Below are positions 1 to 64,000 of a stretch of DNA of 64,000 bases, in pieces; within the stretch, counting starts at the first letter, position 1, and every line of letters starts with the position of its first letter. The position numbers were made by a program, and so were the translations under genes. This DNA comes from an archaeon (GTDB lineage Archaea > Nanobdellota > Nanobdellia > Pacearchaeales > GW2011-AR1): NCBI GenBank assembly GCA_018697035.1, contig JABHSE010000004.1:323300-387299 (forward strand), given 5' to 3'. The notes beneath the pieces are model-generated. The model did not search any database and had not been told where the DNA came from. It was given only the letters and a program-made list of their open reading frames with translations.

Positions 1-90
1 GTCAACATGATCAAACCCATGCCCATCACCATTCTCAAAATAAGGCAAAACATCTTTTCTCAAATCAGCAAAAAACTTCTCATTCATCAT
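1..90 (-). CDS. HD-domain phosphohydrolase, N-terminal fragment
   Basis: The reading frame starts at an ATG pair near base 90 and leaves the window, so only 30 residues are visible. The end, PYFENGDGHGFDHVD, resembles the first motif of HD-superfamily metal-dependent phosphohydrolases, where the paired H and D bind metal. The rest of the catalytic site is outside the window. The substrate cannot be judged. It lies downstream of the oxidase gene on the same strand, separated from it by a heptamer-hairpin element. Confidence 0.6.
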   Translation of the reverse strand, partial: MMNEKFFADLRKDVLPYFENGDGHGFDHVD

Positions 91-142
91 AATTCAAACC
101 TCAATTGCCCAAATCGTGAATCCAAAAGATTCACTCTCCCAC

Positions 143-190
143 TCCTAACCCCTAACACCCAACTCCCAACTTGAAAATCCCCGATTTTCA
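143..190. repeat. Heptamer element with hairpin at the 3' end of the oxidase gene
   Basis: Four C-rich heptamers (TCCTAAC, CCCTAAC, ACCCAAC, TCCCAAC) occupy 143-170. After one base comes a perfect 8-bp hairpin, TGAAAATC-CCC-GATTTTCA (172-190). The stop codon of the minus-strand oxidase gene lies inside the right arm. The arrangement matches the other heptamer elements of the window. Confidence 0.75.
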
Positions 191-1303
191 TATCACCTTC
201 CCCATATTAAACTTACCCCAGGGATCCGTCCTCTTCTTAACATTCCGCAAAATCTTCTGGTCATTAACCTCAACAAAACCTCTCTTCAACAACCCAATCC
301 CATGCTCACCCGAAACCTGCCCACCCAACCTCTTAACCAACTTCATCATCTCCGGAATCAATCTCTCTTGATCAATACTAAAGCAAGGATGAAGTATACC
401 AACACCAATATGCCCAAAAGTAGGTATACCATTAGCTTCAAGCCAACTCATTAACTTAGGAAACTTATCCAACATAACCTTCGGATCTTCAATCCTAGTA
501 TAACCTTCGCCCGCAACAAAAGGATAAGCCGCATCTCGCATCGCCATTACCTTATCATATTCATCACCCTTCAATTCCCCCTCGTCATTTTCATATTCAA
601 CAATCAAATAATACCCATCCTCTCCAAACCCAACACCCTTACTCATCATCTTATCCAAAAACTCCAACGACGAAACATCCCGCCTCATCTTCAACCTACG
701 AACTAACTCAACAACTTCAAGCAAACTCTCCAACCTAACCAAACTAGCACTCCGCTCCATCACAGGATTTAACTTCAAACAAGCCCGAACAACAACACCC
801 GTAATCCCTTCCATCCCAACATAATCACTCATCTCCGTAATCCCCTTCCTCTCGATATGTCCACTAGCATCCATAACCTCAACCCATTTAACCCAATTCG
901 AAGTCTTCCCATACTTAACACCCCGATTCCCAACAGCATCAGTCGCAATCATCCCACCAATAGTAGCAACCGCATGACTCGACGGCTTAATAGGAAACTC
1001 ACATCCCCACGGCCTAAGATAATCCTGCAAATCATCCAACACAACCCCAGCCTCAATCTCTACTACCCTCCGCTCCTTATTAAAATTAGAAATCCCAATC
1101 ATCTTAGACAAATCCAGAACAACCTCTCCCTGCGGAACAGCCCCACCAGCCAAACCAGTCCCAGCTCCACGAATCACAACTTTATTATTTCCCAAAACGG
1201 CATTCCGAACCTCACCTACATTCTTAGGATGCACAACATCCAAAACCTCTCCTTTCAGCCTAGACGCATCACTCCGATAACTCCCAAAAAAATCCTTCTT
1301 CAT
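188..1303 (-). CDS. FAD-binding 2-hydroxyacid oxidase/dehydrogenase, GlcD-like
   Basis: This is a flavoprotein of the glycolate oxidase/D-lactate dehydrogenase (GlcD, PCMH-type FAD) family, oxidising a 2-hydroxyacid to a 2-oxoacid. The N-terminal FAD domain shows RGAGTGLAGGAVP near residue 45. The C-terminal domain has the FGHIGVGILHP metal-binding histidine segment and SGEHGIGLLK before the end. At 371 residues it is shorter than bacterial GlcD (about 460-500), with a compact central region. Its ATG overlaps the stop of the upstream CCG-domain gene by 4 bp (ATGA), so the two are co-translated and probably form one oxidase complex. The true substrate is unknown. Confidence 0.85.
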   Translation of the reverse strand: MKKDFFGSYRSDASRLKGEVLDVVHPKNVGEVRNAVLGNNKVVIRGAGTGLAGGAVPQGEVVLDLSKMIGISNFNKERRVVEIEAGVVLDDLQDYLRPWGCEFPIKPSSHAVATIGGMIATDAVGNRGVKYGKTSNWVKWVEVMDASGHIERKGITEMSDYVGMEGITGVVVRACLKLNPVMERSASLVRLESLLEVVELVRRLKMRRDVSSLEFLDKMMSKGVGFGEDGYYLIVEYENDEGELKGDEYDKVMAMRDAAYPFVAGEGYTRIEDPKVMLDKFPKLMSWLEANGIPTFGHIGVGILHPCFSIDQERLIPEMMKLVKRLGGQVSGEHGIGLLKRGFVEVNDQKILRNVKKRTDPWGKFNMGKVI

Positions 1304-2028
1304 CTTTTCAAACCTCGCAATTTACCAAGAACAAAACTCGAAAACTCAATCGACTTATCACTCGCCGATTTCAAATTAGCATAACAAAGCCCACAAGGAG
1401 AAATAATCTTGCCGACCTCAGAATCAAAACTCTCAACTCTACTCTTAGCAATATCCTTAGCTAACTTTTCAAAATTCGCCCTCACTCCACCCCCCCCACC
1501 ACAACAAAGCGCACCCTCTCGATTAAACCTAGACTCAACAATCCTTCCACCCAACATTTCAATCACCTCCCTCGGCTCATCATAAATCCTCGAATACCTT
1601 CCCAAATGACAAGGATCATGATAAGCCACAACCTCACTCTCTCCCTTAAATCTCAACCCCTTCTTCTTCAGCCCTCGCAAAATAACAACCGTCGCATGTT
1701 CACAAGGAATATCCCAATCCCGAACCAACTTAGGATAAACATCATTAAACGTATGTAAACACGACGGACAATTGCTAATAATCTTCGTAATCCCTTTATC
1801 CTTAAAAATCTTCAAATTCTTTTCCGCCAACTTCTTAACATCCTTCTTATACCCAGCATTCAAAACTGGCAACCCACAACAAACCGCATCATCCAACATA
1901 ACAAAATCAATCCCCAACCGATTAAAAATCTCCTTATAATTCTCAAACTCCTCCTTCAAAACCCCCTTAGTAAGACATCCAGGATAATAAAGAACCTTCT
2001 CGCTTTTTAACCAAGAAAAAATTCCCAT
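1300..2028 (-). CDS. CCG-domain Fe-S oxidoreductase subunit (GlcF/HdrD/LutA-like)
   Basis: The 242-residue protein has two cysteine-rich CCG modules: YYPGC (about 14) with CCGLP (about 50) and NCPSC (about 87), then HDPCHLGR (about 137), CCGGGGG (about 173) and SPCGLC (about 209). Such modules bind an iron-sulfur cluster in heterodisulfide reductase HdrB/D and in glycolate and lactate oxidase subunits. No N-terminal ferredoxin domain is present, so it resembles LutA more than full GlcF. It is the electron-transfer partner of the overlapping flavoprotein gene. The start overlaps the stop of an upstream leader ORF (TAATG), which suggests translational coupling. Confidence 0.85.
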   Translation of the reverse strand: MGIFSWLKSEKVLYYPGCLTKGVLKEEFENYKEIFNRLGIDFVMLDDAVCCGLPVLNAGYKKDVKKLAEKNLKIFKDKGITKIISNCPSCLHTFNDVYPKLVRDWDIPCEHATVVILRGLKKKGLRFKGESEVVAYHDPCHLGRYSRIYDEPREVIEMLGGRIVESRFNREGALCCGGGGGVRANFEKLAKDIAKSRVESFDSEVGKIISPCGLCYANLKSASDKSIEFSSFVLGKLRGLKR

Positions 2029-2201
2029 TATAAATTAGTCCTCCAGTTAGCCGAACCCCGACCAGGCGCAAGCCGTCCCACCAGCGAAGCGTCCCACCAG
2101 CGAAGCGTCCCACCAGCGAAGCGTCCTTGAGGAACAAAATTCCTCACGCATCCAGGATAATAAAGAACCTTCTCGCCTATTAACCAACTCATCAATCCCA
2201 T
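2028..2201 (-). pseudogene. Truncated duplicate 5' end of the CCG gene, now a coupled leader ORF
   Basis: An ATG at 2201 opens a 57-codon frame whose first 18 residues (MGLMSWLIGEKVLYYPGC) nearly match the N-terminus of the adjacent CCG protein. The frame then enters a hairpin and the 16-mer array, translating as repeats of GRFAGG and TLRWWD type, and ends at TAATG, overlapping the start of the intact gene. A TATA-like stretch (about 2226-2240) lies 25-35 bp upstream. I read this as a partial tandem duplication whose copy was broken by the repeat element and kept as a leader. Confidence 0.6.
2060..2146. repeat. 16-mer array with hairpin (copy R1)
   Basis: A variant unit (ACCAGGCGCAAGCCGTCC) is followed by three units of ACCAGCGAAGCGTCCC (2080-2127, the last ending in T). 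A perfect 7-bp hairpin, TGAGGAA-CAAAA-TTCCTCA (2128-2146), follows with no gap. The same array occurs in the agmatinase and gatD genes and between gyrB and the next gene. Confidence 0.8.
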
Positions 2202-2250
2202 AACAAAAATAACAATCTACCCTACTTAAAATTTTATATACTAAACAACA

Positions 2251-2439
2251 CTAACCCAAACCATACTTAGTCAAGCGATCAACTACCTCAATATACCTAT
2301 CATTATCCACAAAAATCAAATCACTCAAATAACCAATAGCATCATCACAACTCACAAAATCAATATCTCCATAAAACAACTCCTTAGCAACAGTCGAAAA
2401 ACAACTACTATCGACAACTTCTTCAACACCACCAACCAT
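2251..2439 (-). CDS. Small hypothetical protein (62 aa)
   Basis: A 62-residue acidic protein with no recognised domain. Two cysteines are spaced too far apart for an obvious zinc motif. It has the G-rich coding composition of other minus-strand genes here, and a short AT-rich gap (2440-2469) separates it from the upstream hypothetical gene. Function unknown; the small size keeps confidence modest. Confidence 0.5.
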   Translation of the reverse strand: MVGGVEEVVDSSCFSTVAKELFYGDIDFVSCDDAIGYLSDLIFVDNDRYIEVVDRLTKYGLG

Positions 2440-2469
2440 ACATCAATAAACAAATAGAACTATATAAAT

Positions 2470-2835
2470 TTACTCAAGACTCTTCCCAGGAATATTTTTC
2501 AAAATATATTGCCCCTTCAAACCATCATACTCACCCAACAACCCATCAGCAAGCGACTTCAAACTCTTGGCATCTCCTTTACAATAAAGCCTAGCCCTAT
2601 CTAGTGCCACCGTTATGGCCAAAGCATTCAGGGTATTCCCAATCTCAACATTCTCCAAAAACCCACTAGCCTCCTCCGTTAACTTCTCAACAGAATTCCC
2701 ATGACAATAATCCCGACTCAAACCCTTACGCATATTGTCAAAACTCTCAACCGCACTCGGACACAACCGCACAGTATTAAACCCATCACTCCCCCCATAA
2801 TCAATTATCCTATGCCCATTCTCATACCCTTCCAT
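2470..2835 (-). CDS. Hypothetical protein
   Basis: I do not recognise this protein of about 121 residues. The start at 2835 (MEGYENG) is preferred over an ATG 21 bp further upstream, because the TATA-like box at about 2858-2876 lies 30 bp upstream of it, as expected for a leaderless transcript, whereas the upstream ATG would fall almost on the box. The sequence is soluble, mostly helical in character, with three scattered cysteines. Confidence 0.55.
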   Translation of the reverse strand: MEGYENGHRIIDYGGSDGFNTVRLCPSAVESFDNMRKGLSRDYCHGNSVEKLTEEASGFLENVEIGNTLNALAITVALDRARLYCKGDAKSLKSLADGLLGEYDGLKGQYILKNIPGKSLE

Positions 2836-2886
2836 AATAATTAGACAACAATACATTATTTAAGATTTTATATTCTCCACTACACA

Positions 2887-3921
2887 TCAAAAAAACCCAA
2901 GCAAACTCCCCGCCAATCCCAACATCACAATCCCCGCAGCCAACCGCATAAACCGCTTATTCCTCTGAACCCAACCATTCACAACCTCAACCTTAGCCCC
3001 CCGATAAACAAAATACGAAATCAAGATAAGCGGCAAAACAAAAATAAAATTATAAATAACCAAATAAACAACACCCTTCATTCCACTATTAGCAATCAAA
3101 GAAAGAATCGCCAAATAAATCCCACCCGTACACGGCAACTCAACCAACGCAACAAGCGTCCCCAAAATAATCAAACTAAAAAAAGTCCCCTTCCGAGCAT
3201 ATTTCTCTAGCCACGGCTTCACCCCCTTAGGAATAGCAAGACTAAAACCAACACCCTCGAAAAAGAAATCCTTAAACTCAACTAGGGCCATAGCCAAAAT
3301 AACAACCCCAATAAAAATCTTCACACCATCCAAAACCAAAAAATTCGAAGCAAACCTCATAATCCCAAAACCAGCCGCGAGATAAACCAAAAAAATAACT
3401 CCAGTATAAACCATCCCACTTCGAAGCGCTCTCTTAGCCGAACCCATAGAAAGCAAAACCGCCATCAAAAATAATAATACCCCAAATGCACAGGGATTAA
3501 TAGAATCAATTAAAGCAGCCCCAACAATGACCCACAAACTCAACTCTCCAAATTTCCGACTTCCGACTTCCGACTTCTTAAAATTAATAATAACATCCTT
3601 CAAATTTTCAATAATCGGACCATCCCCCATCAAATAAGAAAATTCACCTCCCTGCTTTATCACCAAAAACGGAATCTCCCCTGCCTCAACACCAAGCTTC
3701 TTTGCATAATCCAAATACCTCTCACGATTAACCGGACTCGTAACCTCATACTTAGTCAAACTTACACCCTCAATTCCAGAAACATTCTCCAAAATCCCAC
3801 TATCTGCAACAATCTGACAATGCGAACACGACACCGAATAAAAATACGAAACCTCCGTAAGAGGCACAGCCGAAACAAATCCTATCATCAACAAAAAAAA
3901 CAGCAATATAAATTTCTTCAT
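2887..3921 (-). CDS. Membrane thiol-disulfide protein: thioredoxin-like domain fused to a DsbD/CcdA core
   Basis: A signal peptide (residues 1-18) leads into an extracytoplasmic thioredoxin-like domain with the redox pair CSHC near 33-36. A short linker and six hydrophobic segments of the CcdA/DsbD electron-transfer family follow. The two conserved membrane cysteines are visible in INPCAFG and ELPCTGG. Proteins of this type carry reducing power across the membrane to secreted cysteine proteins, which fits the cysteine-rich surface proteins in this window. The interdomain linker (SEVGSRKFG region) is encoded by a small heptamer repeat. Confidence 0.8.
   Translation of the reverse strand: MKKFILLFFLLMIGFVSAVPLTEVSYFYSVSCSHCQIVADSGILENVSGIEGVSLTKYEVTSPVNRERYLDYAKKLGVEAGEIPFLVIKQGGEFSYLMGDGPIIENLKDVIINFKKSEVGSRKFGELSLWVIVGAALIDSINPCAFGVLLFLMAVLLSMGSAKRALRSGMVYTGVIFLVYLAAGFGIMRFASNFLVLDGVKIFIGVVILAMALVEFKDFFFEGVGFSLAIPKGVKPWLEKYARKGTFFSLIILGTLVALVELPCTGGIYLAILSLIANSGMKGVVYLVIYNFIFVLPLILISYFVYRGAKVEVVNGWVQRNKRFMRLAAGIVMLGLAGSLLGFF
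3554..3574. repeat. Three heptamers in the thioredoxin-CcdA linker
   Basis: Three identical TTCCGAC heptamers in tandem fall exactly in the linker between the thioredoxin and membrane domains. No clear adjoining hairpin is seen, so this may be a degenerate or simpler member of the heptamer family. Confidence 0.6.
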
Positions 3922-4029
3922 AAAATAACCTACAACTTTAACTTTAAAAACATTAAGTCGAAACTAGTTTCAAACAATTTTAATTTATGCCCCTAGTAAT
4001 CATGCAATGATTCGGGGTACTCTTCGAGC

Positions 4030-4106
4030 AGCAGACTTAGGCGAAGCGCAAGGTTGCAAAGCGTACAAGCGTACGTGAGCGTTCTCGCAACGAAGCATAA
4101 GTCGCT
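4030..4106. repeat. Three-stem hairpin element (copy A)
   Basis: Nested complementary segments GACTTA/TAAGTC, GGTTGC/GCAAC and GCGTAC/GTACGT (loop AAGC) form one long hairpin. A copy about 85-90% identical in its inner 49 bases lies at 49984-50048, and a structurally similar one with different stem sequences at 24740-24824. Here it begins 12 bp past the stop of the truncated dph2-like gene. It could be a transcript 3'-end structure, a processed small RNA or a dispersed repeat. Confidence 0.6.
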
Positions 4107-4117
4107 AGAAATTAAAA

Positions 4118-4381
4118 TTACCACTCCGAGTGCCCGAATTGAATTACCAAATCGCAATTACTATCCGGCAAATCACACGCCCCAAAACAATCCCCAAGCC
4201 AAATCATAACAACACAACCACACCGCTCTTCAATATAATCCACAAGCACAGGCCCCCAGGGCTTCAACCCATCAGGCAACTGTAACAAAACACTCTTCGC
4301 CTTACTCTTCTCAATCTCTGCAACAATCCTAGAAAGTTCCAATTCATACTTCTCTTCCAAATCCTCCAACCTATATTCCAT
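4118..4381 (-). pseudogene. N-terminal fragment of a Dph2-type diphthamide synthesis protein
   Basis: The 87 residues match the start of archaeal Dph2: SVLLQLPDGLKPWG, then GDCFGACDLPD with the first cluster cysteine, then VIQFGHSEW and a stop. Full Dph2 is about 340 residues and needs three cysteines from three repeated domains to hold its 4Fe-4S cluster, so this copy cannot be a complete enzyme. The break lies next to hairpin element A. The ATG at 4381 is 27 bp below a TATA-like box. Either a decaying gene or a retained single domain. Confidence 0.65.
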
Positions 4382-4413
4382 ACAAAAAACAAACACTCTC
4401 ACTTTTTAAAAAC

Positions 4414-4755
4414 TTATTCCTTAGGTGGTAAAGGCAATTTCAAAAATCCGGCAAGCTTTTCCAAATTCTTTCTGGCCTTATTAACATCTCTTCCTTTAGA
4501 CCACAATTTTAAATCGGGATAAAAATCTCCGGAATGCCAAAGCCTCCTCTGCATAACAAACCCACTCACACTATCATCATCAATCAAATAGCCCATAGCT
4601 TCACTATACCCAAAGGGACTAACAAGAACACCTTTCGACTTCAATATACTCTTAGCTTCCGTTATTCTTTCATGCCCAACATGAGTAACATTTCTAAAAT
4701 TTCTATGATGATCCCAGCACCCATAGCCATGATTCTGCGCCCAAACTTCTTCCAT
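4414..4755 (-). CDS. Hypothetical protein
   Basis: About 113 residues, rich in histidine and tryptophan near the N-terminus (GCWDHHRNFRN, THVGHE), with no family I can name. The start at 4755 is chosen because longer versions would run into the divergent aIF5B gene and across the shared promoter. It is divergent from aIF5B and upstream of the dph2 fragment on the same strand. Confidence 0.5.
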   Translation of the reverse strand: MEEVWAQNHGYGCWDHHRNFRNVTHVGHERITEAKSILKSKGVLVSPFGYSEAMGYLIDDDSVSGFVMQRRLWHSGDFYPDLKLWSKGRDVNKARKNLEKLAGFLKLPLPPKE

Positions 4756-4805
4756 AAGAACCACAACAAACCAAACTTTAAAAACAAATCTATACTCAAT
4801 CATAC
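4756..4805. promoter_or_regulatory. Bidirectional leaderless promoter
   Basis: The 50-bp gap between two divergent starts holds the AT-rich core CTTTAAAAACAAA, placed about 25 bp from both ATGs. It can serve as the TATA box in either direction, consistent with leaderless transcription of aIF5B and the small minus-strand gene. Confidence 0.45.
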
Positions 4806-6548
4806 ATGACAATCCGACAACCAATCGTAACAGTTGCAGGCCATGTAGACCACGGCAAAACAAGTATACTAGACAAAATTAGAGGAACCTCTATCCAAAC
4901 CGGAGAGGCAGGCGGCATTACCCAAAAAATCTCCTTCACAACTTTACCTAAAGAAAACATAGAGGAACGTGCAAAAAAAACCCTAGACAAATTCCAAATC
5001 CCTTTAGAAATCCCAGGCCTCCTCTTCATCGACACACCAGGCCACGCAGCATTCACAAACATGCGAAAACACGGCGGATCCCTAGCCGATATAGCAATCC
5101 TCGTAATAGACGTAAACGACGGAATCAAACCACAAACCGCCGAAGTATTACAAATTCTCAAAGCAAACAAAACACCCTTCATAATCGCCCTAAACAAAAT
5201 CGACAACATCTCAGGCTGGCAAACATCCAAAGACCTCCTCTCATTAAACTCGCTAGACACCCAGGCAGTCAACGTAAAGACAAACTTCGAAGAAAAATTC
5301 TACACAATAATTGGCAGTCTGCATTCCCACGGAATCACAGCAGACATGTACTCAAAAATCGAAGACTTCACAAAATCAGTAGCAATCGTCCCATGCTCAG
5401 CCGAAACAGGAGAAGGAATCAGCGAAATCCTAGCAATGATAACAGCCCTCTCACAGAAGTTCCTAAAAGACAAAATAATTTGTAAAGAACTTGGAAAAGG
5501 TGTAGTCCTAGAAGTCAAAAAAGACAAAAGGGGAAGCTTTCTAGAATGTATCTTCTACGACGGCTGCTTAAAAAACACCGACCAAATAGCAATCGCTTCT
5601 CTAGAGGGAGACCCAGTCACAACAAAAATCAGAACAATTCAAGAAGCCCTCCCCTTAAATAAAGGCTACCAAACAAGAGATTCCGTAACAGCAGCAACCG
5701 GCCTAAAACTCCAAATCAACACCAAAGAGGAGATTCTTCCAGGAATGCCAATCCAAGTAATCACAAAAGAAAATACTATTGAAAAAATAACCGAAGAATT
5801 CGAATCCGAAATCTCAGAAGAAATACAAACATCTAATTCAGGAATAATAGCAAAGGCAGACTCCCTTGGCTCTCTCCAGGCTCTAATGGTCCTCCTAAAA
5901 CAAGCCGGTATACCAGTCCTAAAAGCCTCAATCGGACCAATCTCAAAAAAAGACATCTACTCATGCAACGCAATCCAAGAAGAAGAAGACAAAGTGATAA
6001 TCGGATTCAATATCCAACAACTAGAAGAAACTCAAGATTTAGACGAAGTCGAACAAATCAAAATCATAACAAACGAAATAGTCTACAAACTAATCGAAGA
6101 CTTAGAAAAATACAAGGCAGCAAAATTACAAGAAATCGAAAAGAAAAAACTCTCCGAACTCCCAACAATTTGCAAACTAAAAGTATTGGACTTCTGTTTC
6201 AGAAACACATCCCCAGCAGTCTTCGGAGTAAAAATAGAAGCCGGAAACCTGAAAGCCCACGAAAGATTCATTAATACAAGCGATAAAAAAATCGGCCAAG
6301 TAAAAGAAATCCAACACGAAAAAAAATCAGTAAACAGAATTGAATCAGGCAAGGAAGTCGCAGTCTCAATGCCCGGAGTAAATTTCGAAAGACAATTAAC
6401 AATAGGCGAATTCCTTTACACAAACCTAGGCGAATCCCACTTCAGAAAATTCAAAGAACATAAAAACCTCCTATCATCAGAAGAAAAATCAATCCTCCAG
6501 GAAATAGCACAAATCAAAAGAAGAACAAGCGTAACCTGGGGAATCTAA
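4806..6548 (+). CDS. infB: Translation initiation factor aIF5B
   Basis: This GTPase joins the ribosomal subunits and helps position initiator tRNA. It shows G1 GHVDHGKTS, G3 DTPGHAAF and G4 NKID in the first 150 residues, followed by the beta-barrel domain II, the alpha/beta domain III and the final barrel domain IV. At 580 residues it is the normal archaeal length with no intein, although this gene often carries one in other archaea. The stop overlaps the stop of the convergent HAD gene by 3 bp. Confidence 0.96.
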   Translation: MTIRQPIVTVAGHVDHGKTSILDKIRGTSIQTGEAGGITQKISFTTLPKENIEERAKKTLDKFQIPLEIPGLLFIDTPGHAAFTNMRKHGGSLADIAILVIDVNDGIKPQTAEVLQILKANKTPFIIALNKIDNISGWQTSKDLLSLNSLDTQAVNVKTNFEEKFYTIIGSLHSHGITADMYSKIEDFTKSVAIVPCSAETGEGISEILAMITALSQKFLKDKIICKELGKGVVLEVKKDKRGSFLECIFYDGCLKNTDQIAIASLEGDPVTTKIRTIQEALPLNKGYQTRDSVTAATGLKLQINTKEEILPGMPIQVITKENTIEKITEEFESEISEEIQTSNSGIIAKADSLGSLQALMVLLKQAGIPVLKASIGPISKKDIYSCNAIQEEEDKVIIGFNIQQLEETQDLDEVEQIKIITNEIVYKLIEDLEKYKAAKLQEIEKKKLSELPTICKLKVLDFCFRNTSPAVFGVKIEAGNLKAHERFINTSDKKIGQVKEIQHEKKSVNRIESGKEVAVSMPGVNFERQLTIGEFLYTNLGESHFRKFKEHKNLLSSEEKSILQEIAQIKRRTSVTWGI

Positions 6549-7144
6549 TCACCAAAACCCTTAACACACGGAAGGATATCTTCAAAACTAGAAACTATCT
6601 TCTTAGGATTCCCCTTCTCCAACCTATGCCTCTCATGAAACCCAAAATCAACAGCTATACTACCAACTCCAACCTTATTCGCCTCCAATATATCCCCCAG
6701 TGTATCCGTCACAAACACGCAATTATTTTCATCAAGACCATGCTCATCAAAAAGAATTTTAAATTTTTCAATCTTAGACTTATGTGTCTCAACTCCCAAG
6801 ACCCTCTCGAATAAATGCAAGATATCATTATTCTCCAAATAATTATTCAGCACCACTTCTTCATTCGAAGAAATTATAAACAACTCATATTCATCTTTTA
6901 ATTTTAACAACTCATTCCTTATATCTTCTTTAATCTCCAGATCCTCAAATTCCTTTCTCTGCAACTCAAAAAATTCACTATACGATTCTGGAGTTATAGT
7001 TTTATCTTTGTAAATATTCCCGTTAAAAATATCCTTATATTCATCTAGCGATATATCATTCTTAGAAACCTTCCTGTTAATACCATAGGCAATATCTAAC
7101 GTATCATGAATAACCCCATCAAAATCAAATATAACAGCCTTCAT
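6545..7144 (-). CDS. HAD-superfamily phosphatase (paralogue 1)
   Basis: The N-terminus has the HAD nucleophile motif AVIFDFDGVIHDT. The middle has the second motif in FIISSN, and the third region ends in CVFVTDTLGDILEANKVGV with the acidic pair. The 199-residue size suits a small phosphoglycolate-phosphatase-like enzyme; the substrate is unknown. The start at the MKAVIF methionine is chosen because a longer frame would overlap the upstream gene. A second HAD gene at 26300-26890 is clearly homologous along its whole length. Confidence 0.85.
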   Translation of the reverse strand: MKAVIFDFDGVIHDTLDIAYGINRKVSKNDISLDEYKDIFNGNIYKDKTITPESYSEFFELQRKEFEDLEIKEDIRNELLKLKDEYELFIISSNEEVVLNNYLENNDILHLFERVLGVETHKSKIEKFKILFDEHGLDENNCVFVTDTLGDILEANKVGVGSIAVDFGFHERHRLEKGNPKKIVSSFEDILPCVKGFGD

Positions 7145-7190
7145 TAGAATCTCTATAATAATGAACTTATAAATATATTTGAAAACCCAG

Positions 7191-7520
7191 TCAGACATAA
7201 GCTTTACTAACAATAAATTCAATATTCTTATTCAAACCACTAAGGTTCTCAACTTCCCTGTCCTCATCGTAAACCATTCCAGACAGCTCCTTAATTAAAG
7301 TAGGCTCAGGAACACCATTATAATTTATCAAAGAAGTATCTTTAAGATAGCCACAACAAGTAGCAACATCTCCAACATCAATAATCGCCAAATCCAAATC
7401 CAAAAGACTCGCTCTAGCCAAATAGGCAACACATTCCATATCTTCCACTTTAAATTCTACGGGTTTCAAATGACTAAACCAAACCCTGTTTTCATTACTA
7501 AGATACTCCAATGTTTTCAT
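7191..7520 (-). CDS. Hypothetical protein
   Basis: A 109-residue soluble protein without recognised motifs, in tandem upstream of the HAD gene. The ATG at 7520 is preceded by AT-rich sequence with a plausible TATA box. Unknown function. Confidence 0.5.
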   Translation of the reverse strand: MKTLEYLSNENRVWFSHLKPVEFKVEDMECVAYLARASLLDLDLAIIDVGDVATCCGYLKDTSLINYNGVPEPTLIKELSGMVYDEDREVENLSGLNKNIEFIVSKAYV

Positions 7521-7596
7521 TCAATAACAAGTCCAATTTCCTATTTAATACTTTAGATACAACAATACATATAAAGATCCCATTCCTCCAAGCACA

Positions 7597-7695
7597 ATGA
7601 AACCAAATAGAATAACAAAAACCGCCAAGTCATACTCCCAACTCCTAACTCCTAACTCCCAATCGCACCAGAGGTGCTCTCCATGCACCGCCTAA
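7597..7695 (+). CDS. Upstream ORF overlapping the exonuclease start
   Basis: A leaderless-style ATG lies about 25 bp after the TATA-like box CATATAAAG (7568-7576). It reads 32 codons through the heptamer tract and hairpin and ends inside the exonuclease gene, in a different frame. It may be the old exonuclease start, put out of frame by the insertion, or a short regulatory ORF. Confidence 0.4.
   Translation: MKPNRITKTAKSYSQLLTPNSQSHQRCSPCTA
7636..7677. repeat. Heptamer element with hairpin at the exonuclease start
   Basis: Four heptamers (TCCCAAC, TCCTAAC twice, TCCCAAT) at 7636-7663 are followed after one base by the hairpin GCACC-AGA-GGTGC (7665-7677). The right arm contains the possible GTG start of the exonuclease. 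Confidence 0.75.
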
Positions 7696-8234
7696 TAATC
7701 GACACCGAAACAACCGGACTCTCCCCACGCTTCAACAAAACCCTAACAGTCGGACTTCTTCTAATCGACGTCGAAAAAACCCACCTCAACATCCTCGACC
7801 AAAACCACATCTTCGTCAAACATAACAACTACAACTCCCAATCAGAAGCAATGAAAGTAAACAAAATCGACCTAGAACAACATACACTAAAAGCAGTTCA
7901 TCCCCCAAGAGCCTGCGGCCAAATAAACTCATTCATACAAAAAAACGCAATACAAACAACTCCAATCGTCGGACATTGCATCCACTTCGACAAAGGCTTC
8001 CTATCAGCCCTATTCCAACAAGGCGAAACAAACTCCCTACTCCACACGGAATCAGAAGACACAATGAGTATATGGAAAAACCTACAAAGACAAAATCTAA
8101 TCCCTTCTCATTTAAGAGCAACACTAGGAACTCTAGCAACTCACTTCGACATCGACTACACAAAAGCCCACGACGCCCTAGCCGACTGCCACATCACAGC
8201 AAAGATCTATCACAAAATGTTAACTCTCCAATAA
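7683..8234 (+). CDS. DEDDh 3'-5' exonuclease, DnaQ/RNase T-like
   Basis: The protein opens with Exo I, LIIDTETTGLSP, has Exo II in the VGHCIHFDKGFL segment and Exo III-epsilon HDALADCHITAKIY with the catalytic histidine and final aspartate. These mark a DnaQ-type exonuclease acting on DNA or RNA 3' ends. At about 183 residues it is a stand-alone nuclease domain. The start is uncertain: an ATG at 7683 or a GTG at 7674 lies within or just after the repeat hairpin, and the natural promoter points to an out-of-frame ATG at 7597. Confidence 0.85.
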   Translation: MHRLIIDTETTGLSPRFNKTLTVGLLLIDVEKTHLNILDQNHIFVKHNNYNSQSEAMKVNKIDLEQHTLKAVHPPRACGQINSFIQKNAIQTTPIVGHCIHFDKGFLSALFQQGETNSLLHTESEDTMSIWKNLQRQNLIPSHLRATLGTLATHFDIDYTKAHDALADCHITAKIYHKMLTLQ

Positions 8235-8296
8235 ACTTATAAACCAAAAATCCGAAACAACATTACAATTATAAGCTGAGGAAAAGGTAAATCCTA

Positions 8297-8341
8297 ATGA
8301 CCCTCGGAAACATTGCAAAGAAAACATGGTATTCAAAATAA
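8297..8341 (+). CDS. 14-residue upstream ORF of eS6
   Basis: A TATA-like ATTATAAG (8268-8275) sits 26 bp before this ATG, so the mRNA probably starts at it. The peptide MTLGNIAKKTWYSK ends inside the eS6 gene, overlapping its start in another frame. FtsZ at the right edge has the same arrangement and the same frame offset. Confidence 0.45.
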   Translation: MTLGNIAKKTWYSK

Positions 8342-8754
8342 ACGTATCCCACAAAGGAAAAACCTTCAAACTAGAAGCAGAAAACGAAGACTTAGCTGGC
8401 CATTCAATCAACGACAAAATCGACGGAAAAGAATTCTCCCCTGACCTCGAAGGCTACGAACTTCTAATTACTGGAACATCCGATAAATCAGGTTTTATGG
8501 GACGTTCAGAAATCGACGGACCAAACCTACACACAGTTCTATTAGGTTATGGAAAAGGGATGCACATGAAACCAAAGGGAGAAACAAAAATTAACCGAAA
8601 ACCAAAAGGCCTAAGACTAAGAAAAACAGTCCGAGGAAAAGAAATCTCTCTATTTACGGTTCAGATTAACACAAAAGTCCTAACAGAAGGAAAGAAAAAA
8701 TTCGACTCCTTATTTGAAGCTCCGATAGAAGAAACAGAAGAAAAGAAGGAATAA
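8326..8754 (+). CDS. rps6e: Ribosomal protein eS6
   Basis: A 142-residue small-subunit protein with the S6e core: GHSINDKIDGKEF, then LLITGTSDKSGFMGR, then GLRLRKTVRGKEIS. Length and order match archaeal eS6, with a short acidic-basic tail. Its ATG lies inside an upstream ORF, suggesting the start is reached by re-initiation or leaky initiation rather than as a plain leaderless gene. Confidence 0.95.
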   Translation: MVFKINVSHKGKTFKLEAENEDLAGHSINDKIDGKEFSPDLEGYELLITGTSDKSGFMGRSEIDGPNLHTVLLGYGKGMHMKPKGETKINRKPKGLRLRKTVRGKEISLFTVQINTKVLTEGKKKFDSLFEAPIEETEEKKE

Positions 8755-8849
8755 CTCTAAAAAAATAAAATCTATATAATTTGCGAACTAATTTTTTCTA
8801 TCCCAACAAATTTATAAAACAAACAACCCTGAATATGTAAGGTGATAAA

Positions 8850-9452
8850 ATGCTAGAAAATATAAAAACTATGTTCGCAACAGAAACCAGCCTATCTCTG
8901 ACTCTAGCTTTCTTCACAGCCGTTATCGTTATCTACTCAATCTTTGTATTCTACTTCTACCGCTTCCTAGCAAACAAAAATATTATCGAACTCAATCTAA
9001 ATCAATATAACCAATATTCAAATCCAGCTCTAGTCAAAATTTTCGCCGCATTCCTCTATATAATAGAATATCTCATCTTACTACCAATCTTAACATTCTT
9101 TTGGTTCTCCGTCTTATCTATCCTAATTTTAATTTTAGCCAAGGGTCTCCCTGTACCAACAGTCTTACTAATCTCAGCAGCATTAGTAACTGCAGTCAGA
9201 ATCACATCCTACGTCAACGAAGACCTCGCAAAAGACCTCGCAAAAATGGTCCCCTTCACACTCCTAGCAATCGCAATCACAACCGCCGGATTCTTCGACA
9301 TGTCCATATTCTTCTATCGCCTAGCAGAAATCCCACAGCTCTTCTCTAATATCCCATATTATCTTCTCTTCATAGTCGGCATAGAACTGATAATGCGAAT
9401 AGGAGAATTCATCTACGACACATTCCACTCAACAAAAGCGGAAGAAAATTAA
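8850..9452 (+). CDS. Integral membrane protein of unknown function
   Basis: About 200 residues with an N-terminal hydrophobic segment (about 17-45), a central long hydrophobic stretch (60-110), another at 130-155 and one near 170-185, so four or five membrane spans, plus a short charged C-terminus. No catalytic motif is visible. A short GGTGAT sequence lies just before the ATG, and it sits between eS6 and aIF2-gamma. Confidence 0.7.
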   Translation: MLENIKTMFATETSLSLTLAFFTAVIVIYSIFVFYFYRFLANKNIIELNLNQYNQYSNPALVKIFAAFLYIIEYLILLPILTFFWFSVLSILILILAKGLPVPTVLLISAALVTAVRITSYVNEDLAKDLAKMVPFTLLAIAITTAGFFDMSIFFYRLAEIPQLFSNIPYYLLFIVGIELIMRIGEFIYDTFHSTKAEEN

Positions 9453-9516
9453 ATCTCATCAGAACAAACAACATCTCACCAAATAAACTTAAAAACCTCC
9501 CATTCTCTCTATCTCC

Positions 9517-10716
9517 ATGCAAGATATATCAAAACTAAAAACAATCAACGTCGGTATAGTCGGACACATCGACCACGGAAAAACAACCCTTCTACAAAGA
9601 CTCTCCGGCAAATGGGCAGACACACACTCCGAAGAACTCAAGCGAGGAATCACAATCAAACTCGGATACGCCGACGCCATAGTAAAAGATGAAGACGGCA
9701 AACTAACAGTAAACCCAGAGTCCAAAGGGAAACCAGTCCGATATATAACATTTGTAGACGCACCAGGCCATGAAATGTTGATGGCAACAATGCTCTCGGG
9801 CGCAGCAATCATGGATGCCGCAATCCTAGTAGTCGCCGCAAACGAAGGAATCAAGCCCCAAACACAAGAACATCTTGTAGCACTAAAATCAAAAAAAATC
9901 AAAAAAATAATCATAGTCCAAAATAAAATAGATTTAGTCTCAAAAGAACGAGCTCTTGAAAACTACAAAACAATAAAGGAATTCGTCAAAGGAACTATCG
10001 CTGAGAACGCAACCATAATCCCAGTCTCCGCAATACAAGGGGTCAACATCGACAAAATCCTAAAGGAACTAATAGAAATAAAAATCACAGAACCCGAAAA
10101 ATCAGAATCCCCATTATTCTTAGTCGCAAGAAGTTTCGATATCAACAAACCAGGAACACCGCTTGAAAAACTACACGGCGGAATATTAGGAGGAGCATTA
10201 AAACAAGGAACTCTAAAAATCGGAGACACAATCGAAATCAAGCCAGGCTACTCTTATAAAAAAAATAATCAATATCATTATCAAACCATGAAATCAAAAA
10301 TCATCTCAATGCAAAAAGGAGAATATCAAATAACAAAAGCACTTCCAGGAGGATCCCTCGCAATTGAAACCGAACTCGATCCATCCCTAACAAAAGCCGA
10401 CGCACTCTCAGGCGGAGTAGCATCCACAGAAAATATACTACCCGAAATCACAGAAAACATCAAAATCAAATACACCCTTTTTGACAAAGTACTAGGAACT
10501 GGGAAACACGAAACCATTCAAAATATCAAACCAAACGAAATGCTAATGCTAAGTCTAAACACTTCAATCACCGTCGGGCAGGTCACAAAAACATATGAAA
10601 AGAAAGTAGACCTCTCCCTAAAAATTCCAGTAGTCCCACTAAAAGGCGAATCAATAGGAATCGCAAGAAACCTTAATGGACACTGGCGACTAATAGGATT
10701 CGGCTCGATAGAATAA
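9517..10716 (+). CDS. eif2g: Translation initiation factor aIF2 gamma subunit
   Basis: This GTPase core of aIF2 delivers initiator Met-tRNA. It shows GHIDHGKTTL, the switch segment EELKRGITI, FVDAPGHEM and NKID, followed by the two barrel domains; at 399 residues it is near family length. The zinc knuckle that normally lies between the switch and VDAPGH is absent: the segment (residues about 62-80) has no cysteine at all. A TATA-like CTTAAAAACC sits 25 bp before the ATG, so the gene is leaderless. Confidence 0.95.
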   Translation: MQDISKLKTINVGIVGHIDHGKTTLLQRLSGKWADTHSEELKRGITIKLGYADAIVKDEDGKLTVNPESKGKPVRYITFVDAPGHEMLMATMLSGAAIMDAAILVVAANEGIKPQTQEHLVALKSKKIKKIIIVQNKIDLVSKERALENYKTIKEFVKGTIAENATIIPVSAIQGVNIDKILKELIEIKITEPEKSESPLFLVARSFDINKPGTPLEKLHGGILGGALKQGTLKIGDTIEIKPGYSYKKNNQYHYQTMKSKIISMQKGEYQITKALPGGSLAIETELDPSLTKADALSGGVASTENILPEITENIKIKYTLFDKVLGTGKHETIQNIKPNEMLMLSLNTSITVGQVTKTYEKKVDLSLKIPVVPLKGESIGIARNLNGHWRLIGFGSIE

Positions 10717-10745
10717 TTATTTAAACTCCCCATCGCTATATCATT

Positions 10746-11351
10746 ATGCCAAAAAAAGAAGTGAATACACCAGTTCCAAAAAGGTTACCGACATCTCAAG
10801 TAAAAACTCTTATATCAAAACAGATTCCGAAACAAAAAATTCAAAAAACTACACCAATCAATAAAATAAAACCAACATACAAATACATCGGCAAAGAATC
10901 TCTAGCTCAACTAATAAGAAAATCCATACCCAAACAACTAATCCCAACCAAAAGATTTGCAACAATACTTGGAACGATGTTCTTAATAGTAATCATTCTA
11001 TCAGTTTTTCAATTCCCATTTAATAAACTTCTCTCCGGAGATATAAATGTAGTGGTCAAAATAGGCTACCCTTTCCCATTCTTAGAACTCGGAGCTGACC
11101 TGGAAAAATCCCCACTCCAATTCCAAAACCTACTAATCGATCTAGTCATCTACCTAATCATTACATATATCATAGACGTATTAATCAATCTTATACTAAG
11201 TATCCACTTAATCAAATCCAAAGAAGAACTCCTAAAACAACCAAAAATCTACAAAAAAGAAACACCAACGATATCCAACAAAATAACAAAAAAAATATTT
11301 AAGGGAAAATCACCCAAGATAAAAACAAAACCTAATATAACTCCACAATAA
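10746..11351 (+). CDS. Membrane protein with basic low-complexity tails
   Basis: The N-terminal 75 residues are rich in lysine, proline, threonine and glutamine. Two hydrophobic segments follow, near 78-100 and 135-165, and a lysine-rich tail ends the protein. The topology suggests both basic tails are cytoplasmic. It starts 30 bp after aIF2-gamma and may be co-transcribed with it. Function unknown. Confidence 0.65.
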   Translation: MPKKEVNTPVPKRLPTSQVKTLISKQIPKQKIQKTTPINKIKPTYKYIGKESLAQLIRKSIPKQLIPTKRFATILGTMFLIVIILSVFQFPFNKLLSGDINVVVKIGYPFPFLELGADLEKSPLQFQNLLIDLVIYLIITYIIDVLINLILSIHLIKSKEELLKQPKIYKKETPTISNKITKKIFKGKSPKIKTKPNITPQ

Positions 11352-11388
11352 TTATTTTCTTTAGAATCCGTAAGCTAATAAATAAAAT

Positions 11389-13911
11389 CTATTCTCCAAC
11401 AATCTCATCAATAGGAACCCGACTCAAATCACTAACTCTATCTCCAGCTCCAAGATTAATAATCCGAACCCCTTGCGTCGCCCGACCCATCACCCGAACA
11501 TTTTTCAACGGCGTCCGAATAACAATCCCTTTCTTAGTCGTAATAATAACATTATCATCCACAAGCACCGACCGTGAACTAACAACCTCCCCAGTCTTCT
11601 CTGTAACATTCATATTAATAACACCCTTCCCACCTCGCCCCGTCAACCGATAATCATCAATCGCAGTCCGTTTCCCCATACCCTTCTTTGTAATAGTCAA
11701 GATACTAAATTTATCCCGACCTTCATCAACAGGCAAAATTTCTAACGACACAACCTTATCGTCACTACTCATCCTAATCCCAGTAACCCCAGCAGCAGCC
11801 CGACCCATCGCCCGAACCTCACCACCCTTAAACCGAATCGCCTTACCCTTCTTCGTTACCAACAAAACCTCTTCAGCCTCTTTCATTCTCTTAACACCAA
11901 TCAAAATATCATTAGTCTCCATAACCTTAATAGCCTTAATTCCACCCTTCCGCGGACTCGAAAACTGACTAAGTTCAATTTTCTTCACAACACCTTTTGC
12001 CGTTGCCATCATAAGCAAATTCTCAAAAGTCTTCACCGCCAAAACACTCGTAACCTTCTCGTCCTTCAACTGCAATAAATTAACAATCGCTTGCCCCTTA
12101 GTAGACTTTGCAGAAGCAGGAACTTCATAAGCCTTCAACCAATGAACCTTACCTTTATCAGTAAAGAACAACATATAATCATGAGTCGAACAGGTCAATA
12201 ACTCCTTAACAAAATCTCCTTCTGTCAAACCCGAGCCAATCACACCCTTCCCACCTCGTCTCTGTTCCTTATACTGCGCCAAATCCAATCTCTTAATATA
12301 TCCCTTCGCCGTCAAAGTCACAACAACGTCCTTCTTATCAACCAAATCAGCCTCCTCAAAATCCCCAACTTTTCCAACCAACTTCGTCTTCCTATTATCC
12401 CCAAACTTATCCTTCAACTCAACCAAATCTCCCTTAACAATCTTCAAAATCAAACCCTCATTTCCAAGAATATCCTTCAACTTTTCAATCAACGTCTTCA
12501 GGTTGCCCTCCTCATTCTTCAACTTCTCAAACTCGAGACTAGTAATCTGGTGCAACTTCATCTCCAAAATCGCCTCAGTCTGCTTATCACTCAAACTATA
12601 CTTCAACTTCAACTGCGTCCCAGCATCAACCTTCCCCTTCGCCGCTCGAATTAATTTCACAACCTCATCAATATTCGATTGCGCAATTAACAACCCATCA
12701 ACTATATGGAGCCTCTTCTCGGCCTTCGCCAAATCAAACTCCTTCATTTTTCGAATCACACCCTGCCTATGCTTAATGTAAACCTTAACATATTCACGCA
12801 AAGTCAAAATTTTCGGAACACGATCAACTAGTGCCAACATATTAGCATTAAAAGAAACTCTAAGTTGAGTATATTTATACAACCGATTCAACGTAAACTT
12901 CGGTTCACTCATCTTCTTTAATTCAATCACAACACGAACCTTCCCCTTGCTAGACTCATCCCGAATATCCGAAACATCAGGCAACTTCTTATCCCTCGTC
13001 AAATTTGCAATCTGCTCCACCAAATTCGCCTTATTTACCTGATAAGGAATCTCTGTAATAATAATCTTAGTCTTAGTCTTCGCGGTCTTCGGCTCTTCAA
13101 TCACAGTCTTACCATCGAGAATCAACCGACCTTTACCTTCAGTATAAATTCCCTTCATATCACCACTAACAGTTCCACCCGTCGGAAAATCAGGAGCCTT
13201 GATAGCAGCAATTAATTCCCTATCTTCACATTCCGGGTTATCCAAATAAGTAATAATAGCATCACAAGTATTGTTCAAATTATGAGGCGGAATATTAGTA
13301 GCCATTCCAACCGCAATACCAGAAGCTCCATTCAAAAAAAGCTGAGGCAACCGACCAGGCATAACAATCGGCTCATCCAAACTATTATCATAATTCTTCA
13401 TCATCGGAACCGTATCCTTCTCAATCCCATCAATTATCTCCATAGAAATCTTTTCCATCTTCGCCTCAGTATACCTAGAAGCAGCAGCCGAATCCCCATC
13501 CATAGAACCAAAATTACCCTGACCAATAACAAGCGGGTATCTCAACGACCAACTCTGCGCCATCCTAACCATAGCATCATAAATCGAAGCATCTCCATGC
13601 GGATGATACTTACCCATAACATCCCCAACAATACGTCCCGACTTCTTCGTTTGCTTATTATGAAAAACACCCATCTCATTCATACCCCAAAGTATCCTTC
13701 TATGAACCGGCTTCAACCCATCCTCTGCCGAAGGCAAAGCCCGCGCGACAATAACACTCATGGCATAATTCAGATAAGCCTCACGCATCTCCCCACTAAT
13801 CTCAGCATCAATCAACTCTTTCGCCTTAACAGAATCCCTCATCTCTTTCCTCTTAGCTTCAAACTCAGCAGACTCCTTCATCGCATCTTCAATATTCACA
13901 GCAGTATTCAT
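11389..13911 (-). CDS. gyrA: DNA gyrase subunit A
   Basis: The 840-residue breakage-reunion subunit has GLKPVHRRILWGM, the GKYHPHGDASIYD region and the catalytic tyrosine in AASRYTE. The C-terminal beta-pinwheel contains the GyrA box QRRGGKG, which separates true gyrase from topoisomerase IV and allows negative supercoiling. No intein is present. Its ATG overlaps the stop of the zinc-ribbon gene by 4 bp, and gyrB lies upstream, forming one gyrase cluster. Gyrase in archaea is usually taken as acquired from bacteria. Confidence 0.97.
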   Translation of the reverse strand: MNTAVNIEDAMKESAEFEAKRKEMRDSVKAKELIDAEISGEMREAYLNYAMSVIVARALPSAEDGLKPVHRRILWGMNEMGVFHNKQTKKSGRIVGDVMGKYHPHGDASIYDAMVRMAQSWSLRYPLVIGQGNFGSMDGDSAAASRYTEAKMEKISMEIIDGIEKDTVPMMKNYDNSLDEPIVMPGRLPQLFLNGASGIAVGMATNIPPHNLNNTCDAIITYLDNPECEDRELIAAIKAPDFPTGGTVSGDMKGIYTEGKGRLILDGKTVIEEPKTAKTKTKIIITEIPYQVNKANLVEQIANLTRDKKLPDVSDIRDESSKGKVRVVIELKKMSEPKFTLNRLYKYTQLRVSFNANMLALVDRVPKILTLREYVKVYIKHRQGVIRKMKEFDLAKAEKRLHIVDGLLIAQSNIDEVVKLIRAAKGKVDAGTQLKLKYSLSDKQTEAILEMKLHQITSLEFEKLKNEEGNLKTLIEKLKDILGNEGLILKIVKGDLVELKDKFGDNRKTKLVGKVGDFEEADLVDKKDVVVTLTAKGYIKRLDLAQYKEQRRGGKGVIGSGLTEGDFVKELLTCSTHDYMLFFTDKGKVHWLKAYEVPASAKSTKGQAIVNLLQLKDEKVTSVLAVKTFENLLMMATAKGVVKKIELSQFSSPRKGGIKAIKVMETNDILIGVKRMKEAEEVLLVTKKGKAIRFKGGEVRAMGRAAAGVTGIRMSSDDKVVSLEILPVDEGRDKFSILTITKKGMGKRTAIDDYRLTGRGGKGVINMNVTEKTGEVVSSRSVLVDDNVIITTKKGIVIRTPLKNVRVMGRATQGVRIINLGAGDRVSDLSRVPIDEIVGE

Positions 13912-14225
13912 TTCTTTTTCCTCCTAACAACCTTTTTCTTGCCCGATGAAGATCGAACTTTGGTTCGGATTTTAGAGGGTACACTATTACGTGTCTTAGC
14001 CTTTTTCTTCATCTCAGCAACAGTCTTCTTCAGTTTCTCATCCGTAGTTACCAAAATAGGAAACGCTTGAGCATCAAAACCGCAATCATCACACTTCATC
14101 TTCGGCATAACTCCAAACAAATTCCCAAGCCCAAAAACATATCCAACATTAGTAGATTTACACTTCGGACAAAACGAAACTCGAACATCCTTACCGCACC
14201 CGTCACAACACGAACAGCTACTCAT
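13908..14225 (-). CDS. Zinc-ribbon protein upstream of gyrA
   Basis: The 105-residue protein has two cysteine pairs, FCPKCKS and MKCDDCGFDA, plus an N-terminal SSCSCCDGCGKD, so one or two zinc sites. A hydrophobic, glycine-containing stretch (VFGLGNLFGV) separates them. The lysine-rich tail contains the peptide TRNSVPSK..TKV.SSSGK encoded by the 58-bp palindromic element, also found in Kae1. The start at 14225 matches a short overlap with the upstream gene; the stop overlaps gyrA. Role unknown. Confidence 0.7.
   Translation of the reverse strand: MSSCSCCDGCGKDVRVSFCPKCKSTNVGYVFGLGNLFGVMPKMKCDDCGFDAQAFPILVTTDEKLKKTVAEMKKKAKTRNSVPSKIRTKVRSSSGKKKVVRRKKK
13938..13995. repeat. 58-bp palindromic element in the zinc-ribbon gene (copy F1)
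   Basis: About 52 of 58 bases match the copy in kae1 (18175-18232), in the same + strand orientation. The central hairpin here is CGAAC-TTTG-GTTCG; in the other copy the outer pair is swapped (GGAAC/GTTCC), so pairing is kept. A second inverted repeat, ACAC...GTGT, is near the right end. It is read in the same frame in both genes. Confidence 0.8.
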
Positions 14226-14424
14226 CTTTATCTCCTCCAAATTTACAAACCAAAGTATCAGGCTCTTCAATTCCTCCAAAATACTCACACAAAGAAACAT
14301 TCTTAACTGCACACTTATGCTTCTTACCGTCTTTCTCACTCCAAGGACACTTATCCTGCGCCCATTCAACTTTATCATTAGCAATTAAATCTATATCCAT
14401 ATTTGCACCCTTTAATTTTACCAT
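14218..14424 (-). CDS. Small cysteine-containing conserved protein
   Basis: The 68-residue protein has the pattern WAQDKCPWSE, KCAVKNVSLCEYFGG and TLVCKFG, with four cysteines that could bind metal. I believe similar short proteins with a KCAVKN.S.C core occur in DPANN genomes, from general familiarity only. It overlaps the zinc-ribbon gene by 8 bp and lies just downstream of the repeat array after gyrB. An alternative ATG is at 14400. Confidence 0.65.
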   Translation of the reverse strand: MVKLKGANMDIDLIANDKVEWAQDKCPWSEKDGKKHKCAVKNVSLCEYFGGIEEPDTLVCKFGGDKDE

Positions 14425-14453
14425 CCCAAAACCCCCTCAGCAGCCAAGCCCCT

Positions 14454-14537
14454 ACCAGCGAAGCGTCCCACCACCGACCAGCGAAGCGTCCCACCAGAGC
14501 AAGCCCAGCTTGCCGTCCATGAAGTCAAAGACTTCAT
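14454..14537. repeat. 16-mer-type array with hairpin at the 3' end of gyrB (copy R2)
   Basis: Two units containing ACCAGCGAAGCGTCCC and a variant unit with an internal hairpin (GCAAGC-CCA-GCTTGC, 14499-14513) are followed without a gap by the perfect hairpin ATGAAGTC-AAA-GACTTCAT (14519-14537). The gyrB stop codon lies in the right arm. Confidence 0.75.
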
Positions 14538-16441
14538 AGATCCACCTCCGCCTTATCCGCATTCTCTTCAATAAAAGCCCGACGTGGAGCAACCGCGTCT
14601 CCCATCAACAATGAAAAAGTCTCATCAGCCTCAACCGCGTCCGAAATAGAAACTTGCTTCAACCTCCGAGTCTTCGGATTCATCGTAGTATCCCAAAGTT
14701 GCTCATCGTTCATCTCACCCAGACCCTTAAACCGACCAATCTCAAGTTTCCCACCAAGCTCCGCCGACTTTTTCTCTAACTCTTCATTATTATAAACATA
14801 ATAATCCTTCGTCCCTTTCTTAATCTTGTAAAATGGAGCAACCGCAACAAAAATATGCCCAGCCTCAATCAACTGAGGAACATAACGAAAAAACAAAGTC
14901 AGCATCAACGCCTTAATATGCTGCCCATCAACATCCGCATCCGTCATAATGATAATCTTGTTATACCGAAGCTTCTTAATATCAAACGAATCCCCAACAC
15001 TCGTTCCAATCGCCGTAATCATATTCGAAATCATCTCCGACGACAAAGCACGAGCAGGACTAGACTTCTCAACATTCAAAATCTTACCACGCAAAGGAAG
15101 TATAGCCTGAGTCTCTCTGTCCCGTCCACCCTTCGCAGTACCACCAGCCGAATCTCCCTCAACAATATACAACTCCGTATTCTCTTTCTTCTTACTCGAA
15201 CAATCCGCCAACTTCCCAGGCAAACCACTCCCAACACTCAACGCATTCTTCCGACGAACCAAATCCTTAGCCCTCTTAGCCGCCTCCCTAGCCTTCAAAG
15301 CAGCACTAGCCTTATTCAAAATCGCCTTACCAACTGCAGGGTTCTCCTCTAAAAAATCAGTCAAAGCAGCGCTAGCCATAGAATCCACAATCCCTTTAAT
15401 CTCCCCATTACCAAGCTTAGTCTTAGTCTGTCCTTCAAACTGCGGGTCCTGCATCTTAACCGAAATCACAGCAGTAATCCCCTCACGAACATCATTCCCC
15501 ATCAACTTCTGCCCCTTCTTCAGCGACCCCTTCTTAGCTCCATAATCATTAATCACCCTAGTCAAAGCAGTCTTCAACCCAACGACATGCGTCCCACCCT
15601 CAATCGTATTAATCGTATTAACAAACCCTTGAATATTCTCATTATATGAATCCGCATATTGAATGGCAACTTCCGCCACAGTCCCATTCTCTTCCCTCTT
15701 AAAATAAATCGGCTTCTGATGAATCGCCTTCCTTGTCTTATTCAACCACTTCACAAACTCAACCAAACCACCCTCATAACAAAACGAGTCACTCCTGATT
15801 TTATCTCCCCGTAAATCCGAAAACGAAATCTTCAAACCAGCGTTCAAAAAACAAGTCTCTCTAAATCGCGTAGCTAAAGTTTTATAATCAAAATCCAACG
15901 TAGTAAAAATACTATCATCTGGCATAAACGTAACCTTTGTCCCATGCTCATCTTTCCCACAACTTCCAATAACCTTCAAGTCGGCAATAGGAACCCCAAT
16001 AGTATAACTCTGAGAATAAATCTTTCCATTTTTCCGAACTTCAGCAGTCATCTTCTTAGACAAAGCCGACACAACCGAAATCCCAACACCATGCAAACCT
16101 CCCGAAACAGCATAAGCCTTATTATCAAACTTCCCACCTGCATGAAGCTTTGTAACAATAATCTCAATAGCAGGCCTCTTGTAAACTGGATGCAAATCAA
16201 CTGGCATTCCCCGGCCATCGTCCTCAACAGTCATCGACCCATCCTTATTTATCGTAATCCTAATCTCCGACCCAACTCCAGCCATATGCTCATCAACCGA
16301 ATTATCCACAACCTCATAAACACAATGATGCAACCCATACTTATCAGTAGAACCAATATACATCCCAGGTCTCTTCCGAACCGCCTCAAGCCCCTCCAAA
16401 ACCTTAATATCTTTCGCCGCATAATTGTCTTCTTTACTCAT
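14534..16441 (-). CDS. gyrB: DNA gyrase subunit B
   Basis: The ATPase subunit shows the GHKL motifs EVVDNSVDEHM and DDGRGMPVD, the GGLHGVG loop, and in the toprim domain EGDSAGGTAKGGR and DADVDGQHI. It ends with FKGLGEMN and FIEENADKAEVDL, about 635 residues. The start at MSKEDNYAAK is chosen because the TATA-like TTTATAAAG lies about 40 bp upstream, whereas an ATG 30 bp further up is too close to it. The stop codon is inside the hairpin of the adjacent repeat. Confidence 0.97.
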   Translation of the reverse strand: MSKEDNYAAKDIKVLEGLEAVRKRPGMYIGSTDKYGLHHCVYEVVDNSVDEHMAGVGSEIRITINKDGSMTVEDDGRGMPVDLHPVYKRPAIEIIVTKLHAGGKFDNKAYAVSGGLHGVGISVVSALSKKMTAEVRKNGKIYSQSYTIGVPIADLKVIGSCGKDEHGTKVTFMPDDSIFTTLDFDYKTLATRFRETCFLNAGLKISFSDLRGDKIRSDSFCYEGGLVEFVKWLNKTRKAIHQKPIYFKREENGTVAEVAIQYADSYNENIQGFVNTINTIEGGTHVVGLKTALTRVINDYGAKKGSLKKGQKLMGNDVREGITAVISVKMQDPQFEGQTKTKLGNGEIKGIVDSMASAALTDFLEENPAVGKAILNKASAALKAREAAKRAKDLVRRKNALSVGSGLPGKLADCSSKKKENTELYIVEGDSAGGTAKGGRDRETQAILPLRGKILNVEKSSPARALSSEMISNMITAIGTSVGDSFDIKKLRYNKIIIMTDADVDGQHIKALMLTLFFRYVPQLIEAGHIFVAVAPFYKIKKGTKDYYVYNNEELEKKSAELGGKLEIGRFKGLGEMNDEQLWDTTMNPKTRRLKQVSISDAVEADETFSLLMGDAVAPRRAFIEENADKAEVDL

Positions 16442-16564
16442 AATAAAACATCTCTTACTACAAAAAAACAACCTTTCTTTATAAACATTTAGGTCTTAAA
16501 ATCAAAAATCGTCGACGCTGATTTACAAAATAAGCAAAATTACACATCCCAAAAAAATCAGTCT

Positions 16565-16804
16565 CTACTTCTTAACAACCTTGTCAATTTCCTGCCGAGC
16601 CTTCCAAGCCGCTTCCCTCTTCTCCTTCTCATCCTTAACAATATCACTCTTCCGAACCCACTTAACCTTCTTATTCAACCGTCCCATCTCCATATTCTTC
16701 CGACATTTACTAGAACAAAAAAACCTCACACTCGAATCCTTCTGAACAACCGTAGTCCCCTTAGGAAATTCATAAGCATTTTTACAAAAAGTACAAACTG
16801 GCAT
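16565..16804 (-). CDS. rpl24e: Ribosomal protein eL24
   Basis: The 79-residue protein has the L24e zinc signature: CTFCKNAYEFPKGTTVV, then FFCSSKCRKNMEM, four cysteines in total, and a basic tail. It abuts the preceding gene directly in the L7Ae-S28e-L24e operon typical of archaea. Confidence 0.95.
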   Translation of the reverse strand: MPVCTFCKNAYEFPKGTTVVQKDSSVRFFCSSKCRKNMEMGRLNKKVKWVRKSDIVKDEKEKREAAWKARQEIDKVVKK

Positions 16805-17050
16805 CTAAAAAACCCCCTTCCATTTATCCTTTCTAGTCATAGTAATAACACAAAGACCATTTGAGTCAGAACCATATTTCTCTTCGTGTCCAGAAACTTC
16901 AAAATCATATTCATACCTAGCAACTCCCTTCGCATGTTGACCAAATTCTTTCTCAACAACAACCAGAGGAATATCGCTAAGAGTTCCAGTTAAAGATTTA
17001 GACTTCCTCATATTCTTTCCAAGTTGATCTAACTTCTTATATAATTCCAT
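16805..17050 (-). CDS. Hypothetical protein inside the L7Ae-S28e-L24e operon
   Basis: About 81 residues, with a basic N-terminal half and an acidic middle (VARYEYDFEVSGHEEKYG). One base separates its ATG from the S28e stop, and its stop touches the L24e ATG, so it is certainly translated with them. I do not recognise the family. The position suggests a ribosome-linked role, but that is inference. Confidence 0.6.
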   Translation of the reverse strand: MELYKKLDQLGKNMRKSKSLTGTLSDIPLVVVEKEFGQHAKGVARYEYDFEVSGHEEKYGSDSNGLCVITMTRKDKWKGVF

Positions 17051-17051
17051 C

Positions 17052-17363
17052 CTACTTGCTCCCCCTATGCGGTCTCTTCCCCATTCGCCTAGCCTCAATC
17101 TCAGTTTCCCTAAGCATCAAAATATCCCTCTTCTTAACAGGCCCTCGAACATTACGCCTCATCGATTTACCCCTATTCTTACCCTGCAAAATCTTACAAC
17201 TAACCTGACTAACCTCTCCACGTGTCCCACCTCGAGCAACAACAGCCTCAACAATAGCAGGAACCGCTCCCTCTTCAGTCAACCTCTCACTACCCTTAGA
17301 CCCAGTCGACTTCTTCTGCTCCTTGCCATCTTTCTTATTATCCTGTTTCTTATCTTTTGCCAT
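17052..17363 (-). CDS. rps28e: Ribosomal protein eS28
   Basis: The core matches S28e: IVEAVVARGGTRGEV, SCKILQGKNRGKSM, RRNVRGPVKKRDILMLRET. The N-terminus carries an unusual lysine-rich extension of about 30 residues (KDKKQDNKKDGKEQKK), making it 103 residues against the usual 65-75. A 10-residue upstream ORF ends 4 bp before the start. Confidence 0.93.
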   Translation of the reverse strand: MAKDKKQDNKKDGKEQKKSTGSKGSERLTEEGAVPAIVEAVVARGGTRGEVSQVSCKILQGKNRGKSMRRNVRGPVKKRDILMLRETEIEARRMGKRPHRGSK

Positions 17364-17367
17364 TGTT

Positions 17368-17400
17368 TTATTTTTGTATCTTGGTACTTTTTCGTGCCAT
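17368..17400 (-). CDS. 10-residue upstream ORF of eS28
   Basis: The peptide MARKSTKIQK ends just before the S28e ATG. A very similar leader with the same AAAAGTACCA-type core precedes the prolyl-tRNA synthetase gene (MVSKSTII), which makes chance less likely. Confidence 0.4.
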   Translation of the reverse strand: MARKSTKIQK

Positions 17401-17460
17401 TTTATTTTTATTATTTACAAACCTTCAAGCAACATCTATTCGCTCGAAAATCAAAGGAAA

Positions 17461-17757
17461 TTATTCCAAGTTGTCAAGTGAAGCTTCGCCTTCTTCAAGC
17501 ACTGCGACAGCTGCCGTAGGCCTATTAATTCCAACAGAAATTCCTAACTTCTCTTTAGAATCAGCCACGACAAACTTTATACCTTTCTCTTTACAGAGGA
17601 TAGGCAAGTGCTGCGTCAATTCCTTCGGATCGATATCAGATGCAACAACAACCAATTTCGCGATTCCTCGCTCAACTGCTTTAGTCACTTCATTAACACC
17701 CTTGTCAACCTTTCCGGTCTTAGCCGCTTTCTCTACAACATCATATACTTTTACCAT
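17461..17757 (-). CDS. rpl7ae: Ribosomal protein eL8 / L7Ae
   Basis: This k-turn-binding protein of the 50S subunit, box C/D RNPs and RNase P shows the L7Ae core: GVNEVTKAVERGIAKLVVVASD, then PILCKEKGIKF and AAVAVLE. At 98 residues it is about 20 shorter than most archaeal L7Ae, mainly at the N-terminus. It heads the operon and has a 5' leader of about 55-60 nt with two tiny ORFs, unlike the leaderless genes around it. Confidence 0.95.
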   Translation of the reverse strand: MVKVYDVVEKAAKTGKVDKGVNEVTKAVERGIAKLVVVASDIDPKELTQHLPILCKEKGIKFVVADSKEKLGISVGINRPTAAVAVLEEGEASLDNLE

Positions 17758-17843
17758 TTTCGTTTCCTATTTAGTTCCAAGAATCAACCCTCAGAGAATC
17801 TCTTCATTGGTAAACATTAATCCAAATTTTACTTTATAAAACT
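17758..17843 (-). promoter_or_regulatory. L7Ae promoter and structured leader with upstream ORFs
   Basis: The TATA-like TTTATAAAG is at 17834-17842. The leader contains two mini ORFs (MFTNEEIL from 17817, MKRFSEG from 17807). It can fold CCAA/UUGG around an AGAG-AUU-CUCU stem with UGA/GA flanks, loosely like a kink-turn. Archaeal L7Ae is reported to bind k-turns in mRNAs including its own, so self-regulation is possible here. Confidence 0.4.
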
Positions 17844-17850
17844 TCCTACA

Positions 17851-18900
17851 CTATTCCCACAAAACCTCAACCTCATCCGTCCTCTCTCTAGGCGCAATAT
17901 CCACACTCCCATAATCCAAAGTCCCCAACCCAGTCTTCCAAATCTTCAACCCCAAATACCCAATCATCGCCCCGTTATCAACCAACAAACTCTTCTCCGG
18001 AACAAACAACTTACAACCCCTCTCCTCACACATAATCCGACACATCTCAACCAACCGAGTATTACAAGCAACTCCACCCCCAAGCAACAACTCGCTCTTC
18101 CCCGTATGAGCAAGCGCCCTCTCCGCAACCTCAACCAACATAGCAAAAACATTCTCCTGCAAAGCAAAAGCCAACTTGCCCGATGAAGACGGAACTTTAG
18201 TTCCCAATTTAGAGGGTACACTATTACGTGTCAAAATCAAATTCCGAATCTTAGTCTGAATCCCAGAAAAACTAACATCCATCCCCTTAACCGAATAAGG
18301 CAACTCTAAAAGCTCCCCGTCATATTCACTGGCCAACTCCTCAATCTTAGGCCCCGCAGGAAACCCCAACCCCATAGTCCTCCCAATACTATCAATAAAA
18401 TTCCCAACACCTAAATCCAATGTCTCCCCAAAAATCCTATACCTACCACCCTCAAAAGCAACAACTTGAGTATTCGCACCCGAAGCATAAAGCATAACCG
18501 GATCTTTAGCCCCGACCGTTTCCCCAATAACCAGATGAGCAACACAATGATTAACTCCAACCAATGGAACATCCAACCTCTTAGCCAACCTCTTAGCAAA
18601 ATCCATCCCCTCAAGCAAACAAGGCGCAAGCCCAGGAGCATTAGAAAAAGCAACAACTTCTATATCCTCCTCCCCAATCCCAGCATCTCCCAACGCCCGA
18701 CTCCAAACTCCACTACTCGTCTTTTTATGATGCGCCCGAACCTCCATCGGAATCATCCCACCCTCACTCGTCGTATACGAATCTTTAACATTCGCCAATA
18801 TCTTACCATTCAGGTCGGGGTCACCAGAGTCATCCTTTGAGGACAAAATCCCAACCCCAAAGGTATGCGCAGTAGATTCAATCCCAACAATACATTTCAT
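17851..18900 (-). CDS. kae1: tRNA threonylcarbamoyladenosine protein Kae1
   Basis: This ASKHA-fold catalytic subunit of the KEOPS complex makes t6A37 in tRNAs. It shows GIESTAHTFGVGI at the start, metal-site histidines in EVRAHHKKT, GVNHCVAHL and the phosphate loops near LYASGANTQV and GGGVACNTRL. At 349 residues it is slightly long: about 20 residues (TRNSVPSKLGTKVPSSSGK) are inserted between NLIL and LAFALQENVF, encoded exactly by the 58-bp palindromic element. The ATG at 18900 lies 26 bp from a TATA box and is divergent from disA. No fused Bud32 kinase is present. Confidence 0.95.
   Translation of the reverse strand: MKCIVGIESTAHTFGVGILSSKDDSGDPDLNGKILANVKDSYTTSEGGMIPMEVRAHHKKTSSGVWSRALGDAGIGEEDIEVVAFSNAPGLAPCLLEGMDFAKRLAKRLDVPLVGVNHCVAHLVIGETVGAKDPVMLYASGANTQVVAFEGGRYRIFGETLDLGVGNFIDSIGRTMGLGFPAGPKIEELASEYDGELLELPYSVKGMDVSFSGIQTKIRNLILTRNSVPSKLGTKVPSSSGKLAFALQENVFAMLVEVAERALAHTGKSELLLGGGVACNTRLVEMCRIMCEERGCKLFVPEKSLLVDNGAMIGYLGLKIWKTGLGTLDYGSVDIAPRERTDEVEVLWE
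18175..18232. repeat. 58-bp palindromic element inside kae1 (copy F2)
   Basis: Second copy of the element at 13938-13995. It contains GGAAC-TTTA-GTTCC as central hairpin and ACAC...GTGT near the right end. It adds about 19 codons to a highly conserved gene without breaking the frame. Confidence 0.8.
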
Positions 18901-18971
18901 AACTTCCCAAACAACCCCAAACTTAAAAAACCTCGCACAAACTATAAATACTTCATCAACTTTAAATTCCC

Positions 18972-20012
18972 ATGACACAAGAAAAAGAAAAAACTTTCCT
19001 AGATTTCCTAAAACTAGTCTCACCAGGAACATCCCTCCGAACCGTAATCGACGACATAATCAGATCCGACCTAGGCGCAATGATAATATTCGACTCAACC
19101 GGACTAACTCAAAACATCATGGAGGGCGGCTTCCGAATCAACTCCCGATTCACATCCCAAAAACTCTTCGAATTATGCAAAATGGACGGAGCAATAATTT
19201 TATCCCAAGACCAAAAACGAATCCTCTACGCAAACATCCTAATAAACCCCGACACAAATATCCGCTCAATCGAAACCGGGACAAGACACAAGGCAGCAGA
19301 ACGAACCGCAAGACAAGCCCACACATTCGTAATAGCAATCTCCGAACGACGAAAAAAAACAACCCTATACCACGGCTCGTCCAGATACTACCTGAAATCA
19401 ACCGAAGAACTAATACGAAATATAACATCAAATTTACAAATATTAGAAAAACAAAAAGAAATTCTAAACGAAAATATAAGCAATCTAAATATACTCGAAA
19501 TGTCTGAACTAGTCTCAGTCAGCGATGTATGTAAGGTAATCCAACGAGCCGAAATGATTCTAAAAATATCCGAATCGATAAAACGAAACTTCACCGAACT
19601 AGGAAAAGAAGGAAATATAATGCACATGAGATATAGAGAAATTCTAAGAGGCGTAGAGAAATCCGAAAGCGAGATTCTAAGAGACTACGCGAATATTCCA
19701 TTAAAAAGAGCAAAGACACTTCTAGCAAACCTAACATTCGACGGACTCCTAGACACCGAATCAATAGCAAGACTAATCCTAGAAAAGCCTCTCGAAGAAA
19801 GCATATCCCCAAAAGGCTACCGATTCCTATCACACCTAACACTATCCGCCAAAGAAATATCCCAAATAATAAAATTCAACAACAATTTAGACAACATCTT
19901 AAAACTAGAACCTACCTCCTTCGAATCAACCCTAAAAAACAGAAGCTCCACTATATATGAAGAAATAAGAAACCTAAGGGAACAAATCATAAACGGAAAA
20001 ATAATATGTTAA
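18972..20012 (+). CDS. disA: Diadenylate cyclase DisA
   Basis: The protein has the full DisA layout: an N-terminal DAC domain (about 1-150) with DGAIILSQD and TGTRHKAAERTARQ (the usual RHR is RHK here), a helical linker, and a C-terminal helix-hairpin-helix DNA-binding part beginning SPKGYRFLSHLTLS. DisA joins two ATP to make c-di-AMP and in bacteria scans branched DNA. At 346 residues it is the normal length. The last seven bases overlap the following DHH phosphoesterase gene. A TATA box is 27 bp before the ATG. Most archaeal cyclases are DacZ, so DisA here suggests transfer from bacteria. Confidence 0.9.
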   Translation: MTQEKEKTFLDFLKLVSPGTSLRTVIDDIIRSDLGAMIIFDSTGLTQNIMEGGFRINSRFTSQKLFELCKMDGAIILSQDQKRILYANILINPDTNIRSIETGTRHKAAERTARQAHTFVIAISERRKKTTLYHGSSRYYLKSTEELIRNITSNLQILEKQKEILNENISNLNILEMSELVSVSDVCKVIQRAEMILKISESIKRNFTELGKEGNIMHMRYREILRGVEKSESEILRDYANIPLKRAKTLLANLTFDGLLDTESIARLILEKPLEESISPKGYRFLSHLTLSAKEISQIIKFNNNLDNILKLEPTSFESTLKNRSSTIYEEIRNLREQIINGKIIC

Positions 20013-21079
20013 CTTCATCCCAACTCGAGGAAATCCGCGACCAACTTGAAGCCTCACAAAATCCACTCTTCTTCTACGACAACGACGTCGACGGACTTTG
20101 CTCATTCCTAATTCTGCGCCGAGCACTAGACAGAGGCAAGGGCGTCATAATAAAATCATTCCCAGACCTAAAAGAACAATACACAAAAAAAGTCGATGAA
20201 CTAAACCCCGACGCAATCATAATATTAGACAAGGCCGACATAAGTGAAGAATTCGCAAACCACGCAGAGCAAAAAGGAATACCAATACTCTGGATTGACC
20301 ATCACAAAACAAATACCCCAAAGCAAACAGTCGACAAAACATCCTACTACACATCCCATCCTTCCGCCGAACCAGTTTCATACATCGCACAAAAAATATT
20401 CAATAGACCTCAAGATATATGGCTCGCAATAATAGGATGTATCGGAGACGTCTACATGCCAGACTTCGCACAACAATTCAGCCAAGAAAACCCAGACCTC
20501 CTACCTCAAAACGTAGACGCATTCACCGCCCTCCAAACAACAACAATCGGAAAAATCGCAAGAAAACTAAACTTCGGACTAATGGACACAACAACAAACA
20601 TCCTACAACTAATCAGATATCTAACAAAGGCAACAACCCCACATGACATCCTAGAAGAAAATTCACGAACAAAACAATTCCACAAACGGTCCAATCAACT
20701 CGAAGAATTTTTCCAAAAACAAATCAAGAAAGCCGAAACTCATTTCGACAAAAACTCACCAATTCTCTTCTTCACATACTCTGGCAACACTTCAATGTCC
20801 TCTGAAATATCAAATCGTCTCGCTTTCGATCACAAAGACAAAATCGTAATAGTCGCATTCCTCCGTCCCGAAAAAGCCAATATCTCAATTCGAGGAAAAA
20901 ACGCACTAAAAATAACAAAAGCAGCAACGGAAAATATACTAGGAGCAACAGGCGGCGGACACGAAGAAGCAACAGGCGCGATGGTTCCAATATCAGATTT
21001 TGAAACATTCAAAGACAATATCAAACATTTGACAAACATTCAAAACTACTCAAAACCAAATGAAATTTCTCTTCAATAG
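20006..21079 (+). CDS. DHH-DHHA1 phosphoesterase, probable c-di-AMP hydrolase
   Basis: The DHH domain shows FYDNDVDGLCS, ILDKAD and WIDHHKT; the DHHA1 domain ends with GATGGGHEEATGA. Family members include RecJ/GAN exonucleases, oligoribonucleases and DhhP-type c-di-AMP phosphodiesterases. The 7-bp overlap with disA argues for the last role, a synthesis-degradation pair. No membrane segments or PAS/GGDEF domains (as in GdpP) are present. It is 357 residues. A second DHH protein at 61972-62988 lacks this context. Confidence 0.8.
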   Translation: MLTSSQLEEIRDQLEASQNPLFFYDNDVDGLCSFLILRRALDRGKGVIIKSFPDLKEQYTKKVDELNPDAIIILDKADISEEFANHAEQKGIPILWIDHHKTNTPKQTVDKTSYYTSHPSAEPVSYIAQKIFNRPQDIWLAIIGCIGDVYMPDFAQQFSQENPDLLPQNVDAFTALQTTTIGKIARKLNFGLMDTTTNILQLIRYLTKATTPHDILEENSRTKQFHKRSNQLEEFFQKQIKKAETHFDKNSPILFFTYSGNTSMSSEISNRLAFDHKDKIVIVAFLRPEKANISIRGKNALKITKAATENILGATGGGHEEATGAMVPISDFETFKDNIKHLTNIQNYSKPNEISLQ

Positions 21080-21314
21080 ATAAGGCACAATACCTAAAAT
21101 CCAAAGAACCAATTTTCGAAACATCACTAACTTCCAACGTAGTTCCCAATTTATCATACAAACAATGAGCAAGATTACTTAATGCCGTTTCTCGCTTCTC
21201 GCTACCACAAGCAAATTCCAGATAAGCTTCACCGACTTCATCTTTATACTCAGCATGCAAAGAACCATCCTTCTTATTAAAACCAACACGAAGTTCCAAA
21301 TCTAAAATCCCCAT
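21021..21314 (-). CDS. Hypothetical protein
   Basis: A 97-residue protein convergent with the DHH gene, overlapping its 3' end by 59 bp. The N-terminal MGILDLELRVGFNKKDGS looks like a compact beta structure. No motif is recognised. Such a long convergent overlap is unusual but seems genuine, since both frames are open and the minus frame has normal composition. Confidence 0.5.
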   Translation of the reverse strand: MGILDLELRVGFNKKDGSLHAEYKDEVGEAYLEFACGSEKRETALSNLAHCLYDKLGTTLEVSDVSKIGSLDFRYCALSIEEKFHLVLSSFECLSNV

Positions 21315-21419
21315 CTAATAACATATCCAGAATCTTTATAAGTTTTTATTCTATTAAGCAAAGCATATCCGATTTATTTTCTTACTAAAAACTTATAAGC
21401 TCAAAAAATTTCTTCTAGC

Positions 21420-21839
21420 ATGGGAGAAAGAAAGAAAGAAAAACTTAGAAAAAAGAGGGAAAAGAAAAAAGCCTTAGAAAAAATGCTCTCATCATCAAGT
21501 CAAAATAATGGGCCCAAATTCAAACTTGAACCCATAAGAAATCTAGTTGATTCAATAGAAAAGGAACCAGTATCCCTAACTTATGGTATTACATATCACG
21601 GTGAACCAAAAGTTGTAGAAAGAGACTATTTCATATACTGGGTAATGCAAGGCAATAAAACTATTTTTGAGAAAGGGATGATATTAATTGTAGACAATGA
21701 CGTAATGGAAAATTCTTTCAGAGAAGCTTTTGAAAAGAAATATGAAATGAAAATACCTAAAACAAAAAAATATAATGACATAATAACCAAGAAAGTAGAA
21801 AACATAAAAAAATATCGTGGACATCACAACAGTCTCTAA
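21420..21839 (+). CDS. Hypothetical protein with basic N-terminus, atypical composition
   Basis: The 139-residue protein begins with about 25 residues almost entirely lysine, arginine and glutamate, followed by a mixed alpha/beta region (YGITYHGEPKVVERDYF). The coding strand is rich in G and A with little C, unlike neighbouring plus-strand genes, which points to recent acquisition. No known domain. Confidence 0.6.
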   Translation: MGERKKEKLRKKREKKKALEKMLSSSSQNNGPKFKLEPIRNLVDSIEKEPVSLTYGITYHGEPKVVERDYFIYWVMQGNKTIFEKGMILIVDNDVMENSFREAFEKKYEMKIPKTKKYNDIITKKVENIKKYRGHHNSL

Positions 21840-21900
21840 ATAAAAAACCTATACTTCTCCTAACCCCAAATCTTAAAAACCAATATTCTTTTCAAATACT

Positions 21901-21946
21901 ATGAGTTTAGCAATTCCAATCGATTCTAACTAGGTTCCATCCTAGT
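21901..21946 (+). promoter_or_regulatory. Leader of the hypusine operon: mini ORF plus hairpin
   Basis: After a TATA-like CTTAAAAACC (about 21873) a 10-codon ORF (MSLAIPIDSN) runs from 21901 to 21933. Its stop codon sits inside the hairpin ACTAGG-TTCCAT-CCTAGT (21929-21946). Deoxyhypusine synthase starts 38 nt after the ORF. The arrangement would suit translational control of a polyamine-linked operon. Confidence 0.45.
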
Positions 21947-21971
21947 CACAACTCTTATCCATTATCTTAAT

Positions 21972-22910
21972 ATGAAAAAAATAAAAGATTTCCAATACAA
22001 ACCAGACATGACCGTCACAGAACTAGTCGACAGCTTCGGGTCTCTAGGATACCAATCAATAGAACTACATGAGGCAACAAAAATCTTCCTAAAAATGAAA
22101 AGAGAAAACTGCAAAATATTCCTAACCTTCACATCCAACATGGTAACATCCGGCCTCCGAGGCCTCTTTGCACAACTCTGCTCATTAAAAATCCCAAACA
22201 TCTTAGTAACGACATCCGGCAGCATAGAAGAAGACATCATGAAATCCCTAGGCGCAGAGTTCGAAGTCTCCTCGTTTAACGCAGACGACACCGCGCTCCA
22301 TGAGTCGGGCGAAAACAGAATCGGAAACATCACAATCAAAACCGAAGCCTATATGAAATTCGAAGATAAAGTGTCAGAATATTTGGATAAGGTATACCAA
22401 GAAAAGAAGAGAGTATCTTCCTCTGAGCTCCTCCACGAAATCGGCCTACAAATCAAAGACGAAAACTCAATCCTACACCAAACAGCAAAAAACAACATCC
22501 CAATCTATTGCCCCGGAATCGCTGACTCTTCATTCGGTTTCCAACTCTATATGTTCCAAGAAAAACATCCAGACTTCATTGTAGACACTGTTTTCGATAT
22601 GAAAAGGATAACAGAAGACCTATCCTTTGATGAAAAGAAGGGCCTAGTCTCTCTAGGCGGCTCAATTTCAAAACACTACGCTATATTCGCCTCTCTCCTC
22701 TCCGGCGGCCTAGATTACGCGGTATACCTAACAACATCCCATGCAACATCCGGCTCAATGTCAGGCGCAACAACCCAGGAAGCAAAATCATGGGGCAAAA
22801 TAAAAGACGACGGACAGGCCGCAACAGTAAACGGCGACGTCTGCATAACCTTCCCACTAATGATAACCTCAGCATTGGATAAGATGAGAGAAGAAGGTCT
22901 CCTAAAATGA
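21972..22910 (+). CDS. dys: Deoxyhypusine synthase
   Basis: The enzyme transfers an aminobutyl group from spermidine to a lysine of aIF5A. It shows the NAD-binding start FTSNMVTSGLRG, the TTSGSIEED segment, YCPGIADSSFGFQ and the catalytic lysine in KSWGKIK near the end. It is 312 residues, the usual archaeal length. Its stop overlaps the next gene by 4 bp (ATGA). It is preceded by a mini ORF and hairpin. Confidence 0.94.
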   Translation: MKKIKDFQYKPDMTVTELVDSFGSLGYQSIELHEATKIFLKMKRENCKIFLTFTSNMVTSGLRGLFAQLCSLKIPNILVTTSGSIEEDIMKSLGAEFEVSSFNADDTALHESGENRIGNITIKTEAYMKFEDKVSEYLDKVYQEKKRVSSSELLHEIGLQIKDENSILHQTAKNNIPIYCPGIADSSFGFQLYMFQEKHPDFIVDTVFDMKRITEDLSFDEKKGLVSLGGSISKHYAIFASLLSGGLDYAVYLTTSHATSGSMSGATTQEAKSWGKIKDDGQAATVNGDVCITFPLMITSALDKMREEGLLK

Positions 22911-23944
22911 ACAACGCATATTTCACCCTCTCCAAATCAAAACTACAAGATCAACTAAAAATCCTAACCAACCTAAACCTAAAAGTATCCTACTCCTACA
23001 AAACAAACCGACAAATCGGCGACATCCTTCAAGACACATCCAACGTAAACTTCTCAGTCCATGCCCAAGAAGAAATCTCAATGATAAAAGACAAATCCAA
23101 AATATCCTTCTTCACTCAAGCCGAAACAATAGAAGAACTAGTCAAAATCATAAATGAAGGAATTAAAACCTTCGTAATCGATAACGAGATAGACTTGAAA
23201 CACCTCTTGCAAGCAGCAAAACAAACTTCTAAAAAAATAAACATCTCGATACGTATGAAATTCAGCGAACACAGGATAGGAACAGGAAAATACTTCGTCT
23301 ACGGTCTTCCCTCCTCAAAAGTAAACCAACTAATCCAAGAGCTACAGGATAATCCACAAGTAAAGGACCTAGGAATCCACATCCACCGAAAATCCCAAAA
23401 CACATCTGAATGGGAAATCGTCGAAGAACTTCATGACTCAATAAACAAAGATACTCTAGAAATAATTAAATCAGTAAACCTTGGAGGCGGCCTACCTGTT
23501 GAATACAAATCATATACAAACTCAACATTACCATACATCTTAGAAAAAATAGAAAAGGCAAAGGAATTTCTAGATAGCCATAACATCCAAACAATAATTG
23601 AACCCGGAAGATTCTTAGCAGCACCTCCAACAAAACTCCACACAACAATAATCCAAATCCAAAACAACATTTTAATCCTTAACACAACAATATACAATTG
23701 CGCTCTAGACACAATCCTTACTGAAACTAAAATGTTAGTTGAAGAAGAAAAACTAGAAGGCCAAGAAGGAAACTACTATCTCCTAAAGGGCAACTCCCCA
23801 ACACGAGACGACATCTTCAGGTACAAGGTAAAATTAAACAACCCAAAACTAGGCGACAGTATAACTTTCATAAACGCAGGCTCCTACAACTACACAACCG
23901 ATTTCTTCGGCTACAAAAAACTAGAAACCAAAATCATAAAATGA
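22907..23944 (+). CDS. PLP-dependent fold-III amino acid decarboxylase (arginine/ornithine type)
   Basis: The alanine-racemase-like barrel shows the PLP lysine in VSYSYKTN, the glycine loop NLGGGLPVEYKS, EPGRFL and the C-terminal NAGSYNYTTDFFGY, as in ornithine, arginine and diaminopimelate decarboxylases. Position between deoxyhypusine synthase and agmatinase favours an arginine decarboxylase making agmatine, or a carboxynorspermidine-type decarboxylase; the sequence alone does not decide. It overlaps both neighbours by 4 bp. Confidence 0.85.
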   Translation: MNNAYFTLSKSKLQDQLKILTNLNLKVSYSYKTNRQIGDILQDTSNVNFSVHAQEEISMIKDKSKISFFTQAETIEELVKIINEGIKTFVIDNEIDLKHLLQAAKQTSKKINISIRMKFSEHRIGTGKYFVYGLPSSKVNQLIQELQDNPQVKDLGIHIHRKSQNTSEWEIVEELHDSINKDTLEIIKSVNLGGGLPVEYKSYTNSTLPYILEKIEKAKEFLDSHNIQTIIEPGRFLAAPPTKLHTTIIQIQNNILILNTTIYNCALDTILTETKMLVEEEKLEGQEGNYYLLKGNSPTRDDIFRYKVKLNNPKLGDSITFINAGSYNYTTDFFGYKKLETKIIK

Positions 23945-24729
23945 AACTCTACACAACCAACCGAATCAACGCACTAGGACTAAAGGGCCCAGAACAAATC
24001 CCAGAAGCAATAAAACAATTCCTAAAAATACCAACAACTCACATACAAGTAGACAACGGAAATATCCAAGAATCAGAACAAATCCTATACAACAAAGCCA
24101 AACAAATCTTCACCAACTCGGGAGACAAAGTCTCCCTCCCACTACCCACCAGCGAAGCGTCCCACCAGCGAAGCGTCCCACCAGCGAAGCGTCCTGAAAA
24201 CCTGAAGATTTTCATTGGCGGCGACCACTCCATAACCTACCCACTATTCAAAGCTTTTCAAAAACAACATGAAAACCCCTTCCTGATAATCTTCGACGCC
24301 CACGCTGATTGCATGTCACCTCAACAAGAACCAACCCACGAAGAATTCTTAAGAGCGATAATAGAACAAGGCTTCCCTTCAAATAAAATCATCCTAATAG
24401 GCGTAAGAAAAATAGAACCCGAAGAACAAGAATTCCTGGACGCCCACAAAATAAAAATCATACAAGATCCAAAACAAATCCTAAGCTTAACAAAAGATAA
24501 AGACCTCTACATCTCAATCGACATCGACGCACTAGATCCCAAATCCGCACCAGCCGTAAACTACCCAGAACCAAACGGCCTAATAGAAAAAGAATTCTTC
24601 CACATCTTCGAACAACTCCTAAGACAAAACCCCAAGGCAATAGACATAGTAGAAGCAGTTCCACAAAAAGATCAAGACAACAAAACCCTAAAGCTAATCA
24701 TAAAAATAATCAAAGAAACAACTCTTTAA
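23941..24729 (+). CDS. speB: Agmatinase / ureohydrolase family enzyme
   Basis: The dimanganese site is visible in GGDHSITYP, FDAHADC and SIDIDALDP. The enzyme removes urea from agmatine or an aminopropylated agmatine, supplying the polyamine used for hypusine. It is 262 residues, last in the dys-decarboxylase-agmatinase operon. The segment before GGDHS carries about 16 residues (TSEASHQRSVPPAKRP) encoded by three 16-mers, so a surface loop has grown by repeat insertion. Confidence 0.92.
   Translation: MKLYTTNRINALGLKGPEQIPEAIKQFLKIPTTHIQVDNGNIQESEQILYNKAKQIFTNSGDKVSLPLPTSEASHQRSVPPAKRPENLKIFIGGDHSITYPLFKAFQKQHENPFLIIFDAHADCMSPQQEPTHEEFLRAIIEQGFPSNKIILIGVRKIEPEEQEFLDAHKIKIIQDPKQILSLTKDKDLYISIDIDALDPKSAPAVNYPEPNGLIEKEFFHIFEQLLRQNPKAIDIVEAVPQKDQDNKTLKLIIKIIKETTL
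24120..24214. repeat. 16-mer array flanked by hairpins inside the agmatinase gene (copy R3)
   Basis: Three units of ACCAGCGAAGCGTCCC lie at 24148-24195. On the right TGAAAA...TTTTCA (24195-24214) pairs; the right arm encodes the native strand before GGDHS. On the left is a further perfect hairpin GGGAGAC-AAA-GTCTCCC (24120-24136). Three units equal 48 bp, so the frame is kept. Confidence 0.8.
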
Positions 24730-24739
24730 TTTTTCTAGA

Positions 24740-24824
24740 TTTTCGCGTTTAGATGAAGCCGTGAGAATAGCCGTTAAGTCGTACTCGCGTACGGTAGACC
24801 TCACAATGAAGTATAAACCGAAAA
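24740..24824. repeat. Three-stem hairpin element (copy C)
   Basis: Stems TTTTCG+GTTTA / TAAAC+CGAAAA, GTGAG/CTCAC and CGTAC-TCGC-GTACG nest as in copies A and B but with different bases in the outer stems, so pairing is kept while sequence changes. It fills the gap between two convergent genes, where it could end transcripts from both sides. Confidence 0.55.
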
Positions 24825-24837
24825 GATGGAAAATTAA

Positions 24838-25827
24838 CTAAACCCGCTTCCCTTTCTCAACATCCTCAAAAAAATCATCCTCATCCACAATCTCCTTCCC
24901 AAAAATCTCCTCGACAACATCCTCCATGGTCACAACTCCAACAAACTTTTTCCTATTATTAAAAACCACAGCCATATGAATCTTTTCCTTAATGAACATC
25001 CCGAGCAAACTATCCAACTTACGACTTTCCAAAACCTTCAGCTTCTTCTTCTCATAAACATCTCTAACTTTCTTTCCAGAAGAAACCCCAACCAAATCAC
25101 GAAAAAACAAAATCCCAACAATATTATCCCGCCTCTTCCTATAAACCGGAAATCGAGAAAACCCAAATTTCTGCATCTTCTTCAACAACTTCTTATCAAT
25201 AACATTATCAACCTCCAACGCAAAAACATGCGACCTCGAAATCATAACATCACTCACAACCTTATCAGAAAAAGAAAGCGCCCCATGCAAAATCCTTTCC
25301 TCGTCCCTATCTAACCTAGAATCATCAGACTTCCTATGATGCGTTACAATCTCCTTCAGTTCTCGACGAGACCAAACCGTTCCCATCTCATCCCCTAGCA
25401 TTTTATCCAAAGCCTTAGAAATTGGCCAACAAATAGGATAGAGCACAAAAATAAAAATCTTAACAAGCCACGCAGTCCTAGCACCAACCGCCATCGCATG
25501 CCTCGAAACAAACGCCTGAGGCAAAATCTCACCAAACACAACAATCAACCCAGTCGCAACAACTCCAGCAACAACACCCGCAGCTACACTCCCGAGCAAA
25601 ATTGCAATTGCAGAATTCACACCAACATTACCAAGTAACAAAGTACACAACAAAAGATTCCCCCGCTTCCGAACACCATAAACTTTCCTCGCCTTCTCAT
25701 CTCCCAACCTAATCTTCCTCTCAAGCTCGCTCTTATCTAAACCAAGCAACCCCAAAGTCAAACCAGAAAACAAACCAGAAAGCGCAACTAACAAAACAAT
25801 AATCAGAATAACAGAAACACTAATCAT
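24838..25827 (-). CDS. CNNM/CorC-type membrane protein with CBS pair
   Basis: An N-terminal DUF21 transmembrane domain (LSGLFSGLTLGLLGLDKSEL, GNVGVNSAIAILLGS, GEILPQAF) is followed by two CBS domains starting near VSDVMISRSHVFAL. Such proteins act in magnesium or sodium handling with nucleotide sensing. The C-terminal CorC-HlyC domain is missing, giving about 329 residues. The ATG at 25827 lies 26 bp from a TATA box. Confidence 0.88.
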   Translation of the reverse strand: MISVSVILIIVLLVALSGLFSGLTLGLLGLDKSELERKIRLGDEKARKVYGVRKRGNLLLCTLLLGNVGVNSAIAILLGSVAAGVVAGVVATGLIVVFGEILPQAFVSRHAMAVGARTAWLVKIFIFVLYPICWPISKALDKMLGDEMGTVWSRRELKEIVTHHRKSDDSRLDRDEERILHGALSFSDKVVSDVMISRSHVFALEVDNVIDKKLLKKMQKFGFSRFPVYRKRRDNIVGILFFRDLVGVSSGKKVRDVYEKKKLKVLESRKLDSLLGMFIKEKIHMAVVFNNRKKFVGVVTMEDVVEEIFGKEIVDEDDFFEDVEKGKRV

Positions 25828-25858
25828 AAAAAAAATAAACAATCATGATATAAAAACC

Positions 25859-25984
25859 TTATCCCCGAATCGTCGACAAACTATCTTCAATAAAAAACGT
25901 CCGCCTCGCAATCTCAGCCGCATGTCCAACACCCCTCGACTCCAAGTTCCGAAACATCTCACGTGCTTTCTCCAACTTATCCAT
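25859..25984 (-). CDS. Small protein (41 aa) downstream of a putative ribbon-helix-helix gene
   Basis: The frame encodes MDKLEKAREMFRNLESRG and a basic second half (AAEIARRTFFIEDSL). It is likely helical. It lies 43 bp below a ribbon-helix-helix-like gene on the same strand, with a purine-rich stretch before its ATG. It may be a partner of that regulator; function unknown. Confidence 0.5.
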   Translation of the reverse strand: MDKLEKAREMFRNLESRGVGHAAEIARRTFFIEDSLSTIRG

Positions 25985-26027
25985 TGTTTCCTCCCATTTT
26001 TTTAATTATAAGAAAGCGACAAACTCC

Positions 26028-26222
26028 CTACTTGCCACTCTCCAATTTCACCTTTTTCTCCTCCAGAAGCTGCATAACTGCAGTATCAACAAAATTACGT
26101 TTCGACGGAAACGCAACTCGAATCTTCTTGTCAGAAATATAATCTTCAACCGCCTCATCCAACCACCGACTAATCCTCACAGCCGTATCACTTCTTTGAT
26201 TTGATTGGATTACCATAAACAT
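26028..26222 (-). CDS. Small ribbon-helix-helix-like DNA-binding protein
   Basis: Residues about 10-55 (TAVRISRWLDEAVEDYI, then FPSKRNFVDTAVMQLLE) fit a strand followed by two helices, as in MetJ/Arc-type repressors. A TATA box (about 26240-26250) lies 22-28 bp from two close ATGs. It could regulate itself or the small downstream ORF. Confidence 0.55.
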   Translation of the reverse strand: MFMVIQSNQRSDTAVRISRWLDEAVEDYISDKKIRVAFPSKRNFVDTAVMQLLEEKKVKLESGK

Positions 26223-26299
26223 ATCATTGGTAACCTATACTATATAAACATTTCGCAATAAAACAAAACTCTTAATAACTAAAATGAATTCGAGAAAGT

Positions 26300-26890
26300 A
26301 TGAAGGCAATAGTATTTGATTTCGACGGAGTCTTAGCTGATACCTATAAATTCAGCAAAGGTATAACAAAAGATGTAGGACACGAAATAACTCACGAAGA
26401 ATTCAAAGCACATCATGATGGAAATGTATATGAAAAACCTGTCATATCCTTTACCGAAAAATCCGCGAATGAATTCTTTAAAAAATATTTAAAAAAAATA
26501 GAAAAAGTAAAACCATTTTTTTCAATAAAAGAAATAGAAAAATTAAGCAAAAGATCTCCACTATATATAATCTCTAGCAACGACGAAGAACCAATTCAAA
26601 AATTCCTTGATCATAATAAAATGAACTACTTTAAAGAAATATTAGGACTCAAAAAACACAAATCAAAAGTAAAAAAATTCGAATATCTCTTCCAAACATA
26701 CAAATTAAAATCAGAAGACTGCATATTTATAACTGATACATTAGGAGATATACTAGAGGGAAATAAGGTAAATGTGAGGACTATAGCAGTAGATTTCGGA
26801 TTCCATGAAAAAGAAAGACTAGAGAAAGGAAATCCATTTAAAATAATTTCAAGTTTTGAAGAACTAGAAAAAGAATTGGATAAATTATAA
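26300..26890 (+). CDS. HAD-superfamily phosphatase (paralogue 2)
   Basis: It shares with the gene at 6545-7144 the same plan: AIVFDFDGVLADT, YIISSND, KKHKSKVKKFEYLF, FITDTLGDILEGNKVNV and a final DFGFHEKERLEKGNP. It is 196 residues. The DNA is much AT-richer and less C-biased than neighbouring plus-strand genes. The two paralogues are on opposite strands and about 20 kb apart. Confidence 0.85.
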   Translation: MKAIVFDFDGVLADTYKFSKGITKDVGHEITHEEFKAHHDGNVYEKPVISFTEKSANEFFKKYLKKIEKVKPFFSIKEIEKLSKRSPLYIISSNDEEPIQKFLDHNKMNYFKEILGLKKHKSKVKKFEYLFQTYKLKSEDCIFITDTLGDILEGNKVNVRTIAVDFGFHEKERLEKGNPFKIISSFEELEKELDKL

Positions 26891-26892
26891 TT

Positions 26893-27168
26893 TCACCAAC
26901 TTACCGACTTCGGTTCCCGCCTAACATACTCAAAATCCCCAACCAACTCATAAATCTCAACAGAACTCTCAACCTGATCATCAAAATACCGAACCTGATA
27001 CTCCCTCTCATTCTCAGGGTTAAAAATCTCAATAATCATTTCCTTCATCTTTTTATGCTCCTGAAACAAAAACTGCTTATCCACCTTCATCTCCTTCCCA
27101 TTAATAAAAAACTTATCACCTTCTTTCAGCTTCACTAAAGACTTACTCTGCTTCTCAATTTCTACCAT
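26893..27168 (-). CDS. Hypothetical protein
   Basis: A 91-residue protein with beta-rich, charged sequence (VKLKEGDKFFINGKEMKVD, EREYQVRYFDDQVESSVEIYEL). It may be a small beta-barrel; the family is not known to me. It is convergent with the HAD gene, separated by 2 bp. Confidence 0.6.
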   Translation of the reverse strand: MVEIEKQSKSLVKLKEGDKFFINGKEMKVDKQFLFQEHKKMKEMIIEIFNPENEREYQVRYFDDQVESSVEIYELVGDFEYVRREPKSVSW

Positions 27169-27215
27169 AAAACAATAACCTCCCTAGAATTTATAAAGAT
27201 TTAGTTAGATCAACT

Positions 27216-27437
27216 CTACCATCTCTCAGAAACAATCTTATTAGCCAATTCTTCAACTCCCGAAAACCTAAGCTCATCAACTTTCTCTCTAACAGCTAAG
27301 GGAATAGTTAACCCATAAAAGACATCTAACATAGGAACCTTCTTTTTCCCATTTTCCTCATGCAACACATATTGCTTCATCTTTTCTTGAGCCGCAACAA
27401 TCATAGTAGCAATATCTTCAACTGTATATTCTGCCAT
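27216..27437 (-). CDS. Hypothetical helical protein
   Basis: A 73-residue mostly helical protein, MAEYTVEDIATMIVAAQEKM at the start and EELANKIVSERW at the end. It lies between prolyl-tRNA synthetase and the previous gene, each with its own short AT-rich gap. Unknown function. Confidence 0.55.
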   Translation of the reverse strand: MAEYTVEDIATMIVAAQEKMKQYVLHEENGKKKVPMLDVFYGLTIPLAVREKVDELRFSGVEELANKIVSERW

Positions 27438-27483
27438 AAAATAAAAATAGAATCAATCTTTATAAAAATTATTATACTCTAAT

Positions 27484-28923
27484 TCAATAACTCTTCCCAG
27501 CATAAACAACAACCTTATTCTTCTTCCCACAAATCGGACACTTACCACTAGCCTTCTCATCCAAATCAGCACGAGTCCCCCGAACCTCAGCAACAAATTC
27601 CTTCTCAATAACCCCAGCACAAGCTTCCCCATCCGCCTCAACCGAGCAAAAAGAAAACCGAGCAATCTTCTCATCCCCAATCGCCTTACCGATAGAAACT
27701 TTATCGCTACAATCAATAACCTTATCCTCGAAAAACAAATCAGCCTTCGCCAAAAGCCTAGCATCATATTCAACACCCATCTTCCCAATAGTCCTAGCCA
27801 AGCTCTTCATATCAACACCAACCTTCTCCTTATTATCCCGAATAAAAACACTAACCTCTCCTCTCTCTAACTCCTTCTCGCCAACCTCAATCCTAAAAGG
27901 AACACCCTTCATCTCCCAATGAAAAAACTTCTCACCAGGACGCTTATCTGAATCATCAACCTTAACCGAAACACCTTTCTCCCTTAATTTCTTTTCAATG
28001 TCAAGAACCGCCTTATCCACACCCTCTCCAGTAAACGGAACAATCACAACCTGAACCGGAGCCAAAGCATAAGGCAAAACCAAACCACTATCATCCCCAT
28101 GCATACCAATAACCGAAGCCAAAATTCTAGACATAGCAGGACCATAACAAGTAGTCCAAGGAGTCTTCTCGCCCTCATCCTTATCAACAAATTTAACACC
28201 AAAAGATTTAGGAAAACTCTGCTTAATCAAATGCGTACTAGGTTGCTGAATAATCTTTCCATCCGGCATCAAAGAATCACTTCCAATAGTATAAACCGCC
28301 CCAGGAAAAGTATCCCACTTCGGTCTCTTCATTGGAAAAAACGGAACACCAAAAACTTTATGCATCAATTTCTCAGTAATCCCAATATCCTCTTGAGCCT
28401 GAGCTTCAGCATCTTCCTTAGTTGCAAAAGCATTATGCGTCTCAATCCACTGAAACTCTCTACCCCTAAGCAAAGGCCGCGTAGCCTTAGTCTCATTCCG
28501 AAAAACACTTCCCCTCTGATACATCTTCAACGGCAAATCCCGATAACTCCTAATCCAAAGAGCAAACATCTCATAATAAGCAGTCTCACTAGTCGGCCTC
28601 ATAGCAAGTCTAGAATCTCCTTGTTTCTTATCCAACCAAAAAACCTCAGGAGCAAACCCATCAATATGACTAGCCTCTTTGTTAAAATTCTCCTCAGGAA
28701 TAATCGTCGGCAAAATAGAAAGCTCATGACCTTTAGCCCGAAGCTCATCTTCATAGAGCCGATACATCTTATCAATTATCAATGCGCCCCACGGCCTAAT
28801 CACGACAAACCCCTTAACCCCATATCTCAAATCCGTAATCTCTGCCTTCTGCAAAATCTCACTAAACCATTCACTAAAGTTCTCACTCTTAGAAACATTA
28901 AACGTAGTTTTCTTCTTTGCCAT
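27484..28923 (-). CDS. proS: Prolyl-tRNA synthetase
   Basis: This class II synthetase charges tRNA-Pro. It has motif 2 FRNETKATRPLLRGREFQ, the MRPTSE proline-pocket segment, motif 3 in IGMHGDDSGL, the anticodon-binding domain, and the archaeal/eukaryal-type C-terminal zinc domain ending GKCPICGKK and a terminal tyrosine. It is 479 residues, the normal length. A leaderless 8-residue upstream ORF precedes it. Confidence 0.96.
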   Translation of the reverse strand: MAKKKTTFNVSKSENFSEWFSEILQKAEITDLRYGVKGFVVIRPWGALIIDKMYRLYEDELRAKGHELSILPTIIPEENFNKEASHIDGFAPEVFWLDKKQGDSRLAMRPTSETAYYEMFALWIRSYRDLPLKMYQRGSVFRNETKATRPLLRGREFQWIETHNAFATKEDAEAQAQEDIGITEKLMHKVFGVPFFPMKRPKWDTFPGAVYTIGSDSLMPDGKIIQQPSTHLIKQSFPKSFGVKFVDKDEGEKTPWTTCYGPAMSRILASVIGMHGDDSGLVLPYALAPVQVVIVPFTGEGVDKAVLDIEKKLREKGVSVKVDDSDKRPGEKFFHWEMKGVPFRIEVGEKELERGEVSVFIRDNKEKVGVDMKSLARTIGKMGVEYDARLLAKADLFFEDKVIDCSDKVSIGKAIGDEKIARFSFCSVEADGEACAGVIEKEFVAEVRGTRADLDEKASGKCPICGKKNKVVVYAGKSY

Positions 28924-28932
28924 TATTTTATT

Positions 28933-28959
28933 TTATATGATGGTACTCTTTGAGACCAT
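28933..28959 (-). CDS. 8-residue upstream ORF of proS
   Basis: The TATA-like CTTATAAAA (28981-28989) lies 26 bp upstream of this ATG, so transcripts should begin here. The peptide is MVSKSTII; the main ATG follows 9 bp after its stop. Its DNA resembles the leader of eS28, including an AAAGAGTACCA core. Confidence 0.45.
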   Translation of the reverse strand: MVSKSTII

Positions 28960-29011
28960 CCCCCCACAAACCAACCCCAACTTATAAAACTTACCCATTC
29001 CTAAAATAATC

Positions 29012-29704
29012 ATGGAAAGATTACAAAAAATCATAGCAAACTCTGGCTACACCTCAAGACGAAAAGCCGAAACTCTAATCGAACAAGGCAAAGTCAAACT
29101 AAACAACATCACAGCAAAACTAGGAGACAAAGCAAACGAGTCTGACGAAATAACAATAGAGAATATCCCAATCAACTCCAAACCAAAAAATGTCTACTAT
29201 ATCCTAAACAAACCCAAGGGAATCCTAGTAACGAAGGAAGACCCTAGATCAAGAAGAACAATCTACAACCTCAGATCCGTCTCAAGTCTAGGCCAAAACC
29301 TAAACTACGTCGGCAGACTAGACGCAATGTCTGAAGGCTTACTTATACTAACAAACGACGGCGACCTAATCCAAAAACTAACCCACCCAAAACACGCAAT
29401 AACAAAAACCTACCAACTCAGAACCGACCCCGTAATCTCAAAGCAACACATCACAGATCTAAAAGAAGGTATACCAATCGAAGGCAGAAAATTCTTCGCC
29501 ACAATAGATAACAAAAACAACAACACATTCCACATCTCAATCCAAGAAGGCCGAAATAGAATCATAAGAAAAGTTTTAGAAAAATTAAACTACAAAATAT
29601 TTGAATTAAAACGAATCCAAGTAGCAAACATAAAACTCGAAAATCTTAAACCAGGTGAAATCAGGGAAATCCCAGAAAAAGAACTCAAACAATTAATCTT
29701 ATAA
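29012..29704 (+). CDS. RsuA/RluB-family rRNA pseudouridine synthase
   Basis: An N-terminal S4 domain (RLQKIIANSGYTSRRKAE) is followed by the synthase domain with NKPKGILVT and the catalytic aspartate in VGRLDAMSEGLLILTND. The end EGRNRIIRKVLE matches the family GRNRQVRRM motif. At 230 residues it is a typical bacterial-style enzyme, unusual in archaea, which normally use TruB/Cbf5- and TruD-type enzymes. The rRNA target is not known. Confidence 0.92.
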   Translation: MERLQKIIANSGYTSRRKAETLIEQGKVKLNNITAKLGDKANESDEITIENIPINSKPKNVYYILNKPKGILVTKEDPRSRRTIYNLRSVSSLGQNLNYVGRLDAMSEGLLILTNDGDLIQKLTHPKHAITKTYQLRTDPVISKQHITDLKEGIPIEGRKFFATIDNKNNNTFHISIQEGRNRIIRKVLEKLNYKIFELKRIQVANIKLENLKPGEIREIPEKELKQLIL

Positions 29705-29732
29705 AATCAAATCAAGTTAAAATATTACCCAA

Positions 29733-29804
29733 GAGTCTGTAGTTTAATGGATAGAATACCAGGTTTCGGCCCTGGCGATGGGGGTTCGATTCCCTCTGGA
29801 CTCG
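29733..29804 (+). tRNA. tRNA-Arg (anticodon UCG)
   Basis: A complete cloverleaf: acceptor GAGTCTG/TGGACTC, anticodon stem CCAGG/CCTGG around loop TTTCGGC (anticodon TCG, reading CGA), T stem GGGGG/CCCTC with loop TTCGATT. A20 in the D loop fits arginine identity. The discriminator is G and CCA is not encoded. The last 17 bases and the three that follow recur at 29892-29911. Confidence 0.92.
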
Positions 29805-29841
29805 TATCGAAACACCATGATGGGGGCGAACAATTTGCTCG

Positions 29842-29911
29842 AATTTTTATCTGCGAAGCGATTATAAAAATTTTAGAGTGAATTGTGAGTAGATTCCCTC
29901 TGGACCCGTAT
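29842..29911. repeat. Duplicated tRNA 3' end with intervening hairpin
   Basis: Bases 29892-29911 repeat the tRNA 3' region 29788-29807 with one mismatch in 20. Between them a hairpin AATTTTTAT...ATAAAAATT (29842-29872) has the loop core GCGAAGC, as in the 16-mer arrays. TATTACCCA also flanks both the tRNA 5' side and the copy. This resembles the scar of an integrated element using tRNA attachment sites. Confidence 0.6.
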
Positions 29912-29973
29912 TACCCATAAACAAAAACAAACCGAATATTTTATAAACGTTACCCTTTTAATATAACTACACA

Positions 29974-30147
29974 ATGGAAAAACATAATAGCTTACTACTA
30001 AAAATATGTGAAGAAATTCCCTTATTAGCTCCACTAGAGAAAAATGGAGAATGCAGCGTAGAAAATACAGATTGTAGGTATTATCAAAAAACCACAAACT
30101 ATTGCATCAAAAAAAGAACTAAGCCAATAGGATTAATCTACAACTAG
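29974..30147 (+). CDS. Small cysteine-containing protein (57 aa)
   Basis: The frame begins after an AT-rich promoter-like stretch and encodes CEEIPLLAPLEKNGEC with later cysteines in NTDCRYY and NYCIKK, giving a possible metal-binding pattern C-x6-C-x9-C. It ends with TAG directly before the convergent zinc-finger gene. Family unknown. Confidence 0.5.
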   Translation: MEKHNSLLLKICEEIPLLAPLEKNGECSVENTDCRYYQKTTNYCIKKRTKPIGLIYN

Positions 30148-31563
30148 TCAACATCTAAACACCTTCCCCAAAACAGCCCCTCTCCTCTCCTCTCCCAAAC
30201 ACTTCCCACAAACCTTACTACCATCCCTCATCTCTCCAAAATACCTCTCTTCACTCATCCCATGACACTTCAAACAAGCTCGCAAACAGTTAACACATCT
30301 TTCCTCCCCCGTAACACAATCCCTCCTCATATGCGTAGAGCAAACAACACCACCACACCTGATACACATCTTAACACAACCCCGGCAAAGCTTCCTCCCA
30401 CAAACATTACAGCTCCTCTTCAAGCACTTCGCACAAAACCTCTCACCACATTCCCCACAAGCATCCAAGCAATCCCCGCACGATACATGACCACCCGAAC
30501 ACAAACTAATATTGATAACATCCGCACCACACCCCTCACACTCCAACCGATTCAAATTCTTAGTCAAAGGATCATAAGTCATATCAACCAACTTCTCAGA
30601 CGAAGCTCCCTTTAAATGCAACTTGAAAGAATACACCGGATAATAAATCGCAGTAGTATTCACAAGTTTCCGATCAACATTCAAACTGAATTTCTGCATC
30701 GCATCCTGAACCGTAAACTCCCTCTCTCTCAAAACCCTCTGCATAATCTCGTCATCTCCAGCTTTAACAATCCCATTCCGAAGTCTTTCCAATCTCTTTC
30801 GCAAACCCTCGCGCTCCGACTCATCACAACTCCGCAGCTCCATCTCAACCTCCCGAATCTTATCCAACTTCCCATTCAAATCCCCACTAAGCTCCTTAAG
30901 CTGCATATCATAATGCTCACCAATTCTAGCAACTTCAACCTCAACTTTCCCCTTCAAAACTCCCGCAACCTCAGCCTGTTTAACCTCAGCCAATTCAATA
31001 GCCCGAGCCTTAGCAATAACATAATCTCTCTTAATAGCTTCGCCATCAACTTCCAGGCTGTCCCCATCAACAACACTATATCCACCCAAATCCCCATCAA
31101 CAACTTTACCTTCATGAACATAAATCTCACTTAAAACTCTCTCAACCTCATTCAAATAATTAAAACTCGTCACAAAACTAAACCGCGAAAAAAAACTATT
31201 TCGATAACTACGAGTCAAACTCTTCAGCTCACAATTCCTAAGACTCAGACGCTTTCTAATCTCAGCTTCCGCGTCAACATCAAAATCAATCCTCAAAATC
31301 GTCGCCTTACCAGCGCCCTCCAAAAACTTCATCATAGCAACAAACATAAAACTCCCCTTCCCAACCAAATCACCATCCCCACTCCCAACTCCTAACCCCG
31401 AACTCTTAACCTTATCGAAGATAAGTCTATAAGGCCCACCCTTCCCAAACAAATCTTCAAAACTTCTAGGAACATTCTCTACACTCAAAACACCATCAAC
31501 CCAAGAAATATCACATTTCAAATTAATAAAAAACTCTTCTGTAAACTTCCTAATCTGCTCCAT
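30148..31563 (-). CDS. Coiled-coil protein with C-terminal multiple zinc-finger region
   Basis: The N-terminal 180 residues are unrecognised. A coiled coil runs from about 185 to 260 (KGKVEVEVARIGEHYDMQ, EMELRSCDESEREGL). The last 130 residues hold at least ten CxxC pairs (CEGCGAD, CGDCLDACGECG, CAKCLKRSCNVCGRKLC, CIRCGG, CLKCHG), like tandem B-box or RING-like fingers. It lies near an SNF2-type helicase gene on the same strand, a possible partner. The ATG at 31563 is preferred over an upstream TTG. A heptamer element lengthens an N-terminal loop. Confidence 0.75.
   Translation of the reverse strand: MEQIRKFTEEFFINLKCDISWVDGVLSVENVPRSFEDLFGKGGPYRLIFDKVKSSGLGVGSGDGDLVGKGSFMFVAMMKFLEGAGKATILRIDFDVDAEAEIRKRLSLRNCELKSLTRSYRNSFFSRFSFVTSFNYLNEVERVLSEIYVHEGKVVDGDLGGYSVVDGDSLEVDGEAIKRDYVIAKARAIELAEVKQAEVAGVLKGKVEVEVARIGEHYDMQLKELSGDLNGKLDKIREVEMELRSCDESEREGLRKRLERLRNGIVKAGDDEIMQRVLREREFTVQDAMQKFSLNVDRKLVNTTAIYYPVYSFKLHLKGASSEKLVDMTYDPLTKNLNRLECEGCGADVINISLCSGGHVSCGDCLDACGECGERFCAKCLKRSCNVCGRKLCRGCVKMCIRCGGVVCSTHMRRDCVTGEERCVNCLRACLKCHGMSEERYFGEMRDGSKVCGKCLGEERRGAVLGKVFRC
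31383..31425. repeat. Heptamer element with hairpin in the zinc-finger gene
   Basis: Four heptamers (TCCCAAC, TCCTAAC, CCCGAAC, TCTTAAC) at 31383-31410 are followed directly by CTTATC-GAA-GATAAG. It encodes the low-complexity loop SSGLGVGSG and the preceding IFDKVK region. Confidence 0.75.
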
Positions 31564-31942
31564 TGACAAAAATCACAAAATCACTTTAAGAATATTATTA
31601 TACTAAACAACACCTTACAATACTTAAACATCAAAACCCATATCATACCATGCAATAAGAAGATTTATACATAACAGAAAAACCAAGTAAAAGAAAACCA
31701 GTATCAAAAATAGAATACAGACTAAAACAATACAACATGACAACACTAGAACTCGAAAACCTACCACCACAAGACGGCCTCACAAGAATAATCGAAAACC
31801 CAAGAGCAGCCCGAAAGAAAAACACCTTCCTGTCCTGCTAAAAAATATCGCCATTAACTTTTCCTTAATCTTATTTCGTACATAATAAAAAAGTTGAATA
31901 CTAATAAAAATATAAATACTAAGAATTAATAGAATAGTTAGA
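31564..31942. other. Gap of about 370 bp with one doubtful small ORF
   Basis: No strong gene is seen. A plus-strand ATG at 31737 opens a 34-codon frame ending at 31841 with the basic tail NPRAARKKNTFLSC; the same frame is open further upstream without an ATG, so it may be the remnant of a longer gene. An AT-rich stretch before 31943 should be the promoter of the next gene. Confidence 0.35.
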
Positions 31943-32200
31943 ATGGAACAATCACAAGAAAAAAACTTCAAGAATAAGGCGTTATCTACCGCATATAAAA
32001 TTAGGGGATGGAATCTTCGATTAAAGGCAATCGGCAGTGCAATCTTCGGTCTATTCGTATTTATTGGAGGAATCATAATAGCAATCTCGACAAAAACATG
32101 GGGATCTTTAATCTTCTCAATAATCGGGATAGTTGTTTTAATCGGAAGTTGGATTTATTGGAAAAGAGCTAAATCAGCAGACGAAGGAAAGTTTTATTAA
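31943..32200 (+). CDS. Small two-span membrane protein
   Basis: An 85-residue protein with a charged N-terminus and two hydrophobic spans separated by TKTWGS (GSAIFGLFVFIGGIIIAIS and FSIIGIVVLIGSWIYW). No known function. Its codon use is less C-biased than that of older plus-strand genes. Confidence 0.65.
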   Translation: MEQSQEKNFKNKALSTAYKIRGWNLRLKAIGSAIFGLFVFIGGIIIAISTKTWGSLIFSIIGIVVLIGSWIYWKRAKSADEGKFY

Positions 32201-32225
32201 GAAAAAATATGATAAATATAATAAA

Positions 32226-32705
32226 ATGAAACAAAAAATAATTTTATCATCTCTCTTGTTAACAACTTTATTTTCATTTTTTATTGTTTCTGCTGATACC
32301 TGTTCAGAAACAGATGATGGTTTAAACCTAGAAACAGCAGGCAGTATTGCAATTATTCAAATCTTACAAAATAATGCAACAGCAAATATAACGGGAAGCG
32401 ATTATTGTTTTGATTCTTCTATTAACATCGAAGACGGAACTTCTACTCTAAATGTGGCTCAACTTTTTATAGAGAATGGAATGAATCTAACAAACATAAA
32501 CAAAACCTCTGGAACTTATTTAATGGAAACTACTTGTCAAAACTTTGAAATAGATGACGTAAAAACTTATTCCGTAGCTGTTTCATACAAATGTCCAAAT
32601 GGATGTTCTAATGGAGCATGTATAAAAGAAACTCCGCTACAAGAAGCCGTGAATGACAACATGCTACAAAGATTTTTCAAATGGTTGGGCAATCTTTTTG
32701 AATAA
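32226..32705 (+). CDS. Secreted cysteine-containing protein
   Basis: A signal peptide (MKQKIILSSLLLTTLFSFF...VSA) is followed by about 140 exported residues with cysteines in ADTCSETDDG, SDYCFDS, TTCQNFE and YKCPNGCSNGAC, giving likely disulfides. The last segment (LQRFFKWLGNLF) is amphipathic. It starts 26 bp after the small membrane gene. It may be a substrate of the DsbD/CcdA-like system; that is inference. Confidence 0.65.
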   Translation: MKQKIILSSLLLTTLFSFFIVSADTCSETDDGLNLETAGSIAIIQILQNNATANITGSDYCFDSSINIEDGTSTLNVAQLFIENGMNLTNINKTSGTYLMETTCQNFEIDDVKTYSVAVSYKCPNGCSNGACIKETPLQEAVNDNMLQRFFKWLGNLFE

Positions 32706-32797
32706 ATAAACAAGTAAGTTAATATTAAAATTAGACGCCACTAAAGCAAGAGGCACTACTCTCTCAAAATTTTAATCCATGTACTCTAAAACAAATT

Positions 32798-34621
32798 TCA
32801 CTCACTCTCATAAAACGGCCGCCCATCCAAATCACACTTATCATCCAAGAAACAAGCGTTCTCAACCTTCTCCTTCTCATAATCCTTCATCCCAAGACTA
32901 ATCTCATCCGCAATCTCCGAAACCCCACGAGCAAAAAAATCCAAATTCCCCTTCCCCTCAATAAAACTCGCCATCAACTTCTCCTCAATTTTATTCCGCC
33001 CACTAGTCCTAGATTCGGCATCCAACCCAAGATTAAACAAAATAATCGGCAACTCCCCAATCACCAACCCAACACAACACATCTTATTAATAATCAAATC
33101 AACAACATGCTCCTCCATAGTCCCCTTCGTCGCAAACGAATAAATATACATATCCCTCTCCTGCCCAATCCTATCAAGCCGCCCAATCCGCTGCTCAACG
33201 CTCATAGGATTCCACGGCAAATCATAATTAATCAAATTCCGACAAAACTGAAAATTCAAACCTTCAGCTCCACAATCGGTAGAAATCATAATATCTGCCT
33301 CTCCCTTCTTAAAACCCTCAACCCTCCTCGACTTCTCCTCACGATCCAACCCTCCCATAAACTCAATAATCTTCAAATCCTGAGGAACTAATCTTTCAAC
33401 AATGTACTTCAAAGTAGTAGGATGCCGAGTGTAAATCAAAATCTTCTCGTCACTCGACCTCTCTCGAATCTCCCTAACCAACTCCACAAGTTTCTCAATC
33501 TTCGAATCAACTTCCAACTTAGCATAATCATCAAGTATACCTTGCGCAAAATCCCGAGTCCCCTCCGCATACAAATCACTCTCAACAATTTTAGTCAAAC
33601 TCTCAATAGCACTTTTACTTGAACTAGTAACCTTGGGCAAAATAGCGAACACAATCAAAGCGCCGTTAATCTCGCTCCCATTCGCCCGAAAATAATTCGA
33701 CTTCAAAAGCCGAACAGTATTCTCATAAATACTCTTCTCCAATGCACTCATCTCGACAGTCACAATTTTCGGTATACGCGACTTATAATCAATCCCAGTT
33801 TCACTCCGCTGCCGCCGAACCATCACCTCCTCCAACTTCTTCTTCAACTCCAACGGATTCAACGGATGCCGCTTATTCCCCTTAAACAAAAAATTCTTCC
33901 GAAACTCCTTCAACGTCCCGAGATGCCCCCTCTTCAAAATATGCAACAAATTATACAACTCCAACAAATCATTCTGAAACGGCGTCGCTGTCAAAAGCAA
34001 AAACCTCTTCTTCCTCAACCGATCCACAAACTTCCACCTCACAGTATTCCGCTCCTTCAACTTATGCGCCTCATCCACAATCACCAAATCCCACGAAACC
34101 TCATGCGCAGCCCCATGCCGAAACTTCGCAATTTTCCTATTATACGCCTTAACCCGATCAATCGAAGCAACCACAAAATCATTACTCCAATCTTCAACAC
34201 TCTCCACAATCGTAAAATCAATCCCGAACTTCTCCGACATCTCAGCCTTCCACTGATCAACCAAACTCGGAGGACAAAGGATTACAACCTTCTTAAGAAA
34301 ACCCCGAACAATGCCCTCCTTAATCACCATCCCAGTCGTAATCGTCTTACCTAAGCCAACCTCATCCGCAAGCAAAGCCGTAGCATTCAAATCCCGAAGC
34401 AACCTCAAAGCACCCTCCCTCTGATAAGGCAAATCATAGGCCAAATTCTTAGAGACCTCGCCCCAACAAGTCAGCTCCTTAATATCACCATCTTGCGAAA
34501 CCGCATCAGCATCCATCCTCAACTTAAACAACTCAGAAGAATCAAACTTTCCACTACTCAAGTTCCCAAATAAATCCGAAGCATCATCCTCAGAATTTTC
34601 GTTGACAATTATTTCAACCAT
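32798..34621 (-). CDS. SNF2/RapA-family superfamily 2 helicase
   Basis: Helicase motifs are in order: Walker A ADEVGLGKTITTG, DEAH in VIVDEAHKL, motif III LLTATPFQN, and the second RecA domain with GAEGLNFQFC and QRIGRLDRIGQ. The last motif is typical of RapA/HepA-type enzymes, which remodel protein-nucleic acid complexes. It is 607 residues with a compact C-terminus. A zinc-finger coiled-coil gene lies downstream on the same strand. Confidence 0.92.
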   Translation of the reverse strand: MVEIIVNENSEDDASDLFGNLSSGKFDSSELFKLRMDADAVSQDGDIKELTCWGEVSKNLAYDLPYQREGALRLLRDLNATALLADEVGLGKTITTGMVIKEGIVRGFLKKVVILCPPSLVDQWKAEMSEKFGIDFTIVESVEDWSNDFVVASIDRVKAYNRKIAKFRHGAAHEVSWDLVIVDEAHKLKERNTVRWKFVDRLRKKRFLLLTATPFQNDLLELYNLLHILKRGHLGTLKEFRKNFLFKGNKRHPLNPLELKKKLEEVMVRRQRSETGIDYKSRIPKIVTVEMSALEKSIYENTVRLLKSNYFRANGSEINGALIVFAILPKVTSSSKSAIESLTKIVESDLYAEGTRDFAQGILDDYAKLEVDSKIEKLVELVREIRERSSDEKILIYTRHPTTLKYIVERLVPQDLKIIEFMGGLDREEKSRRVEGFKKGEADIMISTDCGAEGLNFQFCRNLINYDLPWNPMSVEQRIGRLDRIGQERDMYIYSFATKGTMEEHVVDLIINKMCCVGLVIGELPIILFNLGLDAESRTSGRNKIEEKLMASFIEGKGNLDFFARGVSEIADEISLGMKDYEKEKVENACFLDDKCDLDGRPFYESE

Positions 34622-34701
34622 CTTTCATAAAACAGCCCCACTCACTTTAAGAAGATTATTGTGATAAACCTTATAAAAACAGGTTCCCTTAATAATCAAA
34701 G

Positions 34702-35820
34702 ATGGTGAACAAAAAATTCTGGGCAGCAGTATTCACTCTAACCGGCACAACCATCGGAGCCGGCATACTAGGACTCCCATATGTTTTCGCAAAATCCGGA
34801 TTTCTTGTAGGCGTCTTCTGGCTATTCATAATCGGCGCGGTCATAATCTTCACGAACCTAACACTAGGAGAAATAACCCTCCGAACAAGGGGCAAACACC
34901 AACTCACAGGCTACGCAGAAAAATACCTCGGCATCTGGGGTAAACGACTCATGTTCTTCGCCGTCGCATTCGGAATCTACTCTGCCCTACTAGCCTACCT
35001 AATCGGAGAAGGCGAATCATTGGCACAATTAATCCCAGGCAACACGCCCCCATTCGTCTTCGCAATATTCTTTTGGATAATCATGACCCTCCTCTTAAAG
35101 CGCGGACTCAAGGGACTAAAACGAGTCGAAACATATGGCGTCATCATAATCATCACAATCATACTCGGCATATTCATAAAATCAATCCCTCTCATAAACC
35201 CAACAAACCTAACTACATTCTATCCAACAAATTTTGCAGTTCCATTCGGAGTCGTCCTTTTCGCCCTACTAGGTTTCACATCAATACCCGAACTAAGAAA
35301 GGAAATCAAAGGCCAAGAAAAACTCTTGAAAAAAGCGATCATACTCGGAACCCTAATCCCAATCGCCCTCTATATTATATTTTCCCTAGTCTTTATCGGC
35401 ATTCTTGGTAACAAGATAACGGAAGTAGCAACTTTATCATTCGGACCCTTAATGACCCTTCTAGGAATTTTCACAATGCTCACCTCATATTTCGTCCTAT
35501 CGTATTCAATCCACGCAACATACACATACGATATCAAAACAAAAAAATCCACAAGATTCATCCTAACATCCATCCTTCCCTTAGCCCTTTACATCCTAGC
35601 TACACAACTCGAATTCATAAAATTCACCTTCATACTAGGAATCGGCGGCGTTATCTCTGGAGGAATAACGGGCATCCTAATTCTCCTTATTGCAAGAAAA
35701 GCAAAAAAATCCACAAGAAACAAGAAAGACCCAGAAATCAAAATACCAATAAACATACCAATAATAATAATCCTCTCTTTAATCTTTATAGCCGGAATCA
35801 TCATTGAATTCGTTCACTAA
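34702..35820 (+). CDS. Amino acid permease, aromatic-type (HAAAP/AAAP-like)
   Basis: An 11-span transporter. The first span has TLTGTTIGAGILGLPYVFAK, the unwound GAGILGLP signature of the amino acid-polyamine-organocation superfamily and of Trp/Tyr permeases. The TSIPELRKE segment between later spans also fits that group. Given the reduced biosynthesis expected of DPANN, uptake of amino acids from a host is likely. The exact substrate is unknown. Confidence 0.88.
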   Translation: MVNKKFWAAVFTLTGTTIGAGILGLPYVFAKSGFLVGVFWLFIIGAVIIFTNLTLGEITLRTRGKHQLTGYAEKYLGIWGKRLMFFAVAFGIYSALLAYLIGEGESLAQLIPGNTPPFVFAIFFWIIMTLLLKRGLKGLKRVETYGVIIIITIILGIFIKSIPLINPTNLTTFYPTNFAVPFGVVLFALLGFTSIPELRKEIKGQEKLLKKAIILGTLIPIALYIIFSLVFIGILGNKITEVATLSFGPLMTLLGIFTMLTSYFVLSYSIHATYTYDIKTKKSTRFILTSILPLALYILATQLEFIKFTFILGIGGVISGGITGILILLIARKAKKSTRNKKDPEIKIPINIPIIIILSLIFIAGIIIEFVH

Positions 35821-35865
35821 ACAAACCTTACAAATATTTAAATAATAAAATAACCTAAAATAACC

Positions 35866-37347
35866 ATGAGGAAAATACTACTAACAATTTTAACAGTTTC
35901 TTTGCTAATGCAGGTCTCAGCATTCGAATTCTGCGACGACGGAACAGTAGGTGAAAACAACCTCCGATTAATCTCAGTAGACGACATGTTAAAGGACAAC
36001 TCAAAAGAATGGATATGGTCGACATCAGAAAAAATCGAAATTGAAGCACGAATTGAAAACCGAGAAGACGATGGTGCAACATATGTCATAGAAGCGATAT
36101 TCAAAGACGGAGACGATACAATAAAAATAGCAGAAGATTCAGAAGACCTAAAAAAAGACTTCTCACTCTCAGCCAACGAAAGAAAAAGTGTCTCACTGAA
36201 CTTCGAAATAGATGAGAATGCAGACAAGGATGAATACGATTTATACATAAAATTCTACAAAGAAGGTGAAGAAGATACGGAATGTATGGAAAACTCAGAA
36301 GAACAAATCAAAATAGAAAAAGTAGAACTATGTGAAAACGGCAACGTTGACGAAAGCGATTTAGAAATAAAAACAATTTCTGACGAAATGAACGACAATA
36401 AAAAAGAATGGGAATGGGAACCAGGAAACGATATAGAAATATCTGTAGATCTAAAAAATAAGGAATACTCTCAAAGGACATTCATAATAGAATTAGTAAT
36501 GTTCGACGAAAATAACGAAGAAATAATATTCGCAGAAACCACAACAAAGGACGTAACTCTCAACGAGGACGAAGAAGAACAAGTAAGCCTCTATTTAACT
36601 CTCTCATCGGAAATCAAAGAAGGAGAATACTCGCTCTACGCTAAAACTTATGACGAAGATAATGAAGACATATGCACAAGCCTAAAGGCACAAAGCAAAT
36701 CAAGCCCAATAAAAATATCAGTAGAACGACCAGAAAGAAAAGTAGCAATCACAAAAGTAGAAGGACCCAAGGAAGCTCCAATGTCTTCAGAATTAAACTA
36801 CACAGCAACAATAACGAACTTCGGAGATGAAGATGAAGATAAAGTGTCCATGCTAGCATACAACTATAAATTAGGCATAAAGGAAATAATAGAAATCTCA
36901 AATCTAGATTCCGGCGAGTCGAAGGATATCACATTCCACTTGACAATCCCAAAAAATATAACCCTCTCAAAACACGCAATCCTCTTCTCCGCAGAATACG
37001 AATACAACTCAAAATCGGATTATTACAAAAGCATCACAACTGAGAAAAACGAAATCAGATACTATATAACAATTTCAGAAGAGGAAATTCAGATAGAAGA
37101 AACCCCAGAAGTAATTGAAGAAGAAAACGAAACAATCATAATAGAGCCCACACAAAATGAAACAGAAAACGAAACAACAACTGTAATAACAGGAAACGTA
37201 TTAGGAGCATCTAACAAATCCTTCAGTTGGCCAATCTTGATCATATTCATAATACTAGGAAGCATAGGGATATATCTATTTTTCAAGAAACCAAAACAAC
37301 GAACGAGAGAACCTGTAATAGTAAGGAGACACACGGCAAAACTATAG
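35866..37347 (+). CDS. Surface protein with Ig-like domains and C-terminal membrane anchor (paralogue 1)
   Basis: A signal peptide (1-19) leads to three beta-sandwich-like domains. The first two start alike (LCENGNVDESDLEIKTI and FCDDGTVGENNLRLISV) and contain EWxW; the third resembles CARDB (EAPMSSELNYTATITNFGD). A threonine/glutamate-rich stalk precedes one hydrophobic span (WPILIIFIILGSIGIYLFF) and a basic tail. The protein is strongly acidic. The gene at 38021-39142 is a shorter homologue. Confidence 0.75.
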   Translation: MRKILLTILTVSLLMQVSAFEFCDDGTVGENNLRLISVDDMLKDNSKEWIWSTSEKIEIEARIENREDDGATYVIEAIFKDGDDTIKIAEDSEDLKKDFSLSANERKSVSLNFEIDENADKDEYDLYIKFYKEGEEDTECMENSEEQIKIEKVELCENGNVDESDLEIKTISDEMNDNKKEWEWEPGNDIEISVDLKNKEYSQRTFIIELVMFDENNEEIIFAETTTKDVTLNEDEEEQVSLYLTLSSEIKEGEYSLYAKTYDEDNEDICTSLKAQSKSSPIKISVERPERKVAITKVEGPKEAPMSSELNYTATITNFGDEDEDKVSMLAYNYKLGIKEIIEISNLDSGESKDITFHLTIPKNITLSKHAILFSAEYEYNSKSDYYKSITTEKNEIRYYITISEEEIQIEETPEVIEEENETIIIEPTQNETENETTTVITGNVLGASNKSFSWPILIIFIILGSIGIYLFFKKPKQRTREPVIVRRHTAKL

Positions 37348-37448
37348 ACTAAAGACTTAAATAGCCAAAACCCAATTCAAATACGTAAACGAAACCGAGA
37401 ACCCAATGAACATTCTATCAAAATTATTAAATAACACAGGAGGAAAAT

Positions 37449-37955
37449 ATGAAATTATATGTAGGAAATTTACCATGGTCAATCGACGATAGGAAGCTGA
37501 AAGAATTATTCGAATCATTCGGAGAAATAAGCGAAGCAGTTTTAATCAAAGATAAGTTTTCAGGTAGATCTAAAGGATTCGGATTCATAACTTTTGAAGA
37601 CGATGCATCAGCTCAAAAAGCAATCTCTGATATGCACGAGAAGGATGTTGACGGAAGACCTTTGACAGTTAGCGAAGCAAAACCAATGGTTCCACGAGAT
37701 AACGCTCCACGAGAAGCGCGTTCGGACGAAGGTTCGGAAGCACCACTCGCAAACCCATCGGAAATCAACGGACAAATCGAAAGCGACGAAGCACCAGAAG
37801 TTGTAGATGACAACTCTGACGCTGAAGCAGGAGAAGAGGATATCGAAACAGTTGAGGAAGCAAAAGAAGATGCTAGCGAAGATGAGCCAGCAACAGAAGA
37901 TGCACCAGAAGCTGAAGAGTCCGAGGAACCAAAGGAAGAAGTTAAGTCTGAATAA
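37449..37955 (+). CDS. RRM RNA-binding protein with acidic tail
   Basis: Residues 1-80 form one RNA recognition motif with RNP2 LYVGNL and RNP1 KGFGFITF, as in cyanobacterial and CPR RNA-binding proteins. The remaining 85 residues are almost only glutamate, aspartate, alanine and serine. Single-RRM proteins are rare in archaea. Unlike most genes here it has a clear ribosome binding site (AGGAGG, 7 bp upstream), plus an overlapping upstream ORF from 37406. Confidence 0.92.
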   Translation: MKLYVGNLPWSIDDRKLKELFESFGEISEAVLIKDKFSGRSKGFGFITFEDDASAQKAISDMHEKDVDGRPLTVSEAKPMVPRDNAPREARSDEGSEAPLANPSEINGQIESDEAPEVVDDNSDAEAGEEDIETVEEAKEDASEDEPATEDAPEAEESEEPKEEVKSE

Positions 37956-37969
37956 ATCCAGAACAAACT

Positions 37970-37988
37970 AAATTTTTATTTTTTTAAT
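37970..37988 (+). terminator. T-rich transcript end after the RRM gene
   Basis: Two T runs (ATTTTTATTTTTTTAA) follow the stop codon by about 15 bp. Archaeal RNA polymerase ends at such oligo-T tracts without a hairpin. Confidence 0.4.
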
Positions 37989-38020
37989 TAGATTTATATA
38001 AACAAATTCCATAGATTATT

Positions 38021-39142
38021 ATGGAAAAAGGAGCAGTGATATTCTTTATGTTATTATTGATACTAACATTTCAGGTAAACGCATCAGAATTATGTGAAAA
38101 CGAAGTTGGCGAAAATACCTTGGAAATAATAAGTATACAGGATTCAAAATTACTTGATGAAATAGAATGGATATGGGAACCAAATGAGGAGAAAACAATT
38201 GAAGTAGAAGTTGAAAATAAAAACTATACAAAAAGAAATTTCAAAATAGAACTATTTCTTCTAGATGGAAGTTACAACATAAGGGAAAACTTCACAACGA
38301 GTAGCAGTGATGTAATAAAAACAGTATCTATAGATAACGGAGAAACCTATGAAACAGAATTTTCATTCCAGCTAAATGGCGTCAAAGGCGGTCTATATTT
38401 TCTTTACGCAAAACTCTACGATGAAAACAATGAAAGTATATGTACAGAGTTAAAAGCAATAGAAACAGGCAATGAAGCTTTATTAGAAATAGAAGAAGAA
38501 ATGCGAATGTCTATGGTAAAAAGAATATACGGACCGACGCTTTTAACAACAGGAGAAGAAGTTGAATACACATTGGAAATAATCAACCTTGGAAATATAG
38601 AGGAAGATAAAGTTCTAATAACAGCATACAATAAGGAGCTCAATATAAGAGAAGAGGCAGAAATAACAACATTAGGTATACAGGAAATAAAAAACATAAC
38701 GTTAAACTTTACAATCCCGCAAAACACAACAAGCACACAAGAACAAATTATTTTTTCAACAGAATACGATTATAACAAAAATTCGGGACTCTATTCGGAA
38801 ATATATGATAGAGACAAAACCCTCACCTTACAAATCATAACAGCGGCAGAAACAACAAATAAAACAGATTTAGAAACAGCACCCCAAGAGCAAACCAACA
38901 CAACTCCGCAAATCGCAAAACCCGAAGTGCCAGAAAAAGAATCATCTCTCCTTTGGGTAATAATCACAATAGTCATAATCTTACTTATAGCAACAGCAAT
39001 ACTAATCGTCTACTTCCACTCGAAAAAAAATAACATAATACCGGCAACCACTACAACACAAAATAATGAAGTAAACGACTACCTCTCAAAAATGAAAAAA
39101 ACTACTCCTGAAACGACCACTTCTCCAGACAAACTTTCCTAA
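38021..39142 (+). CDS. Surface protein with Ig-like domains and C-terminal anchor (paralogue 2)
   Basis: A signal peptide is followed by LCENEVGENTLEIISIQD and EWIWEPNEEKTIEVEV, the same domain as in the upstream paralogue, then the CARDB-like domain (YGPTLLTTGEEVEYTLEI). A Thr/Glu/Pro stalk and one span (SSLLWVIITIVIILLIATAI) end it. It has one Ig domain fewer. The two paralogues bracket the RRM gene. The end overlaps the convergent nuclease gene by 41 bp. Confidence 0.75.
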   Translation: MEKGAVIFFMLLLILTFQVNASELCENEVGENTLEIISIQDSKLLDEIEWIWEPNEEKTIEVEVENKNYTKRNFKIELFLLDGSYNIRENFTTSSSDVIKTVSIDNGETYETEFSFQLNGVKGGLYFLYAKLYDENNESICTELKAIETGNEALLEIEEEMRMSMVKRIYGPTLLTTGEEVEYTLEIINLGNIEEDKVLITAYNKELNIREEAEITTLGIQEIKNITLNFTIPQNTTSTQEQIIFSTEYDYNKNSGLYSEIYDRDKTLTLQIITAAETTNKTDLETAPQEQTNTTPQIAKPEVPEKESSLLWVIITIVIILLIATAILIVYFHSKKNNIIPATTTTQNNEVNDYLSKMKKTTPETTTSPDKLS

Positions 39143-40034
39143 AATTACACCGCGAACACCAATACCCTTCACACTTTTCAAAATCATCTTCAACAGCCTC
39201 ATTCTCAGAAATATCCTTCAATAACTTTTTCATCTCCAAAATAGACCCACGCAAATACTCTCGCACAAATTCCAACCTCTCAGAATCAACCTCAAAAGAA
39301 TCAACCTTCCCCTCGTCCCCAATTCCAAGATAAAACATCTTCGCCGTAATATTCTCAGTCGGTATACCCAACTTATCAGCAACATAAAGTGAATAGAGCC
39401 CCATCTGCAACTCATAATCAGACTTCCGCTCTTTCCCAGTCTTCCAATCATAAAGAATCACTTTATCTCCCTTCCTCATAGCAAAATCAATACTAAGGTA
39501 TACCCTGGTACTTTCGAAATCAAAGCTCAGAAAATCCTCCAAAGTCACCCAATCCTCGACGGGCGTCCTCCGAATCTCCATAAAAATATCCGAATTATAA
39601 AAATTACGCAAACATCTTTCAGCCTTATCAAATAATTCAGCCTTCTCATCTTCCGAAATCTCAATATCATATTCATCCTCAAAAAACCGATGCGCATTAG
39701 TCTTAAATCCAGTATACCCACCAAGCTTCGACATCACAAAATCACTCTCCATCCTCTTACGCAAAATAACAACCGCATGACTAAGACTAACTTCCTCACC
39801 ACTTCGAAACTTCTTCAAAATAAACTCAATCACTCCATGCACCGCACTCCCCATCCAAACCTCCTTCCCATTCAACTTCTTCAAATAATAAATCCGCTTA
39901 ATCCTATCATCCTCACTCGCAATCCACCCATTCCAAAACCCATAATGATTAAAAAAATACTTCCGCCGACACTCTCTAAAAATACCGTCTCTAGATTTCG
40001 ACCACGAAAACTCATTCTTGAAAACCATCCCCAT
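39102..40034 (-). CDS. RecB/Cas4-type PD-(D/E)XK nuclease with Fe-S cysteines
   Basis: The N-terminal cysteine in RECRRKYFF and the C-terminal set CEGYWCSRCNFRKVC form the AddB/Cas4-like iron-sulfur site. The catalytic core has GSAVHGVIE, SIDFAMRKG and LYDWKTGKE, the D...ExK-type motif. At about 310 residues it is a stand-alone exonuclease. No cas genes or CRISPR arrays are nearby, so a general repair role is more likely than adaptation. The start at 40034 is 25 bp from a TATA-like box. Confidence 0.88.
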   Translation of the reverse strand: MGMVFKNEFSWSKSRDGIFRECRRKYFFNHYGFWNGWIASEDDRIKRIYYLKKLNGKEVWMGSAVHGVIEFILKKFRSGEEVSLSHAVVILRKRMESDFVMSKLGGYTGFKTNAHRFFEDEYDIEISEDEKAELFDKAERCLRNFYNSDIFMEIRRTPVEDWVTLEDFLSFDFESTRVYLSIDFAMRKGDKVILYDWKTGKERKSDYELQMGLYSLYVADKLGIPTENITAKMFYLGIGDEGKVDSFEVDSERLEFVREYLRGSILEMKKLLKDISENEAVEDDFEKCEGYWCSRCNFRKVCLEKWSFQE

Positions 40035-40081
40035 CTGAAACAATTCGAACTTATAATATTTCCCCTAATTACAAAATTCAA

Positions 40082-40513
40082 TCACCTCATAGAAGGAAGT
40101 TTAAGCATCGCAGCAGTATATTCAATCTTATCCGCAGTCGGAGCAAAAATACTCAAAATACCTTCAGGCACACTTGTACCAACCCCAACAGGAGAATCAT
40201 GACACCTCTTCCAAACCTCTCGCCTAGAAGAATACGTCGCAATCGCACCAGTCCTAAACAAAGCCGACTTCTCATCGTACGTCTGGTCTTGATACTTTAT
40301 CCCAAAAAAACTAACGTCCCCCAGAAAAGCCCCTTTGCCCGGAATCAAAAGCGAAGGCAACTCCATCTGCTTCTCACTAATCTCAATCCCACTAAGAACC
40401 CTCGACCCTCCAAAATACCATCTCTCAAAATAACCAAAAACAGGATCCTCTAGCTTCTCCTTAATATCAACAAGATAATCCCTCCCATACTGATTTCTCT
40501 GAATCAACTCCAT
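40082..40513 (-). CDS. Hypothetical protein
   Basis: About 143 residues of mixed alpha/beta character, with GGSRVLSGIEISEKQMELPS and SVPEGILSIFAP. No motif recognised. The ATG at 40513 follows a TATA-like stretch by about 30 bp. It lies just downstream of the membrane-protein operon on the same strand, but with its own promoter. Confidence 0.55.
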   Translation of the reverse strand: MELIQRNQYGRDYLVDIKEKLEDPVFGYFERWYFGGSRVLSGIEISEKQMELPSLLIPGKGAFLGDVSFFGIKYQDQTYDEKSALFRTGAIATYSSRREVWKRCHDSPVGVGTSVPEGILSIFAPTADKIEYTAAMLKLPSMR

Positions 40514-40565
40514 AAGGAAACTAAACCTCAAACCTTTTTAATAATTTATACACTATACTTTAACC

Positions 40566-40748
40566 CTATCTACCCTTCCGCCACCACAAAAACAAAACAG
40601 CAACACAAAATATCCCCGCCCTAATATAATACAAATAATCCTCTCCATAAAATCCAACAAAACCCAAGATAACAGCAACAACCAAAAACACAACCACCAA
40701 AGCCCCATCTCCCTTTTGCTCTCTCAAGAGTAAATTCCGAAAGTTCAC
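40566..40748 (-). CDS. Small two-span membrane protein, last gene of the membrane operon
   Basis: A 60-residue protein with two hydrophobic spans (GALVVVFLVVAVILGFVGF and YYIRAGIFCVAVLFLWW). It begins with GTG, overlapping the stop of the preceding 42-residue gene (TAGTG), which supports both frames. Function unknown. Confidence 0.6.
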   Translation of the reverse strand: MNFRNLLLREQKGDGALVVVFLVVAVILGFVGFYGEDYLYYIRAGIFCVAVLFLWWRKGR

Positions 40749-40876
40749 TATTCTAGGTCCTCCCTTAAATCATAAATTTTAATCAAATCCTTACAAATCA
40801 AACCTGCTCTCCGACCATAACAAAAAACCCTATGATATTCATGCGGATAATCCTCCAACTCAAAATGATTTTTCAT
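40748..40876 (-). CDS. Small protein (42 aa) in the membrane operon
   Basis: The sequence MKNHFELEDYPHEYHRVF, then CYGRRAGLICKDLIKIYD, is soluble and has two cysteines. It starts directly after the previous stop and ends in a stop-start overlap with the next gene, strong evidence of translation. I do not recognise it. Confidence 0.55.
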   Translation of the reverse strand: MKNHFELEDYPHEYHRVFCYGRRAGLICKDLIKIYDLREDLE

Positions 40877-41041
40877 CTATTTCCCCGCAACCTTAGCACC
40901 AGCCAAAGCAAAAAACCCAATCCCCAAACCAATCATAGTAAACGCAGCAACCTGCCCCGTCAACAATCCAATACCAATCCCAAGAAAAAGCCCAGCCGGA
41001 ATAAAAATCCCAGAGTTATCATCTTTCTTCTTTTTCGTCAT
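40877..41041 (-). CDS. Small glycine-rich membrane protein (paralogue a)
   Basis: A 54-residue protein: a lysine-rich start (MTKKKKDDNSGIFIPAG), then two glycine-rich spans. The gene at 43156-43335, first in the same operon, encodes a clear homologue with the same DNSGIFIPAG core. Function unknown. Confidence 0.65.
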   Translation of the reverse strand: MTKKKKDDNSGIFIPAGLFLGIGIGLLTGQVAAFTMIGLGIGFFALAGAKVAGK

Positions 41042-41090
41042 AGTATCTATAATGATTGGAAGTTTATAAAATCTCTGACGCGAACCGCCA

Positions 41091-41630
41091 CTAAACCTTT
41101 TCAAGATTAAAACCCCGAACAATCAACCACCCCGCCAAAAAAACCTCATTCGCCATAATAAGAATATAAAAAAGTTTCAACAACTGATAACTAAAAAACA
41201 ACTCCAACACACTCCCAATCAATAAAGAAACACAAGCAACAACACCCCAAACAGAAATCCACCTCGGAATAATCCTAGACCTATAAAGCAAAACATAAAA
41301 CGCAAAAGCACTAAAAATAAAAATAAAAGCATGCCACACATAAATCGGATTCCTCATATCAAACAAAACACCAGAAGACAAAAAGAAAAGCCCAGCAACA
41401 ATCATCAAAAACCCTTCAACGAACTTCAAAGAGATATACCCAAAAGCCAACCCCTCCCCACTACTCCTAAGAAAAGGATACATCAAAACCGCAATACCAA
41501 TAACAGCCAAACCAGCAACAACCTCAGATGGCACAACAATCAGCTTCGAATCCGTAAACATATACGCCAAAACAATATAAGCAAGCAAAATAAAAAATCC
41601 TACAACAACCGCAATCTTCCGTCTACTCAC
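41091..41630 (-). CDS. Multi-span membrane protein, DUF4386-like
   Basis: About 179 residues with six hydrophobic spans; FLMIVAGLFFLSSGVLFD, RIIPRWISVWG and the final EVFLAGWLIVRGF resemble the DUF4386 family. The start is a GTG at 41630 overlapping the TGA of the upstream gene (GTGA), more consistent than an upstream ATG. Function unknown. Confidence 0.7.
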   Translation of the reverse strand: MSRRKIAVVVGFFILLAYIVLAYMFTDSKLIVVPSEVVAGLAVIGIAVLMYPFLRSSGEGLAFGYISLKFVEGFLMIVAGLFFLSSGVLFDMRNPIYVWHAFIFIFSAFAFYVLLYRSRIIPRWISVWGVVACVSLLIGSVLELFFSYQLLKLFYILIMANEVFLAGWLIVRGFNLEKV

Positions 41631-42070
41631 TTTCTCCCCATCCCATACAAATACCACATTCCCCAAAAACCATAAACACTAACAAAAGGAAGAACGATAG
41701 AATAAACAACATACTTACTAGAAGACAAAGCAAACAAATCAGCGCCAACAAAAACCGCATAAAGATTTACTATCGGCCAATAAGCAGTTATCGCAAGAGC
41801 AGCAAACATACAATACCTCCCCCATCGTCGGCCATACCAAAGCCCAACAATCCCAAAAACCAAAAGAGGAATATAAATCAAACTGTCCCCGAAAGCAAAT
41901 CCCTTAGCCCAAGCAATCCCAACCTCCCCAATCTCCTCAACAGACTCTTGCAACCCCAAAGAAACAGCAGCCTCATAATTAAACAGCGAAGAAGTCTGCC
42001 CCATAACCAAAAGAGCCGTAAGCAAAACACCTAAGACAATCAAAACATAAAAACCAAATTCCCTCTTCAT
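41627..42070 (-). CDS. Four-span membrane protein of the DUF-rich operon
   Basis: A 147-residue protein with spans near 7-25, 62-80, 86-108 and 120-142 and a WYGRRWGRYCMF loop. It overlaps both neighbours by 4 bp. No family recognised. Confidence 0.65.
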   Translation of the reverse strand: MKREFGFYVLIVLGVLLTALLVMGQTSSLFNYEAAVSLGLQESVEEIGEVGIAWAKGFAFGDSLIYIPLLVFGIVGLWYGRRWGRYCMFAALAITAYWPIVNLYAVFVGADLFALSSSKYVVYSIVLPFVSVYGFWGMWYLYGMGRK

Positions 42071-42717
42071 TTTTTCAATTTAGCCCCCGCAAACATAAGC
42101 CAAATCATAAACAAGACCTCACCCATAGTAATCATACCCAAAGTAAAAATAAGCGAAGTCAAGCTAGGAAACAAAATCTCAACAAAAGCCATGAAAGTAT
42201 AAGCAACCCCAGCAGCAATCATCAAATAACCAAACACCTTAGGAAACCAACCCGACTTCAAAATCAACACACCCTGCGGCAACAACCATAGCCCCCAGAA
42301 AATCGAAGCAACAGTTATCCCAAGTAAATTCATATCAAACCAAAACATCATAGCTTCCGGACTATTAAGCAAGAACAACGTCGCAGCCTTGAAAACAGTA
42401 GCAACCATCGCAATCGGAACACCAATCAATCCAAGTACAACAATCAACTTAGCCTGAGTTTCGTCAACCGATTTAAACAACTGAAACAAAATCAAAACAA
42501 CAACGATATGAATCAACTGAACAAGCAAACTCCCAGCAATACCAACCCTAAACAAAAACTCATTAGTGGCAACGCTAGCAGCCGTAGCAGCAGCGCCCCC
42601 AGCAATCATAATCACCGAAGGAATATACTCATAAGTAAAAAGCCCAACAAATAACCAAACCGGATACAAAATCCTAAGCCACAACACAGCCTCACTCTTA
42701 GACATATCAAATCTCAT
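42067..42717 (-). CDS. DUF4386-family membrane protein
   Basis: Seven hydrophobic spans in 216 residues. The signature region FFGLWLLPQGVLILKSGWFPK of this family is seen here as WGLWLLPQGVLILKSGWFPK. Start at MRFDMSKSE because it gives the usual ATGA overlap with the upstream gene. DUF4386 proteins are widespread in bacteria and uncharacterised. Confidence 0.75.
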   Translation of the reverse strand: MRFDMSKSEAVLWLRILYPVWLFVGLFTYEYIPSVIMIAGGAAATAASVATNEFLFRVGIAGSLLVQLIHIVVVLILFQLFKSVDETQAKLIVVLGLIGVPIAMVATVFKAATLFLLNSPEAMMFWFDMNLLGITVASIFWGLWLLPQGVLILKSGWFPKVFGYLMIAAGVAYTFMAFVEILFPSLTSLIFTLGMITMGEVLFMIWLMFAGAKLKK

Positions 42718-43151
42718 CTCTTCGGGCCCACCAGGGTCATGCCATTTTGAGGCCAACTCCAAGCAACCCAAACAATATAAACCAGCGTCAAAACTTCCAA
42801 GACACTATAAACCGAATAATACAAAGCAGGCTCTCCAACAAACAAACTCCCCAACTGCCCCGCAATCATAATCAAACCAGCAACAATATTGAAGACTCTA
42901 TTAACTCTCCTCTTCAAAAATCGAGACAACAAAATCATAGCAATCGGAATCTCCATAAAAATAGCAGCACTAATCAAAAACATCGGACCAATCACCATCC
43001 CCCCAACAGTCCCTCCCATAATCTCAGCCAAAATCCCAGCATCAAACATCCCCAAATAATCACAATAAAGATAATTAAACAAAAGAAATATCCACAAAAG
43101 TGAAAGCTTCTCCTTTATGTCCATACCAACATTCTTCATATTACTCTTCAT
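42714..43151 (-). CDS. DUF6326-like membrane protein
   Basis: Four spans in about 145 residues; the KLSLLWIFLLFNYLYCDYLG start is typical of a bacterial membrane family found with DUF4386 genes. The ATG at 43151 lies 4 bp after the stop of the previous gene. Confidence 0.7.
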   Translation of the reverse strand: MKSNMKNVGMDIKEKLSLLWIFLLFNYLYCDYLGMFDAGILAEIMGGTVGGMVIGPMFLISAAIFMEIPIAMILLSRFLKRRVNRVFNIVAGLIMIAGQLGSLFVGEPALYYSVYSVLEVLTLVYIVWVAWSWPQNGMTLVGPKR

Positions 43152-43155
43152 ATTT

Positions 43156-43335
43156 TTATTTCCCAAAGACTTTGACAATAGCCATCACCAAGAACCCCAA
43201 GCCAAGCCCAGTCAAAACACCAGCAGCCCAGTTCCCAGTCATCGCACCATAGCCCAATCCAAGCAAGGCCCCCGCCGGAATAAAAATCCCAGAGTTATCC
43301 TCTCTCGCTCTTCGTCTAACAACTTTTTTTACCAT
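43156..43335 (-). CDS. Small glycine-rich membrane protein (paralogue b), first gene of the operon
   Basis: A 59-residue protein: basic start (VKKVVRRRARE), DNSGIFIPAG, then two glycine-rich spans. It is homologous to the 54-residue protein at 40877-41041. It opens an eight-gene block read to the left with overlaps or very short gaps for most steps. Confidence 0.6.
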   Translation of the reverse strand: MVKKVVRRRAREDNSGIFIPAGALLGLGYGAMTGNWAAGVLTGLGLGFLVMAIVKVFGK

Positions 43336-43394
43336 AACGCAAACAAGAAATTAGACTTTAAATAATTAATCAAAAACACTTTCGAAAAATAAAC

Positions 43395-43658
43395 TCATCC
43401 CCTAACAAGCTTCAAAACATAAACATCCATAACATCAAATCCAGGATGCCCAAACTCCCTTCCCCAATTAGGATACATAAATCCAAGTTCCTCATAATCC
43501 CCCAAAGTCATCTTGACATTCATAGCATCTCCTTCAGGAAATATCCCACACCCCTCAATTCTCTTATATCCCCTATTATCCGTAACAACAGCCTCAATAA
43601 CCGAAGCTATCGGCCTCGAGTACATAATCTTATTAGACAACTCATCAAGTTCCACCAT
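43395..43658 (-). CDS. Hypothetical protein
   Basis: An 87-residue soluble protein with AVVTDNRGYKRIEGCGIFP and FGHPGFDVMDVYVLKLV; the pattern suggests a small beta-rich fold. It may be the first gene before the membrane operon but has its own gap. Unknown. Confidence 0.55.
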   Translation of the reverse strand: MVELDELSNKIMYSRPIASVIEAVVTDNRGYKRIEGCGIFPEGDAMNVKMTLGDYEELGFMYPNWGREFGHPGFDVMDVYVLKLVRG

Positions 43659-43698
43659 ACAACTAAATAGAAACCTCTCTTATAAGAATTATTATACT

Positions 43699-43932
43699 CT
43701 ACTTCCCCTTCCAATAAACATCCACAACAGACAAAACAACCCCAACACCAATCAACCAATATCCAAACCACTCCTCCGCGAAAGCAATCCCAAACAAAAT
43801 GAACCCAAGAGCAACCCCAGCAAGAACACTTAATCGTCCCCGCCTCTTATCCTTCCTCATAAAAAACACCACAGCAAAAACAGCAAGCAAAACCACAATC
43901 CCAATCATAATATATATCTGAGGTACACCCAT
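43699..43932 (-). CDS. Small membrane protein
   Basis: A 77-residue protein with three spans (IMIGIVVLLAVFAVVFFM, LSVLAGVALGFILFGIAF, WLIGVGVVLSVVDVYW) separated by MRKDKRRGR. Function unknown. Confidence 0.6.
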   Translation of the reverse strand: MGVPQIYIMIGIVVLLAVFAVVFFMRKDKRRGRLSVLAGVALGFILFGIAFAEEWFGYWLIGVGVVLSVVDVYWKGK

Positions 43933-44016
43933 ACTTAATACAAAGACTCAATCCTTATAAAATATCCGCATCACCACCTCAAAACAATCCAAACAAAAAA
44001 TCCCAACTCGCCAATT

Positions 44017-44106
44017 CGGGCAAAGCCCTCGTGCCCCTAACACCTAACCCCTAACTCCCAACAATTAATCCCCAAACACCACTCGTCTTGCAAGACATTT
44101 TCGTCT
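44017..44106. repeat. Heptamer element between hairpins in the 43.9-44.2 kb gap
   Basis: Four heptamers (CCCTAAC, ACCTAAC, CCCTAAC, TCCCAAC; 44035-44062). A short hairpin GGGC-AAA-GCCC precedes them and the perfect palindrome GTCTTGCAAGAC (44095-44106) lies 32 bp after. The gap 43933-44185 holds no gene that I can support. Confidence 0.55.
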
Positions 44107-44185
44107 CTTTCTTTTTTACCATTAGATATCAAAGAGTTTAGTGTTTAAATTGTTTGTGGAATCGGTTCGCTCGTGTAACTTAGAA

Positions 44186-44770
44186 TCAATCAAAACTAAA
44201 AGTAGAAGGTAAAAATGGACGAAGTTTAATCGGCATAACATCATCTAATCTTTCTATATCCTTGTCCGTCAACTCTATAAGGTTCTTCTCATATTTCTTA
44301 TAAAAATTCTTCTTAATCTCTTTCCGTTTCAAATATTGCTCTTCTTCTAATCCCCAAAATTCTATCCAAACTTTTGTACCTAATGGTATAAAGAAATCAC
44401 AATAAACCTCTTCTTCAATTGGCACCTTTCGCTCATAGGCATGAACTATACCCTTATGGTATAGCCAATTATCAATAATCTGTTCAGCCTTACTTCTTAC
44501 CATATGGCCATCCTCTGTCAAATAAGCTGCCGGAAATTTGGTTCTAAAATCATGCTCCTCAGCTTCCAATTCTGTTTTCTTATAATCTGGTGCCTGCTTC
44601 TTATTACTATTCTTATCCTTTAGAAAACAGTCATAACACCTAGGCTTATCACCCTTCTTCCATATGCCACAATCTACACATTTTGAAACCTCACCCTTAT
44701 CTTTCTTTGCATTACATGATTTACAGATAGGAAAGAATCCAGATTTCTCACCACATACTTGACAAGCCAT
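44186..44770 (-). CDS. Zinc-ribbon protein with restriction-endonuclease-like domain
   Basis: The first 55 residues have four CxxC pairs (CQVCGEK, CKSCNAK, CVDCGIW, CYDCFLK). The C-terminal 110 residues, GHMVRSKAEQIIDNWLY, VYCDFFIPLGTKVWIEFWG and LIELTDKDIERLDD, resemble a Vsr/DUF559-like PD-(D/E)XK fold. The lysine after the final acid is replaced by W, so catalysis would need a migrated lysine. The start at 44770 is 26 bp from a TATA box. It opens the atypical island. Confidence 0.75.
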   Translation of the reverse strand: MACQVCGEKSGFFPICKSCNAKKDKGEVSKCVDCGIWKKGDKPRCYDCFLKDKNSNKKQAPDYKKTELEAEEHDFRTKFPAAYLTEDGHMVRSKAEQIIDNWLYHKGIVHAYERKVPIEEEVYCDFFIPLGTKVWIEFWGLEEEQYLKRKEIKKNFYKKYEKNLIELTDKDIERLDDVMPIKLRPFLPSTFSFD

Positions 44771-44838
44771 ACAAATTAACATCTAAATTGTTATTTATAT
44801 GTTTCCCCGCAATCGTCTGTCGTTCGTCCCGCAAAGTA

Positions 44839-44860
44839 TCGCTACGCTCGTGTAGGTTGT
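44839..44860. repeat. Short island repeat, copy 1
   Basis: The sequence GTATCGCTACGCTCGTGTAG recurs almost unchanged at 45321-45340, and a shorter relative (TTCGCTCGTGTAACTTAG) lies at 44168. All three lie between genes of the atypical 44.1-46.7 kb island. Confidence 0.55.
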
Positions 44861-44897
44861 TAAATAAATTTATAAATTGTTTATACATATCAATAAT

Positions 44898-45299
44898 ATG
44901 TTTGAATTCATAAATAATCTTGTAATAAAGTTTGCAATATATTTGGCTCCAGTTTTAACAGCTCTAATTCTAATTATAATTGGAACTCCTTTCTATTCTG
45001 AAAAAGGGGGCATATCAAGATTTAGGGAAAAAATAATTAATAAAAAGAATGCTATCAAAATGCATATTTTTTTGATCTTTCTCGCACTGCTTATCCCTAC
45101 TATAATCATCACTGGATTTTATCATCTCATTCTGAAATTCCCCGATTGGTTTCTCTCAGTATTTTTCATTTTACTTGGAGGAGAAGTTTGCATTTGGAAT
45201 AAGAATCATAAATGGAATTTTACTAAATACTATGTAAGTTTATTTGTTCTAGGATTTTTATTATTAGCAGTAGAGTTGGTCATTATTTTACTTCAATAA
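44898..45299 (+). CDS. Membrane protein of the atypical island
   Basis: About 133 residues with four hydrophobic spans and a basic loop (REKIINKKNAIKMH). The coding strand is AT-rich with T-ending codons, unlike other plus-strand genes. The ATG at 44898 is chosen over an upstream TTG. Unknown function. Confidence 0.6.
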   Translation: MFEFINNLVIKFAIYLAPVLTALILIIIGTPFYSEKGGISRFREKIINKKNAIKMHIFLIFLALLIPTIIITGFYHLILKFPDWFLSVFFILLGGEVCIWNKNHKWNFTKYYVSLFVLGFLLLAVELVIILLQ

Positions 45300-45320
45300 T
45301 ATAAAAAATTTACATAGAAC

Positions 45321-45340
45321 GTATCGCTACGCTCGTATAG
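45321..45340. repeat. Short island repeat, copy 2
   Basis: GTATCGCTACGCTCGTATAG, one difference from copy 1 at 44839. It lies just past the stop of the convergent membrane gene pair, where it could also act as a transcript end. Confidence 0.55.
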
Positions 45341-45341
45341 C

Positions 45342-45872
45342 CTATTCAATCCCGTTTCTTGAATATTGTTTAGAAACTTTTATATTAGCCTGATTCAAAT
45401 ATCCATCAAAATCAAAATGAGCTATTTCACCAAAAGAATCGTTAATTATTTTCCCCAATTTATATTGATAAGGAGAAATAGACATATCTTTTGGATTTGG
45501 ATAAGGCATAAGGCATCTAGCCCCATCAACACTCACCAAACGTACTCTTTCTATTTGAGTATTGGCATAAAAAACAAAATGATGATTTGTGTGTCCCTTT
45601 GAATCTGCAAAACATTTTAACCAAGACTCATGGAAAGAACGCGATTTTTCAAAATCCTCTCTCCTTATAGTTAAATTAGCATCTTTTTTATAAACATATA
45701 TTCCATCTATATCACTAAGCTTCCAATCACTTACCCTAGAATACATTATTTTTTTATGAATATTTTTTAAAGAAACAGCCTCCTTAGATAAAGTCTTTTG
45801 ATAGGCAACTACTGTAGCAATTAGTCCTATTAGTATCGCTATAACCCAAAGAAGTATTCCAAAAATAACCAT
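45342..45872 (-). CDS. Membrane-anchored protein of the atypical island
   Basis: One N-terminal span (MVIFGILLWVIAILIGLIAT) anchors about 150 residues facing outward or inward; the domain has KSRSFHESWLKCFADSKGHTNH and no known motif. AT-rich composition. Confidence 0.6.
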   Translation of the reverse strand: MVIFGILLWVIAILIGLIATVVAYQKTLSKEAVSLKNIHKKIMYSRVSDWKLSDIDGIYVYKKDANLTIRREDFEKSRSFHESWLKCFADSKGHTNHHFVFYANTQIERVRLVSVDGARCLMPYPNPKDMSISPYQYKLGKIINDSFGEIAHFDFDGYLNQANIKVSKQYSRNGIE

Positions 45873-45918
45873 TAAAACAAAAAATATTTAACTTATTTAA
45901 AGAATTATATACTCTATT

Positions 45919-46707
45919 TTAACATCGACTTTTAATAAAAGTCTTAATTGAAGAAACTCCAACTGCCGAACTAACAAACGCTATAGACAAAATTAAAAAA
46001 AAATCTTTCAAATAATAATTACTTTCCGAAATAAAATTCAAATAATAATAACCCCCCGACAAAGATAGAAAACAAACTGCTAAGAAAAAATAAAAATAGT
46101 TACCCACATAATCTATTTCTAAATAATTCTGAATCTTATTAAGTAACATAGAAATTATTACAAAATATGTAAGGATGGTAAACAGCATAAGAAAAATAAC
46201 AGAAATATAAAAAAATCCACTACTAAAACCTTCTATATTTATTGGCACGAAAAGAGAACCGAAGGTTATGGTACTAAAAAAAGATACAAATATAAAAATT
46301 AGAAAACCTAAAACCTTTGCAAACCTGTCAAACCTATTAAGAAATAAAGTAAAAATTATTACGACACATAGAAAAACAGTCATGGCTAAGAATATAAATG
46401 CATCAGCACCAAGAGTTAAAATAAAGTTGGCGAATAAGGCAATTAATCCAGTATATAAAATTAAAACACCCAAAAAAAAAGTTTGCAACTTTTTATCCTT
46501 GATTCCCACTACAATATATCTTTTAACTCCTAGGAATATCAATATTGCACTTCCGATTAGAAGCTTGTTTTCTTCAAAAGAATAAAAAAGGACAAGTAAT
46601 ATAAATGTAATAATATATTCCCAGTATAATTCAAAGAAGTTAATTAGATTTTTCCTTAAATTTTTTGGAGGATAAATATCGATTAAAGGAATGTCAATTA
46701 ATCTCAT
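45919..46707 (-). CDS. Multi-span membrane protein after gatB
   Basis: Eight or nine hydrophobic spans in about 262 residues, with no known family. The ATG at 46707 overlaps the gatB stop (ATGA). The gene is AT-rich and lacks the C-rich plus-strand bias of gatB, so it looks like a recent arrival next to an old gene, the coupling possibly accidental. Confidence 0.65.
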   Translation of the reverse strand: MRLIDIPLIDIYPPKNLRKNLINFFELYWEYIITFILLVLFYSFEENKLLIGSAILIFLGVKRYIVVGIKDKKLQTFFLGVLILYTGLIALFANFILTLGADAFIFLAMTVFLCVVIIFTLFLNRFDRFAKVLGFLIFIFVSFFSTITFGSLFVPINIEGFSSGFFYISVIFLMLFTILTYFVIISMLLNKIQNYLEIDYVGNYFYFFLAVCFLSLSGGYYYLNFISESNYYLKDFFLILSIAFVSSAVGVSSIKTFIKSRC

Positions 46708-48149
46708 CCAATCAACCTCTTCAAACAATCCCCCGCAACCTTAAAATCCGCCCTCCGCTCACTCAACCGCATCACACTCCCAATCAAAAAATTCAAACTA
46801 GCCGCCTTCCCACCCTTATACTCCTCCACAACATGCGCATTCTCCCCTATCACCTGCCTACACAAATTCTCAATAGCAGCCTCATCTATATTCCCAATCT
46901 CCCCCTTATGCTCCGCCAAACTAAAACTCTTCGGCACAAAATCATTCATAATCTGCTTCCCCTTAAGAACAGTTATATCCCCAGCCTCAACCGCTTTAAT
47001 CAACTCCGCCAAATGCTCCGGCCTTATATCAACATCCGCATCCTCCAAACTCTTCTTATTATAATTAAGAACCCGAAGCAATTCAACAGTAACCCAACTA
47101 ATCGCCTTCCCGACTCCCAACCCCGAACCCCCAACTCCAGACTTCGCGAGCTCCTCGAAGAACTCTACGAGTTCTAGATTCCTCGCGAGAATCTTCGCAT
47201 CCCCAGCAGAAACCTTATGAGTCTTAAGCAACCGAGCCAACTTAACCTCAGGCATCTCCGGCATCTTTCCTTTTATCTCCTTAATTAGTTTAGAATCAAT
47301 CTTCATCACAGCCAAATCCGGATCCGGAATAAACCGATAGTCCGAAGCATTCTCCTTACTCCTCATCTTAACCGTAATCCCCTTGCTCTCATCATAAGCC
47401 CGAGTCTCCTGTGGCAATAGTTCCATTAATTCCTTACTCCCAACTTCAAACCCCGAACTCTCAACTACTTCAAGTTGCCTCGCAACTTCGAAGTTAATCG
47501 CCTTCCGAATCTTTTCAAGCGAATTCAAATTCTTCATCTCAACCCTCTCGCCCCCAGTCGAAACATTAACATCAACCTTAATCCCAGCATTCCGCCTCAA
47601 CGCCTTAATATAACTAAGACTAATAACCAAACTCTTCAACCACTCAACAACCTGTTCCGAGTCACTAAACTCCGGAGCCGTAACCATCTCAATCAAAGGC
47701 AACCCCGACCGATTATAATTAATCTTCCCACTCTCAGGATTCCACTGCGCCGGATCCTCCTCCAAATGAATCTCCCAAATATTAATCCCCTTAAACTTCC
47801 CCCCCTTAGCATTAACGCTCGCATGAGCCCCCGAAACAGTCGTCTGATACCCCTTCGGATTATCCGCCCAATCATAATGCTTCCTCTGCCAAACAGTCTC
47901 CATATTAATCTTAGACCCAAACACCAAAGCAATCTGAATCATCTTCTTCACAGCCTCCTCATTCGCAGCCATAGGCTTACTCCCCGGCGTCCCCGTACAA
48001 ATCGGACAAATCCTATCATTCACTCCCCCTTCCTTTTCTCCTAACTTCAAACCCCCAACACCTAACTCGGACGCGCCCGTCCGACACATACAAAACAACT
48101 TCTCCCGAGTATCCAAATACCCATGAACCTCAAGCCCTATCTTTACCAT
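46704..48149 (-). CDS. gatB: Asp/Glu-tRNA amidotransferase subunit B
   Basis: GatB binds the mischarged tRNA and activates the acyl group. It shows IGLEVHGYL, the zinc cysteines in LFCMC and CPICTGTPG, the GAHASVNAKGG region, SGLPLIEMVT and the helical and YqeY-like C-terminal domains. It is 481 residues. Three heptamer-hairpin elements are embedded: in the loop between the zinc pairs (ASELGVGGLKLGE), in VESSGFEVGSKE and in KSGVGGSGLGVGK. Each adds glycine-rich residues in a loop. GatA and GatC are 11-13 kb away. Confidence 0.95.
   Translation of the reverse strand: MVKIGLEVHGYLDTREKLFCMCRTGASELGVGGLKLGEKEGGVNDRICPICTGTPGSKPMAANEEAVKKMIQIALVFGSKINMETVWQRKHYDWADNPKGYQTTVSGAHASVNAKGGKFKGINIWEIHLEEDPAQWNPESGKINYNRSGLPLIEMVTAPEFSDSEQVVEWLKSLVISLSYIKALRRNAGIKVDVNVSTGGERVEMKNLNSLEKIRKAINFEVARQLEVVESSGFEVGSKELMELLPQETRAYDESKGITVKMRSKENASDYRFIPDPDLAVMKIDSKLIKEIKGKMPEMPEVKLARLLKTHKVSAGDAKILARNLELVEFFEELAKSGVGGSGLGVGKAISWVTVELLRVLNYNKKSLEDADVDIRPEHLAELIKAVEAGDITVLKGKQIMNDFVPKSFSLAEHKGEIGNIDEAAIENLCRQVIGENAHVVEEYKGGKAASLNFLIGSVMRLSERRADFKVAGDCLKRLIG
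47108..47174. repeat. Heptamer element with hairpins in gatB (C-terminal copy)
   Basis: Five heptamers (TCCCGAC, TCCCAAC, CCCGAAC, CCCCAAC, TCCAGAC; 47108-47142). CTTCG-C-GAG-CTC-CTCGAAG follows, and next to it GAACTC-TAC-GAGTTC (47160-47174). It encodes KSGVGGSGLGVG. Confidence 0.7.
47438..47493. repeat. Heptamer element with hairpin in gatB (middle copy)
   Basis: Four heptamers (TCCCAAC, TTCAAAC, CCCGAAC, TCTCAAC; 47438-47465), then after two bases the long hairpin CTTCAAGTTGC-CTC-GCAACTTCGAAG with one bulged C. It encodes RQLEVVESSGFEVGS. Confidence 0.78.
48039..48084. repeat. Heptamer element with hairpin in gatB (N-terminal copy)
   Basis: Four heptamers (TCCTAAC, TTCAAAC, CCCCAAC, ACCTAAC; 48039-48066) followed directly by the perfect 7-bp hairpin TCGGACG-CGCC-CGTCCGA. 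It lengthens the loop between the two zinc-binding cysteine pairs. Confidence 0.78.
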
Positions 48150-48194
48150 AACAAACCCTAGAAAATCTTATTTATTAAATTACCTCTCTCAAAA

Positions 48195-48221
48195 AATCCG
48201 TGTAATCCGTGTAATCCGTGA
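48195..48221. repeat. Triple 9-mer tandem repeat
   Basis: Three units of AATCCGTGT (the last ending in A) lie between gatB and the GxxExxY gene. A degenerate heptamer-like tract (CCCCAACCTTAACCCCAAAC) follows at 48236-48256. Confidence 0.6.
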
Positions 48222-48244
48222 GCAATATTTCTCCTTCCCCAACC

Positions 48245-48607
48245 TTAACCCCAAACCTTCCTCTTGACCTCAGCTTCTTTCCCAAAATTCAACAACAACC
48301 CAACATCCTTCCCCGTACACCTCAAATAATTAAGCAACTGACTCTCATCCGAAACACCCAGTCCCAAGTGAGCCTTAACCTCGACAACAACCCTCCCATC
48401 AATAATAAAATCCGCAACATAATCCCCAACAATTTCTTCCTCATAAAAAACTTGTACAGGAACCTGATTCTCAAAATCAATCCCTGCTTTTCGAAACTCA
48501 ATCTTCAAAGCATTCTCATAAACCCTCTCCAAAAATCCATATCCAAGAGTATTATAAACTTTATAAAAAATTCTAATAATCTCTTCCGTCAACTCTCCAT
48601 GCTTCAT
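48245..48607 (-). CDS. GxxExxY-family protein
   Basis: The N-terminal half LTEEIIRIFYKVYNTLGYGFLERVYENA contains the G-x-x-E-x-x-Y signature, and VGDYVADFIIDGRVVVEVKA has a PD-(D/E)XK-like acidic core. The family is common in bacteria, of unproven function, possibly nuclease-related. It is 120 residues. The ATG at 48607 is preferred over an upstream TTG. Confidence 0.85.
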   Translation of the reverse strand: MKHGELTEEIIRIFYKVYNTLGYGFLERVYENALKIEFRKAGIDFENQVPVQVFYEEEIVGDYVADFIIDGRVVVEVKAHLGLGVSDESQLLNYLRCTGKDVGLLLNFGKEAEVKRKVWG

Positions 48608-48702
48608 AATAAACAAAACAACTCCAAACTTAAAAACCCTTTCAAAACAAGATTAACATACCCGAACCAAACTCTTTTATATCTTCTCAACCTACTAACC
48701 AT

Positions 48703-49956
48703 ATGAAAACAAAAACATTCCAACCAGGAGATTTAATACAATTAAAAACAAAATCAAAAACCTGGAAAGGCCACGCCCTCCAATCTCACGACTCAGAAAT
48801 AATTCTCCTAAAGCTTCAATCAGGCTACAACATAGGGATAAGAGAATCCGAAATCTTAGACGCAAAAATACTAGAGCCCCACCAGCGAAGCGTCCCACCA
48901 GCGAAGCGTCCCACCAGCGAAGCGTCCCACCAGCGAAGCGTCCCACAAAAGCTACCTAATGTAGCTTTTGTCATTACCGGCGGAACAATCTCTGCAAGAA
49001 TAGACCCAAAATCAGGAGGAACATTCCCAACAAACGCCAAAGGCCTCCTAGAAATCGCACCAGAGCTAAAAGAAATCTGTAATCCAATAATCGAAAACCC
49101 ATTCATGAAACTCTCAGAAGACATGGACCCAAAAGACTGGAAAACAATCGCAGAAATTTGCAAGAAACATTTAGACGACCCAAAAATATCAGGAATCATA
49201 GTAACCCACGGCTCAGACACCTTGCATTACACAGGCGCAGCTCTGTCCTACTTCCTCCAAGACCTAGGAAAACCCGTAGCACTAACATTCTCTCAAAGGT
49301 CAATCGACCGAGCATCAACAGACGCAAACCTAAACCTAATATGCGCCGCAAAATACGCAACATCAGATATAGCCGAAGTCGCAATAATCGGACACGAAAC
49401 AGAAAACGACTCATCATGTATTGCAATCCAAGGAACAAAAGCAAGAAAAATGCACACATCAAAAAGATCAACCTTCAAACCAATTAACTCAGAACCAATA
49501 GCGAGAATAACCAGAGATTCCTTTGAGATTCTAAAAGAATTCAATGCAAGAGATGATTCAAGAAAAACCAAACTAGACACTAAATATCAAAACAAAGTAA
49601 CCTCAATAAAAGCCCACCCAGGGCGAGACCCCGCGATAATAGATTTCTACCTCCAACAAGGATACAAAGGCTTAGTAATCGAAACAACCGGACTCGGACA
49701 CACACCAGCAAAAAGCTCAGAGCACAACTGGCTCCCAAAAATCAAAAAAGCAATAGAAGCAGGGATGACAATCATAGCAACCGCACAAACCATTAATGGG
49801 AACCTAAACCCAAACGTCTACTCCGCAGGTCGAGATCTCCAAAAAACCGGAATCATATTCTCAAACCTAACAACAGAAACAGCCTTAGTAAAATTAGGCT
49901 GGGTACTCGGACATAAGCAATGGAACAAGTCCAAAAAAATGAAGGAAAACCTTTAA
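48703..49956 (+). CDS. gatD: Glu-tRNA(Gln) amidotransferase subunit D
   Basis: GatD is the asparaginase-like subunit that releases ammonia for GatE. An N-terminal barrel (FQPGDLIQLKTKSKTWKG) is followed by the asparaginase domain with VITGGTISARID and VTHGSDTLHYTGAALSY. It is 417 residues. The linker between the domains (about 62-85) is encoded by four 16-mers and reads HQRSVPPAKRPTSEASHQRS. A TATA-like box is about 25 bp before the ATG. Confidence 0.95.
   Translation: MKTKTFQPGDLIQLKTKSKTWKGHALQSHDSEIILLKLQSGYNIGIRESEILDAKILEPHQRSVPPAKRPTSEASHQRSVPQKLPNVAFVITGGTISARIDPKSGGTFPTNAKGLLEIAPELKEICNPIIENPFMKLSEDMDPKDWKTIAEICKKHLDDPKISGIIVTHGSDTLHYTGAALSYFLQDLGKPVALTFSQRSIDRASTDANLNLICAAKYATSDIAEVAIIGHETENDSSCIAIQGTKARKMHTSKRSTFKPINSEPIARITRDSFEILKEFNARDDSRKTKLDTKYQNKVTSIKAHPGRDPAIIDFYLQQGYKGLVIETTGLGHTPAKSSEHNWLPKIKKAIEAGMTIIATAQTINGNLNPNVYSAGRDLQKTGIIFSNLTTETALVKLGWVLGHKQWNKSKKMKENL
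48881..48971. repeat. 16-mer array with 11-bp hairpin inside gatD (copy R4)
   Basis: Four perfect units of ACCAGCGAAGCGTCCC (48881-48944) are followed directly by ACAAAAGCTAC-CTAAT-GTAGCTTTTGT. The right arm encodes the native VAFV strand of the asparaginase domain, so the left arm looks like an inverted copy of host sequence. Confidence 0.85.
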
Positions 49957-49983
49957 TAAAATAAAAATAATTCTTAACAAATT

Positions 49984-50048
49984 AAGACTAGGCGCAAGGT
50001 TGCGAAGCGTACATTGGTACGTGAGCGTTCTTGCAACGACGTATTAAT
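49984..50048. repeat. Three-stem hairpin element (copy B)
   Basis: Stems GGTTGC/GCAAC and GCGTAC-ATTG-GTACGT match copy A, with about 43 of 49 inner bases identical; the outer stem is weak. It fills the gap between the convergent gatD and the small membrane gene. Confidence 0.6.
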
Positions 50049-50057
50049 CATTAAAAA

Positions 50058-50321
50058 TTACTTCTTAGATACATCCCAACTAATCGGATACCTCTTCGCT
50101 ACAAAATTGTAGATTGCAATTATAACAACCATACTCAAATATCCAATAACTCCACCAAGAACCGGAGCCGTAACAAAAGCCGAAACAGCAGTAACATTAA
50201 TTCCCTGCGTAGCTAAAACATCTCGCAAACTCCATTGCAAAATACCAGCAATAAGATACATCACCAAAGCCAAGGCTCCAAAAAACACAGCCGAATTATA
50301 ATTAATCTTTGTTAATTTCAT
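50058..50321 (-). CDS. Small membrane protein with Shine-Dalgarno start
   Basis: About 87 residues with two hydrophobic spans (SAVFFGALALVMYLIAGILQ and LGGVIGYLSMVVIIAIYNFV). The start at the second M (MKLTKINYN) follows GGAGGTG by 4 bp; the upstream GTG would lie within that site. One of few genes here with a clear ribosome binding site. Confidence 0.68.
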   Translation of the reverse strand: MKLTKINYNSAVFFGALALVMYLIAGILQWSLRDVLATQGINVTAVSAFVTAPVLGGVIGYLSMVVIIAIYNFVAKRYPISWDVSKK

Positions 50322-50383
50322 TTTCACCTCCTTGTATATACTAAAGAAACAACTTATTTAAACCTTCACTCACTTCATAGAAT

Positions 50384-51790
50384 ATGAAACATAATTACAA
50401 AACTCTCGGACTAAAATCCGGCCTAGAAATACATCAACAGCTAGACACTCACAAACTATTCTGCAACTGCCCCTCTCTTCTCAGGCAAGACAAACCACTG
50501 CGAGAAATAAAAAGAACCCTGAACCCAGTCATCGGAGAAACAGGCATAGTAGATATAGCAGTAGAACACGAAGCAAAACAAAACAAAAATTTCACATACC
50601 AAGTCTACGACACAAACTGCCTAGTCGAAACAGACGAAGAACCGCCACATCTCATAAACCAAGAAGCCCTAAAAACCGCACTACAAATAGCACACCTACT
50701 CAACTGCAAAATATTCCCTACAACTCAAATCATGCGAAAAACCGTAACCGACGGCTCAAACACTTCAGGCTTCCAAAGAACAGTCCTCCTAGCCCACGAC
50801 GGCCACATAACAATATCATCCGGGAAAAAAATCGCAATCGACTACCTCATGCTCGAAGAAGACTCCGCCAGAAAAGCAACTCCGAACTCCGAATACCCAA
50901 CTCCGAACAATCCAATTTTCAAATTGGATCGCCTTGGTATCCCCCTGGTAGAAATCGCAACCGGACCCCACATGAATACCCCAGAAGAAATAAAAGAAGC
51001 CGCACTAAAACTCGGCGAAATCCTAAGAGCCTGCAAAGTCAAAAGAGGCATCGGAACAATCCGTCAAGACGTCAACATCTCAATCAAAGGGTCAAAGCGA
51101 GTCGAGATAAAAGGATTCCAAGATCCAAAGATGATGACAAAAACAATAGACCTCGAGATAGAAAGGCAAATAAAATGTATTAAAGAAAAAACCTGCACAA
51201 ACGAAGTCCGAAACGCTCTCCCTAATGGAACAACCGAATTCCTAAGGCCAATGCCAGGAGCCGCACGAATGTATCCCGAGACCGATCACCCTCTCCTAAA
51301 AATATCACGAGATCTAATCAACGAAACCAAACGAGACCTTCCAAAGCTCCAATCCGAAAACAACTCCTACCTAAAAGAATTCGGCCTCAACCCAGAACTA
51401 ATCAAATTAATCCTAAAGAAAAACAAACTAGAAGACTTCAAAACCTTAATCCACGAACATAACAACCCAAACCTAGTCGCAAAAATGCTAACCCTATTCC
51501 AAACCAAACCTGAAACATCAATCCACAACATCGAAGAAATACTAGAGAAAATCGAAAACAAAGAGATTCCAGAAACCGACGCCAAAACAATAATGCAAAA
51601 AATATCCCAAGGTATACCACTAAAGGAAGCCATAAAAAAATCCGATATCGACTTAGAATCCGAGACACAAAAAATCATAAAACAAAAACCAGGTCTCTCT
51701 CAAGGCGCCTATATGGGACTTCTAATGGGAAAATTCAAAGGCCAAATCTCAGGTAAAGAAATAGCTGACATTCTAAAAAAATTAATCTAA
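50384..51790 (+). CDS. gatE: Glu-tRNA(Gln) amidotransferase subunit E, short form
   Basis: GatE converts Glu-tRNA(Gln) to Gln-tRNA(Gln) with GatD. It has LKSGLEIHQQLDT, CNCPSLL, EEDSARKA, LDRLGIPLVEIATGP, RGIGTIRQDVNISI and LPGGT-type PNGTTEFLRPMPGAARMYPETD. At 468 residues it is about 150 shorter than usual: the AspRS-like (GAD) insertion before the NGTTEFLRP segment is missing. A heptamer-hairpin element encodes ATPNSEYPTPNNPIFKL. Leaderless start, TATA 27 bp upstream. Confidence 0.95.
   Translation: MKHNYKTLGLKSGLEIHQQLDTHKLFCNCPSLLRQDKPLREIKRTLNPVIGETGIVDIAVEHEAKQNKNFTYQVYDTNCLVETDEEPPHLINQEALKTALQIAHLLNCKIFPTTQIMRKTVTDGSNTSGFQRTVLLAHDGHITISSGKKIAIDYLMLEEDSARKATPNSEYPTPNNPIFKLDRLGIPLVEIATGPHMNTPEEIKEAALKLGEILRACKVKRGIGTIRQDVNISIKGSKRVEIKGFQDPKMMTKTIDLEIERQIKCIKEKTCTNEVRNALPNGTTEFLRPMPGAARMYPETDHPLLKISRDLINETKRDLPKLQSENNSYLKEFGLNPELIKLILKKNKLEDFKTLIHEHNNPNLVAKMLTLFQTKPETSIHNIEEILEKIENKEIPETDAKTIMQKISQGIPLKEAIKKSDIDLESETQKIIKQKPGLSQGAYMGLLMGKFKGQISGKEIADILKKLI
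50881..50929. repeat. Heptamer element with palindrome inside gatE
   Basis: Four heptamers (TCCGAAC, TCCGAAT, ACCCAAC, TCCGAAC; 50881-50908), one base, then ATCCAATTT-TC-AAATTGGAT (50910-50929). The right arm encodes the native KLDRLGIP strand. Confidence 0.8.
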
Positions 51791-51791
51791 A

Positions 51792-52316
51792 ATGATAAGA
51801 AAAATCCAAGACAACGTCCATCAAATTTCATTCAAACAGTTCGGCTCCTACATCTACCTCCTAAACATCGAAGACAAAAACATCATTATCGATACCTCAT
51901 CCCCCGAAAACGCAGACGAACTAATCTCCCACCTCCACGAGCTGGACCTCTCACCAAAAACAATCGACATAGTAATTCTAACTCACAACCATTGGGACCA
52001 CACCGGAGGAATCGACCTCTTCCCAAACGCAAAATTCTACGGCTCTCCCGACGACTTCGGGAAAAACTTTCATGATATCCATAAACTAAAAATGCCAGAA
52101 CTAAAAATCATTCGTACACCAGGCCACTCCAAAGGCGGAATCTGCATCCTCTACAACGACATCCTATTCTCAGGCGACACCCTCTTTCACCGAGGAACAA
52201 TAGGCAGAACCGACCTCCCGGGAAGCAGCGAATCCGAAATGAGAACGTCCTTAGAAAAAATATCAAGACTAAAATTTAGCATCCTATGTCCAGGCCACGG
52301 AATAGAATCAGAATAA
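51792..52316 (+). CDS. Metallo-beta-lactamase fold hydrolase, glyoxalase II-like
   Basis: The metal site shows THNHWDHTGG, PGHSKGGICI, SGDTLFHRG and CPGHG. It is 174 residues, a minimal domain. It starts one base after the gatE stop and so is read with it. Substrate unknown; thioesters are typical for this group. Confidence 0.9.
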   Translation: MIRKIQDNVHQISFKQFGSYIYLLNIEDKNIIIDTSSPENADELISHLHELDLSPKTIDIVILTHNHWDHTGGIDLFPNAKFYGSPDDFGKNFHDIHKLKMPELKIIRTPGHSKGGICILYNDILFSGDTLFHRGTIGRTDLPGSSESEMRTSLEKISRLKFSILCPGHGIESE

Positions 52317-52458
52317 TAATATAAACTAAAAACAATTTCTAGTGATTATTTCAGGAATCCGGATACTAACCAAAAAACCCATAACCTCATATACCCCTAT
52401 TTCTTCAAAATTTAAAGCACAGGGGAACTTGTGTCAATTACACGGAGGAAAAACAAAC

Positions 52459-52785
52459 ATGGAAGATAGACAAATGCACAAAGCAACTTGTTCAGACTGT
52501 AAGCAAGAATGCGAAGTGCCATTCAAACCAACAGAAGGCAAACCAGTTAGATGTCAAGAATGCTTCAAAAAGAATAGACCACAAAGAAGCTTCGGCGGAA
52601 ATAGCGGCGGTAATCGTAGATTCGACAACAGAAACAGCGGTAATAATCGTGGTTTCAACGATAGGCCGAGAGAAATGCACAAAGCAACTTGCTCAGATTG
52701 CGGCAAATCTTGCGAAGTGCCATTCAAGCCAACACAAGGAAAGCCAGTTCGATGCAAAGAATGTTTTAGCTCATCTAGAAACTAG
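52459..52785 (+). CDS. Tandem CxxC zinc-binding protein (CPR-type)
   Basis: Two near-identical modules (MHKATCSDCxxxCEVPFKPT, then GKPVRCxECF) bracket a glycine/asparagine/arginine-rich linker (GGNSGGNRRFDNR). Each module has five cysteines for zinc. From general knowledge, similar MHKATCSDC proteins are abundant in CPR bacteria and some DPANN. GGAGG lies 10 bp before the ATG, unlike most genes here. Likely nucleic-acid binding. Confidence 0.85.
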   Translation: MEDRQMHKATCSDCKQECEVPFKPTEGKPVRCQECFKKNRPQRSFGGNSGGNRRFDNRNSGNNRGFNDRPREMHKATCSDCGKSCEVPFKPTQGKPVRCKECFSSSRN

Positions 52786-52845
52786 TTAATCTAGTTAATT
52801 TTATTTTTTAATTTATTGTTAATTTTCAGGGTACCGAATACCTAA

Positions 52846-53001
52846 TTATTTCAAAAATCCAGAAACCAACCACACAACCAAAAATCCCATAAAACAACCA
52901 ACAGCACCAACAACAAACAAACTACTAGAACCACTAACCGCTCCAAGCAAACCACCGACAGCTCCACCGACAGCTCCAAGCCAAAATTCTCGCCTCATCA
53001 T
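52846..53001 (-). CDS. Small glycine-rich membrane protein (51 aa)
   Basis: MMRREFWLGAVGGAVGGLLG begins a glycine-zipper-like span, followed by a second span rich in valine and phenylalanine (GCFMGFLVVWLVSGF). Codon composition fits minus-strand genes. Function unknown; it lies downstream of the giant glycosidase-like gene. Confidence 0.55.
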   Translation of the reverse strand: MMRREFWLGAVGGAVGGLLGAVSGSSSLFVVGAVGCFMGFLVVWLVSGFLK

Positions 53002-53047
53002 AACAGACAAACAAAAAACTAATTTATAAAACTATTCCTCTATGGAA

Positions 53048-56000
53048 CTAAACCCCACCACAAGGAAGACAAGACCAAGTACCTCTCGAGCAAATACAAT
53101 CACAACAACCACTACCACATCCACCAGTTTGTTTCGTATCACCATGCACACAGTCAGGAACAGGATCACAATCCTTAGTCCCATCAATAAGTCTCGTATT
53201 CTCACAATTACTTGTCTGAATAAGGCCATAATACTTACAAACGGTATTAGCGGCAGGGGTCCAAGTAGTATCAATACAAGGAGATGATGCTTCCTCAACA
53301 AAAACAGGAGTCTCACTCACCGAAACAGAACTCGCCGAAACAACTTCCGTCTCAGCTACCTCTTCGTCGTAAACAGTTATTATATGCGTCACCAAAACTT
53401 CATCTGTATCTACAATAGAAGTCAAATCAACATTCTTTTCACCTTCCTCACTCCATAAAACAAATACCGGATCTTTATCCTCAAACTCAAATTCATATAA
53501 ACTCTCCGCAAAATTTATTTTAGTCACAGATTTAAAATAATTAGTTTTTTCAACAAATAGTTTTTCAGTATAATATGCAGGTTTTCTTGCAAACGATTTT
53601 TCTTCACCTTCCAAGAGCGCCGTATTCAAAAAACTCTGAGACCAACCAACTGTTGGGATAAGCGAACTCCAAAAAGATTTTTCAGCTCCCCAATTAAAGA
53701 AAATAGTTTGCATCTTAACCACCTCTTCGGCATGCATTTCATATTCTTCCGGCGTATCAAAGGGATCATCCTTTTGCATTGGGCCACCAATTTCAAGACT
53801 CCAAATAGGTTTACCAGACGGCAAAATAGATTCTACGGCATCGAGTTCACTTTCAATTTCTGAGGAATTCCCATAGTAATGCACGTCAATAACATCATAA
53901 TAATCACTATAATCATCTAACATTTCTTTTACATATTTACTTTTTGGACTACTAGCGTTACCAACAATCGCACCCAAAACGACAGTCATCTCAGGATCAG
54001 CAGCCTTAATCGTTTCATATGATACCTGTATATATTTCCCAAAATCTTCCGTTACATTATCCCAGTTATCATCACGCCACTCCACAAGTCGTGATATATG
54101 TTTAATAGAAGAAGGTGGACTACCAAACCACTGCCAGAATGGCTCATTGCCTAATTGAATATATTTTACTTTATATTCCAACCCCTCATAATCATCTATT
54201 CCATCATTATCAATACCTTCAATGAGATCTGCAAGGTCCTCCTTATATGCTGTAATGTTACTCGGAATTCCACCGATACCCCATCTCCCAGAAATATTTG
54301 AAAAGTCAATATTATTCAAAACCTTATTTCCCCATTTTTCGTTATTGCTAGTTGGGGTCACAGTTAGAACAAGTTCTATACCATCATCTTGATATATTTT
54401 AAGCCATTTTGTTACGAAGGACTCACCGCTAAAATGATACATTCCTCTAATCAAGGCAATATCAAGGTTTCTAGTATCTTCTGTTCTGTCCCAAATTGCA
54501 TGCAAACCAAATCGATCAATACCTCTCTCACAATCCTCCGGACAATCCTCATCAACCCCACAAATCCCATCCCCACAAACTACCCCTCCCCTCTTACTAA
54601 CACTCAACAAATTCTCACTCTTAATTTCATCACCATCAACCACAGCACCAAAATAATATTCAGGGTCTCCACCAAGAAGCCCATCCCTCTGCCATTCCGC
54701 AACCCAGCTAGTAGAAGCTCTACCGCCATCAAACACCACAGAAACAGGATCATTCTGGATATAATCATCACCAAGTAAATCATCTTCCCAAACACTAAAA
54801 TCAACACTCAACCCGTCACACTTTTCACTTCCCTCAACAACCAAAGACACAACTTCACCCTCAACAGCTTCTGTTTCTGACCAACTTGCAGATATAAGAT
54901 TACAAGATGTTGGCTCTGCACTTGTCTCTTCAACAAAGATAGGCGAATCACCTACCGGCACAGAACTCGCCGAAACAACTTCCGTCTCAGGCATCTCCTC
55001 GCCATCAACAGTCACAAGATGCGTCACAAGAACATTAGATGTCTCAAGATAAGAAGACAAATCCACACCTTTATCTCCATCCTCACTCCATAAAACATAA
55101 ACAGGATCCTTATCCTCAAACAAAAATTTGTAAACAAATTCATCAATTGTCTCAACCTCTACAAATCCATCAAGCTTCTCCACCATTAATTTATATGTAT
55201 AAAAAATCGGCTTTTTTCGCACTACAGGCGGATCTACAAACTCATCAGCGCCCAATATCCCCACAAACCTCCACACAGGAAGATCATATTCCTTCTGATC
55301 AGTGGTCCACGAAATATAAATCTGATCCATTCCACTGGCAAAAGCATATACAGCCTTTTTAGTATAATATCTCGACTGTTCTGCTTCAACAAGATTCCTT
55401 GCAGCTAAGTAATTGGGATTTGAACTATCATGAAGAATTCTGTAATATGTTTCATAATCTGAGTAATATGTCGAAGGTAAATCCAAAATACCCATATAAT
55501 CCGGACCAGACATTGCATCCTCAATTATTATTGACTTATCAGTATATTTTCTTATATAATCCACTGTTCCATTGGCCTCATTCCAGTGCCTATTAGCATG
55601 TATACTTACAGCATCATATTTTCCATATTGTATAAAATATTCAAAAGCTTCCAGGGTCCAATTTGCCCATTCGTACAAATCAACATCTCTATCCTTTAAT
55701 TCAAGTAATCTGTCATCAAATTCTTCTTCGCTCGGGTTATCAATAAACAGCCCACCAAAGGTCCAACCCGAACCCATTATTATTACATCAGGGTTAGCCC
55801 TTTTCGCTGCATTATATGCCAAATTATGCATTTCAACAAACTGCTCTTTTGTTCCCTCAAACTTTTCTATAGAGGGTTCTGTATCAATTTGATAATAAGT
55901 TATATTTCCATTATATCTTTTAACAATATATTTAACCCATTCCTCGAATAACCCTACATCCTTAGGAAACTGAGTAACATCCGCACCACCCTTTCGCTCA

Positions 56001-56950
56001 TCTGCACAGGAAAGCAAATTCACCTGCAAAGTTCTATTATACTCCCAATATTTCTTTTGCATCTCATCTAAATAATTTAAATCTTCCCAAGTTTTTGATA
56101 CATTTTCAAAAAAACAAGTTGCAAAAGTTCCTATAATACCATCATCTATTTCCGAAAATATTTGTGGAAAGTCTATATCAGGATTCAAGAACGCACCATC
56201 AATTCCAAAACGCTTTGGAGAAGATCCACAATCTTTCAAACAACTTCCAGAGGTCTCATTTCCATTACAAATCCCGTCCCCACAAAAAATTGGTTCTTTG
56301 GGACAATCAATCGGACAATTGAATACGGTTTCTTCGGCACCACAAACCTCATCTCCACAAAACCCTATATTAATCTCGCAATCTTCAGGGCATCCAGCAG
56401 ACACAGAAGAGCTCTCTTCCCCAGCATCACAAACCCCATCTCCGCAATAACTAGGTTCTCTTGGACAATCTTCACTGCAATTTATGAAATGTTCATTAGC
56501 ATCACAAACGCCATCACCACAAAACCCTATATTAATCTCACAATCCTCAGGGCAACCACCAGCTCCCGAAGAAGAATCATCCTCTCCAACATCACAAATA
56601 CCATCTCCACAATAACTTGGCTCCTCTGGACAATCTTGAGAGCAATTTATTGGACTCTCTCCAGCATCACAAACATCATCTCCGCAGAATCCTACAGTGT
56701 TACTATAACCTGACGAGCCTGAAGAAATAGAAAACTCACTAAAACTCGCAACATCAGAATCCAAATCAATATCCTCCAAACTCAACACACAATCCGCCGC
56801 ACAACTCTCCAAACTCTCCCCATCAGAACAAACATCGTCCCCACAAACTTCATCATCCCCTATATAATACATAGCAACAAATATAGCAACAGCAACAAGC
56901 ACAATAATACCAAGAACAAATAACAAACTCCCAAAACCTTTTTTCAACAT
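53048..56950 (-). CDS. Giant anchored protein: cysteine repeats and two glycoside-hydrolase-like barrels
   Basis: An N-terminal anchor (residues 5-29) is followed by seven CGDGxCxxxE-type cysteine repeats to about 240. Barrel 1 (about 245-600) has a candidate acid in YQIDTEPSI and nucleophile in IIIEDAMSG. A beta domain follows (LMVEKLDGF...VLWSEDGDKGVDL), an Ig-like domain, and an eighth cysteine repeat. Barrel 2 (about 815-1150) has IQLGNEPFW and WSLEIGGPM, matching clan A glycosidases such as GH39. A second copy of the beta domain precedes a cysteine-rich end. At 1300 residues it is the largest gene here. Substrate unknown. Confidence 0.8.
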   Translation of the reverse strand: MLKKGFGSLLFVLGIIVLVAVAIFVAMYYIGDDEVCGDDVCSDGESLESCAADCVLSLEDIDLDSDVASFSEFSISSGSSGYSNTVGFCGDDVCDAGESPINCSQDCPEEPSYCGDGICDVGEDDSSSGAGGCPEDCEINIGFCGDGVCDANEHFINCSEDCPREPSYCGDGVCDAGEESSSVSAGCPEDCEINIGFCGDEVCGAEETVFNCPIDCPKEPIFCGDGICNGNETSGSCLKDCGSSPKRFGIDGAFLNPDIDFPQIFSEIDDGIIGTFATCFFENVSKTWEDLNYLDEMQKKYWEYNRTLQVNLLSCADERKGGADVTQFPKDVGLFEEWVKYIVKRYNGNITYYQIDTEPSIEKFEGTKEQFVEMHNLAYNAAKRANPDVIIMGSGWTFGGLFIDNPSEEEFDDRLLELKDRDVDLYEWANWTLEAFEYFIQYGKYDAVSIHANRHWNEANGTVDYIRKYTDKSIIIEDAMSGPDYMGILDLPSTYYSDYETYYRILHDSSNPNYLAARNLVEAEQSRYYTKKAVYAFASGMDQIYISWTTDQKEYDLPVWRFVGILGADEFVDPPVVRKKPIFYTYKLMVEKLDGFVEVETIDEFVYKFLFEDKDPVYVLWSEDGDKGVDLSSYLETSNVLVTHLVTVDGEEMPETEVVSASSVPVGDSPIFVEETSAEPTSCNLISASWSETEAVEGEVVSLVVEGSEKCDGLSVDFSVWEDDLLGDDYIQNDPVSVVFDGGRASTSWVAEWQRDGLLGGDPEYYFGAVVDGDEIKSENLLSVSKRGGVVCGDGICGVDEDCPEDCERGIDRFGLHAIWDRTEDTRNLDIALIRGMYHFSGESFVTKWLKIYQDDGIELVLTVTPTSNNEKWGNKVLNNIDFSNISGRWGIGGIPSNITAYKEDLADLIEGIDNDGIDDYEGLEYKVKYIQLGNEPFWQWFGSPPSSIKHISRLVEWRDDNWDNVTEDFGKYIQVSYETIKAADPEMTVVLGAIVGNASSPKSKYVKEMLDDYSDYYDVIDVHYYGNSSEIESELDAVESILPSGKPIWSLEIGGPMQKDDPFDTPEEYEMHAEEVVKMQTIFFNWGAEKSFWSSLIPTVGWSQSFLNTALLEGEEKSFARKPAYYTEKLFVEKTNYFKSVTKINFAESLYEFEFEDKDPVFVLWSEEGEKNVDLTSIVDTDEVLVTHIITVYDEEVAETEVVSASSVSVSETPVFVEEASSPCIDTTWTPAANTVCKYYGLIQTSNCENTRLIDGTKDCDPVPDCVHGDTKQTGGCGSGCCDCICSRGTWSCLPCGGV

Positions 56951-56998
56951 AACAACTAAATAAAAAAGAAGTTTTTATACTTTATCACTTTCCAAAAA

Positions 56999-57229
56999 TC
57001 AAACACTAACACCTAGTTCCTTCAACCGCTTAACATGCGCCCCAGCAATCGCCTCAACATTCTGCAACATCTTAACCAACTCATTCCTCTCCGCAACCAA
57101 AACATTCAAAGCACCCTTATGAAAACCAACCTCACCCTCGGCACTCATCTCAGGCCCCTTCTCTTCCTCAACCTTCTTAGGTTCTTCTTTCGCCGAATTA
57201 ATCGCACCTTCCAAATCGTCAACATCCAT
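56999..57229 (-). CDS. Small coiled-coil protein
   Basis: About 76 residues: an acidic, proline-rich first part (KEEPKKVEEEKGPEMS) and a helical second part (NVLVAERNELVKMLQNVEAI). Start at MDVDDLEGA. Function unknown. Confidence 0.55.
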   Translation of the reverse strand: MDVDDLEGAINSAKEEPKKVEEEKGPEMSAEGEVGFHKGALNVLVAERNELVKMLQNVEAIAGAHVKRLKELGVSV

Positions 57230-57259
57230 AACAAATCGAAACAACTTCCCTATAAAAAC

Positions 57260-57619
57260 TTAACCATCAACAATAGAAGACTCAACTTCCTCATTAAAAT
57301 AATCGTATCGAAACCTCTCAAATAAACAACTATCTTGAATCTTCCCAGCTCGTTCAAGACCCATAACACCATCACCATCAACCTTCCTCAAATACTTCCC
57401 ATACCAAACAGTATTAGTTTTAAAGTCAACACCAACCCTCCGAATAACAACATCATCTGAAAAACCCTTCCCTGCAATATTAGAAACATCACTCTTAATA
57501 GAAATTTCACCCCCTCCATAGCCTACCTCATTAGAAAAACACCTAACAAGACTCCCAAACTTACCAACACCCATCTCCCATCCAATCAACAACTCTTTAT
57601 AAAAATTATGCCACTTCAT
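57260..57619 (-). CDS. Hypothetical protein
   Basis: A 119-residue protein with GGGEISIKSDVSNIAGKGF and FKTNTVWYGKYLRKVD; no known family. It is divergent from aspS with about 100 bp between, containing TATA-like stretches for both. Confidence 0.5.
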   Translation of the reverse strand: MKWHNFYKELLIGWEMGVGKFGSLVRCFSNEVGYGGGEISIKSDVSNIAGKGFSDDVVIRRVGVDFKTNTVWYGKYLRKVDGDGVMGLERAGKIQDSCLFERFRYDYFNEEVESSIVDG

Positions 57620-57718
57620 ATCACCAACAAATCTTAACTCACCAGAGTTACCTACTGGATGAAAACCCGGTTTTTTAAATTCACCAAATTTTAAAAACCC
57701 AAAACTCCAACAAATAAC

Positions 57719-59005
57719 ATGGAAAGAACACTAATCAAAGACGCTTTCGTAAAAGAAGACTCAGTACTCCTAAAAGGATGGGTCCACGAAACTAGAGACC
57801 TGAAAAAAGTAAGATTCCTAATCCTAAAAGACATCACCGGAAGAATGCAAGTCACAGGAATAGACGGGAAAACCGATGCCAAAGTCTTCGACCTATTAGA
57901 CAACTTGAACAGAGAATCCGTAGTCCAAGTTACGGGAACCTTAAAAGAATGCAAGCAAGCTCCAAACGGAAAAGAATTAATCCCAGATTCAATCGAAATA
58001 ATAGCCGAAGCAAAAAACCCTCTCCCAATAGACGCATCAGATTACTCAAAAACAGAACTCCCACTAAGATTAGACAACAGATTCCTAGACTTACATTCAG
58101 CAAGAACTCAAGCCATCTTCAAAATCCAATCAACAATAGGACACGAATTCCTAAACTACTTCATAAAAAAAGGCTTCACATATTGCCACACTCCCTCAAT
58201 GATTGGAGCATCAAGCGAAGGCGGAACAGAACTCTTCAAGGCAAAATACTTCGACAAAGAAGTCTTCCTCGCACAATCCCCTCAACTCTACAAACAAATG
58301 ATAGCATGCTCAATGGAAAACATGGTAACAATAACCCCAGTCTGGAGAGCCGAAAAACACAACACCGTGCGACACCTAAACGAATGCCGACAAATGGATA
58401 TCGAAATGGCCTTCGCAGATTCCAAAACAGTCCTAGAAGAAATGGGTAAGGCAGTCCAATACATAGTAAAACAAGTAATCGAAAAGAACGCAGAGGAGCT
58501 AGAAGTCCTAAAATTAAAACTAGAAGTCCCAAAAACAAAATACTTAACATTCGCAGAGACCAAGGAGCTAGTCGAAAAAGAAGGCATCAAAATCCCGAAA
58601 GATGATCTAACGGGAGAAGCCGAAAAGAAACTTGAAGAGTTATTCCCAAACACAGTCACCTTCGTCTACGATTGGCCCATGAAAGGAAAGCCATTTTACA
58701 TAATGCCAAAAGACGAAGACGCTGCTGCAGAGTTATCAGAAGGCTTCGACGCAATCTACAAAGGAATGGAAATATCCTCAGGAGGACAAAGAATCCATAT
58801 CCCAGAACTATTAGAGAAAATGTTAAAGACTAAAGATATGAACCCAAAAGACTTCAAATCCTACATCGACTCATTTAGATACGGCGCACCACCACACGCA
58901 GGTTGGTCAATCGGAATAGAAAGATTCACACAAGTTTTGCTCGAAATATCAAACGTAAGAGAAGTCTGCATGTTCCCACGAGACCGAGACAGGATAACCC
59001 CATAA
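57719..59005 (+). CDS. aspS: Aspartyl-tRNA synthetase, archaeal type
   Basis: An N-terminal OB fold (VLLKGWVHETRDLKKVRF) is followed by the class II core with SSEGGTELF, AQSPQLYKQ, motif 2 FRAE-type VWRAEKHNT, and motif 3 GWSIGIERF; it ends MFPRDRDRITP, the archaeal form. It is 428 residues with no bacterial GAD insert. With GatCAB present, it is probably non-discriminating, charging tRNA-Asn as well. TATA 27 bp upstream, leaderless. Confidence 0.96.
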   Translation: MERTLIKDAFVKEDSVLLKGWVHETRDLKKVRFLILKDITGRMQVTGIDGKTDAKVFDLLDNLNRESVVQVTGTLKECKQAPNGKELIPDSIEIIAEAKNPLPIDASDYSKTELPLRLDNRFLDLHSARTQAIFKIQSTIGHEFLNYFIKKGFTYCHTPSMIGASSEGGTELFKAKYFDKEVFLAQSPQLYKQMIACSMENMVTITPVWRAEKHNTVRHLNECRQMDIEMAFADSKTVLEEMGKAVQYIVKQVIEKNAEELEVLKLKLEVPKTKYLTFAETKELVEKEGIKIPKDDLTGEAEKKLEELFPNTVTFVYDWPMKGKPFYIMPKDEDAAAELSEGFDAIYKGMEISSGGQRIHIPELLEKMLKTKDMNPKDFKSYIDSFRYGAPPHAGWSIGIERFTQVLLEISNVREVCMFPRDRDRITP

Positions 59006-59008
59006 AAT

Positions 59009-59419
59009 CTAATCAACAACGAGTTTAATTTTTTCAAAAATTTCCTTCATTTCTTTTTCACTAGGCTTCACCCTCATAGGCTCATGCAAAACTTCCGGCA
59101 AGCCATCTCCCTCAATCCTAGGCAACAGATGAACATGAGCATGAGCAACCTCCGCTCCAACGATAAACTCCTGGACGCACTCTGTATTCAATGCCCTCCT
59201 AAGAAAACCAACAACTTTCTTCACAGCAAGCATATATCGGACATACTCATCATCATCCGAATCCCAAACCCATCGCGCATGCAACCTAGGAACAACAATA
59301 ACATGTCCCCTAACATAGGGATTAATATCTAAAATAGCAAAAAAATTCTCATCCTCCCAGATCTTATCACAAGGAATCTCCCCCTTCGCAATCCTACAAA
59401 ATATACAATCTTCAACCAT
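59009..59419 (-). CDS. HIT-family nucleotide hydrolase/transferase
   Basis: The start has the CIFCRIAKGEIPCDKIWED zinc and base-binding segment, and the catalytic histidine triad is in AHAHVHLLPR. It is 136 residues, the usual size for HinT-like AMP-lysine or dinucleoside hydrolases. It is convergent with aspS. Confidence 0.93.
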   Translation of the reverse strand: MVEDCIFCRIAKGEIPCDKIWEDENFFAILDINPYVRGHVIVVPRLHARWVWDSDDDEYVRYMLAVKKVVGFLRRALNTECVQEFIVGAEVAHAHVHLLPRIEGDGLPEVLHEPMRVKPSEKEMKEIFEKIKLVVD

Positions 59420-59469
59420 AAAATACTAAACAACCAAAACATTATAAACATTTCCGAATATACATAAAC

Positions 59470-59733
59470 ATGAAACAAAACTCCCTCTGGCGCAAAGTCA
59501 CCCAAGAAGAAAAAAGTCAAATCAAAAAAGACTCTAAAAAAGTTCTAATCGAATTCGCTTCAAAACTCTCAAAAATCAAAGCCAAAGAATCCCATATAGA
59601 AAATAATTCTGGCACAAGAGAAGAAGGCGACGGGTGGAAAACAGACAAGGAATTCAAAAGCACAACACTAGCAAACGCCCCCTTCGTAGAAGACAACTTT
59701 TTAGTCGCAGAAAAAGGAGCTTGGAAAAAATGA
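59470..59733 (+). CDS. gatC: Amidotransferase subunit GatC-like
   Basis: An 87-residue protein: SLWRKVTQEEKSQIKKDSKK, then a helical KSxVxEFASKL-like stretch, and a C-terminal segment NAPFVEDNFLVAEKGAWKK that matches archaeal GatC tails. The ATGA overlap with the Nudix gene and the nearby gatA support the call. GatC wraps the GatA-GatB interface. Confidence 0.75.
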   Translation: MKQNSLWRKVTQEEKSQIKKDSKKVLIEFASKLSKIKAKESHIENNSGTREEGDGWKTDKEFKSTTLANAPFVEDNFLVAEKGAWKK

Positions 59734-60131
59734 AAACAATCGAAGCCCACGGAATGGTTATAATTTACGAAAACAAACTACTAGTAACAAAAGACGAAAA
59801 AGACGACTTCTATAAAATACCAGGAGGACGTCCAAAAGAAAACGAAGCTGGAGCTAAAACAGCAACAAGAAGATTAACTGAAGAAACTGGACTAATAGGA
59901 ATAATAGGAAAAAAATTATCCACAAAAATACTAATAAAAAACTTAGTAAGAGATGAAAAAACAAGAATAGAATTACACCATTACGAAGGAAAATTAGAAA
60001 CACCTCCACAAAACTTCGACAATTACACACATGGCAAACACCAGGTCAAATGGCTACCAATAAACAATATTCAAAATTATGAAGTCGCCCCAAACATAAC
60101 ATACCTAATAGAAAAAGGAGATATAGCATGA
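59730..60131 (+). CDS. Nudix hydrolase inserted between gatC and gatA
   Basis: The Nudix box is GGRPKENEAGAKTATRRL followed by TEETGL (the usual RE is RR here). It is 133 residues. It overlaps both gatC and gatA by 4 bp, so it is part of the operon. It may clean up a modified nucleotide; the substrate is unknown. Confidence 0.88.
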   Translation: MKTIEAHGMVIIYENKLLVTKDEKDDFYKIPGGRPKENEAGAKTATRRLTEETGLIGIIGKKLSTKILIKNLVRDEKTRIELHHYEGKLETPPQNFDNYTHGKHQVKWLPINNIQNYEVAPNITYLIEKGDIA

Positions 60132-61462
60132 CACTAAAAACAAAACTAAAACAAATCCAATCAGGCAAACTCTCAGCCGTAGAAAATGTTCTAGCTTTCT
60201 CCAAACAAATAGCAACCCCGAAATCCAAAGACCTAAACATATTCCTAGAATTAAACGAAGACGCAATAGAACAAGCAAAAGCAATTGATAAAAAAATCAA
60301 AGCAGGAACTCAAGGAAAACTAGCCGGCCTCTGCTTCGCAATCAAAGCCAATATCTCCGCAAAACACATGATAGTATCCTGCGCCTCAAAAACGCTAGAA
60401 AATTATACCGGACCTTTCAACGCAAGCGTCGTCAACAAACTCATCAATGAAGACGCAATACTTTTAGGAATGCTAAACATGGACGAATTCGCATGCGGAG
60501 GATCCGGAGAAACATCAGCCTTCGGACCAACAAAAAACCCAACCAATCCTGAACTAATTCCAGGCGGCTCATCCTCGGGCCCAGCGGCAGCAATCGCCGC
60601 AGACCTAGCAGACTTCACACTAGGCTCAGATACAGGAGGCTCAATAAGAAATCCAGCTTCCCATTGCGGAATCGTAGGGCTAAAACCAACATACGGAGCA
60701 GTCTCACGATACGGACTAATAGATATGGCAATGTCACTAGACTGCATCGGCCCACTAGCTAGAACCCCAGAAGATTGTAAGCTGATATTCGACATAATCA
60801 AAGGACAAGACAATTTCGATCAAACAACCAGAACTCCCAACTCCCAACTCCCAACTACAAACCACAAGGGCGTCATCGGTCTAGTAAACATAAAAGAATT
60901 CGCAGATAAAAGAATCGCCAATCTAATCGAAGAACAAACTAAAAAAACCGCCAAACAACACAACTGGAAAATCAAAAAAATTGATCTACCTCTAGACATC
61001 GCAATACAAACATACTACATCATAGTCTACACCGAAGTCTTCTCTTGTACCAGAAAATTTGACGGAAGAAGATTCGGTAAAAAAATCGAAGATACGGCAG
61101 GCCCAGAAGTCATGCGAAGAATAATCGGAGGCTCCGAAATAACAAAAGCCGAACACGAAGGAAAATATTACAGGGAAGCTCTAAAAGCCAGAAACCATAT
61201 CAAACAAGAATTCGAAAAAATCTTCGAAGAGGTCGACGCAATTATTCTTCCAACCTCACCAGCATTCCCACATAAGATAGGAGAGAAAATCTCAACCGAA
61301 GAAATGTACAACTATGACACGCCAACCGTACTAGCAAATATAGTCGGTCTACCAGCAATATCAATCCCTGCAGGAAAAATAGACGACAAACATATTGGAC
61401 TCCAAGTTATGGCACCACATTTTCAAGAAGAACTACTTTTCAAATTAGCCAAAAATTTCTAA
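60128..61462 (+). CDS. gatA: Asp/Glu-tRNA amidotransferase subunit A
   Basis: The amidase-signature subunit shows the catalytic lysine in CFAIKANIS, GGSSSGPAAAIAADLADF and the serine nucleophile in GSDTGGSIRNPASHCG. It is 444 residues. Three heptamers encode RTPNSQLPTTN in a surface loop. With GatB and GatC it forms GatCAB, which most likely makes Asn-tRNA(Asn), since GatDE serves glutamine. Confidence 0.95.
   Translation: MTLKTKLKQIQSGKLSAVENVLAFSKQIATPKSKDLNIFLELNEDAIEQAKAIDKKIKAGTQGKLAGLCFAIKANISAKHMIVSCASKTLENYTGPFNASVVNKLINEDAILLGMLNMDEFACGGSGETSAFGPTKNPTNPELIPGGSSSGPAAAIAADLADFTLGSDTGGSIRNPASHCGIVGLKPTYGAVSRYGLIDMAMSLDCIGPLARTPEDCKLIFDIIKGQDNFDQTTRTPNSQLPTTNHKGVIGLVNIKEFADKRIANLIEEQTKKTAKQHNWKIKKIDLPLDIAIQTYYIIVYTEVFSCTRKFDGRRFGKKIEDTAGPEVMRRIIGGSEITKAEHEGKYYREALKARNHIKQEFEKIFEEVDAIILPTSPAFPHKIGEKISTEEMYNYDTPTVLANIVGLPAISIPAGKIDDKHIGLQVMAPHFQEELLFKLAKNF
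60835..60855. repeat. Three heptamers inside gatA
   Basis: Three identical TCCCAAC units in tandem (21 bp, frame-neutral). No convincing hairpin adjoins them. Confidence 0.65.
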
Positions 61463-61467
61463 AAAAA

Positions 61468-61872
61468 CTACAATCTAACAGATCCCTCAAGTAAATCCGC
61501 TTTCTTTCTCAAAACGTCTATTCCCTGGTGTATAGAATAAAAAGATTTCCTAAGCCAAGAACGATCATAAACCAATTCCGGAATCTTCTCACTGATATTA
61601 TTACCTAAATAAAATTCCTCAGCAGCTAAATTCTTTTCTCCTAAAATAGCAAAACGTTCATTCAACATATTCAAACAAGGCCAAATAACCTCCACATCTT
61701 TTACACCTCTAACACCTTTCAAAATATCCCACGTCTCATCAAGACTTCTCATTAATCCCTCGTTCATATCAATATACTTACACCCACACTCAACATCATC
61801 CAATAAATCATTAACAGAACTTCCACTTCCCCCAGATTTGTCCCGGACATAAGCGTTCTTCATAGCTCCCAT
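61468..61872 (-). CDS. Hypothetical helical protein
   Basis: A 134-residue largely helical protein (MNEGLMRSLDETWDILKGVRG, EGSVRL at the end). A TATA-like box lies 30 bp before the ATG. Convergent with gatA. Function unknown. Confidence 0.55.
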   Translation of the reverse strand: MGAMKNAYVRDKSGGSGSSVNDLLDDVECGCKYIDMNEGLMRSLDETWDILKGVRGVKDVEVIWPCLNMLNERFAILGEKNLAAEEFYLGNNISEKIPELVYDRSWLRKSFYSIHQGIDVLRKKADLLEGSVRL

Positions 61873-61971
61873 ACAAAATAATACAGAACCACCTTTATAA
61901 GTTTTACTACACTAGAGTTACTACACTAAATCAACCACAACCCTTATCAATCAAAAACTCCCCTAACTAAA

Positions 61972-62988
61972 ATGCCAGAAATAAACAAGCAACAAGCAGA
62001 AGAATTCCTAAGTAACATTTCAAAAGAAGACAATGTCGCAATCATCCATCACGATGACGGAGACGGAGTATGCTCAGGAATAATTCTAAACGAACACTGC
62101 ATAAAACAAGGCGCAACCACAAAAACATTCACTTATCACCTCTCAAAAACAAAACTTTCAGAACTAGATTTAAGTGCTTTCAATAAAATAATAATAACCG
62201 ATGTCTCAGTAAAGGCAATCCAGGAAGATATTAAATCCATAAAAAATACACAAATCTTCGTAACCGACCATCATCCAAAATACGACCTTCCAAATGATGT
62301 CTTATATTTTCCAACAACCGCAGAAGGCTATATCCCATCATCCAGAACAGCATACGAATTAACAGGAATAAAAAAATGGCTAGCCCTAATCGGAGTAATA
62401 GCAGACTCTGGAAATCTATACAAAGAAAATGACAACTTCATAAAAGAAACACTAGAAGAATTAAACCTAACCCTAGAAGAATTTCAAAAAAAATATTCTC
62501 ACATATTCTCAGACACCATAGTATATTTCGCCGACACACCGGAAAAAATATTCCCGATATTAGCAGAAATAAACTCTCTCCATGATATCGAAAAATTACA
62601 AAAATACGCAAAAGTTATAGAAGAAGAAATCCAAAAACACGTTAAAGGATACAAAGCAAATAAGGAAAAAATAGGAAATATAAATCTATATCAATTCGAA
62701 CCAAAATTCCAAGTAAAAGGAATAGTCGCTGCCATCTTAAGTAGGGGAAATCAAGAAGAAACTTTCATATTCTTTTCCCAAAAGGATTCAGATCCAAATC
62801 TTTTAGGAATATCAGCAAGAGATCAAAGTCCAAATGCAAACCTTCCAAAACTCTTAGAGGCAGCAACAAAAGACTTAGAAAACTCCAACTGCGGAGGACA
62901 CCCAAGAGCTTCAGGTGGACAAATCCAAACCAAAGATTTAGAAAAATTCAAAAATAACCTAAAAGACTACATCCAAAAACAACCTTAG
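61972..62988 (+). CDS. DHH-DHHA1 phosphoesterase (second copy)
   Basis: DHH motifs HHDDGDGVCSG, ITDVS and VTDHHPK, and the DHHA1 motif in NCGGHPRASGGQIQ. It is 338 residues. It is closer to archaeal RecJ-like/GAN or oligoribonuclease-type proteins in general layout, but the assignment is open. It differs from the disA-linked copy in sequence and in having no cyclase next to it. Confidence 0.85.
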   Translation: MPEINKQQAEEFLSNISKEDNVAIIHHDDGDGVCSGIILNEHCIKQGATTKTFTYHLSKTKLSELDLSAFNKIIITDVSVKAIQEDIKSIKNTQIFVTDHHPKYDLPNDVLYFPTTAEGYIPSSRTAYELTGIKKWLALIGVIADSGNLYKENDNFIKETLEELNLTLEEFQKKYSHIFSDTIVYFADTPEKIFPILAEINSLHDIEKLQKYAKVIEEEIQKHVKGYKANKEKIGNINLYQFEPKFQVKGIVAAILSRGNQEETFIFFSQKDSDPNLLGISARDQSPNANLPKLLEAATKDLENSNCGGHPRASGGQIQTKDLEKFKNNLKDYIQKQP

Positions 62989-63030
62989 AATCACATATAT
63001 GTTTTTATATCCTATCTACTTCAACCATAC

Positions 63031-63345
63031 ATGACAAACCCACAATATCTCGTAAGACCTCATGATTCCCACATCTTCGAATTAGACGAATCTAACCAAT
63101 GCTACAGATCCTTTTCAGCACCTGTCGAGTATCCAGATGGCACTCGCCCTAACGCACAATCACATTTTACATTAGATAACCTAACTTCCAATTATGACTT
63201 CTTCCAAATTAAAAAAAGTGAACTAAAAAAATACGAAGAAAAGCATAATTTTCATCTTGGATATGTCTTATGGTCGACTCGTCCAGATGGACACGGTGGC
63301 ATCAAGGGCGGAACAATGAAAGAATATCTAGAAAAAATCAAGTAA
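63031..63345 (+). CDS. Hypothetical protein
   Basis: A 104-residue protein, rich in aromatic and histidine residues (YLVRPHDSHIFELDESNQCY, DGHGGIKGG). No family recognised. An AT-rich promoter precedes it. Confidence 0.55.
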   Translation: MTNPQYLVRPHDSHIFELDESNQCYRSFSAPVEYPDGTRPNAQSHFTLDNLTSNYDFFQIKKSELKKYEEKHNFHLGYVLWSTRPDGHGGIKGGTMKEYLEKIK

Positions 63346-63420
63346 AATCTGAAAACTACTTCGTTAAATAACTCATCTAGCCTCATATATATTTTTAAAC
63401 AAAACATCCCCTCTATTTTA

Positions 63421-63465
63421 ATGAAACTTGAAAGGAGGTTTAAAGAAAAAAGAAAATGCCATTAG
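63421..63465 (+). CDS. 14-residue upstream ORF of ftsZ
   Basis: A TATA-like ATATATTTTTAAAC (about 63386-63399) lies 25-30 bp before this ATG. The peptide MKLERRFKEKRKCH ends inside ftsZ. It contains GGAGG, 18 nt before the ftsZ start. The frame offset to the main gene equals that of the eS6 leader. Confidence 0.45.
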   Translation: MKLERRFKEKRKCH

Positions 63466-64000
63466 ATTTTGCAAAAGAAGCAATACAAACTGCAGAAGCA
63501 AACTCAATCAACTTCGATGAATTAAGAGCTGGAAAAGCCAGCATCAAAGTTTTCGGATGCGGAGGATGCGGATGTAACATGGCGACCTGGTTATTCAATA
63601 AAGGTATCAACGGAGCAACAATTTACGGTCTAAACACCGATGCTCTACATTTATCCATAACTAAGGCCGACGAGAAACTCCTAATAGGAAAGGAACTAAC
63701 TCGTGGACTTGGATGCGGAGGATACCCTAAGAAAGGTAGAGAGGCAGCTAAAGAATCTCTTACCGACCTGAAAAAAGCTGTAGCGAATTCGGATATGGTT
63801 TTTGTTCTGGCTGGTATGGGAGGCGGTTCCGGAACAGGAGCCATCCCAGTTGTAGCTCAACTAGCTAAAGAAGCAGGCGCAGTAGTTATCGCAGTTGTAA
63901 CAATGCCTTTCGAGGCAGAAAAAGCAAGAATCGACAAAGCAGAGTTCGGATTACAAGAACTTCGGGAAACAGTTGACACAGTAATTGTGTTAGACAACAA
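63456..64000 (+). CDS. ftsZ: Cell division protein FtsZ, partial at the right edge
   Basis: The visible 181 residues show the tubulin/FtsZ GTPase start: KVFGCGGCGCN (usually GVGGAGxN), NTDALHLS, LTRGLGCGGYPKKG and the GTP signature AGMGGGSGTGA. The rest lies outside the window. The glycine loops are unusually rich in cysteine. FtsZ forms the cytokinetic ring. It is preceded by a mini ORF and a far-placed GGAGG. Confidence 0.95.
   Translation, partial: MPLDFAKEAIQTAEANSINFDELRAGKASIKVFGCGGCGCNMATWLFNKGINGATIYGLNTDALHLSITKADEKLLIGKELTRGLGCGGYPKKGREAAKESLTDLKKAVANSDMVFVLAGMGGGSGTGAIPVVAQLAKEAGAVVIAVVTMPFEAEKARIDKAEFGLQELRETVDTVIVLDN

Follow-up and report, generated by a model that had tools for sequence, protein, structure and literature searches.

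Strand-polar tandem repeats with abutting site-specific hairpins in an archaeal genome: possible scars of template switching

In the window, the stretch of 64,000 nt analysed here from an archaeal genome of 808 kb (G000), short C-rich heptamers stand in tandem at dispersed places, and a hairpin follows many of the tracts. This raises the question of whether tract and hairpin form one element, and what process could have placed them side by side. The initial annotation had named ten such places and proposed a dispersed composite of tandem heptamers and a site-specific hairpin. All ten places exist, and the composite was borne out: G000 carries 39 tracts of [TCA]CCNAAC units, 20 of which have an adjoining stem. 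The G000 material consisted of stretches around the elements and sample stretches. Coordinates are those of the window, and all features located below lie on its plus strand.

The tracts are dispersed in G000 and contain three to five units (three in 3 tracts, four in 22, five in 14), four being the commonest number. C2 and C3 of the unit are conserved at 93% and 96%, whereas the third C, at position 4, reaches only 55%; the units within one tract vary yet fit a single consensus. Chance and composition were ruled out as the source of the tracts by Markov shuffles and by a reversed control pattern. Genome-wide, the four-unit pattern with three or fewer mismatches gave 80 forward and 4 reverse matches, compared with 3 and 0 for the control. 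The heptamer-array score at nine of the ten places in the window exceeded every shuffle score, and the tenth (3547–3574) scored 21.4, the highest shuffle score being 20.2; the minus strand of the window yielded no array by this score. In addition, four pairs of unlinked loci have whole 28-mers in common, compared with 0.1 expected (0 of 2000 shuffles). A search of Rfam matched only a tRNA.

Hairpins had been described after the last unit at seven sites; they are good at six and weak at one, and all stems differ. The four-unit tract at 143–170 is followed by TGAAAATC-ccc-GATTTTCA (172–190), directly 3' of the stop of a minus-strand gene. Upstream of an exonuclease-like gene, the four-unit tract at 7636–7663 adjoins a 5-bp hairpin, GCACC-aga-GGTGC (7665–7677). 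The four-unit tract at 31383–31410, within a minus-strand ORF (30148–31569), is part of an insertion of 8 aa relative to G009 and G003; in its hairpin CTTATC-gaa-GATAAG (31411–31425) the far arm is made of native codons, the near arm of inserted sequence. GatB contains three elements. The stem abutting the first, a five-unit tract (47108–47142), is the weak one (4–5 bp), and a better stem is found about 18 nt further. The second tract (47438–47465), also present in G008, adds 10 aa relative to element-free relatives, and its hairpin (47467–47494) is within conserved GatB codons. The third (48039–48066), where G008 has another heptamer, adds 12 aa; the far arm of its hairpin TCGGACG-cgcc-CGTCCGA (48067–48084) corresponds to native Cys-Arg-Thr codons. 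The tract in the GatE linker (50881–50908) is replaced in G011 by another heptamer with the same hairpin; the 9-bp stem, ATCCAATTT-tc-AAATTGGAT (50910–50929), has native KLD codons as its far arm. The places at 3554, 44035 and 60835 have no adjacent hairpin. They are a variant TTCCGAC tract of three to four units within a membrane-protein gene (3547–3577), a four-unit intergenic tract (44035–44062) and a five-unit tract in an amidase linker (60828–60862).

Hairpins are far commoner beside the tracts than elsewhere. By a second detector, the 20 stems at 39 tracts compare with 1.5% of random positions (Fisher p = 6e-25), about half of the G000 tracts being free of a hairpin. Scored on the C strand immediately 3' of the tract, stems reached at least 7 in 47% of 38 elements, compared with 0.7% of 3000 random window positions, and the mean 30-nt DNA folding energy was -4.0 kcal/mol at elements and -0.6 kcal/mol at random positions. 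General hairpin richness does not explain this, since perfect hairpins elsewhere in the window are at shuffle level. Nor are TCCNAAC tracts hairpin-tipped everywhere: 94 such tracts from bacteria of many phyla showed no hairpin excess. The hairpin is confined to one side of the tract (27 versus 4 in less selected samples, p = 3e-5). The phase of the junction is fixed in each genome, at 0–1 nt after the last unit in G000 and 3–4 nt in G008, which hints at a defined end.

Within genes, native coding sequence usually supplies the far arm, and its reverse complement forms the near arm. At 31383, GatB element 3 and GatE, the far arm consists of conserved native codons, and the new arm, located in an inserted or variable stretch, is exactly reverse-complementary to this adjacent native sequence. 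In GatB element 2 and in GatD (described below), both arms are in conserved codons; therefore, the arrangement of a native arm plus its copy is not universal. At sites shared by G000 and G008, the near arm fits the far arm of its own genome, despite the far arms being different between the two.

A second family in G000 consists of 16-mer tracts with the same abutting hairpins, preceded by a CGTC(C) tag. The unit CCCACCAGCGAAGCGT, repeated 3.3 times at 2074–2126, adjoins TGAGGAA-caaaa-TTCCTCA (2128–2146). Irregular copies at 14458–14503 are accompanied by ATGAAGTC-aaa-GACTTCAT (14519–14537), and 3.1 copies within an arginase-family gene (24145–24194) by TGAAAA..TTTTCA in the arginase codons (24195–24214). 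The GatD linker has 4.3 copies (48878–48946) where G008 has an 8-mer and G011 a 7-mer, and an 11-bp hairpin, ACAAAAGCTAC-ctaat-GTAGCTTTTGT (48945–48971), in conserved codons. Across the genomes, the far arm of GatD keeps its position and the near arm has moved by one codon; the stem contains an Ile-to-Phe change. Strict base-by-base covariation in GatD is not claimed, because the stems of G000 and G008 do not share a register. The 16-mer family is essentially confined to G000, and hairpins are present at all four of its multi-copy tracts in the window. Hairpins thus seem to arrive with the insertion and not through slow selection.

The relatives G008 and G011 have the same plan with other heptamers (TCTAAT, ACCTAAC) and with further 7-, 8- and 16-mers. 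Together with the 16-mers of G000, this means that the repeat sequence is interchangeable. The definition given earlier, four heptamers in 28 bp, describes most G000 tracts, but the plan is limited neither to heptamers nor to 28 bp; other 7-, 8- and 16-mers, a dozen or more, follow it too, and so the elements are not defined by the sequence of their unit. What does not change is the layout: about 30–37 nt of a short C-rich repeat, always in the same polarity and with a hairpin on a single side. When orthologues were compared, as the initial annotation had suggested, the coding-site elements proved to be insertions or replacements relative to element-free orthologues and not ordinary shared coding sequence; no hairpin was present at the compared sites of the element-free relatives.

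Chromosome polarity, absent from the initial annotation, is the strongest regularity of the elements. All tracts are carried by the C-rich strand (39/39 in G000, 19/19 in G008 and 26/26 in G011). Their orientation in G000 is independent of gene direction and tracks GC skew without exception, the leading/lagging assignment being derived from GC skew alone. The skew itself is not a sufficient cause: G009 and G003, near relatives with the same gene order and equally strong skew, lack the elements; neither has a hairpin-tipped C-rich 7/8-mer tract, and G003 shows only two short arrays, with other periods. In other genus members, counts of the four-unit pattern are close to zero, and C1 (149 kb) is nearly empty. 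Coding sequence contains 25 of 38 elements, 21 of them in minus-strand genes; the other four, including GatE, are in plus-strand genes in the opposite sense. Most intergenic elements are 7–24 nt past the stop codon of a minus-strand gene, with the hairpin in between. This last position, and the excess in minus-strand genes, would be expected of a terminator or 3' UTR structure acting at the RNA level. Such a role is hardly probable, as most elements are in coding sequence, the oppositely oriented GatE element has one of the best hairpins, and the orientation obeys skew, not transcription.

The data establish what the elements are composed of, that they are polar and one-sided, that the far arm usually consists of native codons and the near arm is complementary to it, and that whole tracts have been copied between loci. 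Read 5' to 3' on the G-rich strand, an element consists of the native flank (far arm), a short loop, the reverse-complementary near arm, the repeat of 30–37 nt and native sequence again. We favour, tentatively and at somewhat less than an even chance, the reading that the elements are scars of strand-specific, replication-coupled template switching. A 3' end on the G-rich strand would stall, fold back and copy its own flank, which would give the near arm; it might then switch to a repeat tract elsewhere, copy about 30 nt and finally return to its own template. Protein linkers and positions shortly past stop codons would be the main places to tolerate such events. Perfect hairpins are known products of template switching, which can also repair them (PMC8794818), and yeast has fold-back insertions, inverted and about 5–34 bp long (PMC11724301). 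It should be mentioned that template switching would leave unexplained the single dominant heptamer of each genome, the unit length of 7 or 8 nt and the prevalence of tracts with four to five units; the hairpin-free half of the G000 tracts and the fixed junction phase may also speak against it.

The main rival is an oriented site for chromosome maintenance that is under selection, working in the manner of KOPS, Chi or a loading site for single-strand-binding protein, in which a putative translocase, nuclease or ssDNA-binding protein would read the unstructured C-rich tract of about 30 nt and the hairpin, the dialect co-evolving with it. Complete polarity, preferred tract length, fixed phase, the occurrence of G000 and G008 elements at the same positions in genome-specific dialects, and the retention of hairpins though both arms differ between genomes are all in its favour. 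We consider it somewhat unlikely, however, since G009 and G003 do without the elements despite the same gene order and skew, the four-unit pattern is almost missing from other genus members, C1 is nearly empty, one genome holds many unrelated unit sequences, half of the tracts have no hairpin, and the GatD stem includes the Ile-to-Phe change. Slippage would act locally: a template hairpin would stall lagging-strand synthesis, the short sequence before it would be duplicated repeatedly, and quasipalindrome correction would perfect the hairpin. Abutting position, one-sidedness, polarity and the variety of unit types, GatD alone having three different repeats at one site, would be accounted for. 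However, one unit is found again and again, at 39 loci, several of which have whole 28-mers in common, so that the units are not simply local; the variable units also keep to one consensus, and slippage is very unlikely to be the source.

A mobile element is another alternative, in which a putative single-strand recombinase would recognise hairpins in the exposed lagging-strand template, as in attC or REP recognition, and insert the repeat beside them. The fixed phase, the strand bias and the identical tracts at unlinked loci are consistent with this, and the CGTC(C) tag ahead of the 16-mer-family hairpins resembles tagged REPs (PMC3733652). Nevertheless, the members of a family do not share a conserved hairpin sequence, and the compared sites of element-free relatives offer no hairpin. 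The IS200-type Y1 transposase (PF01797) is absent from the carriers G000, G008 and G011 and present in six non-carriers, which rejects an IS200/RAYT origin. Reverse transcriptase (PF00078) is absent from G000 and G008, both incomplete genomes, and G011 has a broken copy; a telomerase-like or retron origin is rejected accordingly. On balance, a mobile element of this kind appears quite improbable. The telomere likeness of the G strand, noted initially, finds no support as a mechanism, given the same lack of reverse transcriptase in G000 and G008, and also because the G008 unit, ATTAGAG, has no GG run, which likewise rejects G-quadruplexes as a general cause. Loss of hairpin nucleases was also rejected: the three carriers, like some non-carriers, have a Rad50-like protein, scoring below the curated cut-off, and NurA is missing throughout the genus. 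Beyond these, it is conceivable, though unlikely, that a small archaeal lineage has a previously undescribed strand-specific insertion system, in which a putative polymerase or recombinase activity would write a genome-wide dialect of about 30 nt beside a target-templated hairpin, repeatedly at the same sites.

To our knowledge, dispersed heptamer repeats preferring four units have been recognised for years while a mechanism has been lacking. The coupling to a self-templated hairpin on a constant side and strand links such repeats to the direction of DNA synthesis. If template switching is their origin, the elements would be a natural record of it, datable by comparison of relatives; if they are selected, archaea would have an oriented chromosome signal of a new kind.

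No described archaeal element of this plan was found in the literature searched, in agreement with the initial annotation. KOPS and Chi, like the present elements, have one G-rich strand, a direction along the chromosome and dialects that differ by species; they are single 7–8-mers, very numerous, with a biased but incomplete orientation and without tandem tract or hairpin. We know of no template-switch hairpins that occur together with the insertion of a shared tandem tract or are dispersed with chromosome-wide polarity. Among the closest repeats are the G-quadruplex-forming, mostly intergenic GGGNATC heptamers of Xanthomonas and Nostoc (Rehm et al. 2015, PMC4692102), which are likewise dispersed in tandem with one N position, a four-unit preference and a genome-specific consensus. 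In Xanthomonas they show no leading/lagging preference, and the accessible part of that report describes no systematic abutting hairpin, whereas the present tracts are mostly genic, hairpin-abutted and completely polar. Nor does each of their units carry a run of three or more G, as a quadruplex would need, given position 4 in G000 and TCTAAT in G008, which has no GG on the other strand. The TAACTGA direct repeats of Beggiatoaceae and cyanobacteria form similar dispersed sets of two to six heptamers at strain-specific positions, but are mostly just upstream of start codons, with no predicted hairpin and no chromosome-wide polarity shown (PMC4679880). Borg tandem repeats are also archaeal, strand-asymmetric in composition, genic and intergenic, and fast-evolving; their units are perfect and apparently locally seeded, with flanking partial repeats and genic lengths in multiples of three, and the accessible text reports no abutting hairpins (PMC9879509). 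The present units, of 7 or 8 nt, are degenerate, variable within tracts and common to several loci, which does not fit local seeding. Tagged REP palindromes and their RAYT transposases share with the 16-mer family a short hairpin beside a conserved unpaired tag, CGTC here; REP stems are conserved within families (PMC3733652), but every stem here differs and the carriers lack the Y1 transposase. The hairpins themselves resemble those formed by template switching and quasipalindrome correction, in which perfect stems result from copying of the reverse complement of adjacent sequence (PMC8794818, PMC7202029).

Tandem heptamer tracts are present at all ten places at which the initial annotation had listed them. 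When the window was scored for four consecutive [TCA]CCNAAC units, nine of these places clearly exceeded all Markov shuffles and the tenth, near 3554, barely exceeded them; the opposite strand held no tract by this score. The source genome, G000, has four contigs totalling 808,832 bases. Searched throughout with the four-unit pattern and at most three mismatches, it gave 80 forward and 4 reverse matches, versus 3 and 0 for a control pattern. The genome-wide sites were analysed as fetched stretches. A uniform count gave 39 tracts of 3 to 5 units each, 22 of them with four units. Within the unit, conservation is 90–98% at positions 2, 3, 5, 6, and 7; T or C predominates at position 1, and any of the four bases can stand at position 4.

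The hairpins following the tracts were compared with those at other positions. A stem scoring at least 7 adjoined 47% of 38 elements on their 3' side, read along the C-rich strand, versus 0.7% of random positions, and an independent detector found an abutting stem at 20 of the 39 tracts versus 1.5% (Fisher p = 6e-25). Perfect hairpins across the whole window are at shuffle level. This means that the excess is specific to the tracts. The stem starts 0–1 nt past the last unit in 18 of 20 cases in G000, 3–4 nt past it in the carrier relative G008, and 2–4 nt past it in the second carrier, G011; the phase is fixed within each genome. In less selected samples, the carriers showed a hairpin 27 times at the 3' end of a tract and 4 times at the 5' end (the G011 contigs in this sample were picked for holding tracts, and their density is not representative). 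Among the near relatives, G009 showed no 3'-end hairpin and G003 showed two, beside short arrays with units of 9 and 11 nt.

The GC skew of the window is very strong (mean approximately -0.38). Exceptionally strong skew (magnitude approximately 0.3–0.4) extends over hundreds of kb in G000 and some relatives, and is weaker in other genomes of the genus; in G009 and G003 it is equally strong, with contigs in the opposite direction. The C-rich strand of the tract was the C-rich strand of the chromosome in 39/39 cases in G000, 19/19 in G008, and 26/26 in G011 (37/37 with a looser detector). In the oppositely skewed contig of G000, the one clear element is inverted too. Replication direction was deduced from skew. 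As for gene direction, 21 of 25 genic elements lie in minus-strand genes and four in plus-strand genes. Few elements occur at approximately 105–190 kb and 197–285 kb of one G000 contig, C3, where the sampled parts (130–150 and 240–260 kb) have weak or mixed skew; these regions are possibly acquired islands or rearranged segments.

The genomes compared are draft assemblies, only about 80% complete. The GatB, GatD, and GatE genes indicate that the organism is an archaeon, given where GatDE is known to occur. Among 16 genomes of the genus, the CCNAAC pattern is numerous in G000 and G011. The unit of G008 is TCTAAT, and a relaxed YCNAAY version gave 108 forward and 0 reverse matches there. The forward strand carries them in each contig concerned, an outcome that randomly oriented contigs would be unlikely to give. 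The search of relatives recovered the same plan in G008 and G011, with the tract preceding the hairpin on the C-rich strand in all three carriers. The tracts of GatB at 47438 and 48039 (elements 2 and 3) and three more loci (L020/L148, L047/L139, and L048/L140) are at positions common to G000 and G008; the heptamers differ there, as do the hairpins where they exist. None of the 16 genomes gave a match to NurA (PF09376); control archaea have it.

Comparison of orthologous genes with and without the element showed gained residues: 12, 10, and 5 at three elements of GatB relative to element-free relatives, and eight in the gene at 31383. At 31383, GatB element 3, and the GatE linker (50881), conserved codons make up the far arm of the hairpin (Cys-Arg-Thr in GatB and Lys-Leu-Asp in GatE, for example); the near arm, its reverse complement, adjoins the tract and falls within the part that is inserted or variable. 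GatE of G011 has a hairpin identical to that of G000 and a different tract, of CGACAAC repeats. The arrangement is more complex in GatB element 2 and GatD, where both arms are within conserved codons. The GatD linker (48878–48946) holds a different repeat in each of three genomes (16-mer, 8-mer, and 7-mer), and the hairpin after each repeat occupies the same codons; the far arm is fixed, and the near arm is displaced by one codon between genomes. The linker has neither repeat nor hairpin in G009 and G003. In the amidase (60835), a tract without a hairpin takes the place of a linker almost equal to it in length (+2 residues). A 1300-aa ORF at 53048–56950 has no Pfam match and contains two copies of a 162–165 bp tandem repeat.

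Three unlinked G000 loci have the 28-mer TCCTAACCCCCAACTCCTAACCCCCAAC in common, and a run of four TCCCAAC units is found at two, which makes four identical pairs. Shuffling units among tracts gave a mean of 0.1 pairs and reached four in 0/2000 trials; reordering within tracts reached four in 10/2000. Hairpins at the loci with identical 28-mers are different or missing. A second family, the 16-mer CCCACCAGCGAAGCGT (11 forward and 0 reverse matches), is essentially confined to G000. The window has four loci with several copies of it (near 2074, 14458, 24145, and 48878), and each continues with GTCC and then a hairpin differing by locus. G008 and G011 have additional 7- and 8-mers with abutting hairpins. 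In the 16-mers of both G000 (48878–48946) and G011 (L346), a heptamer is joined to GCGAAGC, which is known to form an extremely stable DNA mini-hairpin. A separate dispersed palindrome, TCCATGAGAAAT..GTGTCGAAGACAC..AATTTTTTATGGAA, lies immediately 5' of several intergenic tracts (G000 L042 2760–2810 and L048 1030–1080; G008 L140 1740–1780 and L144 1940–1985), and another, GTTGCGAAGCGTAC..GTACGTGAGCGTTCTTGCAAC, is repeated between genes at window 4041–4110 and 50002–50060.

Template-switch copying by a folded-back 3' end seems the most likely explanation. On the G-rich strand, the order is native arm, loop, reverse-complement arm, repeat, and native sequence, as such a process would produce: the 3' end would fold back on its own strand to give the reverse-complement arm, then copy a repeat tract at another locus, and then go back to the original template. 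PMC8794818 describes perfect stems arising in single template-switching events, and PMC11724301 documents fold-back insertions of approximately 5–34 bp in yeast. Such copying would explain the polarity, the one-sidedness, the arm identities, the shared tracts, and the hairpins on young 16-mer insertions. It leaves the dominant single heptamer, the 7–8 nt unit, and the fixed phase unexplained. The foremost alternative is an oriented site under selection. The positions common to G000 and G008 are consistent with it; absence from close relatives and the many different repeat units are not.

Searches found no REP-type transposase in the three carriers and no reverse transcriptase in either G000 or G008, in assemblies that are only about 80% complete. 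Exact tandem TCCNAAC tracts exist in cyanobacteria, Bacteroidetes, Verrucomicrobia, and many others, and 94 such tracts outside the genus showed no hairpin excess (1% versus 1.5%). Other tandem heptamer units with a four-unit preference are described in PMC4692102, and tandem heptamers occurring as dispersed sets are reported in PMC4679880. Tandem heptamers are therefore of a known kind; relative to the open-access literature compared (an earlier description elsewhere is possible), the new parts are the hairpin and the polarity.

What the first reader, a model, noticed from the sequence alone, without database searches (positions are those of the whole stretch)
48945..48971. Hairpin arms look like inverted copies of host coding sequence
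In gatD the right arm GTAGCTTTTGT encodes the conserved VAFV strand just before TGGTIS, so it is native; the left arm is its inverted copy. The same holds for gatE (KLDRLG strand), agmatinase (strand before GGDHS) and the stop-codon ends of gyrB and the oxidase gene. So the element does not bring its hairpin; it seems to make one from the target. A fold-back synthesis step at a 3' end followed by addition of repeats would produce this.
Basis: partly seen in the sequence, partly recalled or inferred. Interest (0 to 1): 0.88.

Follow-up and report, generated by a model that had tools for sequence, protein, structure and literature searches.

The report
Self-copied hairpins capped by repeats
In a lineage of tiny archaea, conserved genes carry perfect DNA hairpins in which one half is the gene's own sequence and the other half a mirror copy of it, followed on the same DNA strand by short GT-rich tandem repeats, which points to a recurrent copying accident (or a dedicated end-extending step) that folds a new DNA strand back on itself.

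Summary
The genome is a Ca. Pacearchaeota archaeon. In three related genomes (G000, G008, G011; about 940 kb sampled) C-rich tandem arrays carry a perfect short-loop hairpin of at least 8 bp at their 3' edge 25 times (0.6 expected) and at their 5' edge once. The side follows the extreme GC skew, not gene direction. Orthologue comparison shows the distal arm is native coding sequence and the arm next to the array is a new inverted copy. Clean cases: pheS (REMQDTFY[L/I]K invariant, two different fold-backs), a KefB-like gene (HKLLY-stop, 12 bp), nifS (SPFK, different hairpins in two species) and gatE. Species differ at the same site, so the hairpin is not carried. No Y1 transposase was found. 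gatD itself is the least clean example; the agmatinase hairpin is not above chance. Best explanation: fold-back (template-switch) synthesis on the G-rich, probably leading, strand, then GT-rich repeat synthesis and re-entry on the template. Hairpins made by template switching are known; their regular, polar coupling to tandem-repeat addition inside genes appears new.

The parts
48878..48944 (+). array of the 16-nt unit CACCAGCGAAGCGTCC inside gatD (about 4.3 copies, in frame)
48945..48955 (+). array-side hairpin arm ACAAAAGCTAC in gatD: inverted copy, inner CTAC probably native priming stem
   Evidence: hairpin-less relatives also encode K/N-L-P-N here
48956..48960 (+). loop CTAAT
48961..48971 (+). 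array-distal arm GTAGCTTTTGT, codons V-A-F-V before the conserved ITGGTIS; native position in gatD
48703..49956 (+). gatD open reading frame, stays open through array and hairpin
50878..50929 (+). gatE: 7-nt array (50878-50908) and hairpin ATCCAATTT tc AAATTGGAT (50910-50929); distal arm and loop native (FKLD), left arm new
   Evidence: G011 has a different array and an 11-bp version, the other genus members have neither
134..190 (+). array and hairpin TGAAAATC ccc GATTTTCA (172-190) at the stop codon of the 371-aa oxidase-like gene (gene on - strand)
   Evidence: array-less-hairpin G010 keeps the distal arm CCGATTTTCA only
14443..14537 (+). 16-nt units, small hairpin and hairpin ATGAAGTC aaa GACTTCAT (14519-14537) at the gyrB stop codon (gene on - strand)
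   Evidence: different hairpins at the same stop in G008, G011 and G006
2058..2146 (+). 16-nt array with 7-bp hairpin TGAGGAA caaaa TTCCTCA (2128-2146)
1976..2034 (.). direct repeat flanking the 2058-2146 array (second copy 2149-2207): partial copy of a gene start, consistent with re-entry before the start point
   Evidence: 83% identity
24145..24214 (+). agmatinase: 16-nt array in frame, then a weak 6-bp hairpin TGAAAA cctgaaga TTTTCA (24195-24214) before FIGGDHS
   Evidence: hairpin not above chance

Best explanation
Each site records a replication-linked fold-back (intrastrand template-switch) event on the G-rich strand, which by skew convention is the nascent leading strand. The new strand's 3' end pauses in a gene, folds back with a short loop on a few self-complementary bases, and copies its own last 8-17 nt. 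The hairpin end is then extended by short GT-rich tandem units (7, 8 or 16 nt, with different favoured units in different genomes), and synthesis re-enters the original template near, beyond or before the starting point. Shown: distal arm native and array-side arm not; fixed polarity relative to skew; species-specific hairpins at the same site; different array units. Inferred: order of steps, leading-strand identity, the polymerase, and the origin of the repeat units.
For: Hairpins of at least 8 bp at array 3' edges versus 5' edges: 25 versus 1 in G000, G008 and G011, plus 1 versus 0 in G003, about 0.6 expected. Clean native/copy arms in pheS, KefB-like gene and nifS, gatE, oxidase-like gene; homology to G008 starts in loop or distal arm in most one-sided cases. 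Same polarity in genes coded on either strand. All 17 copies of the 16-nt unit on one strand. Variable re-entry: replaced linker in gatE, near-clean insertion in nifS, flanking duplication at 1976/2149. In E. coli template switching favours the leading strand (PMC8794818).
Against: The repeat unit is not explained by simple fold-back: the 16-nt unit recurs in several species at unrelated sites. Many arrays have no detectable hairpin. Some loci have several hairpins with unrelated stems between constant spacers. In gatD the left arm is partly native in sequence. Leading-strand identity rests on skew sign only.
Confidence: 0.7

Rival explanations
1. A mobile palindromic element (REP or MITE type) that carries its own hairpin and inserts into genes.
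For: The 16-nt unit is dispersed, has a CGTC-like motif next to the hairpin as CGTC-type REPs do (PMC3733652), and lies in frame in genes as Rickettsia palindromic elements can.
Against: Stems differ at every site and match the local gene's codons; unrelated 7- and 8-nt arrays show the same hairpin link; no Y1 transposase in G000, G008, G009, G011.
Confidence: 0.05
2. The arrays insert next to hairpins that already existed in the gene.
For: At gatD relatives without the array share part of the left arm at the amino-acid level.
Against: Orthologues without arrays lack the array-side arm in pheS, the KefB-like gene, nifS and gatE.
Confidence: 0.05
3. Selection for an RNA or protein feature (terminator, regulatory stem) maintains hairpins with compensatory changes.
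For: Several hairpins sit at stop codons; arms co-vary between species.
Against: Hairpins lie in mid-gene as well as at ends, on both gene orientations; the centre of the gatD hairpin differs between species, so pairs are not homologous; polarity follows DNA strand.
Confidence: 0.04
4. A telomerase-like or other trans-templated enzyme adds the GT-rich units to hairpinned or broken 3' ends (dedicated end-healing).
For: Favoured units differ by genome (7-nt in G000 and G011, 7- and 8-nt in G008), G-rich strand only; one 16-nt family shared by several species; resembles interstitial telomeric insertions (PMC2246262).
Against: No reverse transcriptase domain in G000, G008, G009 and only an interrupted one in G011; no template locus outside the arrays found. 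Genomes are 79-84% complete.
Confidence: 0.12
5. Assembly or amplification artefact (fold-back chimeras).
For: Fold-back chimeras are a known artefact of strand-displacement amplification (own knowledge); reads could not be checked.
Against: Found in separately deposited MAGs; reading frames stay open across inserts; one event is shared between species and decayed in one (L151:5247 / L127:237); polarity follows genome skew.
Confidence: 0.03

Closest known systems
Template-switch mutations that create perfect hairpins (Monttinen and Loytynoja, PMC8794818; quasipalindrome mutagenesis)
   Same: One event makes an inverted copy of adjacent sequence with a short loop; leading-strand bias is reported in E. 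coli.
   Different: There no tandem array is attached; here the copy is regularly bordered on one side by GT-rich repeats and the polarity is nearly absolute.
Interstitial telomeric repeats inserted at breaks in mammals (PMC2246262)
   Same: Short G-rich tandem units appear in one step at unrelated sites, with no change, deletion, addition or duplication of flanks.
   Different: No inverted copy of the target; telomerase is available there and no intact reverse transcriptase was found here.
Tandem repeats of Borg elements (PMC9879509)
   Same: Archaeal, fast-evolving tandem repeats in and between ORFs, kept in frame, in a replicon with strong skew.
   Different: Borg repeats are A-biased and on extrachromosomal linear replicons; the word hairpin occurs once in that paper and no hairpin border is described in the passages read.
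CGTC-tagged REP palindromes (PMC3733652)
   Same: Short palindromes with a CGTC-like tag in many places of a genome.
   Different: REP stems are family-conserved; here each stem is the local gene's own sequence, and most arrays lack the tag.
Pol theta snap-back synthesis and templated insertions in end joining (reviews PMC5042397, PMC9962433; detail from own knowledge)
   Same: A 3' end folds back on minimal homology and copies itself.
   Different: Break repair would be expected to give both orientations; here one strand only. Presence of a HelQ or Pol theta-like enzyme was not tested.

Membership tests
Template-switch (fold-back) mutation | New arm is the reverse complement of adjacent pre-existing sequence | tested here: met
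   pheS, KefB-like, nifS, gatE orthologues
Template-switch (fold-back) mutation | New arm absent from relatives that lack the event | tested here: met
   gatD only in part
Template-switch (fold-back) mutation | Occurs during replication with strand preference | tested here: inconclusive
   Polarity follows GC skew; fork direction not mapped
REP / RAYT palindromes | Stem sequence conserved among copies | tested here: not met
   Stems differ at every site
REP / RAYT palindromes | Y1 (IS200-like) transposase in the genome | tested here: not met
   PF01797 absent in G000, G008, G009, G011; controls positive
Telomerase-type repeat addition | Reverse transcriptase gene | tested here: not met
   PF00078 absent in G000, G008, G009; interrupted in G011; genomes 79-84% complete
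Telomerase-type repeat addition | Template RNA carrying the repeat complement | tested here: inconclusive
   All exact and 1-mismatch copies of the 16-nt unit lie in array/hairpin loci; incomplete genome
Borg tandem repeats | Located on a linear Borg replicon of Methanoperedens | tested here: not met
   Genome is Ca. Pacearchaeota by relatives

The most novel reading that the evidence does not exclude
Some Pacearchaeota have a dedicated, strand-specific 3'-end extension system: stalled nascent ends are capped by self-templated hairpins and extended with telomere-like G-rich units specified in trans, then rejoined. This would be an archaeal end-healing pathway that writes new disordered segments into conserved proteins.
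Probability: 0.12. Interest if true: 0.92.

Novelty: new variant of a known kind. Interest (0 to 1): 0.76.

Why it matters
It gives many comparative examples in which filled and empty sites can be read side by side, so fold-back synthesis in an uncultivated archaeal lineage can be studied from sequence alone: the hairpin marks strand, direction and start point of each event. It may connect extreme GC skew with rapid growth of disordered protein segments in these small genomes, and it raises the question of what adds GT-rich units to hairpinned ends without an evident telomerase or transposase.

Tried and rejected
Carried hairpin: rejected, stems match local codons. Rfam: only a tRNA in the window. 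Y1 transposase and reverse transcriptase searches negative or interrupted. Source locus for the 16-nt unit: all copies are in such elements. RNA covariation for gatD: hairpin centre differs by 1.5 nt between G000 and G008/G011, so pairs are not homologous. Literature searches for Pacearchaeota palindromes and for DPANN tandem repeats with skew found nothing on point. A first orthologue listing printed some loci in the wrong orientation and was redone.

Full report
WHAT IS THERE. The window is part of a 394-kb contig (C3) of an 809-kb genome whose named relatives are Ca. Pacearchaeota MAGs. At 48945-48971 a perfect 11-bp hairpin with a 5-nt loop follows four copies of a 16-nt unit in gatD. The same arrangement, a C-rich tandem array then a hairpin, occurs at gatE (7-nt array), the gyrB stop codon, the stop codon of the 371-aa oxidase-like gene and 2058-2146 in the window, and at many sites elsewhere in the genome. 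All 17 copies of CCAGCGAAGCGTCC (one mismatch allowed) lie on one strand. GC skew is extreme and of one sign across most of C3, C2 and C4 in the sampled stretches, and reversed on C1, which may simply be the contig's orientation.

IS IT MORE THAN CHANCE. Tandem Repeats Finder arrays were taken on the C-rich strand, and the best perfect hairpin (loop 2-6 nt) near each edge was compared with random positions. Hairpins of at least 8 bp: G000, 10 at the 3' edge, 1 at the 5' edge, 0.15 expected; G008, 5, 0, 0.08; G011, sampled more widely after the rule was set, 10, 0, 0.39, with stems up to 17 bp (some of its loci had been seen before); G003, 1, 0, 0.00. In total 26 versus 1 (binomial p about 4e-7). 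Array filters differ slightly; the asymmetry is the same in all. Arrays are frequent in G011 (5.0 per 10 kb), G008 and G000, rare in G003 and G009, and nearly absent in the low-skew genomes G005, G013 and G014.

WHICH ARM IS NATIVE. pheS: REMQDTFY[L/I]K is present in every genome in which the gene end was found. In G011 GAC ACT TTT TAC ATC AAG (DTFYIK) is followed by GGA, then CTTGATGTAAAAAGTGT, then AGGGAAT-type repeats, then VLAAVKKAHEGG. In G000 TAC CTC AAA (YLK) is followed by a TTTGAGGT copy and GGAGTT-type repeats. G003 and others read straight through. KefB-like gene: CAC AAA TTA CTC TAT TGA (HKLLY-stop) is followed by GTAATTTGTG and G-rich sequence; the other close orthologues that reach this end stop at the same place with no such hairpin. 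nifS: at SPFK, G000 and G008 carry different fold-backs and different repeats, while G002, G003, G009, G010 and G015 have neither. gatE: FKLD or YKLD is native; the left arm occurs only in G000 and G011, which have different arrays. For the oxidase-like gene, G010, which has no hairpin there, keeps ...CCGATTTTCA at the stop without the left arm. In the automated G000 versus G008 comparison, homology starts inside the loop or distal arm in most one-sided cases.

THE FLAGGED LOCUS. gatD is the least clean case. G000, G008 and G011 each have a hairpin complementary to their own codons (one mismatch in G011), with the centre in a different place in G000. But hairpin-less relatives also encode K/N-L-P-N here, so part of the left arm is probably native; CTAC/GTAG may have been the priming stem. 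The agmatinase hairpin is too short to count.

MECHANISM. Read on the G-rich strand, 5' to 3', the sites are: native gene, short loop, inverted copy of the last 8-17 nt, GT-rich units, return to the gene's other side. This is what fold-back synthesis at a growing 3' end would leave. It is independent of gene direction: the array is N-terminal of the native arm in gatD and gatE, C-terminal in pheS, nifS and the KefB-like gene. Re-entry is variable: replaced linker in gatE, near-clean insertion in nifS, apparent duplication at 1976-2034/2149-2207. By skew convention the G-rich strand is the leading strand, where template switching is favoured in E. coli (PMC8794818). Order of steps, strand identity, enzyme and source of the repeat unit are inferred or unknown.

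COMPARISON. Hairpins created by template switching are known (PMC8794818). Insertion of G-rich tandem units with variable flank changes is known for interstitial telomeric repeats (PMC2246262). Fast-evolving tandem repeats in archaeal ORFs are known from Borgs (PMC9879509). The combination, a self-templated hairpin regularly joined to tandem repeats with one polarity, was not found in the papers searched, which is a limited open-access library. REP/RAYT membership fails on stem conservation and transposase. Telomerase-like action is not supported by an intact reverse transcriptase gene in the four genomes tested, which are 79-84% complete.

OPEN POINTS. The 16-nt unit recurs across species at unrelated sites, which suggests templating or copying between sites. 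Some loci consist of several unrelated hairpins separated by a constant spacer (G008 L144:8340-8480, TAGAGAGAC on the coding strand; G000 around L156:11786, GGGTGGTTC), whose stem origin is unexplained. Many arrays have no hairpin, perhaps through decay: the shared MKKLAS-stop hairpin (L151:5247 / L127:237) has lost pairing in G008.

Noticed in passing
whole window; sampled stretches of G000 C1-C4: Extreme GC skew (about -0.2 to -0.58) that does not flip along most of a 394-kb contig, whichever strand the genes are on.
   Followed up: partly
G000 C3:120000-185000 (L152-L154); similar patch in G008 C6 about 100000-150000: Patch without skew and without C-rich arrays; its ORFs look like an acquired defence or mobile island (ATPases, helicase, PAPS-reductase-like, integrase-like) by eye.
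   Followed up: partly
window 13938-13995 and 18175-18232; L150 near 17137: 58-nt repeat CTTGCCCGATGAAG...GAGGGTACACTATTACGTGTC with a variable small hairpin inside, lying within ORFs; a separate palindromic family.
   Followed up: no
window 4032-4114 and 49978-50060: 83-nt dispersed repeat (78% identity) rich in small hairpins with GCGAAGCG.
   Followed up: no
G008 L144:8340-8480; G000 L156 around 7263 and 11786: Runs of short hairpins with unrelated stems separated by a constant 8-9 nt spacer directly after stop codons.
   Followed up: partly
window 1976-2034/2149-2207; L022 (C3:53838): Partial second copies of a gene start on the far side of an array, as if synthesis re-entered the template upstream.
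   Followed up: partly
window 56337-56674: 162-165 bp tandem repeat inside a 1300-aa ORF (53048-56950, - strand).
   Followed up: no
G011 C21:3292-3914 (L186, L187): Interrupted reverse transcriptase gene.
   Followed up: no
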